64,000 nt of DNA from Sugiyamaella lignohabitans (Eukaryota > Ascomycota > Dipodascomycetes > Dipodascales > Trichomonascaceae), in the NCBI RefSeq assembly GCF_001640025.1, contig NC_031674.1:3534001-3598000 (forward strand), in the 5' to 3' direction. Below are positions 1 through 64,000 of the stretch, one piece after another. The first letter of the stretch is position 1. The number at the start of each line of letters is the position of its first letter. The notes beneath the pieces are model-generated. The model searched no databases. It had not been told where the DNA came from and saw only the letters and a list, made by a program, of their open reading frames with translations. The position numbers and the translations under genes are program-made.

Positions 1-1172
1 TGTTGTGGTGGGGAATATGGATGGGGTCCAGGTTGAGGACCAGGTCCGGGTCCGATTATTTGAACTGGACCACCTACTGGTTGGCCATATCCTGGTGGAC
101 CAGGTTGATAAACTTGACCATAACCAGGACCAGGACCCTGAACAGCTCCAGGACCGGGACCAATAGCAACTTGACCAGGTCGTGGCGACGTGCCGTTATA
201 GATAACTTGAGTAACGGTAGTTCCAGGAGGACCACCATGACCGCCATGAAGATTGCCAGAGTTTGGAACCACATTGCCAGCTGAGTCCCGCTCAGGTGTG
301 TAAATCTGCACAATTGTGTTGGGATGAGGATGATCTAAAGGAGACGAATGGTCGGGATACAGACCTTTGGGGATCACGATGTTTCGTAGATTAGGATCTC
401 GCGATGGAACAGGAAGCATTTCTCCGTTTTTCAGCTGGGCTCGTGAAAAGTATGAAATCAGATGCAGTTTAAGATTGGTTGAGGTGGTAATTGAAAACGA
501 CTGTTTCATAAGTCCATTGGGTTTATATCGATATCCGTCCTGAGGGATCCAGTGAACATCGTGTTCATCATCGTCAGCCATATCACCAGATGTATTGTTG
601 GGATTGGTGTTGTTGTTGTTGTTAGGTGAGTTTGATGATGATACTGATCGGTTATCAACTGGTGATAGAATGTTATCGGGGTATGACGGTTGATTCTGTC
701 CCTGTTGTCCCTGTTGTCCCTGTTGTCCTTGCTGACTCTGTTGTCCTTGTTGCCCCTGCTGATTCTGTGGTCCCTGACCGGATTGCTGGTTATTGGGTTG
801 ACCAGGCATTCGCACCTCGACTGGCTGCATAAGACGGTCTGTGTTGACAGGAGGTAGATGTCTTTCAGAAGGCACTGAAGTATCTACAACCAATTCAACA
901 CGCTTTCCTTCCATTTCACGATACGTGAGAAACGATCCAGAAACTCTCGAGGCGCTCCAGGACTTGCCGTCAGTCCATCTTCTCATACCAGCTTCACGTT
1001 CATCCCATACAAACACCGAGCCAGGTTGAATTGCCTTGCGTTCTTTCTCAGAAAGTCTTCGCTGAACACGGGGTAAAAGACCAATTCGACATGCCTCAAA
1101 CAAAATAATAGCGTCCAGAGTCGTCCGGACATATCCGTGATACGACTCCATTCTAGGAGGAGGCGGATACAT
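1..1172 (-). CDS. WOPR (Gti1/Pac2) family transcriptional regulator, 3' end outside window
   Basis: The minus-strand frame is open from the ATG at 1172-1170 to the window edge, about 390 codons, with no stop. The N-terminal part (residues ~10-85) has the first half of the WOPR DNA-binding domain: GYVRTTLDAIILFEACRIG, then a KERKAIQPGSVFVWDE stretch and RRWTDGKSWSASR. A glutamine/glycine-rich linker (~127-158) and an Asn-rich stretch follow. The second WOPR half (~218-275) has LMKQSFSITT and LKLHLISYFSRAQ. The remainder is Pro/Gly-rich (GPGPG repeats). Fungal relatives are Wor1, Ryp1, Mit1 and Pac2, nuclear regulators of morphology and cell-surface programmes. The split domain with a long linker is usual for the family. 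Which ortholog group it belongs to cannot be settled without the C-terminus. The start codon is the first ATG, just before the domain. Confidence 0.93.
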   Translation of the reverse strand, partial: MYPPPPRMESYHGYVRTTLDAIILFEACRIGLLPRVQRRLSEKERKAIQPGSVFVWDEREAGMRRWTDGKSWSASRVSGSFLTYREMEGKRVELVVDTSVPSERHLPPVNTDRLMQPVEVRMPGQPNNQQSGQGPQNQQGQQGQQSQQGQQGQQGQQGQNQPSYPDNILSPVDNRSVSSSNSPNNNNNTNPNNTSGDMADDDEHDVHWIPQDGYRYKPNGLMKQSFSITTSTNLKLHLISYFSRAQLKNGEMLPVPSRDPNLRNIVIPKGLYPDHSSPLDHPHPNTIVQIYTPERDSAGNVVPNSGNLHGGHGGPPGTTVTQVIYNGTSPRPGQVAIGPGPGAVQGPGPGYGQVYQPGPPGYGQPVGGPVQIIGPGPGPQPGPHPYSPPQ

Positions 1173-2554
1173 TGTCATAGATACCAGTGATATATGATTG
1201 ATGCCACAATTTACCGGTTAACGTAGAAAGTTGATGTGGGGTATTAGTAGCTTGGTACAGAATACCACGACTGAAATGAACGAAATAAAATGAAAATAAA
1301 ACAAAAAAAAAAAAAAAAATTTAACCAAATAAAATGATCCAGAGATGATAAAAATATAAATACTCCAGAAACAATATCTGACGATGAACTAGTGCCGGTC
1401 CGCCAAGAGGGGCTCTGTCACTAATACAAAACCGGTCGTGCCAAAATAAGCACCTCCTCGTATCAACTTAGTCACTTTCCAGCCGAGCTGACTCAGTGTG
1501 TTAAAGCTCTTAACTCGCAGGTAAGATTTCGACCACTGTCTTTATCAGACTCAACAGAACACTTATCAGATATACTGTTAGCAAGCGAGCAATCCAGCTA
1601 TATTCGACGTTCACAGTTCGTTCCACTGTTCGACAGTTCAAGTTTCGACGTTTAACGTTCGTCTGTTTGTTATTACTGTTACGAGACTCAAATACAACCT
1701 CGACTGTGCAACTACAACAGACTTCAACGTACTCGCGACAATCACAAACACTTTTATCAACTCGTCTGTTCACCAGTCAAAGTTGAATCTGCAACTGTAA
1801 AGCTGTTGATGGTGGTGATGGTGGTGTGGTACTAGCCTCGTGTCGCCGTCGGTCGTACCAAGTTATGGATGGATGTTTATATTAGGGTTGGTGATACTAC
1901 TGACACTCACAAAAGTTACCGGGCAAAAAAACCAAAACAATTCAATATTCAAAATCAGTTCAAGTTCAACTGCCAATGACCGAATCTTTGCTAATCAAGA
2001 TGGAGTTGTTGTTAAAAGGTCAAGTTCATAAAGTTTGCCCAGGGATGATATTTTTATTTTTTTGTATTTTGTTTTTTTTGTTGGAAACTGAGTTGAGGTA
2101 AGTATGTCTAGTATGAATGCGTGTGTATACTGTAATTTGTTTTACCGGTACATTACTTTTTCTTATTATTGGGCTTGCTGACCTCACCCCCCTATATTAA
2201 GTTATATTACCAGATGCTGATGAATGGTAGAGCCTCATTTTCTCGTTCCTCGCGTTGCTTTTGGCCCCTATTATGCTTGCTTTTTAACATTCTGCCATTT
2301 TAGCTCTTGTTCTTTATTTTATTTTATGTACATCAAACGTTTGTTTTTATTTATGCTTAGAATAATTGCTTTTTTCTCTTTCCTTTATAGGAATACCAGA
2401 CAGTCCAAATACACACAAATAGAAAGCTTGGCGGTTCGGTTACAATCGCGCTATAATCCCCCCCTAAAAGCAATTCCCCCTCCAGATAAATATGAGATTG
2501 AGTTAAAATGTGGGCCACTCCACCGCTAGCCGGCCTGGACCTGGGGGCTGGGCC
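1173..2554. other. Upstream region of the WOPR gene, no gene seen
   Basis: A long AT-leaning stretch that would hold the promoter and leader of the WOPR gene. It has an A-run at about 1297-1318 and T-rich blocks near 2040-2090. Long upstream regions are usual for WOPR regulators such as Candida WOR1. Short open frames (for example 1510-1773 and 1840-2031) have no recognisable domain or good start context and are not called. Confidence 0.5.
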
Positions 2555-2610
2555 TGCCTCCGGCGGCTGGGGCTCCGCCCCAGACCTGGGTTGCTCCTGC
2601 TTCGCAGGAG
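2555..2610 (+). repeat. GCP hairpin element, type a
   Basis: Single + copy with H1, H2 (TGGGGC-TCC-GCCCCA) and H3 type a (CTCCTGC-TTC-GCAGGAG). First copy of the repeat-rich 2.5-7.6 kb stretch. Confidence 0.9.
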
Positions 2611-2871
2611 ATTGGCTGGGGCCGGATGGGGACGGGCTGCGGTGGGACAGGGGGCGAGAGGTGTTTGTGGAGACGACTGATTCAAATTTAATTAAAAGCA
2701 GCACCGCTGCCAAGCTCTCCTGATTTAAACTTCTGAGCTCTGGGCGCAACACTACCGCTGCTGCTGCCAACCCTGCCACTACTGCCAACCCAACCCAACT
2801 GGCCAAGCCTGTCCACCGTAATCGTTCTGTTCTCGCTGCTCCCACGTATCGCGCCGTTACAGGGGTTGATA

Positions 2872-2874
<3 letters not shown>

Positions 2875-2919
<45 letters not shown>
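2875..2919. repeat. (CTG)15 trinucleotide repeat
   Basis: Fifteen uninterrupted CTG units followed by interrupted CTG/CTC/CTA triplets to about 2945. On the minus strand it makes a poly-alanine run in an open frame (2357-2962) that is otherwise unlike a protein, so it is treated as non-coding. Confidence 0.9.
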
Positions 2920-3160
2920 ACGCTGACGCTACTGCTCCTGCTGCATCAGGGGCACTCCGCACCCGTCCATTCTCCCCTGGTGACCAGCAGCGGTCTTGCC
3001 TGACCCCTCTGGGGGCCGATTAACCACTTGCCGCCGCTAACCCTCCCCCCCTAATTCACCTTAGTCACTGGTCACCAACAGCTCCTTTCACTACTGTTTC
3101 TGGCCGCCTGACGCCAGCAAACCACCCAGCCCGGGCTCCCACAGCCACACTCGGGACAAC

Positions 3161-3306
3161 TGCCTCCGGCGGCTGGGGCTCCGCCCCAGACCCTGGTTGC
3201 TCCTGCTTCGCAGGAGACTACCCCCCAAACGGCCCGCCGACGCCCCAACTCGAGCGAAGCGAGAGGAGCTACCAGGGTCTGGGGTGGAGGCCCAGCCTCC
3301 AGAGGC
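3161..3306. repeat. GCP inverted pair, second copy degenerate
   Basis: A + type-a copy at 3161-3216 and a - type-b copy at 3248-3306. The second has a decayed H2 and H1 (GGTGGAGGCCC, CCTCCAGAGG). Confidence 0.85.
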
Positions 3307-3397
3307 TCACATCCCCCACCCCCGGCGATGAGCTACCCCACAGAACATACCCCTTCCTCCTGCCCCACCGAAGACCCATCCCAGGACCCCCCAGTCC

Positions 3398-3459
3398 CGA
3401 CTCGAGCGAAGCGAGAGGAGCAACCCGGGTCTGGGGCGGAGCCCCAGCCGCCGGAGGCA
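3398..3459 (-). repeat. GCP hairpin element, type b
   Basis: Single copy in minus orientation with an intact H2 and a type-b arm. Confidence 0.9.
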
Positions 3460-3809
3460 CAGAACAGCCCCCAAGGACCCGGATCAACCGAGTCAGTGGA
3501 TGGTAACGGAAAGGGGGGACGACGATGGACAGGTTCGCGGTCGCCGCCCATCGTGCCGGATTGGGCAGATCCATTTTATTTAAACTCTGTTTCGGATCTT
3601 TGTTCTTTTAGCACCATTTGCTTTTTAGCCTGCTGTCATATGCAGTCCTGCAGAAATACGTCATGTGCGTGCAGGTGAAATGGGCAGTGCTTACCGCACA
3701 TCTAGTTAGGATAAGCGCAGCGCTAATGCACACTGGCCGCTGATCACATGCACAGGTGCTGCCGCTGCTACCGTCTCCCTCGTCGCAGGCTACGGGGGCG
3801 ACGGGGGTG

Positions 3810-3956
3810 TGCCTCCGGCGGCTGGGGCTCCGCCCCAGGCCCTGGTTGCTCCTCTCGCTTCGCTCGAGTCGGGCTGGGGGGTCCCGTGTAAGTATTCAGT
3901 CTCCTGCGAAGCAGGAGCAACCAGGGTCTGGGGCGGAGCCCCAGCCGCCGGAGGCA
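3810..3956. repeat. GCP composite (type b + type a, tail to tail), copy 1
   Basis: A + type-b copy (3810-3873) and a - type-a copy (3901-3956) are joined by a 27-nt spacer. The same composite, spacer included, recurs inverted at 4929-5074 with only a couple of base differences, so the pair behaves as one unit. Confidence 0.92.
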
Positions 3957-4176
3957 GTCCCCCTCCCCCCAGGTCTGAGGTACCCCTATCTTTGCCAGCG
4001 GAAGCAGCAGCTGGTGGTGCTGGCAGGGTCATTGGGCTGGTGCCGTGAATGGGTTTCAGGACGAAGGGTGCAGTCGGAGTGCGGTAGTGGAAAAACAAAA
4101 TAAGCGTTGTTCAGTGCATGGAACTTTATGCATGGTTCCGAGCGGTTTAGGCCAGGTGTGGCATGGGGCTGCATGG

Positions 4177-4303
4177 GCCGGTCAGTGGGTGGTACGAGAG
4201 GGGCCAGCAGGCAGGCCTCGTTTATCCGGTATCGGCAGGGCCGGTCGGTGGGTGGTACGAGGGTGTCAGGCCGGCCTCGTTTATCCGGTATCGGCAGGGC
4301 CAG
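4177..4303 (+). repeat. Direct tandem duplication of about 62 bp
   Basis: Two adjacent copies share GTGGGTGGTACGAG and, after a variable part, CCTCGTTTATCCGGTATCGG. They are not related to GCP elements. No function is suggested. Confidence 0.8.
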
Positions 4304-4928
4304 TGGCCAGTGGCCTACTCCGTACAGCAAGCGGTCGCTGGTCCCACTGGTGGTCCAGAACAGGTTTGGCCGGTGGCCGGTGGCCGGTGGCCTGGTCAGC
4401 AGGTGCCGGTGCGACCAGCCCGAGTCAGATGGCACTTGTTCTGTGTTCGACCAGCCAGTCGGCCAGCTGGCTTGCTGGCCTGCTGACCAGCCGACGAAGC
4501 AACGAACTGGCTGATCAACAGCCTGGAAAGCAGCCTGACCGGCAGCCTGGCAGGAATCACGAAGTAGGAAGCAGGCCGTCGGGTTTCAACCTAAACGCGA
4601 CACAATCGTAGCTAAAGCTAAACGTAACTTTAAAGCAACTCTAAATATAGCCACAATCAAACTACCAAATAAGCTCGCCAGATCACGAACTCTAACACTG
4701 GGCTTGACTGGTGGGCTTGATAGATCTGATTAACGCGGCCGGTCGGTCTACAAACGTTAATATTGAGTTTGGCTACAATCAAATAAAGACGCTGCTGCGC
4801 GTGTTGCTAGGAGAAACGAACCTTAATGCCAAACACCCACTGCGCGATGCTCCGTATCCTGCCAATCTCGAACAATGGCCATCTCTGCTGCTAATGTTTT
4901 ACCCGCGAAACGTTCCCTGGAGAGGGTG

Positions 4929-5074
4929 TGCCTCCGGCGGCTGGGGCTCCGCCCCAGACCCTGGTTGCTCCTGCTTCGCAGGAGACTGAATACTTACACG
5001 GGACCCCCAGCCCGACTCGAGCGAAGCGAGAGGAGCAACCAGGGTCTGGGGCGGAGCCCCAGCCGCCGGAGGCA
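4929..5074. repeat. GCP composite, copy 2 (inverted relative to 3810-3956)
   Basis: A + type-a copy (4929-4984), a 28-nt spacer and a - type-b copy (5013-5074). It reads as the reverse complement of 3810-3956. Homology also covers about 10 nt (GACGGGGGTG) outside the type-b end. Confidence 0.92.
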
Positions 5075-5543
5075 CACCCCCGTCCCCCCGGGCCAGGCCC
5101 AGGGCCCCGGCCCCACGGCAACGGGCCCCGACCAACGACGACGCACCGGAACCCACTGTGTTTCAGGGCCCTTCCGGTTTGAGACATGGTCGGAAGAAGG
5201 CCGATCGTATACCCCTTGCCGGTCACTGTCGCCAGTGCAGTAGTGGTAGCAGTAGTCAACGCGCGATCTGTGCTATGCACGGCCGTGGCATACTTGCTTT
5301 TGGCCAGCTGCTGCCCCTTGATATATGTGCATGTGCATGTGCATGTGTCTATGGATTAATATATACAGATACAGGTCCTTATCTACAGGGGAGCTGGTTG
5401 GCTTGCTGCGTTCCGTCACCGTTTCCTATTCCAGACGCCAGCCTAACCCTATGCACATTAAGCTTACAGTTTTGGGTGACCGATTATGCTTAAAATGACA
5501 CCCCTAACCCGCCTGGCACCAGCCTGGCCCTGGGGACGGGGTC

Positions 5544-5742
5544 TGCCTCCGGCGGCCGGGCGCTGCCCGGACCCGTGGTGCTCGCTTCGCGAGCGACGGG
5601 GGGTGTTAGGTGGGGATGGGGGTAGGAACGTGCCTCCGGCGGCCGGGCGCTGCCCGGACCCGTGGTGCTCGCTTCGCGAGCGACTGGGGGTGTTAGGGGT
5701 GGACGGGGGGTGGAAACGTGCCTCCGGCAGCCGGGCTCTGTG
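5544..5742 (+). repeat. Tandem GCP array, type c, ~87-bp unit, 2.3 copies
   Basis: Copies start at 5544, 5631 and 5719, the last truncated within H2. H2 is the CCGGGC...GCCCGG form and H3 is type c. The linker (GGGGGTGTTAGG...GGAACG) is repeated too, so this is true tandem amplification. Confidence 0.9.
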
Positions 5743-5990
5743 TAGTCACCCTTAAGTCCCCAATGGGATCACTGTCGTTCTAGCACGGGATTTAGATCTC
5801 CAAGGATAGGAGTCCAGGATAATAGACTTAGTATAGTAACCTATACATTGTATGTTTATTAGAGTTCTATGAGGAGTCATAAGAATAGGACAGAACGTCA
5901 GATAAATATATATATATAAGAGGGCCGCACTATGTAGGGCGCCTTACATCAACGTAAGAATAGGGAAGTGCAGTAGGTATTACTACACTC

Positions 5991-6117
5991 TGCCCGGACC
6001 CATGGTGCTCGCTTCGCTTCGCCAGGGGGGTTCCCCAGTCAAGAACAGGGACCCGGGCAGTCTCCTGCGAAGCAGGAGCTACGGGGTCTGGGGCGGAGCC
6101 CCAGCCCGGCCGGAGGC
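5991..6117. repeat. GCP fragment plus inverted type-a copy
   Basis: 5991-6028 keeps only CTCTGCCCGGACCC and a rearranged type-c arm (+). 6062-6117 is a - type-a copy with a GCCCGGCCGGAGGC variant of H1. Confidence 0.8.
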
Positions 6118-6744
6118 CAGGCCAGGCCCGGGTCCATTCCACGGTGGTGGATACGGTGCCTAGTTCGGTGATAGTGGGTGGGTGATGTGCTCGTATCGAA
6201 GATCAGTCGGTCGGCGGTGGTGGTGGTGATGGTAGTGTTGTTACTCCTGACTAACTTAGAATTAGTGATGTGTTGGTTGGTATTTAGTTTCTTTTTTTGA
6301 CGGCCGAGGGGGGTTGCTTTTTCGTTCATTAGCGCGCGAAGACAGCATTGATGCAGTAACTAACTGGTGGTGCATGCAGCCAGGGCACTTTTATTTTTGG
6401 GGTTGCTTTTTCGAATTTTTTATATGATTTGTCGTCTCATGTCGTGCATGCGCCTAAACTTAAACTCAAAAGGCAATCGACACAAGGATCGGTCACTCAA
6501 TTGGTGCACCTCACATGGCACCCTGAGATTGCGGGCCCTTGGCTAGAGAGCTTGCCAAGAACCAGCAGGAAAAGAAACAAAAAGGACCCTCGGTTGCTGG
6601 GCCAAGCAAAAGACCGCTCTTGCAACTGCCACTCTTAAAATAAATAAAAAAGCAGCACAAACAGCAATCAAACCCATCCCGACATTACCATTGTTCTCAT
6701 CCTTCCAGCCAGCGGTCCAGCATCCTGCCGTCCGGCCCGACGCC

Positions 6745-6805
6745 CGACTCGAGCGAAGCGAGAGGAGCTACCAGGGTCTGGGGCGGAGCCCCAGCCGCCG
6801 GAGGC
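6745..6805 (-). repeat. GCP hairpin element, type b
   Basis: Single minus-oriented copy with intact H2. Confidence 0.9.
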
Positions 6806-7174
6806 TGCACCCACTCACCCATCCCCCACCGCCCCAGGCGAACTAACAAGCAACCTCCACGGTCCAGCCCACCGGGAGAGCAGGGCCGTCGACCTGCGGC
6901 CGGTTGGGTGAATGGATGGGAGCAGGCGCGCTGCCGATTAAGCTTCGCAAAAACGGCGCCAAGCATTAAATAGCTGTTGTGCATCAATCGATATGCAGCC
7001 CTCACGCCAAGCGCTGGTCGGTTAACCCGATCAGCCTGCCCGCTTCGGGCTAGCCCTGCTATCACTAACAACATAAACTTAACTTTATCTTACATATACG
7101 ATTTCCTTGTTCAGCCGCCAGCCTGACCTACTGTCATTACAACTCCGTCCCTTTGGCGTTGGGGGCCTGGGGCC

Positions 7175-7317
7175 TGCCTCCGGCGGCTGGGGCTCCGCCC
7201 CAGACCCTGGTGGCTCCTCTCGCTGTGCTCGAGTCGTGCTCGGGAACGGGTCCTGCCTCCGGCGGCTGGGGCTCCGCCCCAGACCCTGGTTGCTCCTCTC
7301 GCTTCGCTCGAGTCGGG
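7175..7317 (+). repeat. Two direct GCP elements, type b
   Basis: Copies at 7175-7236 and 7254-7317 in the same orientation, separated by 17 nt. The first carries GCTGTGCTC in place of GCTTCGCTC. Confidence 0.9.
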
Positions 7318-7337
7318 CGTCGGGCCCGCGGTTTGTT

Positions 7338-7587
7338 CTCCTGCGAAGCAGGAGCTACCAGGGTCTGGGGCGGAGCCCCAGCCGCCGGAGGCATGCCCCG
7401 TGCCCGTGTGGTTGGTGGCAGCCCGGGTTTTGTTCTCCTGCGAAGCAGGAGCTACCAGGGTCTGGGGCGGAGCCCCAGCCGCCGGAGGCATGCCCCGTGC
7501 CCGTGTGAGTCGTGGCAGCCCGGGTTTTGTTCTCCTGCGAAGCAGGAGCTACCAGGGTCTGGGGCGGAGCCCCAGCCGCCGGAGGCA
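7338..7587 (-). repeat. Tandem GCP array, type a, 97-bp unit, 3 copies
   Basis: Copies at 7338-7393, 7435-7490 and 7532-7587 are spaced exactly 97 bp. They share the linker GCCCGTGTG...GTGGCAGCCCGG, which drifts in the third unit. The array ends 71 nt past the stop codon of the DUF1989 gene and is in sense with it. Together with 7175-7317, five copies lie within 420 bp. Confidence 0.93.
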
Positions 7588-7658
7588 TGCCCGGACCCGT
7601 GTGGGTCGTGGCCCCGGTCCGGGTTGGTTGTACGGGGAGAGTAGTGGAGGGGGTTTGA

Positions 7659-8708
7659 TTAAGGTTGTTTGGGCACGTATTTTAGGCCGTGGTTGCCAAA
7701 GTAGGGAGCGGGTTGTGGGGGTTCCCAGCCGGCGAGGGTGGTTTGGGGGTCGACCAGTTCGTACACTTCGACGCCCAGGGGTCGACACGAGGATAGAACG
7801 TCTTCATACGAACTGCCCCAGCCCCATTGTGACAGGTCGCCGCCGGGACAGGCTGATAGGGCACACAGGAGATCGATTTCGGCGAAAAACTCGAAATAAT
7901 CGTGTTTGGTGGCCGGCGAGGTCTCCATGAAATACTGGCCGTGGTCGTTGAGTCCTGTCACTTGAAACACATTCAGCACGTCATGCACGTCGAACTCGGT
8001 CAGCCCATGGGGGAGAACGGCCCGAGTAAGATTGGAATGACAATGGTTATCGATAATGTCATTGTTAATAGAGTTAACGTTTATTCCGCCGCCTGCCGAG
8101 CCTGCAGAATCTTCACGGACTGCTATCTCGGACCCTGCGCTGTTGCTCAGTCCTTTTCCTTCGCCTGTTGCTGCATCAGACAGTGGGGGTGCGCCTGCTA
8201 GGGGTGCGCGACCTGGGGGTGGTGGTGGGGGTGCACCTGTCAAAACTGCATCGACATATGGATCACATCTGGTCCCGAGTAGATCGTGCACCCGACCGCC
8301 CCACTTGTCGATGCCGTAGTCTTGCAACGAGTCACCAATGATGGTGACCATGGGCCGCAGGTACGGCAGCGACGACCACAGCCGGTCGTACGTGGAAACA
8401 TGCGAACTGTGCAATTGTCGTGTGCGACTGGCCCAAAACCGTTCGCGAGGGTTATGGGCGTTCCACAGGTTCAGATCTCCTACCTGCGGGCCTTCAGGTG
8501 TGGTCAGCCGACAAATTGAGCCCGCCGGCACCTTCCAGCTCTTGGCAGTTCGAATCTCGATAACAAACTTATTCACGAGCCTCCTCTCAGCACTGGCTAT
8601 CCCGTTATACAGGTTCCGGTCCACATTCAATGGCGTGATTTTATCATTCGCCGGCAAATATGCCGGCACCGGCTCTCTAAGATTATTCGCGGCCTGTCGC
8701 GTGCTCAT
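7659..8708 (-). CDS. DUF1989 (urea carboxylase-associated) family protein
   Basis: A 349-residue intronless frame with an ATG at 8708. The N-terminal third (FVIEIRTAKSWKVPAGSIC...GDLNLWNAHNPRERFW) and the segment LRPMVTIIGDSLQDYG...HDLLGTRCDPY match my memory of DUF1989 proteins. So do DNHCHSNLTRA and the C-terminal LNVFQVTGLN...FFAEIDLLCALSACPGGD. Conserved Cys residues in GTRCDPY, HCHSN and SACPGGD suggest a metal site (inference). Bacterial relatives sit beside urea carboxylase or amide/purine nitrogen genes; the exact reaction is unsettled. Residues ~155-215 form a Pro/Ala/Gly-rich insertion. It is divergent from the LrgA-LrgB gene at 9148. A CTTATC (GATA-type site) at about 9049 lies between them. 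Confidence 0.8.
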   Translation of the reverse strand: MSTRQAANNLREPVPAYLPANDKITPLNVDRNLYNGIASAERRLVNKFVIEIRTAKSWKVPAGSICRLTTPEGPQVGDLNLWNAHNPRERFWASRTRQLHSSHVSTYDRLWSSLPYLRPMVTIIGDSLQDYGIDKWGGRVHDLLGTRCDPYVDAVLTGAPPPPPPGRAPLAGAPPLSDAATGEGKGLSNSAGSEIAVREDSAGSAGGGINVNSINNDIIDNHCHSNLTRAVLPHGLTEFDVHDVLNVFQVTGLNDHGQYFMETSPATKHDYFEFFAEIDLLCALSACPGGDLSQWGWGSSYEDVLSSCRPLGVEVYELVDPQTTLAGWEPPQPAPYFGNHGLKYVPKQP

Positions 8709-8853
8709 CTCTCTCTCTTTCCTCTCTTTCTTTCTATAGTGTCTAAATTTTTCACCCCTGATCTCATCTCCAGCAGCAGCATCCGCTCCATTTGTACTCC
8801 CCTGCAGTCTCGGAGTTCGCTACCCGTCGAGGGAGCTCCGCTGTGGGGAGGCA

Positions 8854-8916
8854 TGCCTCCGGCGGCTGGGGCTGCGCCCCAGACCCCCCGGCTCCTCTCG
8901 CTTCGCTCGAGTCGGG
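8854..8916 (+). repeat. GCP hairpin element, type b, in a divergent promoter
   Basis: Plus-oriented copy with H2 loop TGC instead of TCC. It lies 145 nt upstream of the DUF1989 start, antisense to that gene and sense to the LrgA-LrgB gene. Confidence 0.9.
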
Positions 8917-9147
8917 CGTGGGGGTGAGTGCGGACTGGGGACTCGGAGTTGGAGGGGAGACCCGGGGTTTTTAAGGAGTGGGTGGGCGGAGGAGGGACCT
9001 AGCGGGGCCCGGGTCGTGTGAGTGTCGGGTTAGGGTTGCCCTTGCCCTTATCTTACCCCAGACGAAAATTAGGTCCGTCCGATAACAGATTTAGTTCACG
9101 ACGGGCCCTGATCTGGCGAACCAAAAACACCGCCAATCACTCAATCA

Positions 9148-11394
9148 ATGAACACGGGGACCGAGCCACGGCCACCGTCTGTGGCCGAGGTCACACGGGG
9201 CATCCTTCTCGTAAGTTCACAGCCCCCCCTTCCGACCCCCCAACTCCCCCTGAACACGGGGGACCCCGACGCCCGACTCGAGCGAAGCGAGAGGAGCAAC
9301 CAGGGTCTGGGGCGGAGCCCCAGCCGCCGGAGGCACACCCCGCCCCCAAAAAAACACTAACCGAAGTCGTAGGGGCTGGCAGCCAGCCGGAGCCATGTGT
9401 GGAGTGCGTATTTGAAGCCGGCAGTGGGGGTGGTGATGATGCTGGCTGCACTGTATGGGGTGAATGTGGTGATGAAGCTGACGCCGGTGCTGATTCCGGC
9501 GTCGGTCATTTGTATGTTGATTTTGTTTATTGGGCTGCTGGTATTGGAGCAGGTGATTGGCACGAGGAAGACGTCGAGGGTTTTGGCGGTGGTGAATATT
9601 CCAGCCGGGTTTGCTCTGAAATGGATTAATGTGTGTTTCACGTCGCCGTTTATCCTGCTGCCGCTGGCTCAGCGAGTATCGGCAGCTGAAGCGTTTGAGA
9701 TTGGTGGAATGTTCTTGTTTGGGTATCTGGTGATGATGGCGTTGTATGGATATTTTGCATGGGGACTACAGAAAGTGAGTGGTGGTCGGAGGAGAGTCGA
9801 GTACGACAGTGTTGGGTCGGGTGGTGTTTCGTTAGAGCTTGAAAGGAATGATATGGTGAGAGATAGATTGATTGGAGGCGACAGTCACAGCATTGCGAGT
9901 AGTGGTATTGTTGGTTCTGGTCTGGCGAGTTCTGGAGTTGTGAGTTCTGGTTTGACAGGTGCCGGGGTGACTAGTTCAGGTGTCAGAGGCAGTGGTATTC
10001 GGGGTGCTGGAGTTGAGCCAGTTGCTAATTCTACTGCTGTTAACGGTGGTATTGTGAGAGAGAACGACGACGACGATGATGAGGCTGGATCTGTTGATTC
10101 CAGAGGATACGGTAAAGACGAAGGGGAAGAGTATGTGATAGTTGAAGAAACCGATGCTGCTATTACGAATCCGACAAATTCCGGTGCTAATTCTGGTGCT
10201 GGTGCCAATGCTCTTGCGAATCCTTGTGCTAAATCTGGTGCCAATACTGCTACTAGTATCAGGTCAGTATCGAGTTCAGGCATCACTGGTTCGGTTGTTG
10301 ATAACGCTCTGCTGGACCTGGAGACTCCACCACCTCCTGAACCAGTGGCACCCATTACTAGGATGAGCATGGCTGTACCGACAACTTCACCTGCTGACCA
10401 CGAGCTCAATCGAGTTCGACAGCGTCAACAACCACCTCCTCCCACTTACACCACTGTTATAGCCAATTGGATAGTCACCAATTTCGACTGGCTCGTCTAC
10501 TCCACGCTGTTAGTAGCTGGATTAGCTGTATACTATACGATTAGCTACGGACTATTTCTAGATCTGGGTGTTATAGTGCTGTCATATCGAGCAGGACTGC
10601 TGATTCCTGCTAGATACAGGCTGATTATCCATCCGATTCTAGTGTGTAGCGGTATCAGCATATTTGTTATATTTGTCACTGGTCGGATAAACAACGAGAC
10701 CCTGGATTACCGACTGGACAGGTTTAAAACCGGTAGAAACTATCTCACTCTGTTCAACGGGTTTCCTAGCACCATCAGCGTTTCATCAGCTGGCTCAACA
10801 CCTGCTTCTGTTATTGAATCCACACCAGTAATTCCTGGAGCTGGTGATATTCTATCAACGCTTCTTGATGTGAGCATTGTAGCCCTGGCAGTGCCCATGT
10901 ACCAGTATCGAAGCGATCTGAAGCGGCATTTTGTTGTTCTCATTGCCTCATCACTTCTCGCCAGTCTGACCTCTTTCTTCATATACCCGCCACTCTGTTA
11001 CGCAGTCGGTATTTCGCAGACGAGATCACTAGCATTCATAGCCCGCAGCGTGACTCTGGCCCTGGCACTTCCCGTAGTCGAAGCTGTAGGAGGCTCCACC
11101 TCTCTAGTCGCCGTTGTAACGATCCTGTCGGGTATTTTCGGCGTTCTGTTCGGCAACCTGCTCATGGGCCACCGAGTCCTGCGGTTCCGGCTCGACGACT
11201 ACGTGACCCGCGGTATCATCATGGGCCTCTGTTCAGGCGCCATCGGCTCGGTCCACCTCCTCAACATCGACCCCCGGTCCAGTGCCATCGCCAGCCTCAG
11301 CTTCTTCCTCTACGGCATCATCCTCATCATCCTAGCCGTCATCCCGCCCATCGCCAACATCGTCCGCGACTGGGTCGGCCTGCCCGCTCTCTAA
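9148..11394 (+). CDS. LrgA-LrgB fusion integral membrane protein (PLGG1/CidAB-like)
   Basis: Two exons, 9148-9210 and 9373-11394, give 694 residues. The second-exon frame lacks its own ATG; splicing GTAAGT (9211) to TAG (9372), with a CTAAC branch site just before, joins it in frame to MNTGTEPRPPSVAEV. Residues ~35-150 form an LrgA/CidA-like block of hydrophobic helices. Residues ~155-370 are a Gly/Ser/Val-rich linker with an acidic run (ENDDDDDEAG). Residues ~375-694 form an LrgB/CidB-like block (RSVTLALALPVVEAVGGS, GNLLMGHRVLRF, RGIIMGLCSGAIGS). The same two-domain order is known in plant PLGG1, a plastid glycolate/glycerate carrier. In a yeast the substrate and membrane are unknown. The intron contains a GCP element, and another lies 7 nt past the stop. 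Confidence 0.85.
9274..9335 (-). repeat. GCP type b inside the LrgA-LrgB intron
   Basis: It sits in the 162-nt intron (9211-9372) between donor and branch site, antisense to the host gene, and fills over a third of the intron. Confidence 0.9.
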
Positions 11395-11401
11395 GGGGGT
11401 C

Positions 11402-11534
11402 TGCCTCTGGCGGCTGGGGCTCCGCCCCAGACCCTGGTCGCTCCTGCTTCGCAGGAGATGCGTCGACGGTCCGGCAAACTCCTGCGAAGCAGGAGCAACC
11501 AGGGTCTGGGGCGGAGCCCCAGCCGCCGGAGGCA
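11402..11534. repeat. GCP inverted pair, type a + type a
   Basis: The + copy (11402-11457, TGCCTCTGG variant of H1) begins 7 nt past the LrgA-LrgB stop, in sense. The - copy is at 11479-11534. The spacer is 21 nt, so the pair could fold into a large cruciform. Confidence 0.92.
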
Positions 11535-12158
11535 CGGGTCCCGGACACGGTATTTATGGGCCTCGAAATGTCACGACTGCTGGTTTCCAGCTCGGACCGG
11601 TGGCTGAGATGTGAAGAGGGTCGTGGAGCTGGGTGGCTGTTAGTGAGGGTGCAATTGGTTTCGGGGATCGAGAACTGAGGGGGTTTGAGGGGTGGGTTGG
11701 CAGTGGCAGGTGGTGGTTGTGGATCTGCTATTGTAAAACAGGCAAAAATGGCACCTCAGAAACAGAAGGCTTGGGATGCGCGATGATGTTCGGTTGGCGG
11801 CGACGATTGAAAAAGTAAAGCGTCGTAAAAATAAAGTTCGACATACGGGAAATGAGTTAAGAAATATTGGCAATAAAAGCGAGTAAAAAAATAAAATAAA
11901 GGAGTTAAAAAAGCACAAAAAGGAAATAAAAAATAAATCCAAAATGAATATCTCGACACAAATGCAGACCTGCCAATCGCATGCTGCAGGACCAGCTGCA
12001 AATATCAGGCACCACCATCGGCTCATCACTGCTTCGAGCAGGAACGGTGCGTCAGCTTGCTCGTCCTGCAAGGGCCGAGCAGTGACCCCGACCCGGTGCG
12101 CATCCCGTCACCCGGGTCGCGACTGAAACAGCCCGGGTTTCATGTTAAGGGTGGGGTG

Positions 12159-12357
12159 TGCCTCCGGCGGCTGGGGCGCTGCCCCAGACCCCGTGGCTCC
12201 TCTCGCTGCGCTCGAGTCGGGCTTGTGGGGTCCCTGCTGCTGCTTCTCCTGTGGGACATGTCCCGGACTCCCAGTGCTGCCCACGACCCCCAAACCCGAC
12301 TCGAGCGAAGCGAGAGGAGCCACGGCGTCTGGGGCAGAGCCCCAGCCGCCGGAGGCA
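12159..12357. repeat. GCP inverted pair, type b + type b
   Basis: The + copy is at 12159-12221 and the - copy at 12297-12357, with a 75-nt spacer. The H2 loops differ (GGGGC-GC-TGCCCC and GGGGC-TCT-GCCCC read in sense), while the stems stay paired. Confidence 0.9.
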
Positions 12358-12872
12358 CACCGACCCCCAAAGAGCAGCCCCGCAGAGTGTAAACAGTAAC
12401 AAATTCGGTTTACAGAGCCATTTGTCAGCAGGCAGCGGCTGGGGGCCCGTGCTGGGGTGCGTCAGGAGTCAGCCGGGCGACGGAGTGTGACCGATGCAGC
12501 AGCGGCCGATGGGAGAGCGGGTGGATTGAATACGAGAGGGAGATAGAGAGTCCCAGAACGGCTTTGTCTCGCTAGTTTCGCTTGTTTGACCCGGCCATGG
12601 CCTGGTGTGGCCATGGTGGCAAGGTGGCTTGGCCCGGGCAGCGCTGCCCCACTAGGCCGACCCGAGCAGTCAGTGGGTGTCCAGGATTTATTTCTGGTTG
12701 CTGATACATTTGACCTAAACCTGAGGGATTTTTTTTTTACAATGCATTCACTCACGCATGACCCGGCAGTGGGAGATAGAGATGAGGGGAGGGGAGAGGG
12801 AGAGGGGTGGTTGCCGTGTCGGGGTAGGCCGCCCCGTGCTTTGTTTCAGCAGCAGCCTTCTCCCACCCGGGT

Positions 12873-12876
12873 CTGC

Positions 12877-12930
<54 letters not shown>

Positions 12931-12936
12931 CGCTGA
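12873..12936. repeat. Interrupted CTG repeat
   Basis: CTG units with TTC, GTT and CCG interruptions, about 20 triplets. It lies upstream of the kinase gene and outside any gene model. Confidence 0.85.
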
Positions 12937-14268
12937 TTCTGCCCAATCGCAGCACGAAAATATCCAAAACTTGCCTGAAAATTAACGTGCTTTCCCCTGC
13001 CCGGGCGTTCCCTGCCCTGTTTTCCCCTGCCCTTTCCTCCCCTTTCCTGCCCTTTCCTGCCATTTCCTGGTCTGACTTGCCCTTCCTTGCCCTGTTGTAC
13101 AGACCTTCCCTGCCCTGGCCTGCTTTCCCAGTTAGTTCTGTTTCCCATTACAGATGTGAGTCCCCCCAAGTCCCAACCCCGAAACGAAAGCCGAATCCAA
13201 AACCATACCACACACCACCTGTGGGCGGCTGCTTATGTTGTGTTAGTAACGTATCCCGGTAAAAGCCTGCCTGAACTGTATATGCCAGACTGCCGGCCAG
13301 CCTGCCTGGCACATGCCATGCCCTGCCGACTAAAGGGGGACTAATTTAAAAATTCTGATATAAGGCACGATATTCCGAGGGCACCTAATTTTTGTAATCC
13401 ATTATTTATCGAGATATATTGGTAGATTTTTTGATAATTTGGCATTTTCAAATTATTTTTGAAAGGACAACTTGGTCTTTGCATTATTTGTGAGTGGCCT
13501 TCAAAAAAGGTTTCAATTTTTTTGTTCGGTTTTCTCTGCAATTCTCGGCTTACTAAAATATTTCAACCAATTTTTGCTGGTTGGTTGTGATTACTAGTAA
13601 GATCGCAGCAGGTCGCTTATTGTACGTTCTGCTTGGTGTGGATAAATATTTTTTATTATTATTTTCTTTGTCCACCCCATAAGAATTCAACTGGGTTTTT
13701 TTATCTGGAAGAATTTTTATTTCAATTTGATATCAATAATAATAACTTAACAGAAGGAGAAGGTACAGGAACAGAGTCAAGAAAATCGGATATTTCAGAG
13801 CTCAAATCTTGGCTCTAGGCATAGGCAGTAGGCAGTTCTTTCTGTTTACTCAGCACTGTATTTTGATTTCAGTGTGATTTTGCGATTTCCACATCTTTTA
13901 TTGTTTTCTCTTTGTGTGTGTTGTTATTTTTCAAGGAGGTAGTTTACTCTTGGGTTAGCTTCTTCTTTCTTGGGAACTGAATTCAATTTCTCGTTGTTCG
14001 TTTGGTTCCTTGCTAGTGATTGATACTATTGCTAGCAGAATTATTTATTTTTAAAGGGTGTTATTATTTGGGTTTCATCTTTGTTTTTTTTTTAAATTCA
14101 ATAGCCCACATTTAATTCTCTTTGGCGTTTGAGATTTATATTTATTTGTTTTCATTGATCTTGATCGTTGATTCTAGTCGTTGATTCTGTTTATTGATCC
14201 TGGTTCATCGATTTTATTTTTTTTTGTTTTGTTTTTTTGACTTTAGACTCGACTTAATCACCTACACA

Positions 14269-16014
14269 ATGGTTAGTATCGGAGCTAGTCACAATGGCGG
14301 TGTCGCTTTAGCACCTACACCTCAAATGTCGTACACAAGTACCAGTAGTGGCACTCCTCCTCCACCTGCCTCAAGACCGGTGTCTGCTATGGCCAAGCTG
14401 AAAACTATGTTTGGACCAAAAAAAGCTGCCATGCCATTTGGCGAAAGAAGCCCGGTTCCGTCTAGAACCCCCAGTCCTTTACCAAGCCCTATTAGCGGTC
14501 CTACTCGATCTCCTACTCCAAGTATACACACTACCAATGGTAATGGCAATGGCATCAACGGCAGTGTCAATGGTCACAGTAGCTTGAATACTGCCGTTAA
14601 TGCTAACGAGATGGAAAGAACTAATGGATATGGCGGTAATTATAGTTACCAACCCGGCCATGGTAATGGCAATTTACTTTCGGTTACTAGCACAGCATCT
14701 CATTCTACCCATTATTCGACGTTGGGTTCGACTTTGTCTCCTAAACCATCGAACAACACTGTCATGTCTGTATCATCTGCCAATTCGTCAACTGCTACCC
14801 TGGCTTCTACTACGAAAAGAATCATATTATTAGAAAATGGTTCGCATGAGCATTATTTAAAAAGCACTAGACGACAAGAGAAACTAGGAAGAATGATTCG
14901 TGATATTGTTGGCACCGGCCAAAAAGTTCGTCAAGACGCAGTATCTGCTATGCCCGAACTTGTTGATAAAGACAATGACGATCTCAGTAGTCGTATCGCA
15001 GACTTGAGTCTGATGAGTGGACTTGTTTCGCAGATTGAAAAGGGTGAAAAGGACGTTCAAAATCTCGTACGAGATCACGGCCTAAAAGTGCCTCCTTTAC
15101 AAGGATCTGGTTCGACAGCCAACAGTTCAGCTCCAAAGTCTTTACTACAAAAGTATGGTAAATGTCAAGAAATTATTGGCAAGGGTGCTTATGGGGTCGT
15201 GAGGGTGTGTCACAAGTACGACCATGTAGCACATCGAGAAGTGTTATTTGCTGTTAAAGAGTTTAAAAGACGAAGTTCCGAGACTGAACAGAACTTTTCG
15301 AAACGACTTACCAGCGAGTTCTGTATTAGTTCGTCTTTACACCATGCCAACATCATTCAAACACTAGATCTTATGAAAGATTCTCGAGGTGTGTGCTGTC
15401 AAGTGATGGAATACTGTGCTGGTGGTGATCTGTACTCTTTAATTCTTGCCTCGGAAGGAGGGTTGGAAGTGGTTGAAGCTGACTGTTTTTTCAAGCAAAT
15501 TATGAGAGGTGTTGTTTACATGCATTCGATGGGTGTAGCTCACTGTGATCTGAAACCTGAGAACATTCTTCTGACCCCCACTGGAGTTGTCAAGATCAGT
15601 GATTTTGGTAACGGCGAGTGTTTCCGAATGGCCTGGGAGTCGGAAATCCACATGCTTTCTGGAGTCTGTGGATCGAGACCGTACATTGCTCCTGAGGAGT
15701 TCCGCGACGAGCAATTCGATCCTCGAGCTGTCGATGTATGGGCCACCGGAATAATCTACATGGCGATGCGAACTGGCAGTTACCTCTGGCAAGTGGCCGA
15801 AGAAGACGATGAGTTCTATGCCAAGTACCTACAGCGACGAAAGCACAAAAATGGCTACGAGCCCATCGAGTCGCTAAAACGAAGCAAGTGCAAAAACGTC
15901 ATCTACTCTATCCTGGACCCCAAACCCAACCGCAGAATCACGGGCAAACAGGTCCTAAACAGCGAATGGGGCCGCAGCATCCAAGTCTGCGAAAGCGGTG
16001 AACGTGGCCACTGA
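14269..16014 (+). CDS. SAT4: HAL5/SAT4-type Ser/Thr protein kinase
   Basis: 581 residues from the ATG at 14269; the open frame upstream has no ATG. Residues 1-290 are Ser/Pro/Gly/Asn-rich. The kinase domain spans ~295-570. It has the glycine loop GKGAYGVVRV, ATP lysine in FAVKEFKR (~330), catalytic Asp in HCDLKPEN (~427) and DFG at ~445. The DFGNGECFRMAWE segment, the activation-loop region GVCGSRPYIAPEE and the C-terminal KCKNVIYSILDPKPNRRIT are typical of the fungal Hal4(Sat4)/Hal5 family. In S. cerevisiae these kinases stabilise nutrient and potassium transporters (Trk1/2) at the plasma membrane and affect salt tolerance. It converges on the PKA gene. A sense GCP element starts 75 nt past the stop. 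SAT4, HAL5 and HRK1 are close, so the ortholog symbol is provisional. Confidence 0.88.
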   Translation: MVSIGASHNGGVALAPTPQMSYTSTSSGTPPPPASRPVSAMAKLKTMFGPKKAAMPFGERSPVPSRTPSPLPSPISGPTRSPTPSIHTTNGNGNGINGSVNGHSSLNTAVNANEMERTNGYGGNYSYQPGHGNGNLLSVTSTASHSTHYSTLGSTLSPKPSNNTVMSVSSANSSTATLASTTKRIILLENGSHEHYLKSTRRQEKLGRMIRDIVGTGQKVRQDAVSAMPELVDKDNDDLSSRIADLSLMSGLVSQIEKGEKDVQNLVRDHGLKVPPLQGSGSTANSSAPKSLLQKYGKCQEIIGKGAYGVVRVCHKYDHVAHREVLFAVKEFKRRSSETEQNFSKRLTSEFCISSSLHHANIIQTLDLMKDSRGVCCQVMEYCAGGDLYSLILASEGGLEVVEADCFFKQIMRGVVYMHSMGVAHCDLKPENILLTPTGVVKISDFGNGECFRMAWESEIHMLSGVCGSRPYIAPEEFRDEQFDPRAVDVWATGIIYMAMRTGSYLWQVAEEDDEFYAKYLQRRKHKNGYEPIESLKRSKCKNVIYSILDPKPNRRITGKQVLNSEWGRSIQVCESGERGH

Positions 16015-16089
16015 CCCCTTTTCTCTTCCCTTCTCCTGTATAATAATATGACGACGATATGAACCCCTAATATTCTTTGACCCGGTTCC

Positions 16090-16145
16090 TGCCTCCGGCG
16101 GCTGGGGCTCCGCCCCAGACCCTGGTGGCTCCTGCTTCGCAGGAG
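16090..16145 (+). repeat. GCP type a, sense, 75 nt past the SAT4-type kinase stop
   Basis: Intact H1, H2 and type-a H3. Confidence 0.92.
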
Positions 16146-16424
16146 TTACGTTGTGGGAAGGGGACGAAGTGACGACGAACTGATGACGCATGACCAAGTT
16201 CCAGAACGAAGTAACTACAAAGCTAAAGAATGTCATAACAATATCGGAGTGACGAGTTGACAGTGGCATGACAGAATGAAGTGATAGCGACAGACAGAAC
16301 AACGAACTTCACATGACAGACAAAACGATGACACTACAACTAACAGATTGAAGCAAAGAAAAATGGCAGTCAGAGCGACGAAGTTGCTTGTGGTTGACAC
16401 GAGCTACAGATATCTTCGACTGCC

Positions 16425-16486
16425 CGACTCGAGCGAAGCGAGAGGAGCAACCAGGGTCTGGGGCGGAGCCCCAGCCGCCGGAGGCA
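16425..16486 (-). repeat. GCP type b, sense, 74 nt past the PKA gene stop
   Basis: Intact H1, H2 and type-b arm on the minus strand. Confidence 0.92.
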
Positions 16487-16560
16487 CGAGACGAAAATGA
16501 GGACGTGGCGAACATTTATTGAAACAAGAAGCAGAATATTTACGGATATATATAGTATTA

Positions 16561-18222
16561 TCAGAAGTCGGTAAAGAGGTCACTGTAGGGGTCGGGGCCG
16601 CTGATACCGTAGTCGAGCTCGTCCTCAGGGTAGCGGTCGAAAAGCGAGGTGTCACCGACGCCAGATTGGATGGGTGGTTCGTAGGGGGTTTCAATGTCTT
16701 TGGACAGCAGCTTCTCCCAAATGACCTCGCTGAACCAAGGGTGCGATTTGATATCACTGGAGCCTCCCTGTAAATTACCAAGACGACGGGTCAGATCCTT
16801 TGTGATGAGTTTTTGCAGCAGGTCTGTGACATCGGGGTGCAGGTAAGGTGGGTAGCGCACATTACCAACAAGAATGTTTTCATATGTTTTCATGGGCGTC
16901 TGGTCGTAGAAAGGAGTATATCCAGTTAGCATTTCATAGATGAGAATACCTAGGGACCACCAGTCAACCGACTTGTTGTACGCCTTGGTAGTGACAACCT
17001 CAGGAGCGATATAATCAGGAGTTCCACAAAGAGTCCAGGTAACATCAGATACTTCCTTGGCAAACCCGAAATCGGTGATCTTGATATGTCCATTCTTATC
17101 AAGCAAAATGTTCTCGGGTTTAAGATCACGGTAGATGATATTGTGAGAGTGAAGGTATTCCAAAGCCAAAGTGACTTCGGCAGCATAGAATTTAGCGACA
17201 GGATTGGGAAACCGTTGAGATTTTCTCAACAAAGAGAACAATTCACCACCCTCAATATAATCCATAACCATAAACAGGTTTCTAGAGTCCTGGAAAGTAC
17301 CCCACATTCTAATCAAAAACGGGTGTTCTACAAGCTTGAGCATACGACGTTCGTCATTGGTGTGTTCGACCTGTTTCATTTTCACGATCTGGGCCTTTTT
17401 CAAAACCTTGATGGCGTAGAAACGGCCATTATGGATACTGCGAACCAAGTGAACTCTTCCAAACGAGCCAGTTCCAAGAGTTCTTTGGATTTGGAAATCT
17501 GAAAGTGAGTATTTACCCTTTGAAACAGTCGATCTCTTGGGAAGAAGACTGTGGTTGCCAGCTACAGAAGTAATGGCAGCGGTATTAGCAGGAGAAGCAG
17601 CCACTTGACCATGACTTTGAATTGTTTGCTGGTCCTGGTGAGGCAATTGTTGTTGTTGTTGTTGATGTTGTTGAGCCTGTTGGTCTGCCTGTTGTTGGTG
17701 AAGTTGCTGATAATGTTGTTGTTGTTGCTGCTGTTGCTGTTGCTGTTGCTGGTGAGCATCGACAGCAGGCTGAGAATGGATATCATGGCCAACTGGCACA
17801 TGTTGTTGAGGCTGCTGCTGATGCGAGACAGCCTGATGGTCTACCAACAGAGCCTGCTGTGGCTGTGGCTGGCCAGTTACAACTGGGACAGCACCTGAAA
17901 CGGTACCTGGAACAGTACCGGGAACCTGATGAGCACTGGACATTGTCGAGGGATTACTAGCAGTAGTAGAATTTGACGATAGCGACGAAATAGGCGACGA
18001 CAGGGCGTGCGACTGAGACTGTGACTGAGACTGCGACTGCTGAGAATGCGACGACTGAGACGTGTGCGAGGTAGAAGTATGAGACAGAAAATGAGACTGG
18101 GACGAATGCGGTTGGGATTGAGACTGGGACGAAGCAGAAGTGGTATCGAGATCGGACGACGTCAGATTATCCCTCTTTTTATGTTGAGCTGGATTGAGTT
18201 TATTCAAAATGCGTTTGTGCAT
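16561..18222 (-). CDS. TPK1: cAMP-dependent protein kinase catalytic subunit
   Basis: 553 residues, ATG at 18222. The first ~240 residues are low complexity: Ser/Gln/His repeats, then a polyglutamine tract ([16 protein letters not shown]) encoded by mixed CAG/CAA. The AGC kinase domain (~243-500) has GTGSFGRV, the ATP lysine in [27 protein letters not shown], the activation-loop [15 protein letters not shown] and the [14 protein letters not shown] helix. The C-terminal tail ends in FTDF, the FxxF hydrophobic motif that docks on the small lobe in PKA. Tpk proteins carry the cAMP/PKA nutrient and filamentation signal. Which TPK paralog it corresponds to is not determinable here. The glutamine-rich extension is longer than in S. 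cerevisiae. Confidence 0.95.
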
Positions 18223-18535
18223 AGGAACTTGTCATCGACAACGACGACGGGGGAGAGTCTCGAGAAGGTTGTTATGGTGAAGCAGGTCTTACAACCAAAC
18301 GCGTGAAAAACTAGCGACGGGTTAGTTTTCTGCTATATCGTGCCAATAGCGATTCTACAGCATGAACCAGCCACGATTGGCCTGTTTCTCCAGTGAAATG
18401 TCGTGATACGACTGAGTTTCCAGCCCTCATCCACGACCACCATCGACAATTTCCGCTATATCCATTACTCCCGGTAACTCCATTACCTCCAAAAATGACG
18501 CCCAGCTCAATCCAAACACAGCCAGGGACCCAATG

Positions 18536-18592
18536 GCTCCGCGAAGCGGAGCACAACCAGGGTCTGGGGCGGAGCCCCAGCCGCCGGAGGCA
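18536..18592 (-). repeat. GCP element with a variant third hairpin
   Basis: H1 and H2 are standard. On the minus strand the third hairpin is GCTCCGC-TTC-GCGGAGC: both stem halves changed from type a, pairing is kept and the TTC loop is unchanged. Confidence 0.88.
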
Positions 18593-19185
18593 GACTCCGT
18601 TCCCCGGGAACTAGAGACCGTAACCAGAAACAAAATCCGTACTTACACAAGAAAAAACCTCGAGTTCTAAGAGACCGGAACAGAAACCGGAGAACTTGAG
18701 CAATTAGTGAGAGCCCAGTGGATAAAAAAGACCACGGAATTGGGTAAGTTCAGGACGAAATACAATGAAATAAGTCCGCAGATAAGCAGATTAGCGGACC
18801 GGAGATGTGATCGAGACCGGGATTAAGACTCAATTCGCCAGAGCTAGGCCGGGAAACGGATTATTCGAGCTGAAAGTGCGGGGAAATGGGGGTTAAAACG
18901 TGTGTACAACCCGTGAATTGTGGACTGAGATGCTGCTACTGCTGCTGCTGCTGGCGCCGATGGGTATCGTCAACTGCGTCAATCGACCCCTCCCTGGCCC
19001 GCTCCCTCCATCAGACCGTACGGCTCACTCACTCGTAGACCGTGAAACAGTGGGCTTCGAACCCGCTCCTCGACCCAGCCCTGCCATCGCACCTGCCCTC
19101 GCTTGTCCCCGCCCTAAACCCCTGGCGAACAAAGACGGTGGTGGAACCCGTGCCCTGGGCCCGTGCCCTGGCGGGAGGGGGGGTG

Positions 19186-19241
19186 TGCCTCCGGCGGCTG
19201 GGGCTCCGCCCCAGACCCTGGTTGCTCCTGCTTCGCAGGAG
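19186..19241 (+). repeat. GCP hairpin element, type a
   Basis: Isolated intact + copy just before the 230-bp repeat array. Confidence 0.9.
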
Positions 19242-19344
19242 AAGTAAACTTTGGAGTCGGAGGGAGTTGGGTGGAGGTCGAGAGAGGGGTTTCGAGGCTG
19301 TTTTCCGTGGGCTCAGGGGGTGATTGGGGTTAGGGGTGGTATAA

Positions 19345-20010
19345 TCCCGGGTATAGGAATACACATCAGTTTATTTACCCCCATGAAAATGCCCTTTCGT
19401 GACAGCTGTGTTCTTAAAATTTGATTAATTATACTCTTCAGTCAATGTTTAAAGCTCTGAATATGTTTCCAAAAGAAGTGCTGGTTTGGGGCCCCAATAT
19501 TAGAAGGTCAAACTTCGTCTATTCTCGCTAAAAGCATCACTGCTGAGTTTCTTAGATGATAGAGGCTCGACATTGATCCCGGATATAGGCATGCCAATCA
19601 GCTCATTTACCCCCATGAAAATCCCCTTCTGCTGTCGCTATTCTTCAAAATTTTGAATATCAATGATCCTGGTATTGCTTTAAAAGAATTGCTTTTGGTT
19701 TCAAAAGACACAATTGCCTACGGCGTTGCCACGATCCCATCACAACTGCTTTTACCCCGTTACAAGTATCCAGCCTGTAGTGTTGGTTAAGCGGTTGATC
19801 GTGATCCCGGGTATAGGAATGCCGATCAATTCAGTTACCCCCATGAAAACACCCTTCCTGGCTCACAATTCTCTTAAATTGTGGGTAACTCTAATCTTTG
19901 TTCTGTTTTAAAGGCTTTGGACTTGTGTTTGAAGGATATGCGAGTCTGTGGCTCCAGCACGAGCGGATCCAAACTCCTGTACCCCCGTTACAAGCATGCG
20001 GCCAGTCGGT
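19345..20010 (+). repeat. Degenerate tandem repeat, ~230-bp unit, about 3 copies
   Basis: A ~50-bp core recurs near 19345, 19574 and 19804: ATCCCGG(G/A)TATAGG, then AT...ATCA...TTACCCCCATGAAAA. Other parts of the unit match more weakly: TTCTTAAAATTT-like and GCTTTAAA-like blocks, and CCGTTACAAG...GGTTAA at 19753 and 19983. Spacing stays at 229-231 bp although the sequence between has diverged. No open frame is shared. Confidence 0.8.
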
Positions 20011-20125
20011 TAAATCCACAGCCGGACCGGTACACCGCTCACCGGCACCGGTCTCCGTCTCCCCAGACTCGACTCCGACCCATATCCCTCCCTCTCTGGC
20101 ATCCTGTCAACCCTAGGGTCCATAT

Positions 20126-20181
20126 CTCCTGCGAAGCAGGAGCAACCAGGGTCTGGGGCGGAGCCCCAGCCGCCGGAGGCA
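20126..20181 (-). repeat. GCP type a, sense, 38 nt past the PEX16 stop
   Basis: Intact minus-oriented copy. Confidence 0.92.
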
Positions 20182-20219
20182 CACCCCCTTCCCAAGTAAG
20201 ATGATAAGACATATATACA

Positions 20220-21601
20220 TTACAGAGAGCTGGACGAGAAGTGGTAGTTGTCGAGCAGGTAGAGGTAGTCTTGGAGAATCGAGCCAAACAGGTTGACGAG
20301 GGGCACGTTTTCGGTTCGGGATACCACTCCGTGGAGCACGGGACGAACTGTGGTGTGGTACATGGCTCCGCGGACGGACCACCACCACAGCACGGTCGCC
20401 CGCTTTTTGAGCTCGTCGGCCTCCAGTTTACTGGCCGAGTTGAGTCCTCGTGGAAGTGTTTCTTGGTAATGTTGCATGGCGAGCCGGCGAGAGTAGTATT
20501 CTAAAGCAATGCCTGCCAGCCAAGGAGTCCAGTTTCTCGGTCTGCTGCGGTATTTATACGCTAATAATGCATATATCAGCGGTCGCAAAATGTACAGAAG
20601 CTCGGCTACAAGTGCTTTTGACGGAGGACGGAAATTCAGTTTGGTCAGTAGATCAAATGGATGCTGTACATCTTCGAGTTGAAGCACTTTACTAGTCAGA
20701 AACGATTTCGAGTCAATTGGCGTTTCTGGTAGTGGAGTGCCTGTACGAGGCATGATCCACGACGACGATAACGAGCTCACACTACTGTCTCCAAGATATC
20801 CCGATGCGCTAGGAGACCCGTTATTAGACAGCAGTCCTGATTGTGGAGGTTGTTGCGGGTCTTTAGGCGGTGGACCTTGACCCGGATCATATTCTCGTTC
20901 AGGAATAGGAGGAGTTACAAGCTGACGTTTGGATACTGCTATTAAAGCCAGTCGCAATGCCGATTTGAACGATTCAATGCCGATAATGGTTTTCCACCGG
21001 CTGTTCATAGTTCCTACCGATGCAACTGGAACGTACTTTTTCGAGTCCCGCTGTTTAGCCACTGTTTCCCACAGCAGTTCGGTATACTGAGTAACTGTCA
21101 ATGTCAATGCCAGCAGTTTATACAGGGTCTTCTGTTTCATCATCTCCTCCGTGTATTTATTATGCACACTGGGCTTGAACTCCCATTCCGGCCGTTTTTT
21201 GGCTGCTCGCGCCAGAATCGAGTCGTGATACAGACCCAGCAGTTGCAACGACGATGTCACTGTTGACGTGGTTAGTCTTTTGTCAGGGGACTGGGGGTTG
21301 TGCCTCCGGCGGCTGGGGCTCCGCCCCAGACCCCGTGGCTCCTCTCGCTTCGCTCGAGTCGGGGTTCGGGGTATCCAGTTGTGGGGGGTTTTGGATTGAG
21401 CTGGTGAAGTGGGTGGTTTTACTTACAAGTCTCGGATGCCACTTCGACGTCTTTGAATCGGCCGGGGAGGATAAAACTCAGCGACCTGAGACTCGATTCT
21501 ATGGACGAGATCTGGCTGGCATTATTCAGCAGAAAGTCCTCGTACTTGGCCAGCCACGTGCTATTAGTCCCAGCACTCGGGTCCGAACTCTTGTTTGACA
21601 T
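20220..21601 (-). CDS. PEX16: Peroxisomal biogenesis protein Pex16
   Basis: Two exons on the minus strand, 21601-21427 and 21259-20220, give 404 residues. The 167-nt intron (21426-21260) has GTAAGT, a GACTAAC branch site and CAACAG; splicing restores [20 protein letters not shown] across the junction. Recognisable Pex16 segments are [77 protein letters not shown] and [17 protein letters not shown]. Pex16 is a membrane peroxin that helps insert peroxisomal membrane proteins at the ER or peroxisome. It is known in Yarrowia and filamentous fungi but absent from S. cerevisiae, which supports the proposed placement. A GCP element lies inside the intron and another follows the stop. Confidence 0.92.
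21301..21362 (+). repeat. GCP type b inside the PEX16 intron
   Basis: Occupies over a third of the 167-nt intron, between donor and branch site, antisense to PEX16. Confidence 0.92.
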
Positions 21602-21770
21602 TTTCTAACTCTCTTTCGTCGCTCTCGTCCGTATTTCGTCCCCTGTGGTATGTATCAAGATACACCTTCAGTCTTGCCGCGGATCACCATCAAATCCTGG
21701 GGTTGCCATGCAAACGAGCCGAGGACCGTTGCGTTCTGCACAGCCGCACCAGGGTCCTGAGGAGGGAGTG

Positions 21771-21910
21771 TGCCTCCGGCGGCTGGGGCTCCGCCCCAGA
21801 CCCTGGTTGCTCCTGCTTCGCAGGAGATGGTGGGGAACCGTCGACGAAACGACTCGAGCGAAGCGAGAGGAGCCGCGGGGTCTGGGGCGCAGCCCCAGCC
21901 GCCGGAGGCA
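21771..21910. repeat. GCP inverted pair, type a + type b
   Basis: The + copy is at 21771-21826 and the - copy at 21850-21910, with a 23-nt spacer. The second copy's H2 loop is TGC in sense. Confidence 0.92.
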
Positions 21911-22162
21911 CACCCCCTCCCCAGGATTATAACTAGTTTGGCCCTGTAGGGACCAGGTGGGTGATCATGGAACCCCAGTTTCGAGTCGTGTGGGTCTATG
22001 GTGAAGCAGTGGAGAGTGGAGCCTTGGTTGAGAGTTGACGCAGGGTCCGTGCATATGCGGTTGATCGTATGCAGGTAGGGTGAGACGTGTTTCGGCGCGT
22101 GGGTGCTCGTGTGCGCGTACACAACTGGGATTCTGTGATGGGTATTGAGATGGGGAGATGGA

Positions 22163-22170
22163 TATAAAAA
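22163..22170 (+). promoter_or_regulatory. TATA-type element upstream of surface protein 1
   Basis: TATAAAAA, 273 nt upstream of the ATG, followed by a pyrimidine-rich stretch (TCTTTTTTTCTCTTTTTG) typical of yeast initiation regions. Confidence 0.5.
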
Positions 22171-22435
22171 GGGCAGTTGGGTCTGTCTTGTTCTGTCTTT
22201 TTTTCTCTTTTTGTTTCGTGGTTTTTACAACAGACTGGTGGTAGTGAAATTTGATATCCAGCAGCTGAAGTTCATGGTCGTAAGTGATATTGATAGTGTG
22301 AATTTGGAGTAAGTAGGTTGTGGTTAATTTATTAGTTTCGTTTTTGGTTTGTATGAGTGGGATGTTGTTGCATGTGTTTTGTTTGGGTAGTGTATATTTA
22401 CTGACAGCTTATGAACAGGAAGGGTGTAAATTGAA

Positions 22436-23587
22436 ATGAATAATTTTCATATATCGTCAACGCTGGTTTCAGCTCTTATGCTGCTGGCTCCATTTGTTTC
22501 TGCTCAGTCGGTGTCAGAATCTATTTCCACTACTTCTATTTTTCTTCCTAACCTCGGTTCCATCTCTGCTGTTGGCTCGATTCTCTCGACCGCTGGTAGT
22601 GATACTTTATTGGTGGTCACTTGTGCTCCATCTTCTGTGGGAGCTCCGCCCTGTCCTCTTTTAGGACCCCTTCTTGTGACTTATGGTCCCACTACTGTGG
22701 CTTATACCACGGATGTTCCTGTTAGTCCTGGAGCCACTCAAAGCGCCAACTTCTTTGAACGATGTTCTTTCACTAGTCCTGTTGAAAGTGCCACTTGTAC
22801 TGCCAACCCTGCTCCATTTACAGAAGTTCTTACCTCAATTATTTCTTCTAATGCTATCAGTTTCTTCCCTGTCACTTTCGTAGACGATATTACGTTCACA
22901 TTGCCAACTGAGACTCCCACTAGTAGCGCTGAGGCTCCAACAAGTACTTCTGAGGTTCCCGTCAGTGGTGTGGAGGAAAGGTCAAGTGCTTTGTCTAGCG
23001 AAGCTTCTTCTTCTTCTTCTTCTTCTTCTTCAAATGTTGTTGAGACATCAACTATTAGCTCTAGCGAAGCTCCTTCTACATCTAGCGAATCAACCTCTGA
23101 GATTTCAAGCCAAAAACCCTCATCATCGGCCGTTTCCAGTGCAAGCGAAGCTCACTCGTCTCGAGGTAGCTCTACCACACATGCTACTACCTCATTTATC
23201 CCCTCTGTTTCGTCTACAACATCCACCATTTCGACCCTCACCTTTCCAAGTGGCTTTGATCCCGAAATTGTATCCGAGGTTTCTGTTATTGTATCCGAGT
23301 CTGTCTCTGACTCAGTATCTTCTTCAGTTTTCATATCTGTTTCTGAGTCTGTATCAAGCTCCGTCTCTGATACAATTTCATCCTCAGTCTCCACTCTTGT
23401 GTCGGTATCTGTTTCTGAAAAAGTCGCTTGCTCAGTGTCCGCCTCTGTCTCTGCTTCCGTTTCTGCTTCAGTATCTTCATCTATAAAGCATCATGGATTT
23501 TCTGCAGCTTCATCCCACTTGGCCCCTAGTTTATACTTGGTGGGTTCAATTGTTCTAGCAGTCATGCCTTTTATTTCTCTATTTTAA
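22436..23587 (+). CDS. GPI-anchored Ser/Thr-rich cell-surface protein, paralog 1
   Basis: 383 residues. The signal peptide is ~1-24 (LVSALMLLAPFVSA). Residues ~25-165 form a conserved domain shared with the genes at 24163 and 31246: TSIFLPNLGSISAVGS, DTLLVVTCAP, GPLLVTYGPTTVAYTT, FFERCSFTSPVESATC and FFPVTFVDDITF. It has four conserved cysteines, probably two disulfides (inference). A Ser/Thr/Glu-rich stalk (~165-280) precedes an ~85-residue block of SVSx repeats with one Cys (EKVACSVSASVSASVSASV). The C-terminus is hydrophobic (LYLVGSIVLAVMPFISLF) after a small-residue region, as for GPI addition. I do not recognise the N-terminal domain. An adhesin or wall-mannoprotein role is inference. 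Confidence 0.85.
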   Translation: MNNFHISSTLVSALMLLAPFVSAQSVSESISTTSIFLPNLGSISAVGSILSTAGSDTLLVVTCAPSSVGAPPCPLLGPLLVTYGPTTVAYTTDVPVSPGATQSANFFERCSFTSPVESATCTANPAPFTEVLTSIISSNAISFFPVTFVDDITFTLPTETPTSSAEAPTSTSEVPVSGVEERSSALSSEASSSSSSSSSNVVETSTISSSEAPSTSSESTSEISSQKPSSSAVSSASEAHSSRGSSTTHATTSFIPSVSSTTSTISTLTFPSGFDPEIVSEVSVIVSESVSDSVSSSVFISVSESVSSSVSDTISSSVSTLVSVSVSEKVACSVSASVSASVSASVSSSIKHHGFSAASSHLAPSLYLVGSIVLAVMPFISLF

Positions 23588-24162
23588 TCTCTTGTTAACT
23601 GTGACAGCATCACTGATATGCTTTCACTTTAAAGCTATGATCTTTATTCTCATATTACGGGTATCTCTGGTAATATTTCTGCATCGTTAATTCTTCTACA
23701 ATTCTTCTATAATTCTACTCAATCCTTTTATAATACTTAATTAATATTTCTGGGAAGTTGATTAGTCGTAGTGTCAAATTATTCAACTGAATAATAGAAG
23801 CGCTCTATGTTCTTTTGATATTAGTTGACAGCAAAAAAATTTTTTAATACTTTTGTTTATAGCTTATTTCTTTATTTTTGTTTTTTGTACAGGGAAAATT
23901 TCATGCATTTTTGGTGTTTGTAGATTTAAAGTTGCATTGCATTGTGTATGTTGTTGTTTGTAGACTGTAAGTTGCATTGCATGTACTTTGTAACATTTTA
24001 GATGCAGGGACCAAGCTTTTTCACGGCCGATCTCTACATATCTCTAGCGTGTCTCACATCTCACATCATGACTTGTATAAATACCCTTTATATCATCCAT
24101 GAATCGCGGTTTTTTAATACTACTTCTCAATTGTTACGACAGGTACCTCCCATTCAAGCGAA
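23588..24162. other. Intergenic region between surface proteins 1 and 2
   Basis: AT-rich. A short imperfect direct repeat (TTTGTAGA...AAGTTGCATTGCAT) occurs at about 23920 and 23956. A TATA element lies at 24076. Confidence 0.5.
24076..24083 (+). promoter_or_regulatory. TATA-type element upstream of surface protein 2
   Basis: TATAAATA, 87 nt upstream of the ATG at 24163. Confidence 0.5.
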
Positions 24163-27048
24163 ATGTTGTCGTTATTTACTCTGTCAGTGGCTCTGTCACT
24201 TTTTACTGAGCTCGTATCTTCACAATCTACTTCTCAGTTTGTTTCCACTACTTCAATTTTCCTTCCCAATATCGGATCTCTCTCTGCTGTTGGTTCAATT
24301 TTATCCACTACTGGAAGTGACACTCTCTTAGTTGTTACATGTGCTCCATCATCTGTCGGGGCTCCTCCATGTATTCTCCTCGGTCCTCTTCTTGTTACAT
24401 ATGGCGCCACCACTGTTGCTTATACAACCGAGGTTCCTATAAGCCCCGGTGCTACTGACAGTGCTGAGTTCTTCCAACGATGTTCTTTCACTAGTCCAGT
24501 TGAGAGTGCCCTTTGTACTAATAACCCGACTCCATTCACTGAGACATTGACTCAGACTGTCAGCTCAAAAGAGATTGTTTTCTTCGATGTCACTTTTGTT
24601 AGCGATATCACGTTTACCGTACCATCCACAAGAAGTCAAGTACCAACTTCTTCGGTGATTTCTCCTTCAGTTACGGGTGTTATCTCTACAGCAGAGTCAA
24701 GTCCCACTGCCGAATCTACTGACATTAGTTCCACAGAACCAAGTCTGTCATCTACTTTTTTATCTGAGACAAGCTCAGCTGTATCTGTTTCGCAAACGAA
24801 TTCTGCTGTCTCTTCCAGTGAATCGGAATCATCTTCGAGCTTGTTTTCTTCTTCTGAGACAGCTTTTTCGTCCCCCTTTTCTGCTTCGGAGACGAGCGCA
24901 GAATTATCTTCTAGCAAATTGTCTTCTTCATCTATAAGAGAAATAACCTCGGCTTCCTCTGTTTCCTCCTTAGAGACGAGTAGCGAGGTCTCTTCAAGTG
25001 AAGTAGCGTCTGCTTTGATTTCGTCTGAGATTAGTTCTGAGACCCCTGCCAGTGAACCCGTTAGCTCTGCATCCACCTTTAGCACAACGGTACCGCCTCT
25101 GTCAAGCGCAGAGACTACCTCCGAATTCTTCTCTAGCGAATCATCCTCGACATCTAGATCTGAATTTGAGACAACTCCATCTTCTTCCTCGTCTATTTCT
25201 TCTAACGAACTTGCTGCGACATCCTCATTGTCATCCTCAGCGACCGGCACTCCAATCTCTAGAGCAGGAAGTGCCAGTGAGGTTAGTTCCATAGTAGCTA
25301 GTTCAACTGAACTATCCTCTACTGTGCCCATCACCGAGTCTTCTACGGAGTCTCTTATAGGACCAATCACAGAGTCAGTCATAAGTTCCACCGCTGAGTC
25401 CACCACTGAATCCTTCACAGAGCCTACCTCACCTGTATCTGGTACAAGTGGCGTCAGTTTTAGTAGCACCTTGGCTGAACAAAGCTCTGGTCCCCCAAGT
25501 TCTGAACATACCAGTTCTGTTGCTTCTGCTTTCGCTCAAACTGAAGTTACCGTCACTTCTACCACCTCTATTCCTTCTCAGATTCATGCTTCTACGTCAT
25601 CGTCTTTTTTCATCGGCTCCAGTAGTACACCTTCGGAAACACTATCCCAAGTTAGCACCTTCAGTTCGTCTCCTAGTCTATCCTCAAACGCAAGCCCCGG
25701 AATAGTAAGCTCTAGAAGACCAGTTAGCACTTTGCCCGAGTCAAGTTCAGTATCAAATCCTGGGGGATCTTCTTTAACTACTACCGAGTCAAGTGTTACC
25801 ACTACGGAATCCACTTCTTCAGAAACTTCGGAATCTAGCTTTTTAAGCTCCACTGAAGCGACATCATCGGAAGTCAGTACTACAGAGTCTAGTCTTGCAA
25901 GCTCTACGGAAGCTATTTTATCACTAGTCAGCTCTACTGAGTCTAGTCTTGCAAGTTCTTCGGAGGTTAGTTTAACTTCTACCGAAAACAACATCTTCGA
26001 AACTACTACTTCAGAAACTGCTTCTTCAGAGTCCAGCGTCATCTCCTCATCTGGAACTGGTACTGCGCAAGTGACGTTTACGGTTGCTAGTAGTTCTGCT
26101 GAGTCAAGTATCAGTATCAGTTCTGTAGTTTCCAGTACCATTGAAACGACCTCTGTCGAGCCCATATCCAGCGCAACCACTGCAACCCAATCTAATTCTT
26201 TGGAAACCAGCTCCATAGAAGAAACAAGCTCAACAGTCTCCTCTGAAATCAGCTCTTCAACTATGAGCTCTATCGATATCAGTTCCAGTGACGTAATCAC
26301 TTTTCTTTCTTCTAGTTCTGCTCAAACTAGCTCAATTGTACCGTCATCTGAATTTACGAGTTCGTTAGCAGGTACTAGTGAGAGTATTGTATCACAGTTC
26401 AGCTCTGTAACTCCAAGCACTCAAACAGCAGAAACCTCTCAAGAATCCGTCTCAACTGGAATCACGTCTGCCCTACCAAGTTCTCTTTCTATTTTCAGTG
26501 AACTTGCCTCTAGTTCCATTGAATCCAGCACCGCATCCAGTTCAACAACTTCACCTAGACAAGTTACAGAGATCACCTCCACCGAGCAGCATTCAAGTGT
26601 TGGCTCTATTCAAAGCACTTCCGAGACACTTTTAACGCTATCTTCTTCTCACATCCCCACCACTTTCTTTACCTCCACACCAAAATCAACATCAGCTATG
26701 TCGTTAACGTTTCCAACTGGCTCTAATCCTACACTTGTATCCGAAGTATCATCGCTTGTATCCAAATCAGTATCTCGCTCGGTATTCTCTGCTGTCTTTT
26801 TTGCTGTTTCTGTGTCGGTATCATCTTCCGTGTCGTCTACTGTTGTCCCATCGGTATCATCTGATGTCTCCGTATCTGTATCAGATGACGTTTCTTGCTC
26901 AGTATCTGCTTCTGTCTCTGCATCAGTATCTGCCTCAGTCTCTTCGTCCTTGAAACACAAATCAGCGGCCAGTCGTGTCCATTCTCATCATTCTCATTCA
27001 GCTATTGCTGTAATTACGGCATTGTTGGGAGCGTTTTTTTTATTTTGA
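24163..27048 (+). CDS. GPI-anchored Ser/Thr-rich cell-surface protein, paralog 2
   Basis: 961 residues. The signal peptide is ~1-20, then the same four-Cys domain as paralog 1 (TSIFLPNIGSLSAVGS, VVTCAP, GAPPC, QRCSFTSPVESALC, FFDVTFVSDITF). About 650 residues of Ser/Thr/Glu-rich stalk follow, with loose repeats such as TESSLASSTEA. Near the C-terminus is the SVSx block, with the CSVSASVSASVSASVSSSLKH segment almost identical to paralog 1. The end is a His/Ser stretch and a hydrophobic tail (AIAVITALLGAFFLF), consistent with GPI anchoring. Paralogs 1 and 2 are clearly the closest pair, so a tandem duplication followed by stalk length change is likely. Ser/Thr density implies heavy O-mannosylation. 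Confidence 0.85.
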   Translation: MLSLFTLSVALSLFTELVSSQSTSQFVSTTSIFLPNIGSLSAVGSILSTTGSDTLLVVTCAPSSVGAPPCILLGPLLVTYGATTVAYTTEVPISPGATDSAEFFQRCSFTSPVESALCTNNPTPFTETLTQTVSSKEIVFFDVTFVSDITFTVPSTRSQVPTSSVISPSVTGVISTAESSPTAESTDISSTEPSLSSTFLSETSSAVSVSQTNSAVSSSESESSSSLFSSSETAFSSPFSASETSAELSSSKLSSSSIREITSASSVSSLETSSEVSSSEVASALISSEISSETPASEPVSSASTFSTTVPPLSSAETTSEFFSSESSSTSRSEFETTPSSSSSISSNELAATSSLSSSATGTPISRAGSASEVSSIVASSTELSSTVPITESSTESLIGPITESVISSTAESTTESFTEPTSPVSGTSGVSFSSTLAEQSSGPPSSEHTSSVASAFAQTEVTVTSTTSIPSQIHASTSSSFFIGSSSTPSETLSQVSTFSSSPSLSSNASPGIVSSRRPVSTLPESSSVSNPGGSSLTTTESSVTTTESTSSETSESSFLSSTEATSSEVSTTESSLASSTEAILSLVSSTESSLASSSEVSLTSTENNIFETTTSETASSESSVISSSGTGTAQVTFTVASSSAESSISISSVVSSTIETTSVEPISSATTATQSNSLETSSIEETSSTVSSEISSSTMSSIDISSSDVITFLSSSSAQTSSIVPSSEFTSSLAGTSESIVSQFSSVTPSTQTAETSQESVSTGITSALPSSLSIFSELASSSIESSTASSSTTSPRQVTEITSTEQHSSVGSIQSTSETLLTLSSSHIPTTFFTSTPKSTSAMSLTFPTGSNPTLVSEVSSLVSKSVSRSVFSAVFFAVSVSVSSSVSSTVVPSVSSDVSVSVSDDVSCSVSASVSASVSASVSSSLKHKSAASRVHSHHSHSAIAVITALLGAFFLF

Positions 27049-27421
27049 TTCTGTTCTCTGCCCTTGTCACTGTTGATTTTATTTCATATTTTTATGTATG
27101 GTTGAATGTCGAAGGGATAATTTAACGACTGTTCGAGTCTATTAATTCTTAGTTAAATTGGTGGTATACTCTGATTCTACTTATGGGTATTTAGTGTTGA
27201 AAAATATATGTTATATGTTACCAGATGGGCATTTCCAGGGGTAAAGTGGGGTGCAGCCGTGCATATTTCGTATCCGAATACGAGATTACGACGATTGCCT
27301 CAATCATCTCCAGAAAACTAGCATTCTAGCATTAATCTTCTGTCACTTTATTTTGTGTTTCGATTGACTTCGGCTTTTTTTGGTCCAGATATTTCTCAAA
27401 TTATTCTCTTTTGTATTTATA
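27049..27421. other. Intergenic region before the DUF3074 gene
   Basis: AT-rich spacer of about 370 bp containing the 3' region of surface protein 2 and the promoter of the next gene. Nothing else is seen. Confidence 0.5.
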
Positions 27422-28117
27422 ATGACATTTTCATTTGAGCTTCGAGAGTTTTCCGAGGCGGAGCTCCCAAATTCCACTGTGGCAGTTCAGACGGCGTTGA
27501 ACTTCATGAGCCAAGTAAAGTCGGCATGGACCAAAGGTAAATTTTACTCTGATGGACAAGTTCAAACTTATCACCATACAGCCAGTAACGGGGATTTCTG
27601 GATGGCGCGTGAATCAAACCACAAAGATGTATCTTTTGAGGAGTTCCGATCAGCTATCCTCCTGAATCACACTGAGAACGAAGTCAAATACATTCCTTTA
27701 CTAGACAGCTTCAAAAGACTAGAACCAGTAACTTCACCAGAAACTCCTGATGCTCATGACTGGGAGTCACTTCTTGTTCACTATAAATTCCCAAAGTTCT
27801 TCAGTGATCGTGAGATGACTGTGTGGTTATTGGCAATCCAGCCTAACGAGGATGTTAAAGAATTCCTAGTGATCTCTCTACCGTCGAACAGACCAGTCAC
27901 TGATTCAGAACACGTCACACAAGCATACTATTGTTCCATCGAGCATGTCAAATATAACGAACAAGAGCAACAGGTTGAGTGGCTCATGGCACAAACAAGT
28001 GACGCCAAAGGCAACATTCCACGATGGATCCAAAATAAATCAGTAACCTCGAGTGTGGTAGAAGATGTTCCACATTTTATCTCGTGGGCAAAGAAACAAC
28101 GTGAAGTTTCGAAATAG
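27422..28117 (+). CDS. DUF3074 / START-like domain protein
   Basis: 231 residues from the ATG at 27422; the frame extends upstream only without an ATG. The order is FYSDGQVQTYHHTASNGDFWMARESNHKDVSFEEFRSAI, then YIPLLDSF, DWESLLVHYKFPKFFSDREMTVWLLAIQ, the EFLVISLPSNRPV strand, YYCSIEHVKYNE and IPRWIQNKSV...DVPHFISWAK. This fits the fungal DUF3074 family, which adopts a START/Bet v1-like lipid-binding fold; the ligand is unknown. It has no signal peptide or membrane segment, so it is probably cytosolic. It converges with COG8, with 149 bp between stops. Confidence 0.75.
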   Translation: MTFSFELREFSEAELPNSTVAVQTALNFMSQVKSAWTKGKFYSDGQVQTYHHTASNGDFWMARESNHKDVSFEEFRSAILLNHTENEVKYIPLLDSFKRLEPVTSPETPDAHDWESLLVHYKFPKFFSDREMTVWLLAIQPNEDVKEFLVISLPSNRPVTDSEHVTQAYYCSIEHVKYNEQEQQVEWLMAQTSDAKGNIPRWIQNKSVTSSVVEDVPHFISWAKKQREVSK

Positions 28118-28266
28118 ATCTTGCGCACTCTTTCTTTACGAAAGATAAAGATGACATGATAACAAGTATATACAACACAAGCTAATAGATATATAAATAG
28201 ATAGAGGACTTGATAGATGCTTCTAGTAATGCTGTGTAGAGACTATGCGTAGAATGTAATGGTGGG

Positions 28267-29559
28267 CTAAGCAACACGACCGATGCGAGAAGCAATATCT
28301 CGAGAAATGGACCGTTGTTTCTTAATAGCTTCGATCCATTCGACATTGGGTATTGGTGGATTTGGTTTCCCTTGCACAAGTGGCCAGAATTCACCACCTA
28401 CACGTCCAAGTGACTGAGAACAATATGCCAGTTGCAGCCAAAGACTAGCACGAGTAGCTTTATCGGTAACTAATGGTCCAACGCTTTTAATAGCAGCCTC
28501 AAGTTCTGCTACTGTAGTGCGAAGGAATTCTCCTAAAAGTCGCGAGGTTGTAGATGTTGATTTTGATGCGATGCTGGAACTGGCTGGACCACCAGTCACA
28601 GTCGACTGGTGCGAAGTAGAATCTCCAGATTGTGAAAGGTCGTTTTGAGGGAAAATGGTTCGAAATCCCCCTACTGTCGCAAATACATGCTCTCGGTACA
28701 CCTCAATATACCGTTTCAGGTACTTGTCTGGAGACTGCTTTAGAGGTGACAGAGTTTCCCACTGGTTTCTAATAAAGTGAAGTCGCGATGAAATATATAA
28801 ATGATGCAATTGTCTGTTAGCCTCTGCGGTCGGTAAAGACTGTATTGGCTGCATTCGTCGTAAATACGATATGATTTTGACAAGAGTCGGCAATTTCGCT
28901 GTCTCTCGTAACAGTTTAAGAAGTTGCAAGAGCATGACTTTCATAATCTGTTCTGTTTCTTCCTGTACTTTTTGAATGATTTTTATGTTGTTGAATCTGA
29001 TACCCAATCTTCGAGCATGACTGGCAAGATCTAGAGCCTCGGAATAGAACCCATTTCGCACGCATGTGAGAGTGAGCGAAGGTAACTCGAGAATATCCTG
29101 GATTTTTTCCAAATTCCTTAAAAGCAGTACATCATCCGAAGAATTGGCACCTACAGATGAATTGGAATTACCAGGTGAATTGATATTCGTATTGGATGAA
29201 GTGTCGTCACCTCCCCCAACTAGATGTGAGAGGTCATGTTGAACTGGCAGTTTTTCCTCCGCCTGCTCAAGCTTTTCTTGAAACTCATCAAATGCAAGAG
29301 TCAAATCTCGTACTGCTCTAGATCCCGAGATAAATTGAGATTGAGATGTTTTCGTAAGGGAAATTAAAGTTGTTTTTATCGACTCTGACGAGATGACCAG
29401 GTGTTCCCGCTCGGCTCCTATAGAGGTCTGATTAAGACCCCGAATATGCTTGATGTAGTCATGGAGGTCTTGTCGAGAGAGTATGTCATCACTCCCTTGA
29501 ATGCTTTTGGATAGGATATCTAGCAATGGGTCAGAATCGCTCATATTAGATGTAAGCAT
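28267..29559 (-). CDS. COG8: Conserved oligomeric Golgi complex subunit 8
   Basis: 430 residues from the ATG at 29559; the frame runs further upstream but has no ATG there, and a second ATG lies at 29544. It shows Dor1/Cog8 features: an N-terminal coiled-coil-like stretch (AVRDLTLAFDEFQEKLEQAEEKL), LEKIQDILELPSLTLTCVRNGFYSEALDLASHARRL and SYLRRMQPI. The segment LHHLYISSRLHFIRNQWETL...DKYLKRYIEVYREHVFATVGGFRTIFP follows. Cog8 belongs to the tethering complex for retrograde intra-Golgi traffic. The protein is shorter than many Cog8 proteins and ends soon after the core. Asn/Ser-rich linkers are at ~120-145 and ~310-335. Confidence 0.85.
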   Translation of the reverse strand: MLTSNMSDSDPLLDILSKSIQGSDDILSRQDLHDYIKHIRGLNQTSIGAEREHLVISSESIKTTLISLTKTSQSQFISGSRAVRDLTLAFDEFQEKLEQAEEKLPVQHDLSHLVGGGDDTSSNTNINSPGNSNSSVGANSSDDVLLLRNLEKIQDILELPSLTLTCVRNGFYSEALDLASHARRLGIRFNNIKIIQKVQEETEQIMKVMLLQLLKLLRETAKLPTLVKIISYLRRMQPIQSLPTAEANRQLHHLYISSRLHFIRNQWETLSPLKQSPDKYLKRYIEVYREHVFATVGGFRTIFPQNDLSQSGDSTSHQSTVTGGPASSSIASKSTSTTSRLLGEFLRTTVAELEAAIKSVGPLVTDKATRASLWLQLAYCSQSLGRVGGEFWPLVQGKPNPPIPNVEWIEAIKKQRSISRDIASRIGRVA

Positions 29560-31245
29560 TGAATCATTAACTGTAGTAGTTGACTGGTTGATAACTGGAT
29601 CGCGTTGATATTTGACACGGCTACAATCTGCTGCAATCTGCAGTTGCACTGTGGAACGTAGATAAGCTAATCCCAGAAACTAGTTAGGATGGTGCTTAAG
29701 GGACTGATCTTAGCAATAGTGTTTTTTAAAGCCATTTTTGTTAAAGATTTTTGATATTCTAGTTATCAATATAAACTTTCTAGAATCGGTCGCTTCTTGG
29801 CCAGACAAAAAATACCGATATCAGCGATTCATCCCTTGCTCAGGGTCTTCTTTAACCCCTTCTTGAGTCATAACTGACTTCCTCACGACCGAATCGATTC
29901 ATTACTCGACACAACTGATCAGTCCATTATCTTAAAAAGCGTATACGGTCATATATTTCGAAATACAGCGTATAGCTGCCAAGCTCAAAGTCTTGGGAAG
30001 TCTCACTTTCTCACCCCCTGAGATGAGGTTAGGGTTTGAGTGGGAAAAAATGGAACTCCAACCCCGATCGGAATTTTCCGGCTCATGCTCTAAGCCAACT
30101 GTTACATGTTACAATCGGGGACGGCAAGGCTGAAGCTCTCAATGCAGTCCTTGGCGAACTGGGCGGACGACCGTGACCAAGACACGAGCCAAGAATAGCG
30201 GGAATGTTTGGGGTCAGAGCCGAAATACGAGTTTCTCTATTGGTAGCAGAGAAAGCTCTTTCTAAAAGATCAAACTCTAAGTTGACTTATCTCCGTGAAT
30301 TCGACGGAGAATAGGATATCAGTGCAAACTGGACAATTCCTTCGTACGTGGGGGAATGTACTAATTTCCCCGACAAAGTCAAAAATATTCTGGGGAACGG
30401 AAAAACTTGCCTAAAAGTATTCCGGAAAATACCGAGTAGATTGGGGGGGCTGTATCATACAGTCAAAGATGAAAAGAGTGGAAATATAATACCCCATTGG
30501 GTGCACCACAGGTACATACAAACTGTGCCCATGATTTAAGGTCGCATAAAAAAATAAAATTTTCGACTTTCTATGCAGGTTCATGCAAGGAAAAGTATGG
30601 AACCACATTTCCGGGCATGCTGTGCAGTAATTTTATCCGGATGGCATGATATCCGGTGACGTATTTCTTGTTGGGGTATACAGTGTTTATCTGGTATACT
30701 CCAGAGATTATAACCAAGTTTTGTTTTGTGCCGGGTTCTATATTCCGCTTTAACAAAAGCTCTTACGATTGTTTTTTTTCCATTGACTTTTACGGAAAAA
30801 CTTTTAATTCTTTATCGCTCAAACATTGATCTTTATAGTGTAATAATATTATTTAGACTGTTCTGTTATTATTCATAAGCTTTAATACCTCCAGATACTA
30901 AAATTTCCACCGTTGATTTTAGTTTCTGTCTTTGCATCGAGATAAAAAGTTTGCCAAGGTGACTATCCAGATTAGGCTCATTTCTCGGATTGACGGCCCG
31001 CATATGCGATGTAGAACGACGATCTCTGCTTGACAACGCTTCGACCATCTATATCTTCGGTTTCACATCTCCGGTAAGACATTGTTTATATAAACAATGG
31101 TAAACCACATTTCCTATCAAGCTTTGTCAAAATAAAACTCAACTTTACCCTTTCAATTGTATTTCACTTATATTTATTACACTCCATTAGGAGATAATCG
31201 GTTTTTGATTGTGGCTCTTATCATACAGACTTTGACAGTGCCAAC
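29560..31245. other. 1.7-kb gene-free region upstream of COG8 and surface protein 3
   Basis: No gene or known repeat family was recognised. It has scattered small inverted repeats (for example CTCTATTGGTAGCAGAG near 30235) and an imperfect TATA at 31087. Short frames such as 30348-30539 lack support. The length fits a regulated surface-protein promoter. Confidence 0.5.
31087..31094 (+). promoter_or_regulatory. TATA-type element upstream of surface protein 3
   Basis: TATATAAA inside the palindrome TTGTTTATATAAACAA, 159 nt before the ATG at 31246. Confidence 0.45.
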
Positions 31246-34200
31246 ATGACTCGACTATTTCCCATTTTCACTTATGTCACAGCTTTAGCTATTCTGGCTG
31301 ATCTTGTCAGTGCCCAGGTCACGCCGCTAATATCCACGTTCGTATCGAGTACTTCAATCTTTCTACCTAATATGGGTTCCATTTCAGCTATTGGATCTGC
31401 CATTTCCACCAGAGGTGACGATACACTCTTTGTAGTTACATGTGCCCCAGGTCCTGCATGTGCTCTTCCCGGTCCACTTATAGTCACATATGGTCCAACA
31501 ACAGTAGCTTTTACCTCAATGGTTCCTGTTACTCCTGGTGCCAAAGAAAGTGCACTCTTCTTCGAACGTTGTGTGTTCACTAGTCCTGTTAATAGTGCAC
31601 TCTGTACATTCAATCCTCAGCCATTCACCGTTACTATTACTACTATGCTTCAATCTGAACATATCAATTTTTTCCCCGTCACATTTGTGGACGACATAAC
31701 ATTCTCGCTGCCTCCTCAACCAACAATTACAGAGCCAAGTTCGTCTGAAGTGACATCTACAGCATCACCTTCTGAGTTTACTACTACTGCTAATCCAGTA
31801 ATTACTTCTAGTGCCCAAGTGTCGAGTACAGCTTCTGCAGTAAGCTCCACTCAGGCTCCAATCAGTTCTGCTGTGACTTCCAGCGCAGTTTCATCTGCTG
31901 CAGCTTCTAGTGCTCCCACTTCTTCGGCAATGGTTGAATCTTCGGCCGTATCCACATCTTCTAATGTCATCGTTTCTTCACCAACAACAAACGATTTGGT
32001 AAGCTCTACGGTAAGCTCCGCTTTGGTTTCTTCCGAGGTCGACCTTAGTGTTTTGACGTCGTCTGTAGAGTCATCGACTTTACTCTCGAGCAGTGCTGTC
32101 TCCACTACCACAGTACTTTCATCAGCTGTCTCCTCAAGTGCATTTACAAGTTCTCAATTGGAAACATCTGATCTTTTGTCTTCAGCAGCCACCAGCAGTT
32201 TTGCTGTCAGTTCTGCTCCGGTTTCGAGCTCGTTGGTGTCTTCGCAGACTAGCTCGTCAGAAGTTTCATCAATTGTGTATACCAGCTCTGCCTTAGTTTC
32301 AAGCCCAGCAATGTCTTCAGCACTCACTAGCAGTTTTGCTGTCAGTTCCACTCCTGTTTCAAACTCGTTACTATCTTCGCAGGGTAGCTCGTCAGAAGTT
32401 TCATCAGTTCTGTATACCAGCTCTGCCTTGGTTTCAAGTGCAGCTGTCTCTTCTCCCACAACGTCTGCTGTAGAGTCTGAATCTGTTGCTCCTCTCACTA
32501 GTTCAGGATTTGTTGACATTACGTCCTCTCCGGTCGAATCTAGTGCCGTTAGTTCAGCTGATTTGACTAGTAGCGTTACTTCAGCTATCTCTTCTGCAGT
32601 AACATCGTCTGTATTGGAGTCTGAATCTGTTAGCTCCAATGTGGCTTCGCTTACCACTTCTTCTCTCCTCGAATCTAGTGCCATTAGTTCAGCTGATTTT
32701 ACCACAAGCGTGGCATCAGTCGTCTCTTCCGCAGTCACGTCGTCTGCCTTGGAGTCCGAATCTGTGGCTCCGGTTACAACTTCGTCTTTCCTCGAGTCTA
32801 GTGCCATTAGTTCAGCTGACTTTACCACTAGCGTTACTTCAGTTGTCTCTTCCGCAGTCACGTCATCTGCCTTGGAGTCCGAATCTGTGGCTCCGGTTAC
32901 AACTTCGTCTTTCCTCGAGTCTAGTGCCATTAGTTCAGCTGACTTTACCACTAGCGTTGCTTCAGTTGTCTCTTCCGCAGTCACGTCGTCTGCCTTGGAG
33001 TCCGAATCTGTGGCTCCGGTTTCAACTTCGTCTTTCCTCGAGTCTAGTGCCATTAGTTCAGCTGATTTCACCAGCAGCGCGGCTTCAGTCACAACATCTG
33101 CCGTCGAGTCTGAATCTGTGGCTCCACTTTCCACTTCTTCTTTCCTCGAATCTAGTGCCATTAGCTCAGCTGATTTAACCAGTAGCGTGGCTTCAGTCAC
33201 AACGTCTGCCGTCGAGTCTGAATCTGTGGCTCCACTTTCCACTTCTTCATTCCTCGAATCTAGTGCCATTAGTTCAGCTGATTTAACCAGTAGCGCGGCT
33301 TCTTTCACAACGTCTGCCGTCGAGTCTGAATCTGTCAGCTCTTCTGTGACCCCTCTTACCACTTCTGCGTTTGAACCAAGTTCCACAAGTCTTTCGGAAG
33401 TGACTAGCTCCGAAATGGAAACTGCCACCTCTTTGGTGTCGTCTTCAGAATCCGACCTTTCAATGAGTTCTACTTCTTTATCTTCTGATCTTACTCCTTC
33501 GAGTGTCGTATCTCAGGTCACTTCTGAAAGTTCATCCTTTGATTCAAGTGTTACTACCACTATGGTGAGCTCTTCCCCAATTTCTTCTTCGTTCGGTTCC
33601 ACAGCGTATGCCTCAAGTTCACTCACCGTTCTAACTAGCTCTGCCGTAGCTTCTGACGTTTCAAGCTCAATCCAGGCCTCATCTTCTCTATCATCAGTAC
33701 CTTCAGAATCGTCCTCTAGTGTGCTCACAACAGCCTCTTTTGTTAATTCAACTGTTACATCTATCGCCTCTTCGACTCTTGCTTCCTCTGCAGAGACATC
33801 ATCCGGTGTGGAGACCAGTTCGCTGACCACTGATCCAGTGATATCATCTGCTGTTTCTTCAGCTGATCCATCTGCTACTTTTTCAGTGGCCTCTTCAACT
33901 ACGATTTCCTCCATGTCTACTGCTGTCGATTCATCTTCTTCTGTTGTCGACCCACTCGTTTCATCTGCTGCTTCTTCCGCTGAACCATCAGCCACCTCAT
34001 CGGTCGCTTCTTCAACTGATATCCTCACCAGCACTACAGTCGTCGATGCATCTTCTTCGGTTGTCGATCCACTCGTGTCGTCAGCTGCTTCTTCAGCTGA
34101 TCCATCCGCCACTTCTGGCGCTTCATTGGTTGCTTCATCTGCTGTCGTCACATCTTTTGTTTCCTCAGCTGATGTATCAAGTTCAATATCAGTCGTTTCT

Positions 34201-37200
34201 TCAACTGATGTGTCATCTGCCTCTTCTGTAGCTGACCCACCCGTCTCGTCTGCTGCTGTTTCTAGTTCAGTTGATCCATCAAGTTCATCGTCAGTCGTTT
34301 CTTCAACTGATGTGTCATCTGCCTCTTCTGTAATTGACCCACCCGTCTCGTCTGCTGCTGTTTCTACTTCAGTTGATCCATCAAGTTCATCGTCAGTCGT
34401 TTCTTCAACTGACGTGTCATCTGCCTCTTCTGTAGTTGACCCACCCGTCTCGTCTGCTGCTGTTTCTAGTTCAGTTGATCCATCAAGTTCATCGTCAGTC
34501 GTTTCTTCAACTGATGTGTCATCTGCCTCTTCTGTAGTTGACCCACCCGTCTCGTCTGCTGCTGTTTCTACTTCAGTTGATCCATCAAGTTCATCGTCAG
34601 TCGTTTCTTCAACTGATGTGTCATCTGCCTCTTCTGTAGTTGACCCACCCGTCTCGTCTGCTGCTGTTTCTACTTCAGTTGATCCATCAAGTTCATCGTC
34701 AGTCGTTTCTTCAACTGATGTGTCATCTGCCTCTTCTGTAATTGACCCACCCGTCTCGTCTGCTGCTGTTTCTACTTCAGTTGATCCATCAAGTTCATCG
34801 TCAGTCGTTTCTTCAACTGATGTGTCATCTGCCTCTTCTGTAGTTGACCCACCCGTCTCGTCTGCTGCTGTTTCTACTTCAGTTGATCCATCAAGTTCAT
34901 CGTCAGTCGTTTCATCAACTGATACATCATCTGCTACTTCTGCCATTGACCCGCCAGTGACGTCTGCTGTTGCTTCTTCAGTTTACTCATCAGACTCATC
35001 CCTGCCAGTTGCTTCTTCAACTGTTGCTGACCCACCAGTCTCCTCAGCTGTTGCTTCTTCAGTTGTTTCCTCGACTAATTTCCCTTTCGCTTCTTCCACC
35101 ACTGATCCATCCGTTTCTTCGGTGTTCGACCCACCTGTCTCATTAGTCACAACATCGAGCACTCAATCAGGTTTGTCATCATCAGTCGCCATTTCCACTG
35201 CTGTTGATCCATCTAGCTCATCAGTCATTGATTCATCTGCTGCTTCTTCAACTGTTCCATCATCCACTTCTCTCATCGATCCTGTTTCATCGTCCACTGT
35301 CGCTGCTTCTTCAGTTTCTGGTACATCTCTATCACTTGCTTCTTCCACCGATATTCCATCTACATCATCGAACATTGATTCTTTCACTTCATCTGTCGTT
35401 GATCCACCTGCCTCATCTGCCGCATCTTCAGCTGATGCTTCTGGTTCTTCTTTAGTTGGTTCAACAGTATCCTCCAGTGTTGCCTCTGCAACCGATTCAT
35501 CCGATTCGACTCTTTCAGTTGCTTCTTCAACTGATGTAGCTTCTGTTTCTACTACTGTCGACTCATCATCATTAGTTGCTTCAACCGATGTCGCATCCGC
35601 TTCATCCATCGTGTCGTCTACTGCTGTTGCTTCCACGACTGATTTGGTCTCTGTTTCTTCTACTAGTGAATCGCTTGACTCATCCGCCGTTGCGACTTCG
35701 ACAGTTACATCTGGCCCATCTTCATCTGTTGTTTCTTCAACTGATTTTATTCCTGCTTCCTCTGCAACTGTTCTATCTAGCTCTTCTGCTTTGGATCCTG
35801 CTCCGTCATCTGTCGCTTCTTCGACTGACCCATCAGACTCTTCTGTTCCAGTTTCTTCTTCTACAGATCCTGCTTCTGCTACTTCTGTAACTGATCCAAC
35901 CACTTCTTCTGTTGTTGATCCTTCAGTCTCACCGGCATATCCATCAGGTTCATCTCTAGCCATTGCTTCTTCGACCGATCTGCCATCCACTTCTTCAGTT
36001 TTCGACCAATCCAATCCATCCGCTACAGCTTCAGCTTCTGGCTCTTCCCAACCAGCTCTTTCGTCAACAGATCCAGCCAGCTTGACTGATGTTCCATTCT
36101 TATCATCAACAGCTGATCCAACTATCACATCTGCTGTTGTCTCATCTTCATCATCATTAGTTGCCTCAGCCTCTGGTTTGTCTTCTGGTGGCTCTGCCGT
36201 GGTTACTTCTTCAGTTGATCCATCGGGTTCGTCTCAGCAAACTGTATCTTCAAATGAAGCTACCGAGACTGCTGCTTCTGGTTCCTCGTCTTCAGTTGAT
36301 CTATCCGGTTCTTCTCTGGCCACCTTGACGGGTGTACCATCCGCTTCTTCTGTCGTAGATCCATTTTTCTCAACTTCTGTTGCTTCCTTACTCGATCCAT
36401 CTAGCTCGTCTGAACAAGTCGTTTCATCTACTGACGTTCCTTCTGTATCCTCTAGCGTCGACCCATCGCTATCATCAGCAGCTGTCGCCCCTGGTCTGTC
36501 TTCATTTGATACCGTCTCATCCACTGTTTCAGCAGTATCTGGCCAGGTCTCTGCTTCTTCACTAAGTGCAACTGCGCAACCCACTGGTTCTTCTTCAGTT
36601 GAAACCGCAGTTCTTTCTGGATCGGTTGTCACTTTGACCACACCTAATGTTGGAGATTCTTCATTTTCGACTGCCACAGATGCTTCCGATGTTACGGCAA
36701 CACCCATTTCTGATTACCAGTCTGATCCCTCTGATTCCACCTTCACTTTAGTATGGATGCCCTCGACCACTCTTTCCGGTACTCCAGTCTCTGCTCAATC
36801 GACCGGTAGTCTTGGATATCCAAATTCATTGGTCTCGGATCCATCTCCATCGGACTCTTCAAACGCGGATCCCTTGCCATCATCTGGCTCAAGTGATGCC
36901 TTGATCGATGACCCTGCTTCTGTTGACCCATCCGATCCATCAGAAACGGCTGCTCCTAATGCTGACAACTCGCCCGTTGCTTCAATAACCGGTTCTGCTG
37001 TGAATCCTGAACAGTCTGGTGCCTTGGACGGAGACAATGATCTGCCAAATAGATTTTCATCAGTGGCATCGGTTCCACCTCAAGCTTTGCCGTCAAACGC
37101 TCCAACAGGTTCTGATTATCCAGTTGATGGATTCCCTGTCAATGAAAGCTCTGGTGCCAGCCACTGGTTTTCAGCCCCAAAAACTATTATTGTTGTTTCA

Positions 37201-37227
37201 CTCACTATCTTGGTTGGTGTTATGTGA
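31246..37227 (+). CDS. Giant Ser/Thr-rich cell-surface protein, paralog 3
   Basis: 1993 residues. The signal peptide is ~1-23 (YVTALAILADLVSA), then the four-Cys N-terminal domain shared with the two upstream paralogs (TSIFLPNMGSISAIGS, FVVTCAPGPAC, GPLIVTYGPTTVAFT, FFERCVFTSPVNSALC, FFPVTFVDDITFSLP). The stalk holds two repeat arrays. One has 36- and 41-residue units built on SSFLESSAISSADFTTSV. The other has a nearly perfect 34-residue unit (VDPSSSSSVVSSTDVSSASS plus 14 residues). After about residue 1240 the repeats become irregular and Asp/Pro appear. The SVSx block of paralogs 1 and 2 is missing. The C-terminus has a hydrophobic tail (TIIVVSLTILVGVM), compatible with GPI anchoring. An adhesin-like role is inference. 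Confidence 0.85.
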   Translation: MTRLFPIFTYVTALAILADLVSAQVTPLISTFVSSTSIFLPNMGSISAIGSAISTRGDDTLFVVTCAPGPACALPGPLIVTYGPTTVAFTSMVPVTPGAKESALFFERCVFTSPVNSALCTFNPQPFTVTITTMLQSEHINFFPVTFVDDITFSLPPQPTITEPSSSEVTSTASPSEFTTTANPVITSSAQVSSTASAVSSTQAPISSAVTSSAVSSAAASSAPTSSAMVESSAVSTSSNVIVSSPTTNDLVSSTVSSALVSSEVDLSVLTSSVESSTLLSSSAVSTTTVLSSAVSSSAFTSSQLETSDLLSSAATSSFAVSSAPVSSSLVSSQTSSSEVSSIVYTSSALVSSPAMSSALTSSFAVSSTPVSNSLLSSQGSSSEVSSVLYTSSALVSSAAVSSPTTSAVESESVAPLTSSGFVDITSSPVESSAVSSADLTSSVTSAISSAVTSSVLESESVSSNVASLTTSSLLESSAISSADFTTSVASVVSSAVTSSALESESVAPVTTSSFLESSAISSADFTTSVTSVVSSAVTSSALESESVAPVTTSSFLESSAISSADFTTSVASVVSSAVTSSALESESVAPVSTSSFLESSAISSADFTSSAASVTTSAVESESVAPLSTSSFLESSAISSADLTSSVASVTTSAVESESVAPLSTSSFLESSAISSADLTSSAASFTTSAVESESVSSSVTPLTTSAFEPSSTSLSEVTSSEMETATSLVSSSESDLSMSSTSLSSDLTPSSVVSQVTSESSSFDSSVTTTMVSSSPISSSFGSTAYASSSLTVLTSSAVASDVSSSIQASSSLSSVPSESSSSVLTTASFVNSTVTSIASSTLASSAETSSGVETSSLTTDPVISSAVSSADPSATFSVASSTTISSMSTAVDSSSSVVDPLVSSAASSAEPSATSSVASSTDILTSTTVVDASSSVVDPLVSSAASSADPSATSGASLVASSAVVTSFVSSADVSSSISVVSSTDVSSASSVADPPVSSAAVSSSVDPSSSSSVVSSTDVSSASSVIDPPVSSAAVSTSVDPSSSSSVVSSTDVSSASSVVDPPVSSAAVSSSVDPSSSSSVVSSTDVSSASSVVDPPVSSAAVSTSVDPSSSSSVVSSTDVSSASSVVDPPVSSAAVSTSVDPSSSSSVVSSTDVSSASSVIDPPVSSAAVSTSVDPSSSSSVVSSTDVSSASSVVDPPVSSAAVSTSVDPSSSSSVVSSTDTSSATSAIDPPVTSAVASSVYSSDSSLPVASSTVADPPVSSAVASSVVSSTNFPFASSTTDPSVSSVFDPPVSLVTTSSTQSGLSSSVAISTAVDPSSSSVIDSSAASSTVPSSTSLIDPVSSSTVAASSVSGTSLSLASSTDIPSTSSNIDSFTSSVVDPPASSAASSADASGSSLVGSTVSSSVASATDSSDSTLSVASSTDVASVSTTVDSSSLVASTDVASASSIVSSTAVASTTDLVSVSSTSESLDSSAVATSTVTSGPSSSVVSSTDFIPASSATVLSSSSALDPAPSSVASSTDPSDSSVPVSSSTDPASATSVTDPTTSSVVDPSVSPAYPSGSSLAIASSTDLPSTSSVFDQSNPSATASASGSSQPALSSTDPASLTDVPFLSSTADPTITSAVVSSSSSLVASASGLSSGGSAVVTSSVDPSGSSQQTVSSNEATETAASGSSSSVDLSGSSLATLTGVPSASSVVDPFFSTSVASLLDPSSSSEQVVSSTDVPSVSSSVDPSLSSAAVAPGLSSFDTVSSTVSAVSGQVSASSLSATAQPTGSSSVETAVLSGSVVTLTTPNVGDSSFSTATDASDVTATPISDYQSDPSDSTFTLVWMPSTTLSGTPVSAQSTGSLGYPNSLVSDPSPSDSSNADPLPSSGSSDALIDDPASVDPSDPSETAAPNADNSPVASITGSAVNPEQSGALDGDNDLPNRFSSVASVPPQALPSNAPTGSDYPVDGFPVNESSGASHWFSAPKTIIVVSLTILVGVM
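32640..33345 (+). repeat. Intragenic repeat array 1 of surface protein 3 (123- and 108-bp units)
   Basis: Units begin with TCnTCnTTCCTCGA(G/A)TCTAGTGCC. Three are 123 bp long (about 32784, 32907 and 33030) and are followed by 108-bp units that lack a short segment. All are in frame. Confidence 0.85.
34165..34950 (+). repeat. Intragenic repeat array 2 of surface protein 3 (102-bp units)
   Basis: Units starting with TCAGTTGATCCATCAAGTTC lie at 34267, 34369, 34471, 34573, 34675, 34777 and 34879, exactly 102 bp apart and nearly identical at the DNA level. Differences are mainly TAGTT/TAATT and TCTAG/TCTAC. Identity at synonymous sites points to recent expansion or gene conversion. Confidence 0.92.
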
Positions 37228-37916
37228 TTATTTTTTTATGTTATTTTGATTTTTGATGTCCTGTTTGATTTAATATTATGTTTTAGAATAAATTCTGATT
37301 TTTTAATTGATGTTGCTTATCCTCAGCTACTTGTCCTAGTCTCACATTTGAACCCACTTCTCTACCTATGAATAAGATGGACATTGAGTATTGGTATTGA
37401 TGAGCGCTCACATTCATCTTACTTATTATACTCGCTATTAATTTGTTTATCAATTCTATTCTATTCTATTCTATTCCATTCATTTCTGGATCTCTCTCAG
37501 CCGACCCCAACTTTTCATATCAATTCCAATCCTACTCTTTCAGATTATGCTTCTAATCAAGTCTATCAGAGTTGACCATCACAAAACCCTTCCTGCCACT
37601 CCTCCTAGCTAACTATAAATTATTCCTATACTCAAAATCTAACAATTTCATAATAATGCCGCCCATTTACCAACTCAATCTCAATCATCAAATCCCTGCG
37701 TGCTCTCCTGCCATGATCGCCCATTGTTGCCGATCATCTAAACAAGGCATGGCGCGTTCGCGGCTTCTCAATCTCTCTTGGGCAAGGGTTGTTTATCCAA
37801 TCAATCGACGACTATCAAGCACATTAGCCCTGCTATAGTTCATATCCAACCACCGTCAGAGCCACCAAGGATAGTGTCTTGTGGTTCTGAAATTGATCTA
37901 TACCACATCGTTCGAA
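37228..37916. other. Intergenic region upstream of VMA6
   Basis: AT-rich, with a short TTCTA pentanucleotide run at about 37455-37480. It holds the VMA6 promoter. No other gene is seen. Confidence 0.5.
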
Positions 37917-39252
37917 ATGGAGGGACTTTATTTCAACGTGAATTTGTAAGTAGAGAATGTCAAAGACTAATGTTAGATGCTTTTCTTAGGTTTTGGTGAC
38001 TGGAGATACTAACAGAAATGTAGTGGCTACATTGAGGGCTTGGTTCGAGGATACCGTAATGGTTTGCTGACCTCTTCTCAGTATATCAACTTGACTCAAT
38101 GCGATACCTTAGATGGTGAGTATATTTCATAGAGCGAGAAGTTATCACTTGTCCAGGTATTGTGAGAACAACTTTTTCTGGCTGGTTACGAGTACAACCC
38201 CTGGCCGCTCTCGCAAGTCCAAAATCGATGTCAATGACATTTGTATTTATGTCAATGACTTGATAACTTGTGGTTTAAAGAATGCCGTATCAATAATTAG
38301 CACCAACAAGTACCAAAAACTAACAAAATAAGATCTCAAGTTACAATTATCAGCCACCGAGTATGGCAATTTCTTGTCCAACATTCCAAGTCCTCTATCT
38401 ACTTCGAATTTCCAAGAGAAAGCATTCTTCAAACTGATTGAAGAGTTTAGATACATTCGTGCTCAGGCAGTCGAGCCAATGGCCAAATTCCTCGATTATA
38501 TCACTTATGGATATATGATTGACAATGTAGCCCTGTTGATCACAGGTACTGTTCATGAACGTGATAAGAGTGAGATTTTGGAGAGATGTCACCCTCTGGG
38601 TTGGTTTGATACATTGCCTGCTCTGTCAGTGGCAACTGATGTAGAAAGTTTGTACGATACTGTTCTTGTGGATACGCCATTAGCTCCCTACTTCAAGGGA
38701 GTGTTATCAGCGGACGAGCTCGACGATTTGAACATTGAAATCATTCGTAACAAGTTGTACGGGGCTTACTTGAAAGATTTCCATGAGTTTGTTCAGACTT
38801 TGCCGTCGCCATCTGACGAGATCATGAGCCGACTCCTCAACTTCGAGGCAGACCGCCGAGCTATCAACATCAGTCTCAACTCGATCGGAACCGAGCTGAC
38901 CAAAGAAGAACGTGCATCTCTGTTACCCGAGTTCGGCACTCTATATCCAGCAGCCACCGAGTCACTGTCACGAGCCGACGACGTCGAGCAGGTCCGCAAT
39001 GCCGTCGAGACCTACGGCGGCGATGCGTTCACCAACCTGTTTGACAACTCGTCACACAAATCGATCGAAGACCATTTCTACCAACGCGAGATGGAGCTCT
39101 GCAAAGCAGCCTTCACCCAACAATTCACCTACTCCACCATCTGGGCCTGGATCAAGACCCGCGAGCAGGAAATCCGGAACATCACCTGGATCGCAGAGTG
39201 CATTGCCCAAAACCAGAAAGAACGCATCTCCAACTACATCTCCGTTTTCTAA
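37917..39252 (+). CDS. VMA6: V-type H+-ATPase V0 subunit d
   Basis: Three exons, 37917-37945, 38024-38115 and 38333-39252, encode 346 residues, very close to the usual ~345. Intron 1 (GTAAGT...TACTAAC...TAG) and intron 2 (GTGAGT...ACTAAC...AAG) rebuild the conserved N-terminus [20 protein letters not shown], then [20 protein letters not shown] and YGNFLSN. Other hallmark segments are [51 protein letters not shown] and [15 protein letters not shown]. The C-terminal [16 protein letters not shown] is also present. Subunit d caps the proteolipid ring and couples it to the central stalk on vacuolar and Golgi membranes. Neither intron has a GCP element. A sense GCP copy begins 38 nt past the stop. 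Confidence 0.96.
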
Positions 39253-39290
39253 TTAATACACATTTTGTTCTAGTTTATTGACGAAGGGAA

Positions 39291-39485
39291 TGCCTCCGGC
39301 GGCTGGGGCTGCGCCCCAGACCCCCCGGCTCCTCTCGCTGCGCTCGAGTCGTTGCGAGGGGATCTCCTGGTCGAGTTGTCGGGTCTTCTGAAGCTTACTT
39401 CGCGGCCTGGAAACCCCGACGCAACGACTCGAGCGCAGCGAGAGGAGCCGGGGGGTCTGGGGCACAGCCCCAGCCGCCGGAGGCA
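39291..39485. repeat. GCP inverted pair between convergent VMA6 and UBP genes, type b + type b
   Basis: The + copy (39291-39351) is 38 nt past the VMA6 stop. The - copy (39425-39485) is 63 nt past the UBP stop. Each is in sense with its own gene. The H2 loops are TGC and TGT. Confidence 0.93.
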
Positions 39486-39548
39486 TGCCCAGGACTGGAT
39501 AGTGTAACACGGTTATTAAATATATGGCTAGTGAGAGTGAATAAAGAC

Positions 39549-41966
39549 CTACTTTTTGCCGAAGGAGAAGGACAGGCCTCGCGAGCGTGTCGAGGTCGGG
39601 GATGTGCTGGGCTGGGATGTGTTTGCTGATACGTCTTCTCCGTCTTTGCGCTTTTTGGACATTTTGCGGCCGAAGGACGAGGTTCGCAGTTTGAATCCGC
39701 CGGGACTGGTTGAGGGTGCTGAGGATGACACAGACGCCGCGGTGGACACACTGGCAGACCGCGTTTGTGGCATGGCTGGTACGGGACCGGCGTCTTCCTT
39801 GATAGACATCAGACTGGGATCGTTCTCTTTGCCAGCAGCAGTGGTGGTATTGGTACGGAAAAGTTGTTGCTGGGGAATGGCACGTGGTGAGGCAGATGTT
39901 GTGGCAGGAAGTGAGCTGGTTGAGGGGGTACGCCCGGCAGCAGATCGGATTCCGGGATGGATAGATTGGATAGGATCGATGCGCTCGTCATCCTCAGCAA
40001 TTGCCGTGGTGCTGACGTTGCCATTGGTGTTCGTTCCATTGGTATTAACAACATCGATCAATGATGGGTTGGCAGTAGGAGCTACTGTCGACGCAGCGGT
40101 GTTGGGAGCAGCAGTTCCGTAAACACCAGAACCATGAGCTGCTCCAGTGAAGTCATCATTGGCATAAAGGTTCTCCTTCTCCATATCTGAAGGAGAGATT
40201 TCTTGGTAAAACAAAACATATGCAGTGGCCATGCCCTTGTTATCGCCGAAAAAGTTGAATACATAGTTTGGATCCACCGACTCGACCATCTCGTCGTCAA
40301 ACAGTAACCAGCCCATATGTTCGGTCTTCACAACTGATACATAGTGTCCGTGATAAGGACCACCTCCAATGTGTACAACAACAGCACACAACTCATACAG
40401 TTTGTCGGGATCCTCAGCATCAAAGGTGGTGTTAAACAGTCTAAAGTGTTTAGGATAGAGCACTCGGTGGAAAAGCTTAACATTACGTTGCATGTCCTCG
40501 GTGAACTTGAACCGCTTCAAATGAAGGGCGAGAATTTTCGGCAGTTTCTTGACTTTCATTCTCTTCTCAGCTTCTTGAAGACCGCCACAAGTATCACAGT
40601 GGAACTTGTTTCGTTCACAGAGCATTTCAGAAGCGGAAAACTGACGAAGACAGGCAGTAATTGACGTATTTCTCTCTAAATCAATTGACAGATCGAGAAA
40701 TTGTTCATCTCGCCGGGAAACTGTTTCACAGGTAAGACACTTTGTTTCAGAGGTCAAAAGACCTTCGAAAAGCTCATGAACCCATCGTGAAGTCGATGAG
40801 ATTGCTGACGACTGAGACGAAACGCTATGGCCTTTGTTGGTACCATTGCCGTTGCCATTGGTGACAATCCCATTGGCTTCAGCAGCAGCTACTTTAGGAG
40901 CTACTCTGTCCACACTTTCAATGACTTCATTGAGAAGAAAGTTGAAGAACTCATGAGCATCCTGGTGCATCGACGATCGGAACAGTTCATTCTCTCTTTT
41001 CAATACCTCGATCAGTTTAGACGGAGATACTACACCGATTCGTGACGAGTTTTCCGACATGGACTCAAACAGGTCCTTTAAACTGGTGAACAAGGACTCG
41101 TCCATGCTGTAATCATTAGACATGGACAAATCCATGTTAATAATAGGGCCCTTGATAAGAGCAGCCCGTTTACGGGTTTCAGGAGTTGCAAATGGATCTT
41201 CGGTGTATCCTACAACGGGGATGTTTTGGCCCGGGAATCTTGATCCCAGTTGAACTCCATTAAGTCCCTCATAAGGAGGCTTTTTTGAAGCGGATGTATC
41301 AAGAGACTGTCCATTAAACATGGTACTAGAATTGGTAGCGTTGATGAAAGAAGCAGGACCAGGAGAGCCGGCAATTGATGGGCCAGACCCGGAAAAGAAG
41401 CCGTTGTTACCGGATGAATTATGATGAGAGTCCAATGAATGACTAACATTGGTACTGGATGTGTTACTGGAATGCGAATCTTTTCTGCCAAAAAGCGACA
41501 TTCTTCGAGTGACCGACTTGCCTCCACTACCATTGTTATTAGATCCATTGGTATTGGAGGTGGCGGAATTATGTGCTGCAGTCGGAGAGTCGATGTGAGT
41601 AGGTAAAGAAACCGAGTTGTGAATGGTGCTGGCAGTGACACCGGAAGCAGCACTTTGAGCCAAAGTGGTCTGAAGAGCCGCCAGTTCTTGAGCGTTCAAA
41701 CCCGACTGATTCAAAGCAGCAGCAGGATCGACTGCAAATGGATGGGGGTTCAACCCGACCACCGAAGTACGTTTGTTACGGCTATGAGGCGAATCACCCA
41801 GATTCGATGGTGGGAATGCTAGAATCTTTTCTCTAAACGCCTTGGAGTAGTATAAACATTGTAAAATAGAATTACAATAACAGGTGTTACCAAAATTCTC
41901 CATGCCAAAGATTTTGGCCGAGCCATCGCCCAGGCTGTCGTAATCCACTGGAGATTCCACAGTCAT
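39549..41966 (-). CDS. UBP13: Ubiquitin carboxyl-terminal hydrolase, UBP9/UBP13 (USP12/46, CreB) type
   Basis: 805 residues, ATG at 41966. The Cys box [20 protein letters not shown] has the nucleophile at C29. A Ser/Asn-rich insertion (~55-235) follows. Then come [31 protein letters not shown], a zinc ribbon ([19 protein letters not shown] and HCDTCGG), [10 protein letters not shown] and the His box [10 protein letters not shown] (~540) with [10 protein letters not shown]. The catalytic core is complete. A ~200-residue Ser/Thr/Asn-rich C-terminal tail follows. This USP subclass removes ubiquitin and in filamentous fungi (CreB) acts with a WD40 partner in carbon repression. UBP9 and UBP13 are paralogs in S. 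cerevisiae, so the symbol is a family label. Confidence 0.92.
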
Positions 41967-43139
41967 CTTGCAGGTTCCTCTCTGACGGTCTGAATCAATT
42001 ATTAATCAGTTTCCTAGTATTAATCACTTGATCAAATAGTGACGACGAATGGCGACAGAAATTGGAAAAATTTTTGTACAACTGGTAAAAATAAGAGTTG
42101 AGCGGAGATAGACGAGTAAACCGTTGAACTGTATTAGAAATGCACTCTCCACTGTCTCGCTGTCTCGCTGTCTCGCTGTCTCGCTTCTTCACAAAACAAA
42201 CCAGTATCAATATTCAACTCAGATAATTCAAACCACAAACGTTCAGATTACCACAGGTATTCGGACACCGAAATACTATTATAATAAGGTCCTGCTGATG
42301 CTGATAAAAAGAAAAACCAATGTCAACCAGACTCAATTATAACCAATAAACAGCCCAAGAAAGATCAAAAAACCAAAAAGACCAAAAAAAAAACTGTTTT
42401 CAAACGTCTAAAAATACATTAAATTTATTACCGACGATAGGTTACCAGGAAAAGCAGACCCAATTCGACAGTCAATCAGTTCAAAGGTAAATCAATCAAT
42501 CAATCAATCAATCAGGCAATCAGCCAGCCAGTCAGGCAATCAATCAAACGGAGACTCGCTTTACAGGAAATTCAAAGCCCCGAAATGACTCAAGATTTCA
42601 AGCTCGCAATATTAATAATTAGAAAAATTCCGCTAATTTACAAAATAGCGCAAAAAGTGTAAAACAGTCAGCGAAGAAGTTGCCAGCCAAAACGCTAGTA
42701 GTGAGGTTAGTAGTTGAATCCCCAGTCAGAAATAGTGGGTTGGCAGCGGCGGAAAACGAGCAGAGCAGACTCCCCCCAATACGGATATAACAGGGCAGGG
42801 TCTGGTGCGAGCAGCAGCAGCGGTAGCGGCACCACCACCTCTCCTCCCACTACTCCCACTACTCCCCCTACCTCTACCAACCCTCCGAAGCACTCTTGCC
42901 TGAAGAGATAAAACCGTTGTAGGGCTCTCTGCAACATGCACCACCACCGTTCTATTGTCCCAACCCTCTCCTCGAACCTCTCTACCCCCCTCTTCTAACA
43001 CCGTGCTGCACTCAACTCAACCCGTTTCAGCTAGCGTAGGTGTGGGGGTGGCGGCTGCCCCGCACGCATGCCAGCCCCACAGCACGCATGCATACCCCCC
43101 TCTGGCACCGGGTGTTTGGGTGAGCTGGAGGGTTGGGTC
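41967..43139. other. Gene-free region upstream of the UBP gene
   Basis: Contains the UBP promoter. It holds four tandem CTGTCTCG units (about 42152-42185) and AATC-type tetranucleotide repeats with CAGG/CAGC interruptions (about 42487-42548). No gene was recognised. Confidence 0.55.
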
Positions 43140-43200
43140 GGCCTCCGGCGGCTGGGGCTCCGCCCCAGACCCCGCTGCTCCTCTCGCTGCGCTCGAGTCG
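43140..43200 (+). repeat. GCP hairpin element, type b
   Basis: Intact + copy. No gene stop is nearby. Confidence 0.9.
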
Positions 43201-43555
43201 TTGCGTGGGGATCCCGTCCGAGCGGGGGTTTTGGGCCGCGCATGGAGGGAGAAAAGTGTATATGACCATAGAGTGAGAGAAACCGGCGTGCTGCATGCGG
43301 TCAGGACTTCATGATACAGCAGAAGCAGCAGCAGCTCGACCATGAACAGAAACGAGTAGAAAGTAAATAAATAAGCAATAGTAAAGCGGGTAATATAGCA
43401 GAATAATAGAACAACATAGCAGCAGAGCAGCAGGACAATAAAGCAAGCAGCTGCTCGTATATCACCCCGCACGGCCAGAGCTGCACCACCACCTCCAACC
43501 CTCGCACCCCTGCAACACCGTACCCCTCCCTCTTCCCCACCACGGTCCTAGCCAT

Positions 43556-43610
43556 CTCCTGCGAAGCAGGAGCAGCGGGGTCTGGGGCGGAGCCCCAGCC
43601 GCCGGAGGCA
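43556..43610 (-). repeat. GCP type a, sense, 57 nt past the small-gene stop
   Basis: Intact minus-oriented copy downstream of the small membrane-protein gene. Confidence 0.9.
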
Positions 43611-43667
43611 GGCCCCCTCCCCCTCATAAGCATGCAAATGTGATTAGAGAAGTATAGTGCTAAGAGA

Positions 43668-43935
43668 TCACTCGTCCGGGTCGAGCAGAGACTGGTACTC
43701 GTGGCGGTTGACGGGCTCGCTGTCGGAGCGGGTGAACGAGCGGAGTTGAATGCTGGGGGCCACCGAAGGATGGGCTCCAGCGCCTTGCGGAACACCAAGA
43801 ACACGATGGTGCCGCAGATTAGAATAAGGGCTATGGTCTGGATGGTCAGCAATGAGAATTAGAAGGTCCAGATCAGCCCATGAACAGGCTGGCTTGCGGG
43901 ATACTTACAAAGATCAAATTGAACAGAAAGTTCAT
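43668..43935 (-). pseudogene. Small single-pass membrane protein gene with an apparent 1-nt frameshift
   Basis: Exon 1 (43935-43909, MNFLFNLIF) joins exon 2 (43837-) through a 71-nt intron (43908-43838, GTAAGT...CTGAC...CAG). The joined frame gives one hydrophobic segment (TIALILICGTIVFLVF) followed by RKALEPILRWPP. After the G5 run at 43755-43759 this frame degenerates and runs into a GCP element. The next frame gives a natural-looking tail (RSDSEPVNRHEYQSLLDPDE) and a stop at 43668. One extra base in that run would join the two. Either the assembly lost a base or the gene is broken. Upstream exons cannot be excluded, since the frame is open before the ATG (ARLGQITGA). I do not recognise the family. 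Confidence 0.5.
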
Positions 43936-44337
43936 GGCGCCTGTGATCTGGCCGAGCCGGGCTTGCGTTGGCGGGAAACAATTCCTGTGCCTGTTTCGTG
44001 AGACTGGGCTGTATCTGGTCGCTCTTTACTGTGGAGATGCTCGCTGCTCGCCTGGCGACGACACTTCACTGGTGTTATATATTTCGACATGAAGCCAGCC
44101 GTGCGTGGGTGTTCAGCTGCCTCAGCAGGAACCACCAGCCCAAGCCAAGCTTGACGACGGGCTTGAAAGGGTGTTTGGGTATGAATCCTCTTCTGCCAGC
44201 CCACGAGTTTGGGCTGGAGAGTAGCTAGCAACTCGTCTCCTCTCCCTGCTCGCTCCGGTATAGGGAGGGGTACCCTACAACCCCCGTCAGCGGGGCACAA
44301 TCCAAACAACCCAGCCTGTCGGCCCGCCCCACACGCC

Positions 44338-44398
44338 CGACTCGAGCGCAGCGAGAGGAGCAGCGGGGTCTGGGGCGGAGCCCCAGCCGCCGGAGGCA
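44338..44398 (-). repeat. GCP hairpin element, type b
   Basis: Intact minus-oriented copy with GCGCAGCGAG in the third arm. Confidence 0.9.
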
Positions 44399-44625
44399 CA
44401 CCCCCTCTACCCACCCCTTCAGGGCCCCAGAGACGACGACGATCCGGGGGTGGGGGTCGGGGGTTCCGTGCGTCACGATCCCCGCTCCGGCGTGACCTGG
44501 CCGTGCAGCGAACAGGGTCCAAAGGCGGGGAACCTGGCTGTCTGAGGTACACCTGTCTGTCTCACTATTGTTCTTCCCGATCTGGACTCTTTGGCGGGGT
44601 CTGTGTCCCTCCGGTGGCTGGAGTG

Positions 44626-44686
44626 TGCCTCCGGCGGCTGGGGCTTCGCCCCAGACCCCACGGCTCCTCTCGCTGCGCTCGAGTCG
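44626..44686 (+). repeat. GCP hairpin element, type b
   Basis: Intact + copy with H2 loop TTC. A decayed H1-like fragment (TCCCTCCGGTGGCTGG) lies just upstream at about 44605. Confidence 0.9.
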
Positions 44687-45063
44687 GTGCGTCGGGGCCC
44701 CTGGTACTGGGGGTTGGATGAGTGTGGTGGGGTGTATGCCCTCCTTCTCGCCACTGGTGTCTGTGGGTTCGGTGCGGGGTGTTTCGACTGAGGAGAGTCG
44801 CGAGCCACCATCTCGTCGGGATGCACCCCAGCTGAGACATTGCCATGGATATGGAATTGCTACCAAGCGCGTGACCAGATCAAGTCGAGGGAGGGTCTCG
44901 AAAGGGTCTACCCAACCAGTCGGCCAGTCAGCCTTGCTCGCTGGTTTGGGCAGTCAGTCTCCTTCGTTCTCAGCCGCTCGGTCTAGCAGGAATCCAAACC
45001 ACGCTCGAGCAACCTCCGCAGGGGTGAACTTAATCCTCCCACAGCACCCCTCCTTCCCCCTCT

Positions 45064-45201
45064 GTGCCTCCGGCGGCTGGGGCTCCGCCCCAGACCCCGT
45101 TGCTCCTGCTTCGCAGGAGGCCAGAGGGAGCCCACACGTAACGACTCGAGCGCAGCGAGAGGAGCCGTGGGGTCTGGGGCGAAGCCCCAGCCGCCGGAGG
45201 C
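45064..45201. repeat. GCP inverted pair, type a + type b
   Basis: The + copy is at 45064-45119 and the - copy at 45142-45201, with a 22-nt spacer. Confidence 0.92.
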
Positions 45202-45629
45202 CGGCCCTGACCGTCGCGCTGGCCCCGCCGCCCCATCATGGGTGCATGTGGCTGCAGGGCGAAAAAGAAAGCGTGGACAAAACAGGTTAAATATAGAAAC
45301 CGTGCGGTTTAGACTAATTTAACTGATCGGCCTAACCGCATTTCGTGCGTGCCAAGGAGAGGGTTTGTTGACATGTTTTGGACGGCGGGGACTAATTACG
45401 AGACATTTGGGTCCAGCTCCGGTCGGTGACTGGAGGGGCCCCACCGGTTCAGTGATCTCGCTTGTATCACATCGGCTGCCACACGAGACAGCGGGGCACG
45501 CTTGGGCCAGGCACTGGCCACGGGTCAGGGGCCGGTCTGTCAGGGTATTGATTCAGCCGTCAGTCACACCATGCATGTCGTCATTACTGCTGCCAAGATT
45601 AGCGACCAGGATTCAGGGGGAGAGGGGTG

Positions 45630-45768
45630 TGCCTCCGGCGGCTGGGGCTCTGCCCCAGACCCCGTGGCTCCTGCTTCGCAGGAGATGACGGGGGGTTCCC
45701 CCGAGGACGACTCGAGCGCAGCGAGAGGAGCTACGGGGTCTGGGGCAGAGCCCCAGCCGCCGGAGGCA
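45630..45768. repeat. GCP inverted pair, type a + type b
   Basis: The + copy is at 45630-45684 and the - copy at 45708-45768, with a 23-nt spacer. Both H2 hairpins have the TCT loop, so the two arms share a variant. Confidence 0.92.
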
Positions 45769-47436
45769 TGTGCCCGTCTCGCCAGGGGGGAGTGTGAAAC
45801 TATAAATAATGCAGAAAACATGTGCTGAGGTCGTGGAGATATAAATAATTATTTAACGGAGCGTGCAGGAGGAGGAAATAGAAATACCGTTGACAGGCGG
45901 TTCAGGGGTGAGTGCGACGCGAGTAAATAAATACAGAGTAAGCACAGAATCACGAATGAGTGGTGGTGAGTGCTCGATTGGGTCGTGATTGGGTCGTGAG
46001 TGGTGAGCGGTGAGTGGTGGGTGAAAATAATTATTTTATTTATTTTAATTATTTAATTAATTGATGTTATGGTGTGGTGGCCGACGGTTTATTGCGCTAT
46101 TGTGTATATAAAAAAAGCAGCAGCGTCAGGGCCCGCATCGCAACCTAAAACATGGCTTTATTTATTTATTGACCTATTTGCTCATAGACTGCCGCTAATG
46201 ATCAATCACATTGCCTCCAAATCTTATTTTAGCCATGCATAATCCCACTTTCAAGCGGCAGTGTGCAGCATGCGCATAGTTACATAACACTGATTGATTT
46301 CACCACGCACTCGCATTATAAAAAATGGAACACCGGAATAAATAGTTAAATTATCATAATTCCGACGTTTTACAGTTATTTCTTAACAATAGACGTGAAT
46401 TTTTCACTTGCAAATATTATATAAAAAAATTCGTAAGTTTATTTGTGGTTTAAATGAGTAGCGAGGTATTTTTTTTACTTTATTCTTCGTTTTATTCGTT
46501 TTCTTCATTCCCTTTTAACCCCTGTGTGGTTTCGTGTTTGTTGAGTGGTGGTGGTGGGAAGAGCAGCAGCAGCAGCAGCAGAAAAAATTAGCCAGTCTGG
46601 AATGGCATATCTTGATTTTACGAAAGTATAAAGAAATACGATTTTCTCGACTCACAACATAACTTTCGACACGTCGAATCTGAGCTTGAACCTATTTCAT
46701 CTCTCTATTTGAAAAATAAATTCTGCCAAGCTGTGGCCCACTGTTGTGATTATCACCCGACCAAGCTCGTTTCCACTAGACCATATCTGACTAGTGACTA
46801 GTTCAGCTTCAGCTACTCTGTTTTGGTTTTCTCGATCTGATCTCTTCGTTATTTTGTGTTGGTGGTCGTTTAATATTATTTTAACTTTCGTTCGAGTAAA
46901 GACTTTCGTTTTGGCTTTTTTTTTTGCTTCGGTTGGTGCTTTTCAGGGTGTTTTGGCTGTTAGCTGTTGTTTTCTGCACAACGCTGCTCAATCAATAAAT
47001 CAATCCTCACTGCTCGCTACAAACCTGATTCTTCATTCGTTGGTTGGGTTTATTTGTTTCTGACCACTCGTTGCACCCAGGGGGTATTGAACTCACGAGC
47101 ATACTCGTACTAACTGCTGAAGCATAGAACTTCTCAGGAATCAACGAATCCTAATTCGCGACCTTAAATTTAGGTTTACCTTGTGATCTGATCTTATTTG
47201 TTCTTAGATCTGGTTACTACTGAGACCACAGCTGACTATTGGATCTAATTTATTTTGATTTGATTTGACTGATCTGATTTGACTTTGTTATCTTTGACTG
47301 ATTGGCTGATTTTGACAGTGGTTGATTTACTTTGTTTGATTTTTGTTTGACTGTTGGATTGATTCGTCGACTCACTTCCTGTTAATACTCTAGCACTCTA
47401 GCATATCAATCGCATTACAACAACGAATCATATACA

Positions 47437-49515
47437 ATGCAAGCAGTCGACTCCCAGGTGACGCCCCAGCTGTCGCCTCCTCACAACGACTCTTACAGAG
47501 GTGTGACTTTGGAAGACGGCTCGGGATCTCCTATTGCCGCTCCACAATCAACTCACACTTCTCCTTTCCACTATGCACGACACCCTCAATCCCATTACAG
47601 ATCAGTCAGTGGAAATAGTATTACACAAGTACGAGGCACCTCGAGCTCGCCGATTCGCAACTCACCTCATCGTTCGTCACAGCTCCGTCATTCGCTTGCT
47701 CCTAACTCTCTTTCCCCTTCATACCAACAATCACCATACCACCACCAAAGACAGCCTTCTCCTCTCTCTTTAGGCGAAGGTGACTATCAAACTACCACTA
47801 ACGACAGTAGTAATGGCACAAATCAACAAGATTATGAACCCGAACAAGACTTTCAATTCCAACCACAACAAACTCAACATCCAAATGGCCCCCCTCCACA
47901 ACCTAACTTCCAACAGTCTGTGCCACAGTCGCTGTCACATTCGCAATCCAACCCCCAACTACAATCTCACTCACAGTCTGTACAACAGGCAGCCTCTCAG
48001 TTGCAACCATTGCCGTTACCAAGACCTCATTCAGATGCTAGATTCGCCAGACCAAGATCATCCAATTCTTCTTTAGACTCGGCATACAGATACTCGGATC
48101 CCGAAAATTTACCTATGCCTAATTATGGACACTCTCGCCAGGTTTCTTCAGCATCTTTGTCAGAACAAGCCAGTCAATCCGCATCAGCATCAATGTTTGA
48201 TTTGTCGCAATCGTATATTTCAACACAATTCGGCCCTAAATCAGCCGCTCTAATGCCTCGAATCCAAACCATAGAAATGTATAGAAAAAACGCCAAAAAA
48301 TCCAACGACCCAGTCATCCAGTTTCAGTTTGCTCAGTATATGCTTCAGACTGCGCTTTTATCGTCGACTCCTGGTAAATCCAATCGACAAAGCATGTTTG
48401 CAACCGATCTTGCCTCGTCAGCTTCTTCCACCACAACTGGTTCTTCTTCGTCCGAAGGAACTGGTAATAATGGAGCAAATGCTGGTGTCGGTATCAGATC
48501 TAGCATGTATTCAACCAAGTCTTTGGGTGCTGATGATGAGAAGAAAATCAAACGTGATTTACTCAAGGAAGCAATTTCCATTCTACGAAAGTTATCAGAT
48601 CGTGGTTTTGCCGACGCTCAGTATCTGCTAGCTGATGCTTTAGCGTCTGGAGCTCTTGGCAAGCCTGATTTGCGTGAATCGTTCAGTCTGTTCCAGCTGG
48701 CTGCTAAGCATGGTCATGGAGAAGCTGCTTATAGAGCAGCTCTTTGCCTCGAACAAGGCTGGGGTACTTCAAAAGACATTCGTAGAGCTGTGCAGTTTCT
48801 GCGTATGGCAGCTTCTCGTAACCAGCCTGGTGCTATGTTGCGACTAGGAATGGCATGTTTCTATGGTAGAATGGGTATGAGCAACACTCCACAAGTCAAA
48901 CAAGAAGGTATTAAATGGTTAAAACTAGCTGCTAATGAAGCTAATGAGATTTTCCCACAAGCTCCTTATGAACTAGCCAAGATTGTGGAAGTAGGTTATT
49001 CGGATATTGTCATTCCTGACCAACACTGGGCTGTTCAACTCTATGTCAAGTCGTCAGAACTCAACTATATTCCTGCTTCAAGAGTTCTTGGAAAGGCATA
49101 TGAACTCGCTCTATTGGGCTGTCCAAGAGACGCAGCTCTATCTATCCATTACTATACACTTGGAGCTATCAAGGGAGACCCCGAGTCCATGTACTCCATG
49201 TGTGCATGGTACATGATGGGAGCCGAGCCCATTTTGCAGAAAAATGAAGAAGAGGCTTATGAATGGGCCCTACGAGCTGCCAATGCTGGGCATCCTAAAG
49301 CTCAGTTTGCAATTGGATACTTCTTAGAACACGGAGTGGGTGTTGAAAGAGACATTCTACAGTCGTCGTTCTGGTACCACAAGGCTGCCGAAGCCGGTAA
49401 CGAGCATGCCATTAGCAGACTGGCCAAAGAAAAGTCCCAGCAGGCTAAAAACAAGAAGGCCTCGAAAGACATGACCCCTGGCTCTTCCAAAGACAAAGAG
49501 TGTATTATTTCCTAA
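47437..49515 (+). CDS. SKT5: Chitin synthase III activator Skt5/Chs4
   Basis: 692 residues, ATG at 47437. The N-terminal ~270 residues are Ser/Gln/Pro/His-rich and probably disordered. From ~285 to ~650 there are tandem Sel1-like repeats: DAQYLLADALASGALGKPD, AAYRAALCLEQGWGTSKD, GAMLRLGMACFYG, ASRVLGKAYELALLG, PESMYSMCAWYMMGAEP and AQFAIGYFLEHGVGVERD. The protein ends in CIIS, a CaaX box for prenylation, as in Skt5. In S. cerevisiae Skt5 activates Chs3 and links it to the septin-bound Bni4 at the bud neck. Shc1 is a sporulation paralog, but the CaaX box and length favour Skt5. Confidence 0.92.
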   Translation: MQAVDSQVTPQLSPPHNDSYRGVTLEDGSGSPIAAPQSTHTSPFHYARHPQSHYRSVSGNSITQVRGTSSSPIRNSPHRSSQLRHSLAPNSLSPSYQQSPYHHQRQPSPLSLGEGDYQTTTNDSSNGTNQQDYEPEQDFQFQPQQTQHPNGPPPQPNFQQSVPQSLSHSQSNPQLQSHSQSVQQAASQLQPLPLPRPHSDARFARPRSSNSSLDSAYRYSDPENLPMPNYGHSRQVSSASLSEQASQSASASMFDLSQSYISTQFGPKSAALMPRIQTIEMYRKNAKKSNDPVIQFQFAQYMLQTALLSSTPGKSNRQSMFATDLASSASSTTTGSSSSEGTGNNGANAGVGIRSSMYSTKSLGADDEKKIKRDLLKEAISILRKLSDRGFADAQYLLADALASGALGKPDLRESFSLFQLAAKHGHGEAAYRAALCLEQGWGTSKDIRRAVQFLRMAASRNQPGAMLRLGMACFYGRMGMSNTPQVKQEGIKWLKLAANEANEIFPQAPYELAKIVEVGYSDIVIPDQHWAVQLYVKSSELNYIPASRVLGKAYELALLGCPRDAALSIHYYTLGAIKGDPESMYSMCAWYMMGAEPILQKNEEEAYEWALRAANAGHPKAQFAIGYFLEHGVGVERDILQSSFWYHKAAEAGNEHAISRLAKEKSQQAKNKKASKDMTPGSSKDKECIIS

Positions 49516-49646
49516 CTGTAATCTCTGCACCATCTAATCACACATCTCCCGACATATTTTATTTTTACCCCCTCTCTCTCTGCATATCCAAACTCTTTGG
49601 GCCTAATATAATCATACTGTTTTCTACTTCTCTCGTCTGGCCTTTC

Positions 49647-49697
49647 TGCCTCCGGCGGCCGGGCTCTGCCCGGACCCGTTGTGCTCGCTTCGCGAGC
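49647..49697 (+). repeat. GCP type c, sense, 131 nt past the SKT5 stop
   Basis: H2 is the CCGGGC-TCT-GCCCGG form and H3 is GCTCGC-TTC-GCGAGC. Confidence 0.9.
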
Positions 49698-49753
49698 TTC
49701 TTACGGCGACCGACCTCTTCTGCCTTCAATGAACGGACATAGCACAGAACCGG

Positions 49754-50146
49754 CATGTCATGTCAGTGAACGAGTATGTCATGTCAACGGACATGTCATG
49801 TCAATGAACGGACATGTCATGTCAGTGAATGGGCATGTCATGTTAGTGAACGGGCATATCGTGTCAGTGAACGGACATATCATGTTAGTGAACGGACATG
49901 TCATGTTAGTGATCAGACATATCATGTCAGTGAACGGACATATCATGACAATGAACGAGCATGTCATGTCAGTGAACGAGTATGTCATGTCAGTGAACGG
50001 ACATATCATGTTAGTGAACGGACATATCATGTCAGTGAACGAGCATGTCATGTCAATGAACGGACATATCATGTCAGTGAACGAGTATGTCATGTCAGTG
50101 AACGGACATATCATGTCAATGAACGAGCATGTCATGTCAGTGAACT
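49754..50146 (+). repeat. 21-bp minisatellite, about 18 copies
   Basis: The consensus is CATGTCAGTGAACGGACATRT, with CAGTG/TAGTG/CAATG and CGGAC/CGAGC/CGAGT variants. One unit near the left end is 17 bp. Since 21 is divisible by 3, several frames stay open and give heptapeptide repeats, but there is no conserved start or domain. It is bounded on both sides by type-c GCP copies in the same orientation. Confidence 0.93.
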
Positions 50147-50190
50147 GGCGGCCGGGCTCTGCCCGGACCCGTTGTCCTCGCTTCGCGAGC
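50147..50190 (+). repeat. GCP type c lacking its first arm
   Basis: Starts directly at GGCGGCCGGGCTCTGCCCGG, abutting the minisatellite. The TGCCTCC end is absent. Confidence 0.88.
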
Positions 50191-50840
50191 GCCCTTATTT
50201 TAAACCGATCTCCCTTCGGTTAGGAGACCCAGTCGACACTAGTATCACCAATATTCTTTAATGTGTTATTTACTGTCGTATTTAGATATATAAATCCTGT
50301 GATACTATTACAATATATACGTGGTTCTAAAACTGGGTCAGACGGCTGTTGTTTAGTCATCTATCGTTTTGTAGAGAGGGGGGCGTATACCAGTGAGTCT
50401 GTTATAATTTAATGATTGTTGTCAATTTCATCAGTGATTCATTAGTTCGCTGTTGATTGATTAATTTATGTTCATTGTTGTCTTATATAGATACATGATA
50501 ATCACTGGTGCAATTTAATTGTCATTTTAATCAGGAAATTCATCTTGCTACTGAATCAAACGAAGTATCCCGAGAACTCTCATTCATGGAAACTGGTAAA
50601 CTTTTTAGCAACAAACTTTATATTGTAATAACTTCAGGTATATGTATGGTATTTAGATAGTGAACTTCTAGTTGAAAGAAGTATTACAGCACATATCATT
50701 ATTGCACACAGTTACTCACGTTTATCTGAGACATTCTAAAAATACAATAACGGAAAATACTAAATCTCACACGCTCTACCTATTACCCCATCTACAGAAT
50801 CACAGAACAAACAAACCCACCCCCGTAGCACATCTGGACC

Positions 50841-50908
50841 CTCGACGAAACGAGACCGAAGGGGGAGGAGTAGTGGGGTCTGGAGCGTAGCCCCAGCCGC
50901 TGGAGGCA
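50841..50908 (-). repeat. Degenerate GCP element
   Basis: Recognisable by GGGGTCTGGAGCGTAGCCCCAGCC. The third arm has decayed (CGAAACGAGACCGAAGGGGGAGG). Confidence 0.75.
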
Positions 50909-51202
50909 GCCAGATTGTGAATTATTGCATGGCGGAGCTATAAGAGACTCACCAGTCGGACACAAGCGACCAGTCACGTTTGGATCTGATCATATGCCTG
51001 ATACTGCTATAACTATACATGAAGTTTATAGGGTCGCCAATCTCATGTATGTATAGAGTATCTCGTCACACCGATCGTTCCTACAATCATGTGACAGACA
51101 CTTCCCGATGGCCAGACTCTCTCTTTACCCCCCTAACACCTTCCATCCCCGCCCAATTCAAACTTCAGCCAAAAAACAATCAATCAGGGGGACCCATACG
51201 CC

Positions 51203-51263
51203 CGACTCGAGCGAAGCGAGAGGAGCCGCGGGGTCTGGGGCGAAGCCCCAGCCGCCGGAGGCA
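51203..51263 (-). repeat. GCP type b next to a poly-C tract
   Basis: Intact copy with H2 loop TTC in sense. A pure run of 26 C follows at 51271-51296. Confidence 0.9.
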
Positions 51264-51270
51264 GACCCTT

Positions 51271-51296
<26 letters not shown>
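51271..51296. repeat. Homopolymer C26
   Basis: Uninterrupted C-run 8 nt from the end of a GCP element. Long homopolymers are unstable and error-prone, so the true length is uncertain. Confidence 0.8.
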
Positions 51297-51301
<5 letters not shown>

Positions 51302-52673
51302 ACCCGAGGTCGGCGAGAAGGCGAGAAGTGCTGATAGATAGTGGGACCACGGACGGCAGCAGCGGATGCAGAAAAAGTTAGACATTGACTTGGCCCGGCC
51401 CGTACTCATGCAATCGGCGCGATCCCAGCTATTGATTGACATGGGAGAGAGCTTGCAATGGCCAGAACCGTATTACTACGGGACGGTTTGTGCACAATAA
51501 GAGCGGACCGAACGGCAACAAGTGTTGAGCAAATGCGGTTGTTATAATAAATTAAGTTTAATGTATAGAGGTAGATCTAGCGGGATTCAGCACGCGATTG
51601 ACGATTGGCCTGACTTCACGCGTTGGAGATTGCCATTTTCTGTAAAGGACATGAGGCGGGAACAGGCGAACTTAGACAGTGAAAAGTGGTCCAAATAGCA
51701 GGAGCAAGGTCGGCAAGTGACGACAGCAAACGTGGGGCGTAATTTCAAGGTACATTTGCATCGCGTGAACTGCCAATCCCGCTGGGTCTGTTTACGTTGG
51801 GTGGTAAAGACGTTGTCATCTGCTGCAAATGTCACTTAAGTATTTACCTGTATTCAGGGGTCAAGAAAATGTTTCTCCACCGATCTTAACTGTAGTTGGA
51901 TACATGCAGTGGATGGAATAGGATATTTTGTAGCTTTACTAGGAAAGCCGATCAGGAGCAGCACATTCTATTGCTGTTTTTAGGTGTACATATGCCGCTC
52001 AAAGGGGTTCCAAGCGCAATGTGTCTAAAAAGGAGGGGGAAGTAAACTGGTTTGAGCATGGGTTTTTTTTTGATAAAAACGTATATCAACATGGGCTTGT
52101 CTTTATACTTATTAAAGTTTACGGTCCATTGATTTTGGTAGATAAAGTAATCAGTGCGACCGCATTCAAAGACCAACTTTATTCCTTCATTCTTTGTTGT
52201 TATTGGTTTCCTGCTGTCAGTTTTGATTGGATTTATTTTGTGGATTTTTTGTCATTTACCCCTATCTCGACAGTTTTATTACGAGTAATTACTGGAGTTT
52301 GCTTATTTCCCCGGTATTTGCTTGTTATTCGTTCGTTAGTCGTTTGTTTAACGTCTGTCCATTCGTTTTTTGTTCGTTAGTTGCTCAGTTTGCTCTTTCC
52401 AGATTGACCATCTGTCTTCTGTTTCTAATCTGATTCCATACCACCAGTTAAAAGTTGACAGGTGATTTATGTGAACATAGTATTGATAGGTTCATTGGTC
52501 ATAGTCATTGGTCATAGATTCAAGGTTCACAGGTTGAAGGTTCACAAGTTGAAGATTCTCAGGTGATAAGTTGATAGGTTCACAGTTAGCTAGATTCAAG
52601 TGTGTACATTGCTCAACTCCACTCACGTATCACCACTCTCTTTAATCAGTCGCTCAATCTCTAGTTATCCACA

Positions 52674-53921
52674 ATGACGTACCATTCAATTCAGAAGTCT
52701 GGTGTCCATTACAGGTACTCGCAATTGAGGCGGAACAAGAATAACCTGGGGTTCCTGCTCATTGCCCTGATAGTGGCTCTGATAATCTTAAGAGAGAATC
52801 TGAAACCAGGTCCAGAGTTTGAGACATTGTCGTCAAAACTGCGGTCTGGATCAGCCAGCTCCGACCTACTGGAGCTGGATGAAGAGGCTCAGATTCATAC
52901 TGACAGCGGCCTGCCTGTTCCATGGGCCGTGTCTTATTCTCCATACACCAGTGACGGGTCTTGTAAACGGTCTCAGGATATTACCAAAGATCTTAACAGT
53001 ATAGCCGACATTGGCACCAAAGCAGTTCGTCTATTTTCCAGTGACTGTGAAGTTCTCGAGTCACTATCTAATGTCCGTCAATTGCGAGTCATTCTAGGAA
53101 TTCATCCTCACTCTGAGAAGGGCAGTATATCGGAGCTCACTGAATCTCTTGACGAGCAAATGGACGAAATTACTCGATGTAAGTGCTGGTCGAATATTGA
53201 TATGTTAGTAGTTGGCAGTCAGGGTGTGTTTGCTGAATTATACACACGAGCTGATCTGGTGAAAATGCTCAGATATGTTCGCAGCAAAGTATCAGGCATT
53301 GATGCATTCCAAGGCCTTTTGAGCACAGCTGAGCCCGTTGAGTCATATATCTCGAGTACCAAGTACAACGCGGTATCTGTGTCTGAGTATAAAAAGTTCC
53401 AACGAATTCTTAGTCGCGACGTGATTCCCGACGACGATTTTGATCTGTTTGTTGAGGACAATGATCTCTGTTCAGTGGTTGATGTTATTGGACTGGTCGT
53501 TCAGCCATACTTCAACTCGGCCATCGACGCTTCAGAAGCTGGATCTCTAGTATCACGAGACGTTCGTTTTGCAAAACACTTGTGTTCCGACAAGTTCATT
53601 GGCAGTGCTCATACCAGACCATCCAACCCAGATAGCGTGAACCATCCATTTTCCGAGCTCGCTGATAACCAATCCACCACCCACATTCCTCCTGTAGCAG
53701 TCCTTGAAGCCGGTTGGCCCTCGTCTGGAGAACCCAATGGCCAAGCCATTGCCTCACCAGAACACCAAAAGATCGCCTTTGAAGAACTGCTGACTGCTCG
53801 CGACCTCGAAACCAACGAACGCATTCCCGTCTCACTCTACACCTTCCAGGACGAACTCTGGCGAGATCCCGGCCCACTCTCTGTCGAGACCTCCTTCGGA
53901 ATCAGCAACCAGTACCTCTAG
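52674..53921 (+). CDS. GH17 family glucan-modifying enzyme, type II membrane protein
   Basis: 415 residues. A short N-terminal cytosolic part precedes a membrane anchor at ~25-41 (LGFLLIALIVALIIL), with no cleavable signal. The lumenal/extracellular part begins VPWAVSYSPYTSDGSCKRSQDITKDLNSIADIG and continues VRLFSSDCEVLESLSNV...RVILGI. It has VVGSQGVFAELYTRADLVKMLRYVR, VIGLVVQPYFNS and the GH17 nucleophile motif VLEAGWPSSGEPNG (E345), then VSLYTFQDELWR. The position where GH17 enzymes have their acid/base Glu reads GSQGVF here rather than GNE, so the proton donor may be altered. Relatives include fungal btgC/eglC-type and Scw/Bgl2 wall proteins. The substrate is presumably beta-1,3-glucan. 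Confidence 0.8.
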   Translation: MTYHSIQKSGVHYRYSQLRRNKNNLGFLLIALIVALIILRENLKPGPEFETLSSKLRSGSASSDLLELDEEAQIHTDSGLPVPWAVSYSPYTSDGSCKRSQDITKDLNSIADIGTKAVRLFSSDCEVLESLSNVRQLRVILGIHPHSEKGSISELTESLDEQMDEITRCKCWSNIDMLVVGSQGVFAELYTRADLVKMLRYVRSKVSGIDAFQGLLSTAEPVESYISSTKYNAVSVSEYKKFQRILSRDVIPDDDFDLFVEDNDLCSVVDVIGLVVQPYFNSAIDASEAGSLVSRDVRFAKHLCSDKFIGSAHTRPSNPDSVNHPFSELADNQSTTHIPPVAVLEAGWPSSGEPNGQAIASPEHQKIAFEELLTARDLETNERIPVSLYTFQDELWRDPGPLSVETSFGISNQYL

Positions 53922-53958
53922 GACCCCTGAACCCCCTCACACTCTCTCTTGGCCTCCA

Positions 53959-54012
53959 TGCCTCCGGCGGCTGGGGCGCTGCCCCAGACCCCGTTGTGCT
54001 CGCTTCGCGAGC
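53959..54012 (+). repeat. GCP with type-c arm, sense, 37 nt past the GH17 gene stop
   Basis: Mixed form: TGGGGC...GCCCCA H2 with the GCTCGC-TTC-GCGAGC third hairpin. Confidence 0.9.
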
Positions 54013-54114
54013 CTCGGCCGCCCAAACAACCCCTTCTCTCATGACCGTTACGCGATACCTGTATTTTTATTTATCTAATCTTTCTTACCAGACCACTTTC
54101 ACGGGCCAAGGCCC

Positions 54115-54175
54115 TGCCTCCGGCGGCTGGGGCTCCGCCCCAGACCCCGCTGCTCCTCTCGCTCCGCTCGAGTCG
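54115..54175 (+). repeat. GCP hairpin element, type b
   Basis: Intact + copy with GCTCCGCTCGAG in the third arm. Confidence 0.9.
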
Positions 54176-54227
54176 TACGCCCGCCATCCCCGGTATCTCC
54201 TTCGTCCAGTCATCTAGGCTGAGGGTC

Positions 54228-54413
54228 TGCCTCCGGCGACTGGGGCTCCACGCGGGTCGTTAAGTCCTCCATCCCCGGTATCTCCCGCGAAGCAGGAGCA
54301 ACGGGGTCTGGGGAGAAGCCCCAACCGCTGGAGGCATAACCCCCCCCTGAAAGCCAACTCCTGCGAAGCAGGAGCCACCAGGGTCTGGGGCGGAGCCCCA
54401 GCCGCCGGAGGCA
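54228..54413. repeat. Cluster of one truncated and two inverted GCP elements
   Basis: 54228-54250 is a + copy broken after TGGGGCTCC. 54282-54336 is a decayed - type-a copy. 54358-54413 is an intact - type-a copy. The words CCCCGGTATCTCC recur at about 54189 and 54273. Confidence 0.85.
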
Positions 54414-54824
54414 GACCACCCCAAAAAAACTGGAGAAGTAGACTCCGGAGGATCGCAGGAGTTCGTCCGGGCGACGAAAAATCCCCGGTATCGCCAGTTA
54501 ACAGGAGCAACCAGGGTCAGGACCGGATCTTTAGTCACCGGATATGAATGCTTCCACTTCGAGAAAAAAAAACCACTACGGTTGTATATAAACACCTTGA
54601 CGGATTGCTTGAGAAAAACATTTCCGGTCTGTTTATTGGAGCCCTAACCCGTGGGTAGGAATGTTATTTTTCTGCCCCTGGACCGCCGCAAGGCACTTGT
54701 TCTAATCATACCATCTGAAGAAAAAAAACTTTAGAGAGACGATTCCGAGTTCTAGGGATTATTGGCAGGTCTGAGGGCATAATTTGAAGAAGCTGAATAC
54801 GGGCCGGGCCAGGAGATAAGTAAT

Positions 54825-56822
54825 ATGCAACAACGAGAGCTGCGTATCATCACGTTGCTGGTGATTGATACCTTATTTTTCTTCTTGGAGCTTATTGTTG
54901 GTAAGTATATCTTGGCAAACAAGTCCTGGTAGTGATCTGTCGATGTTGCTCCTCGAGGTGTACTGAGAAATGTATTGAAAAGTTGACTAACTGTGATTCT
55001 AGGATATGCTGTTCACTCACTTGCTTTAGTGGCTGACTCGTTTCACATGGTGAGTATAGAAGTTGTTGGACCAGCCGTTAGTTATTGGGATGGTGGTAAG
55101 CTTGGTCGAGTCGACTTTGTCAAACTGAGTTGAAACCGGAGGGTCTTGGGACGATTATTTGACAGACTTGTTTCTGGAGAAGTGGATTATGTCAGATGCA
55201 TGCTACTATAATGTACATGAACCATTATGTCCAGTGAGACTAGGTATATCGGACATACTCAGATGCCAAGTCGAATCAGCTTGGATCATATTTTCAGGTT
55301 TATCAGTTTTTATGGGGTTGGATTGGTTTGGATCAAGTCTGATCGGCTGACCAAGTCGGTTCAGATCTGGAGACTGGAGAGAACTAGTGAAAACAGATTA
55401 GACCTGTGAGAACAGGTCAGAACAAGGTTTTGTCATATCCGTACAAAGCTGCTAAAAAAAAACTCGCTGAGACCCAAAAATAAAGTGGACCGGTCAAGAA
55501 GCCCGACTCGAGCGAAGCGAGAGGAGCCACGGGGTCTGGGGCGGAGCCCCAGCCGCCGGAGGCAAACCCCCACCCCCTCACCGGACCTACCCCCTCACCG
55601 GACCTACCCCGAAGGTCGTGGAGATACAGGACTAACTGAGTTGTAGTTGAACGATGTCATTTCACTGATTGTGGCTCTGTGGGCAGTCAAGGTGGCCAAG
55701 TCTCGCGGAGTGGACTCGAAGTATACCTACGGATGGCAGAGAGCCGAGATTTTGGGTGCTCTGGTCAACGGAGTGTTTTTGGTAGCTCTGTGTTTGTCTA
55801 TCTTTTTAGAGGCTATCCAAAGACTGATTGACCCACCCACCATTTTGAACCCCAAGTTGATTTTGATTGTTGGTAGTGCTGGTTTGGCGTCGAATATCAT
55901 TGGTTTGTTTTTGTTCCATGAACATGGACACGGACATAGCCATGGTGGACATGACCATGGTCATAGCCACGGACACAGCCACGGTTTTGATGAGGAAGAG
56001 CATGTTCATAACGATGGTCACAATCATGGTAGCCATAATCATAGTCACGGTCATTACCATTCGGACGACGAGTCATCTTCGGAGGGTGGAAATATTGCCG
56101 ACAATTTACCTGAGAACGCAGTTGACCGAATTGCTAATGAACGTACCACATTATTAGGCGACAACCAGCCCAAATCGCTGACAGCCTCGTCTTCATACTG
56201 TACATTAAGAGTACCTACTCCCGGACATAACCGTACTGGGTCAAATATTTCCGAGACTCATGTCAACCATTTCCACAACCAATCGAAAACATCTGCTCCT
56301 TCAAAGTCTTTGAATATGGAGGGGGTGTTCTTGCATGTACTTGGTGATGCTCTTGGTAACATTGGTGTTATTTTGACTGCCGTGTTTATCTGGAAGACCG
56401 ATTACTGGTGGAGATTTTATGCGGATCCTATTATTTCGCTTGTCATCACCGCCATTATCTTTTCGTCAGCACTTCCATTGTGTCGCAAGTCCTCGTCTAT
56501 TCTGCTTCAAGGAGTACCTCAATCAATCAACGCTGCCGAGGTCCGATCCGATCTTGAGTCATTGACTGGCGTCGAGGAGATCCACGACTTCCACATCTGG
56601 ATCCTTAAAGAAGACCTATTTATTTCCACCCTGCACGTGTCGGTTGCCATTGATGAGGAGGAGTTCATGGTCCTTGCCCAGAAAATCCGCACCTGTCTCA
56701 ACGGCCACGGCATCAACTCCATCACCGTCCAGCCCGAGTTCCTACCTCGAGTGCGACGTCCCTCCTCCGAGGCCAACACCCCTCTGTGCGCTGCCTCCGG
56801 AAACGAGATCTGCGGACCATAG
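54825..56822 (+). CDS. ZRC1: Vacuolar zinc/cation-diffusion-facilitator transporter
   Basis: Three exons, 54825-54900, 55003-55049 and 55647-56822, encode 432 residues (S. cerevisiae Zrc1 is about 442). Intron 1 (GTAAGT...GACTAAC...TAG) and the 597-nt intron 2 (GTGAGT...GACTAAC...TAG) join to give LELIVGYAVHSLALVADSFHMLNDVISLIVALWAV, the classic CDF TM1-TM2 with its HxxxD metal ligands. KYTYGWQRAEILGALVNG follows. A His-rich loop (~132-180, HGHGHSHGGHDHGHSHGHSH) and the second ligand pair in HVLGDALGNIGV come next. The cytosolic C-domain has VEEIHDFHIW. It should move Zn2+ into the vacuole in exchange for H+. COT1 is a near paralog. Intron 2 carries an antisense GCP element, and a sense copy follows the stop. 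Confidence 0.93.
55504..55564 (-). repeat. GCP type b inside ZRC1 intron 2
   Basis: Antisense to the gene, about 65 nt before the branch site. It is followed by a short tandem duplication (CCCCTCACCGGACCTAC twice). Confidence 0.92.
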
Positions 56823-58393
56823 ACACCCCTGCCACACGGCACTCATCCTCATACTAGCACTGCTATACTAATACTAATATTATTCCAGTTCTCACTTACC
56901 TTCGGGGGTCATGCCTCCGGCGGCTGGGGCTCCGCCCCAGACCCCGTTGCTCCTGCTTCGCAGGAGATACCGGGCATCGAGGACGTAACGACTCGAGCGG
57001 AGCGAGAGGAGCCATGGGGTCTGGGGCGGAGCCCCAGCCGCCGGAGGCGTGGCCCACCGAAGACAGGAACCCCCGGAGGAAACAACTCGAGCGCACCGAA
57101 AGGGGCCACGCGGTCTGGGTTAGAGACCCAGCCGCCGGAGGCAGAGGAGTGAAAGATTTAAGATCTTCGCGACCAGTCGGCCCTGCATATTTGTCTGTGA
57201 TGCATTGCATATGCACCAGAGTTTAAGATTAGTTACAGTCGCAGTATTAATCCCTAGCGTGGGCGATCTGGTGCGGCTAAACTCTATTTCGCGTGATATG
57301 ACGGTTTGGGCGGAGAGTTATATAAGCAGGCTGATGTCATGGTTTCGAGTCGGTTTTTATGAACTCGGAGAAGTGATGAGTAATTTCTGAGTCAAGTTGG
57401 TGGTATGAGGAAAATTGGCTTTTTTATTACCGGTTATAAGTGGGGTTTTGTTGGTTTCGAGGTGTGCATGTCGATTGGTTGATGGAATGTCCGATATCTA
57501 ACGTTTTATCCCTCAGTCAAGCAGCTGTCAGCCCCACTATAGGCAGATATGCTAGCAGCTGGTAGTCCCGCATGCGCGGATGGTTGAGATTTGCATGCAG
57601 CAATGGTTGCTTTTTCCCACGCCAATCATGGTCCATTATTGGCCATTTTCTGTTTGGCGCTAACCGATGCAGGTATCAGTTACAAGCAGGAGAACAACCA
57701 AGACAAGCAGGTGAGGTGCGCTGGTTTCTGGCTACTCTGTTGAGCTGATATACAAAGGTCAATTTATGTTACAAGGTCGCAATTGTTGATTTTTAAAATG
57801 ACTTGTTTTATTTATTTATATATTAGCGTTTTTGTTTTGTAGTTTACTCCTAGAGTTTATCTCGTATTATTAGTGTAAGTGTAATTTATTTTTTTACCCG
57901 TCAAAATTACGTAAAACTCATTTCCACCATATAAGCTCTTTCCGTCAATCTTGTGCTGAAAGCTCTGGCTGTCCGCAATAATCTCCTTTTACGAGGTTTA
58001 ACTGGAGAGGACTGTGTAGGATGAGTAGGACTGATAGAACCACTGTAGAATCAGAGTAAGACCATTCCTAGTATCGTACTAGACAGAACAGATTGTGTAA
58101 TGAATCCTCGCTCAGATGGCACCTGCAGAAACCAGTATAATTTGGTATACAAGTATAAATATATATCTACATATTAGAGAGGTTACAAAGGTAATAGCTA
58201 GCAATAGCAATAGCGATACCTAGACCAAGAGACATAACGGGAAAACGTGAAACAAGAAGTAAAAATCAAGGACAAAAACAAAGACAAAAACAAATAAATA
58301 GGACATAGATGAAAAAAGTAATAAAAAAAAGTGGTAGAACCAAAAAAAAACCAACCAACCAAAAAAATGTTTTCGTTATTCAACGTTAATTAA
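56823..58393. other. Gene-free interval between ZRC1 and the AT-hook-like gene
   Basis: Three GCP copies at the left end, then AT-rich sequence. It includes short palindromic words such as GCATGCGC near 57570. No coding or RNA gene was recognised. Confidence 0.5.
56912..57143. repeat. GCP cluster downstream of ZRC1
   Basis: A + type-a copy (56912-56966, 89 nt past the ZRC1 stop, sense), a - type-b copy (56989-57048) and a decayed - type-b copy (57083-57143). In the last, H2 changed to TGGGT...ACCCA on both sides, keeping the stem. Confidence 0.9.
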
Positions 58394-58978
58394 TTAATGC
58401 TGGGAGAGCCCTTCACCTCCACTACTAGTTCCACTACTGATACTAGGAGGAGGAATCACAGGTCTTTTTCTCCAACCAGTTGGACGACCAGGACCTCTTT
58501 TCACTACATGGCCCGAACTATCTGCAGACGGCGTTGTTCGAGAAGCCCTAGCAATCGCAGCAGCAGACTTGACCAACGCTTTTCGACTTGTTTCCAGTTC
58601 TTTCCATCTTAATCGTAATGGTTCTAACAGATCCAGTACCTTGTTAGCAGTTTCCCGCCATTCGTCGTCTTGGTCTAGATTATAGGTGTAGAGTTGGTCT
58701 ATGTAGACATAAGCAGATGCAGTCTGTATATCAAGAGGATCTTTCGAAGTTGCAATTAATTCAGATTTCCTAGTTTCTTCAGAAAAAAAACCACTCTTAG
58801 CTGATATTGGACTGTTTGAGCCAGGAGACGAGGTAGCTGATGATATGGCGGATGTAGGCGAGGATGATGACGATGAACTCGATGACGACGATGTCGCCGA
58901 CAGCGACGCCGGTTGTGTATGGAGCGAATCCTTGTGATATCTTAGCACAACATGTTTAGAAGGTCTTTGGTCAGCCAT
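58394..58978 (-). CDS. Uncharacterised protein with an AT-hook-like motif
   Basis: 194 residues, ATG at 58978, no intron seen. The N-terminus is basic (MADQRPSKHVVLRYHKDSL), then a polyserine stretch. The middle (~80-140) looks folded and helical: DIQTASAYVYIDQLYTYNLDQDDEWRETANKVLDLLEPLRLRWKEL. The C-terminus has KRGPGRPTGWRKRP, which resembles an AT-hook (RGRP core) or a basic nuclear localisation signal. I do not recognise a family. A nuclear, chromatin-associated role is inference from the motif. Composition and codon use look like a real gene. No GCP element follows its stop, unlike most genes outside the surface-protein block. Confidence 0.65.
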   Translation of the reverse strand: MADQRPSKHVVLRYHKDSLHTQPASLSATSSSSSSSSSSSPTSAISSATSSPGSNSPISAKSGFFSEETRKSELIATSKDPLDIQTASAYVYIDQLYTYNLDQDDEWRETANKVLDLLEPLRLRWKELETSRKALVKSAAAIARASRTTPSADSSGHVVKRGPGRPTGWRKRPVIPPPSISSGTSSGGEGLSQH

Positions 58979-60393
58979 TTTGTAAATAAGTGAATGATTA
59001 GAATAAATTAATTAGAGTTGTTAGGTTGAAAATATGGTTATTTTCGACACGGGAGGTTTTTTTGGGGGAATTGTTGGTAGTGGGTACTGTTGTTGCTGTA
59101 CAATTATTAACAGTGGCTCGATTAGCGAAAAAAATGGGTCAATAATAATGTTCGAATAAAATCAATCCAAAGGTCGAGCAAAAAAAAATAATATTAATCA
59201 AATTTGAACAGGATAGATTAATATGAAGACAAAAAAAGCCACAAGTTGAAGATGACAATAAGAAACAAAAAATATACAAAACAAGCTGAGTTTGTGAATA
59301 CTGTTTCACTTTCTGTTTAGTACAGATTTTCAGTCAGCGTTTTCTCGCCTTACTGTATGGATATGCAGAACAATATGCAGCCCTAGTATAAAAAAAGAGT
59401 TCTGCTTAGACGTTGGATCTGTAAAAACGAGCAGGGAGATAGATAACTTAAGAACAAATCAACACAAAGAAATTCCACAAATAAAATATCTCTAAATACC
59501 CAAGAAAATTGTATATAATTTATTTTAATAATTATTTTCTGGAATATCCGAGCTTCCTTTTATTTTTGGCCTTATTTTTTGTTGTCTATATTTTATATGT
59601 GTCTGTGGCAGGTGTAACTACTACCACCAGACCAGCAATCTTAGTTAATCGTATGTTGACCTAACCATAGCCGGATCCCACCAGGTGAGTGTGGTTTGCT
59701 GCCACCAGTCCCGGTGTGCCCCTCAGCAGTCGCGCCTTTTTCTCCCTGGCCACTTCTCTTGTTACAAACTACCACATATTATGTATGTATATCATCTGTG
59801 GGGGGATGGATTTCTTTTCCAGCGGGATAGGATTTGAGTGATGAGGGCAAGGGTCCGGCTTGCAAAAAGAACAGACTATAATAGCAGTAGCAGCAGTACT
59901 AAAAAGGGACTGGCGGGAGCGCTGACGTTGATAATATAGACTAATTAGAAATAATAAATCTAAATAATTCTTGCCACTGCCCACTGGCTCTGTGTCCATA
60001 ATTCGCAAAAATAATTAAAAATAAAATAAATATATAGTATCGCTACAGCACCTGAGCGGCACACAATACCGGATGGAGCACTGATATTGCGGGACTTTGC
60101 ATAGTTGCCATCGTAGACAGAACTCTAAGTTGCACCCGTGTCTAATTAATATTAGGTTGGCACCTGGTTCGAGAAAGAAAATTAAATATACATTTAAATT
60201 GAACCGGCCCCCCTCCGAAACACGAAACGTGCCTGTCTACCCCTTCGAATCGCCCGGCGATAACTCCGGAGCTCCCTCTAACCCGGGACGTGGTTCACGA
60301 CACCCATTACTTATTCAAGGGACAAGGGTCACATAAGTATACCGTAATAAGCTAGCCGGCGTGGGGCATTCAGGGGGGAGGGGGAGGGGGACA
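58979..60393. other. Gene-free interval
   Basis: AT-rich promoter side of the AT-hook-like gene, then mixed sequence. No gene, RNA or repeat family was recognised before the GCP pair at 60394. Confidence 0.5.
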
Positions 60394-60554
60394 TGCCTAC
60401 TGCGACTGGGGCTGCGCCCCAGACCCCGCGGCTCCTCTCGCTGCGCTCGAGTCGGGTTTGGGGGTACCAGTGTCGCTATACGGTCCTAGCAAACGACTCG
60501 AGCGAAGCGAGAGGAGCCACGGGGTCTGGGGCAGAGCCCCAGCCGCCGGAGGCA
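60394..60554. repeat. GCP inverted pair, type b + type b
   Basis: The + copy (60394-60455) has a mutated H1 (TGCCTACTGCGACTGG). The - copy (60494-60554) is intact, 16 nt past the DCG1-like stop and in sense with it. Confidence 0.92.
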
Positions 60555-60570
60555 GCGGGCCACCCGCCGG

Positions 60571-61257
60571 TTATGCCCGGAGAGACCGTACTAGACCCGT
60601 TAGCTGCTCAGACCCGGCGAGGACACCGTCGATGACGGTGATGGAGGGGCCTAGTGAGGTTTGGATGGTGCGGGCTCGACCGGCCATGCCTCCACAGCCC
60701 AGAAGAATGGTGTCGGCACCGTCGCGGACCGCTTTTTGCGCGGTTTCGATGAGCTTGCTATCGACATATGCAGGGGGTTGACTGTGTAGTTCGAGGACTC
60801 CGACTCCGCACGAATAGCAGCCGAGATAGCGACCTGAGTCTCCGGAAAAGAATCTGCTAGTGGCCTGGTCAAATGTGTTTTTAAGTGCACATTCAGTTGT
60901 TACAATGGCGAACTTGCTTGATCCCAGTGTCAGTGCGTGTATTAGAGACGCTTGGAAGATGCCAAGCACGGGCTTGCTAGTATGCTCTCGCAATGAGTAT
61001 ATAAGTGGATGATCCGAGTAACATGCCACTAAGAATGCGTCGTATCGGTTCAGTAGGGGAAGTAGTGAATTGAGACAGGCTGTAGCTGATTTCTGGCTCG
61101 TCTCTTCAGATATGATCTCTTTAGGACTGTCAGGGGGGCCTGTGAAATACTCAAAATTTGCGTGCAGTGAGGGAAGTACCAGATCTCTCATACCGTTTGT
61201 CATGGACTCGGTCGAATTGGGATTTATTATGAGAATTGTTGGCAGTATTGCTACCAT
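60571..61257 (-). CDS. DCG1: Dcg1-like Asp/Glu/hydantoin racemase family protein
   Basis: 228 residues from the ATG at 61257. It has the family's N-terminal ILIINPNSTESMT, the first catalytic cysteine in VACYSDHPLIYSLRE (C79), the VLGIFQASLIHAL segment and the second cysteine in ILLGCGGMAG (C188). Two cysteines acting as general acid and base are typical of cofactor-independent racemases of this superfamily. S. cerevisiae DCG1 lies in the DAL cluster and is under nitrogen catabolite control. Relatives include hydantoin and allantoin racemases. Here it is divergent from an NCS1 permease across a region rich in GATA sites, which supports a role in hydantoin/purine nitrogen use. The substrate is not proved. 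Confidence 0.87.
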   Translation of the reverse strand: MVAILPTILIINPNSTESMTNGMRDLVLPSLHANFEYFTGPPDSPKEIISEETSQKSATACLNSLLPLLNRYDAFLVACYSDHPLIYSLREHTSKPVLGIFQASLIHALTLGSSKFAIVTTECALKNTFDQATSRFFSGDSGRYLGCYSCGVGVLELHSQPPAYVDSKLIETAQKAVRDGADTILLGCGGMAGRARTIQTSLGPSITVIDGVLAGSEQLTGLVRSLRA

Positions 61258-62248
61258 TTTGAACAATTATAACGCTGGTTACCAGACGGCTTGTATTTAA
61301 TGTACTGGTCTTTTAGAGGCTGGAGGGTATTTTATATGAAGGCCGGATTGGGATTCAGGTCTTTTTACGCCCTATTGGTTGGAATTTTTTGAATTTTTTT
61401 GGAGCCCATCTGTTTTAAGCTCTGGTGACATATTTGTACTGGAAGGGGGTCCTGCAGGCTTGCGCTTATCTTATCTTATCTTATCTGCATGATTTGCTGC
61501 ATGATTCGATCGTCACGTCTGGCCGCGGCAATGCCCTAGAGTGGCTCAGGCCGATAACGGACTTTAAAGTTTAGGACCCAGGTCAGCTTCTCCATGATAA
61601 CACTGACAAATTGTCGTGCTAACTCCAGATTTTTCCACAATGTAAACCTTTTACTAGATCGTATGCTATTTTATCTACTATATTTATGAAAAGTCTCCAG
61701 AATATGTCGTATAAAAGCGTTCTGTAAGGTACTTTTATCCGATTCCTGGCGACTGTTTTGTACCTACCAGTTATGCTCAAAGACAAGTCAAACTCTAAGA
61801 GAAACTTGCATCTCTTGACCAATCAAACCTCTCAGTTTTTATTTTCTGAGTGTGATTAAAACTATCATTTCTGGCAAAAATAGTCGCTGCTGCATCCCAT
61901 TCTTTCCTATGGAATCAGCGTTCAAATCTCCGATTGCTGATCGTTGACTGAACTGTCTGCCCGCTCATTATCCATCCAATAATATGGCGATGCCCAAACC
62001 TTATCAGTTAATAGTGATATGCTACCTGCTGATGACCGACCAACCCGAGTCTTATCTATGATATTGCTGAAGCTCTTATCTGTGGGTGATGATGTCTGTC
62101 CTGTCGTCCCCGCGCTCACTATCTTGGGCTATATCACGCCCAGTTTTTAATGTGCTACTTCTGATCTGATCTGACATGATATATATATCTAGTTCAGGAA
62201 GGTATATTAGCCCTTTTCAGAGGTGAAAAATTTTCAGTACTGGATAAA
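61258..62248. promoter_or_regulatory. Divergent DCG1 / NCS1-permease regulatory region
   Basis: A 991-bp shared upstream region with no gene. It holds four overlapping CTTATC units (61465-61485) and further CTTATC at 62000, 62051 and 62075, seven GATAAG sites read on the minus strand. GATAAG is the binding site of GATA factors such as Gln3/Gat1 and AreA that switch on nitrogen-scavenging genes. Confidence 0.75.
61465..61486 (-). promoter_or_regulatory. Fourfold GATAAG array
   Basis: CTTATC repeated four times with 5-bp spacing (TTATC period), 208 nt upstream of the DCG1-like start. Confidence 0.8.
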
Positions 62249-64000
62249 ATGGCTACCGTCGCACGGAAGTGGATGAAGAAACTTGAGGTCAGTCATAGCG
62301 GAGATCTCTCTAATAAAGAGCTGTTCCTGAATAATGATGACCTGAGACCCGTTGAACCTGCTCGAAGAAAATGGGGCTGGGCCAACTTCGTGGCCTTCTG
62401 GATTTCGGATTCATTCAACATCAACACATGGCAGATCGCTGCCACTGGAATCGTCCAGGGTCTGGCCTGGTGGCAGGTCTGGATCTGTGTCTGGTTCGGA
62501 TATTTCATCGCTGCTATCTTCGTGGTTCTCATCGGTAGAATCGGTGCAATGTACCACATCTCTTTTCCTGTGGCTTCTCGGTCTTCTTTCGGTATCTATG
62601 GCAGTTACTGGCCTGTACTGGTAAGTTTGGGGATGGGGACTTGCCTCCGGCGGCCGGGCTCTGCCCGGACCCGTTGCTCGTCTCGCTGCGCTCGACTCGT
62701 TGCTTGGATCGTGGGGGATTTGGCTAACCTTTTGGGTAGAATAGGACCTGTCTTGCTGTTGTGTGGTACGGTGTACAGGCTTGGCTGGGTGGTGAATGTG
62801 TTCAGCTTATGATCCAGTCTATCTGGCCTCAGGCTGCTAATATTCCGAACGGTATCCCTCATTCGGGCACGAACACTTTTGCGTTTATGTCTTTCTTTTT
62901 GTTCTGTTTGGCATCTTTACCAGCGTTGTACTTTCCAGTACACCAGATTAGACACCTGTTCACAGTCAAGTCTTATTTGGTGCCTATTGCCGGTATCGCA
63001 TTTTTAATTTGGACTATTAAAAAGGCTGGTGGCATTGGTCCTATTGTACACCAGCCGAGTAAGCTTCACGGAAGTGCTTTGGCTTGGGCTGTTATTGACA
63101 TGCTCATGTCTTGTGTTGAAAACTTCGTGACTCTAGTGGTAAATGACCCTGATTTCACAAGATTCGCTAGAAAGCCTTCAGATGCTGTCTGGTCACAGAT
63201 ACTAGCCATTCCGTTTTCTTTTGCCATTACTTCATTTATTGGCATTATTGTATCGTCGTCATCAACCGTTATTTATGGAGAGACTATTTGGTCGCCTTTA
63301 CAGGTTTTGGGAAATTTCTTAGAAGGAAATCACAGCGGTGCTCGTGCCGGAGTGTTTTTTATTTCTGCAGTATTTGCTTTGGCGCAAGTGGGATGTAATA
63401 TTGCTGCTAATGCTATTTCAGCAGGTACCGATATGACAGCTCTGTTTCCAAGATATATTAATATTCGTCGTGGTGGATTTATTTGCGCTACAATTGGCTT
63501 TGCTATGTGCCCTTGGCGTCTCCTGGAAACGTCGAACAAGTTCACTACTTATTTATCAGCATACACAGTATTTTTGTCAGCCATTGCAGGAGTCATTTTC
63601 TGTGATTATTATCTTGTGCGCAAGGGTAAGCTGGTAATTGATGATCTTTACAGCGCAGACCCTTCTGGAATATACTACTTCTTCAAGGGCTTCTCTTGGA
63701 GAGCTTATGCTGCTTATATCTGCGGAGTGGCCATTAACATCACTGGTATGGTTGGTGCGGTAGGACGCAAAGTTCCTATTGGAGCGACCCGAGTCTATGA
63801 GCTCAACTTTTTCGGCGGATTTATTGTCTCTGCAGGCACATACTATCTATTCTGTCGCCTTAGTCCTGTTCCAGGATGTCCAGAAAAGTGGGATGAATCC
63901 GAGGCTCGCATTTATGACGCGATCCACTACGTCGAAGGAGTCACTGTGGACGATGCGTCTTCGCTTCCCAGTGGTATTGTAGACGATGAAGACCCTGACT
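62249..64000 (+). CDS. NCS1-family permease (uracil/allantoin/uridine type), 3' end outside window
   Basis: Exon 1 is 62249-62620 and exon 2 runs from 62740 to the window edge, about 540 codons so far. The 119-nt intron (GTAAGT at 62621, CTAAC at 62724, TAG at 62739) must be removed to give [27 protein letters not shown]. The N-terminal motif NNDDLRPVEPARRKWGWANF, then FWISDSFNINTWQIAATGI and RSSFGIYGSYWPVL, is typical of fungal Fur/Dal4-type NCS1 carriers. Further support is VVNDPDFTRFARKP, NIAANAISAGTDMTALFPRYINIRRG and FLSAIAGVIFCDYYLVRKG. It should be a plasma-membrane cation symporter with ~12 helices. Pairing with the DCG1-like gene suggests allantoin or a hydantoin as substrate (inference). 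Unspliced, the frame stops early in the intron-derived extension. Confidence 0.92.
62642..62700 (+). repeat. GCP element inside the NCS1-permease intron
   Basis: It fills half of the 119-nt intron, in sense with the gene. It is a mixed form: CCGGGC-TCT-GCCCGG H2 with a type-b-like third arm (GTCTCGCTGCGCTCGACTCG). Confidence 0.9.

Follow-up and report, generated by a model that had tools for sequence, protein, structure and literature searches.

MITEs are non-autonomous terminal-inverted-repeat transposons that are short, have inverted terminal arms, occur in many near-identical copies, and are mostly intergenic. Bacterial REPINs, REP doublets and BIMEs (Pseudomonas, Stenotrophomonas, E. coli) are described, in the accessible parts of two reports, as high-copy short extragenic palindromes that are found mostly as inverted doublets with a spacer, and also as singles and clusters (PMC3116915, PMC2817692). 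The accessible part of one of these reports gives an inverted organization for 93% of 430 REP doublets in Pseudomonas (PMC3116915). The GC clusters or double-hairpin elements of fungal mitochondria are presented, in the part of the source available, as GC-rich palindromes that are dispersed and considered mobile (PMC4478555). We analyzed a 64,000-nt stretch of the nuclear genome of the yeast Sugiyamaella lignohabitans (the window), along with sequence sampled from the rest of the genome, and found a dispersed hairpin repeat that shares features with each of these systems.

Each arm of the repeat has three hairpin-like segments in the order H1-H2-H3, with TGCCTCC at the H1 end. There were 56 occurrences of TGCCTCC in the window, compared to 9.0 expected. 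Over the whole genome, the core pattern with up to two mismatches gave 3401 + 3470 matches, and the reversed control gave 0 + 0. This corresponds to approximately 6,900 arms per 15.9 Mb, located among nuclear genes on contigs of 2.3-5.9 Mb. In the sample, nearly all copies are intergenic, with 5 of 244 falling inside called open reading frames. The density of copies is uneven; some 10 kb stretches are empty and many genes have no copy.

The arms pair mostly as an inverted doublet in which TGCCTCC is outermost on both sides. Arm pairs with an exact H1 and a spacer of 5-35 nt were convergent in 1271 cases genome-wide, compared to 71 divergent and 128 tandem (63 + 65). A 320-kb sample, mostly from contig 1, contained 247 arms in 130 clusters, with 49 arrangements of the type '><' and 4 of the type '<>'. 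Most doublets (45 of 60) are polarized, consisting of a short-H3 arm, a spacer and a long-H3 arm, and the usual unit is approximately 140 bp (range 135-204). Also present are units with two long arms (161-231 bp), single arms and larger clusters. A GACCGTCGACG-like spacer motif was present in 17 of the 60 doublets; it follows 32 of the 120 arms in doublets, and 4 of 53 single arms still carry it. No mismatches outside the loop were found in 91 of the 120 doublet arms. Single arms had 0.92 mismatches and doublet arms 0.56, a gap that is not significant (p = 0.076), so that single arms can be called only putative doublet remnants. H1 is preceded by a G-run (43-66% G at positions -13 to -3 vs a background of 23%), and the tetranucleotide before TGCCTCC is not fixed. 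A G-rich left flank was present in 47 of 60 doublets and a C-rich right flank in 41. With this mirror image at the opposite end, the run resembles a component of the element's ends rather than a directional target. Among the copies in the window are those listed below.

Table. Copies of the hairpin repeat in the window.
Position	Strand	Form	Length (bp)	Context and details
3161..3307	+	polarized doublet, short-long	147	
3810..3956	-	polarized doublet	147	spacer nearly that of 4929-5074, but inverted
4929..5074	+	polarized doublet	146	
7254..7393	-	polarized doublet	140	within cluster after DUF1989
7526..7587	-	arm, outermost of cluster of five		71 nt after DUF1989 stop
11402..11534	.	inverted doublet, short-short		7 nt after LrgB-type gene; sense arm 11402-11463 +
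12159..12357	.	inverted doublet, long-long	199	
16090..16151	+	arm of wide convergent pair		75 nt after SAT4-type kinase stop; partner 16425-16486, ~270 nt apart
16425..16486	-	arm of wide pair		74 nt after PKA-type kinase stop; partner 16090-16151
20120..20181	-	single arm		38 nt after PEX16 stop
21771..21910	+	polarized doublet	140	spacer holds ACCGTCGACG
39291..39485	.	inverted doublet, long-long	195	between convergent VMA6 (38 nt) and UBP13-like (63 nt)
43549..43610	-	single arm		57 nt after presumed last exon of small membrane protein; facing arm 43140-43201, 347 nt off
45065..45202	+	polarized doublet	138	
45630..45768	+	polarized doublet	139	
49647..49708	+	single arm, short CCGGGC stem variant		131 nt after SKT5-like stop
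53959..54020	+	arm, outermost of cluster of five		37 nt after GH17-like stop
54228..54336	.	damaged doublet, left arm shortened	109	
56912..57049	+	polarized doublet, short then long	138	89 nt after ZRC1-like stop; sense arm 56912-56973 +
60394..60554	.	inverted doublet, long-long	161	minus arm 60493-60554, 16 nt after DCG1-like stop
62642..62703	+	single arm		apparently within permease-gene intron (GTAAGT just upstream)

Among 242 arms examined, TNC was the H3 loop of 113 of 116 long arms, 58 of 59 short arms and 16 of 17 arms of the GCTCGC type. Of the 214 H2 loops scored, 159 were TNC. On the opposite strand these TNC loops are GNA triloops, which are unusually stable in DNA. We considered whether the working strand might therefore be the one opposite to the mRNA, and folding gave no general rule. 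The opposite strand was the more stable for 81 of 116 (RNA) and 70 of 116 (DNA) long arms, and for only 18 of 59 (RNA) and 17 of 59 (DNA) short arms.

A first-pass annotation of the window had reported twelve stop-proximal copies, all in sense with the upstream gene, and had put the chance of this under random orientation at about 1 in 4000. The twelve copies are present at the distances reported, and all are in sense. Independent gene calls, to which the DCG1-like gene was added by hand, matched 11 of the 12 distances exactly (71, 7, 75, 74, 38, 38, 63, 131, 37, 89 and 16 nt). The remaining distance, 57 nt for the small membrane protein, agrees with the minus-strand copy at 43549-43610, which lies that far past the stop codon of an ATG-less open frame of 79 codons. 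This frame was not called as a gene and is presumably the last exon of the protein. For the six genes said to be without a copy, the list has no entry up to 500 nt from the stop. The figure of 1 in 4000 does not hold, because the 12 gene ends are not independent. They share 10 intergenic regions, with SAT4 and PKA in one arrangement and VMA6 and UBP13 in another (39291-39485, one unit entered twice among the 12), and in nine of the 12 the copy is the outer member of a doublet, a cluster or a wide pair with TGCCTCC facing outward, so that a partner sets its orientation. Independent information on orientation comes from three singles (20181, 43610 and 49647), and one of these (43610) has a facing arm at 43140, 347 nt away.

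The sense orientation near stops is not limited to the window. In the 320-kb sample, 45 of 50 copies within 150 nt of a gene 3' end were in sense; without the window the count is 34 of 39. The copy closest to a 5' end, within 1000 nt, had TGCCTCC toward the gene, and hence was antisense, in 33 of 41 cases. TGCCTCC faces the gene at stop and start alike because a doublet carries it at both ends: the bordering gene end sees an arm that reads away from it, which is 'sense' at a stop and antisense at a start. The polarity of the doublet itself relative to transcription was 10 to 6 at 3' ends (n = 16, low power) and 6 to 5 at 5' ends, and isolated copies at 3' ends were in sense in 13 of 17 (p = 0.05). 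The annotation had expected the hairpins in 3' UTRs or at the cleavage/polyadenylation region, and had suggested that they might be 3'-end or stability elements or might come from an insertion process that reads the direction of the mRNA or of transcription. The preference for 3' flanks near stops stands, but sense orientation as a sign of such direction is not supported, given the antisense copies at starts and a doublet polarity in which no bias was detected (10 to 6 at 3' ends). Some lean to sense is left in the isolated copies at 3' ends and in similar bacterial hairpins that have no partner (21 of 22, see below). The 12-of-12 rule is therefore probably in the main doublet geometry combined with a preference for 3' flanks. 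The mirror symmetry of a repeat can thus mimic an orientation rule linked to transcription, and claims about 'sense' repeats in 3' flanks need a start-codon control and a mark of polarity that is independent of the palindrome.

What is left once the orientation rule is set aside is a preference for the 3' flanks of genes. For clusters within 1000 nt of a gene end, the median distance was 56 nt from the stop, compared to 308 nt from the ATG. In gaps of 60-3000 nt, there were 3.24 copies per kb between convergent genes, 1.14 between tandem genes and 0.94 between divergent genes, and in 17 of 20 occupied tandem gaps the copies were closer to the stop.

Our preferred reading, to which we give a probability of roughly 0.62, is that a short composite element, dispersed through the genome and similar to REPINs or MITEs, supplies the copies as its arms, and that the orientation rule comes mainly from the geometry of this element and its preference for 3' flanks. 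The unit would consist of arm S (H1-H2-short H3), a spacer, and an inverted arm L (H1-H2-long H3). The doublet would be what multiplies, perhaps through a hairpin or cruciform intermediate and with the help of a putative enzyme, and most single arms would be doublet halves. Units may remain just after stops either because promoters and coding sequence are intolerant of them or because insertion favors 3' flanks.

We looked for signs of mobility and for relatives of the element. None of the 60 doublets had a target-site duplication of at least 4 bp at the TGCC end. When the ends were allowed to shift, there were 22 duplications of 4 bp (15.8 expected, sd 2.6) and 11 of 5 bp (6.3 expected, sd 1.9), a mild excess that may come from flank composition. 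The profile of Y1_Tnp (PF01797), the transposase family of RAYTs, had no matches in the genome and was found in 5 of 14 control genomes. The Helitron_like_N profile was silent in the genome and equally in the control, and is thus uninformative. No parent transposon was identified with these two profiles. There were no matches to Rfam covariance models in the window at the gathering score, no exact matches to the degenerate core in viral contigs, and no match to a 57-base query in plasmids and phages at an E value of 0.01. We found no description of the element by title or abstract opening among the literature matches listed, which were mostly non-subscription papers.

A similar repeat is present in Desulfovibrionaceae, which carry the same core, GCCTCCGGCGGC-hairpin-GACCC, a few dozen nucleotides after stops. 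In one genome of this family there were 181 copies of this frame, and inverted doublets of 144-164 bp with H1 outermost were found at 18 places. Among these doublets, the 16 seen from both strands all had two different arm types (16 of 16) and were thus polarized. As in the yeast arm, GCCTCCGGCGGC, a GC hairpin and GACCC occur in the same order, and the H2 loops (TCC, TCT, GCT, TTC, GTT) overlap those of yeast. Unlike in yeast, partners are rare (at 43 exact-core loci, only 3 of 54 copies had a convergent partner), copies after stops are in sense (28 of 29 within 100 nt, and 21 of 22 of those without a partner within 320 nt), the stems are more variable, and H3 and the spacer differ. It is possible, and we suggest it tentatively, that one family of hairpin elements spans bacteria and the yeast nucleus. 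A compact, self-folding unit may have passed between domains; alternatively, selection may have produced the 17-base frame and the doublet plan on two occasions. Because the bacterial repeat agrees in core sequence as well as doublet plan, the choice between a cross-domain element and a common constraint becomes a testable question.

The sense orientation of these bacterial look-alikes after stops, together with the 13 of 17 isolated yeast arms in sense at stops, the threefold enrichment in convergent gaps and the median of 56 nt from stops, could also indicate that the units are bidirectional 3'-end elements. The hairpins of the first arm would then help to end, cleave or stabilize the mRNA of the flanking gene, and the mirror design would serve both convergent genes. 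We consider this unlikely: divergent gaps, where no gene has its 3' end, nearly match tandem gaps in copies per kb (0.94 vs 1.14), the polarity of doublets is unbiased, many genes have no copy, and there are 10 kb stretches with none. Insertion tied to the direction of transcription, for example through R-loops at non-template G-runs, might fix the orientation at stops and would fit both the G-run ahead of H1 and the 45 of 50 arms in sense. This appears improbable, as in 33 of 41 cases the arm closest to a start is antisense, doublet polarity is unbiased, and the doublet shows the G-run in mirror image at its other end. That the 12 of 12 is simply an accident of small numbers involving an ordinary repeat gains something from the dependence among the 12 cases (two shared arrangements, nine set by a partner), but is very improbable and is refuted by the 34 of 39 sense copies outside the window and the 1271 convergent vs 71 divergent pairs.

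The preferred reading, a short composite element, can be compared with the systems described above. The yeast units resemble MITEs in their size (approximately 140-200 bp), inverted terminal arms (60 doublets), many near-identical copies and mostly intergenic location, but they lack a target-site duplication at the TGCC end and their arms are chains of hairpins. They resemble mitochondrial GC clusters in being GC-rich, palindromic and dispersed; the elements in the available part of that source are mitochondrial, whereas the yeast copies are among nuclear genes on contigs of 2.3-5.9 Mb (PMC4478555). Unlike REPINs, the yeast element is in a eukaryotic nuclear genome that has no match to the Y1 transposase, has three hairpin-like segments in each of its ~6,900 arms, forms doublets polarized by two distinguishable arms, and begins its arms with TGCCTCC, without a GT(A/G)G head at the hairpin foot. 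Like REPINs, it is a short palindrome of high copy number and largely extragenic location, occurs also as singles and clusters, and has the inverted doublet as its dominant close arrangement (1271 vs 71 vs 128), and a REPIN-like design of inverted hairpin doublets can thus fill a eukaryotic nuclear genome.

The first-pass annotation had placed a three-part hairpin chain (an arm, H1-H2-H3, with H1 beginning TGCCTCC) just past the stop codons of twelve genes in the window, always in sense, that is, along the mRNA strand, and had proposed either a 3'-end or stability element or an insertion process that reads mRNA or transcription direction. These twelve copies are real and all are in sense. Eleven of the distances from the stop codon were reproduced exactly from a motif map and independent gene calls, and the remaining one, of 57 nt, agrees with a 79-codon open frame that has no ATG and ends ahead of the copy at 43549-43610 (minus strand). 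The 12 gene ends represent only 10 intergenic regions, and nine of the twelve copies each form the outer arm of an arrangement with a second half pointing the opposite way; three carry independent orientation information (Table). Pfam supported eight of the ten window proteins tested (DUF1989, LrgB, two kinases, Pex16, vATPase AC39 subunit, UCH peptidase and Asp/Glu racemase). The SKT5-like protein has Sel1 repeats, and the GH17-like protein had no Pfam match at E 0.001. The best relative of Pex16 bearing an organism name was from Trichomonascus vanleenenianus (41% identity).

The genome holding the window comprises 15.93 Mb in four contigs (5.93, 4.95, 2.77 and 2.28 Mb). In size and number of contigs it agrees with Sugiyamaella lignohabitans, whose published genome has 4 chromosomes totalling 16.0 Mb, is about 50% coding and has introns in 5% of genes (PMC5499181). 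We analyzed a sample of 319,986 bp, mostly from contig 1. Besides the window, it took in 20 stretches of 10 kb, of which contig 1 supplied 17 and contigs 2-4 one apiece, as well as 30 short loci picked from the plus strand of contig 1 for carrying a match to the core. The sample contained 247 arms after a profile check (four added, one removed) and 110 gene calls (109 by the caller, plus DCG1).

The sense orientation at stops is general within the sample. Where a cluster lay within 150 nt of a stop, the nearest one had TGCCTCC pointing toward the gene in 45 of 50 cases (11/11 in the window, 34/39 outside it, and 22/25 in the regions of exactly 10 kb alone). At starts, the nearest cluster within 1000 nt upstream likewise had its TGCCTCC end turned to the gene in 33 of 41 cases (18/24 when only the 10 kb regions are counted), and here this means antisense. 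A single statement covers both gene ends: TGCCTCC faces the gene. A cause involving sense RNA or the reading of transcription predicts no such effect at starts.

The orientation at stops follows from the unit itself, because this is an inverted doublet with TGCCTCC outermost ('><'). Among 130 clusters in the sample there were 49 '><', 4 '<>' and 53 single arms, and genome-wide pairs with exact H1 and an equal spacer of 5-35 nt were 1271 convergent, 71 divergent and 63 + 65 tandem. The 60 doublets with a gap below 120 nt comprised 45 with one short and one long H3, 10 long-long, 3 short-short and 2 unclear. The length was 135-147 bp in 35 of the 45 units of the first kind, and 17 of the 60 doublets had a GACCGTCGACG-like spacer motif. 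The short-long order is not fixed by the palindrome and so gives the doublet an independent polarity. At stops, 10 doublets had the short arm and 6 the long arm toward the gene (n = 16, such that a moderate bias could escape); at starts the corresponding numbers were 6 and 5. With orientation following from the TGCCTCC-outward doublet and polarity showing no transcription bias in this small sample, the transcription-linked reading of orientation is not established. Isolated arms had the same geometry as other arms, though weaker, being in sense at 13 of 17 stops (p 0.05) and facing the gene at 14 of 20 starts. Some of these arms may each be one half of a pair that is wide or has broken up; the spacer motif accompanies 4/53 single arms versus 32/120 doublet arms.

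Copies prefer gene 3' flanks. In gaps of 60-3000 nt, there were 3.24 copies per kb between convergent genes (29 copies), 1.14 between tandem genes (53) and 0.94 between divergent genes (19). The cluster was closer to the stop in 17 of 20 occupied tandem gaps, the median distance of clusters within 1000 nt was 56 nt to a stop and 308 nt to a start, and only 5 of 244 copies lay inside called ORFs. This preference is real; copies avoiding promoters would yield the same pattern. Density in the 10 kb stretches ranged from 0 (contig 1 at 280 and 760 kb, contig 2 at 40 kb) to 17-18 (contig 1 at 840 and 1320 kb), and the densest stretches had the highest GC content. The stretch at 680 kb of contig 1 held one degenerate copy, added by the profile check.

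Table. Coordinates of arrangements and individual loci (C1, contig 1; others within the window)
Feature	Coordinates	Remarks
Doublets among the nine outer-arm cases	11402; 39291/39485; 56912; 60554	
Clusters among the nine		After DUF1989 and after GH17
Wide pair among the nine	16090/16486	
Independent copies	20181; 43610; 49647	43610 has a facing arm at 347 nt
Doublet pair	3810-3956; 4929-5074	Spacers nearly identical, opposite orientation
Doublet pair, 156 bp each	C1:842528-842681; C1:843515-843668	Mutually inverted, 1 kb apart, spacer almost identical
Shorter subtype, CCGGGC stem	5544-5725	Three tandem copies, 87-88 bp steps, third damaged
Copy-free 17 kb	22000-39000	Three large serine-rich surface-protein genes; window mean 0.86 copies per kb
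Arm apparently in permease intron	62642-62703 (+)	Sense to the gene (about 62249 to beyond 63999); first open frame ends at GTAAGT right ahead of the arm, coding picks up downstream
Tandem repeat of MSVNGHVM-like units	49729-50223	Open in two frames; begins about 20 nt past the arm following SKT5

We infer that the element is mobile from its likeness to REPINs (PMC3116915). Copies differ little from one another: the non-loop core had no mismatch in 91/120 doublet arms, 31/48 singles and 51/74 others (five arms near region ends excluded), and a test for decay found no significant difference between singles and doublets. H2 pairing was kept in 8 cases through a second stem type, CCGGGC/GCCCGG. 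Outward G-runs were present at both doublet ends (left flank 47/60, right flank 41/60). No target-site duplication was found at the TGCC end of yeast doublets; when the end was allowed to shift, 4-5 bp repeats were mildly in excess. The yeast genome had no match to a Y1 transposase. The window doublet pair suggests that a whole doublet was copied or inverted, and the contig 1 pair is a possible recent local duplication.

Sequence matches indicate that the yeast element has an unexpected bacterial counterpart. A degenerate core (Y/R at four positions), scanned against 84,980 bacterial and archaeal species, identified 43 bacterial loci, 41 titled Desulfovibrio, Solidesulfovibrio, Bilophila or Desulfovibrionaceae and two from a single Clostridia bin; the yeast-type T/A closing pair occurred in 3. 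The frame GCCTCCGGCGGC-N11-21-GACCC had 88 + 93 copies in the genome of Solidesulfovibrio aerotolerans (locus L060; control 0), and 14 + 15 and 2 + 6 in two further genomes of the phylum sample. The other 392 of 395 sampled genomes of that phylum had at most 2 matches each, many non-hairpin and coding-like. Of 398 genomes from the phylum to which the Clostridia bin belongs, 11 matched, near control level apart from that bin. In the high-copy bacteria the stem varies, while H1 and GACCC are constant.

The 43 loci contained 54 copies with at most 3 mismatches (several per genome, not all independent), of which 14 inside called genes were excluded. Using a codon-model caller, the copy was in sense to the gene on its H1 side in 28/29 cases within 100 nt and 31/35 within 200 nt; on the far side, a gene 3' end was shown in 4/13 (within 200 nt). 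A cruder caller gave 24/27 in sense within 200 nt, with 20/54 copies inside genes. Among the 29 copies, three had a convergent partner within 320 nt and four had no room to tell; those without a partner were in sense in 21 of 22 cases, so doublet geometry does not account for the bacterial rule. Single bacterial copies follow a sense rule that yeast doublets merely mimic.

Doublets also occur in the 181-copy genome. None were found with 40-70 nt between H1s, a pattern that was too narrow; with 81-141 nt allowed, the plus strand had 18 such places, of which 16 were recovered on the minus strand as well (control 0). They are 144-164 bp long with H1 outermost, and in every one of the 16 listed from both strands the two arms differ, with a CAAAG-type stem in one and a CGGG-type stem in the other, making these polarised inverted doublets too. 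At loci L051-L093 a short T-rich stretch often lies ahead of GCCTCC.

The yeast and this bacterium thus have in common the core sequence, the order of parts, the outer H1 and the polarised doublet. The flank before H1 is often T-rich in bacterial copies and a G-run in yeast copies. Agreement by chance is unlikely for seventeen fixed bases that keep one order around a hairpin, although GC-rich composition and the many repeat families searched weaken any figure; the likeness may reflect shared descent or convergence. We class the element as a REPIN/MITE-like composite hairpin repeat of the yeast nuclear genome, a variant outside the full definition of either family.
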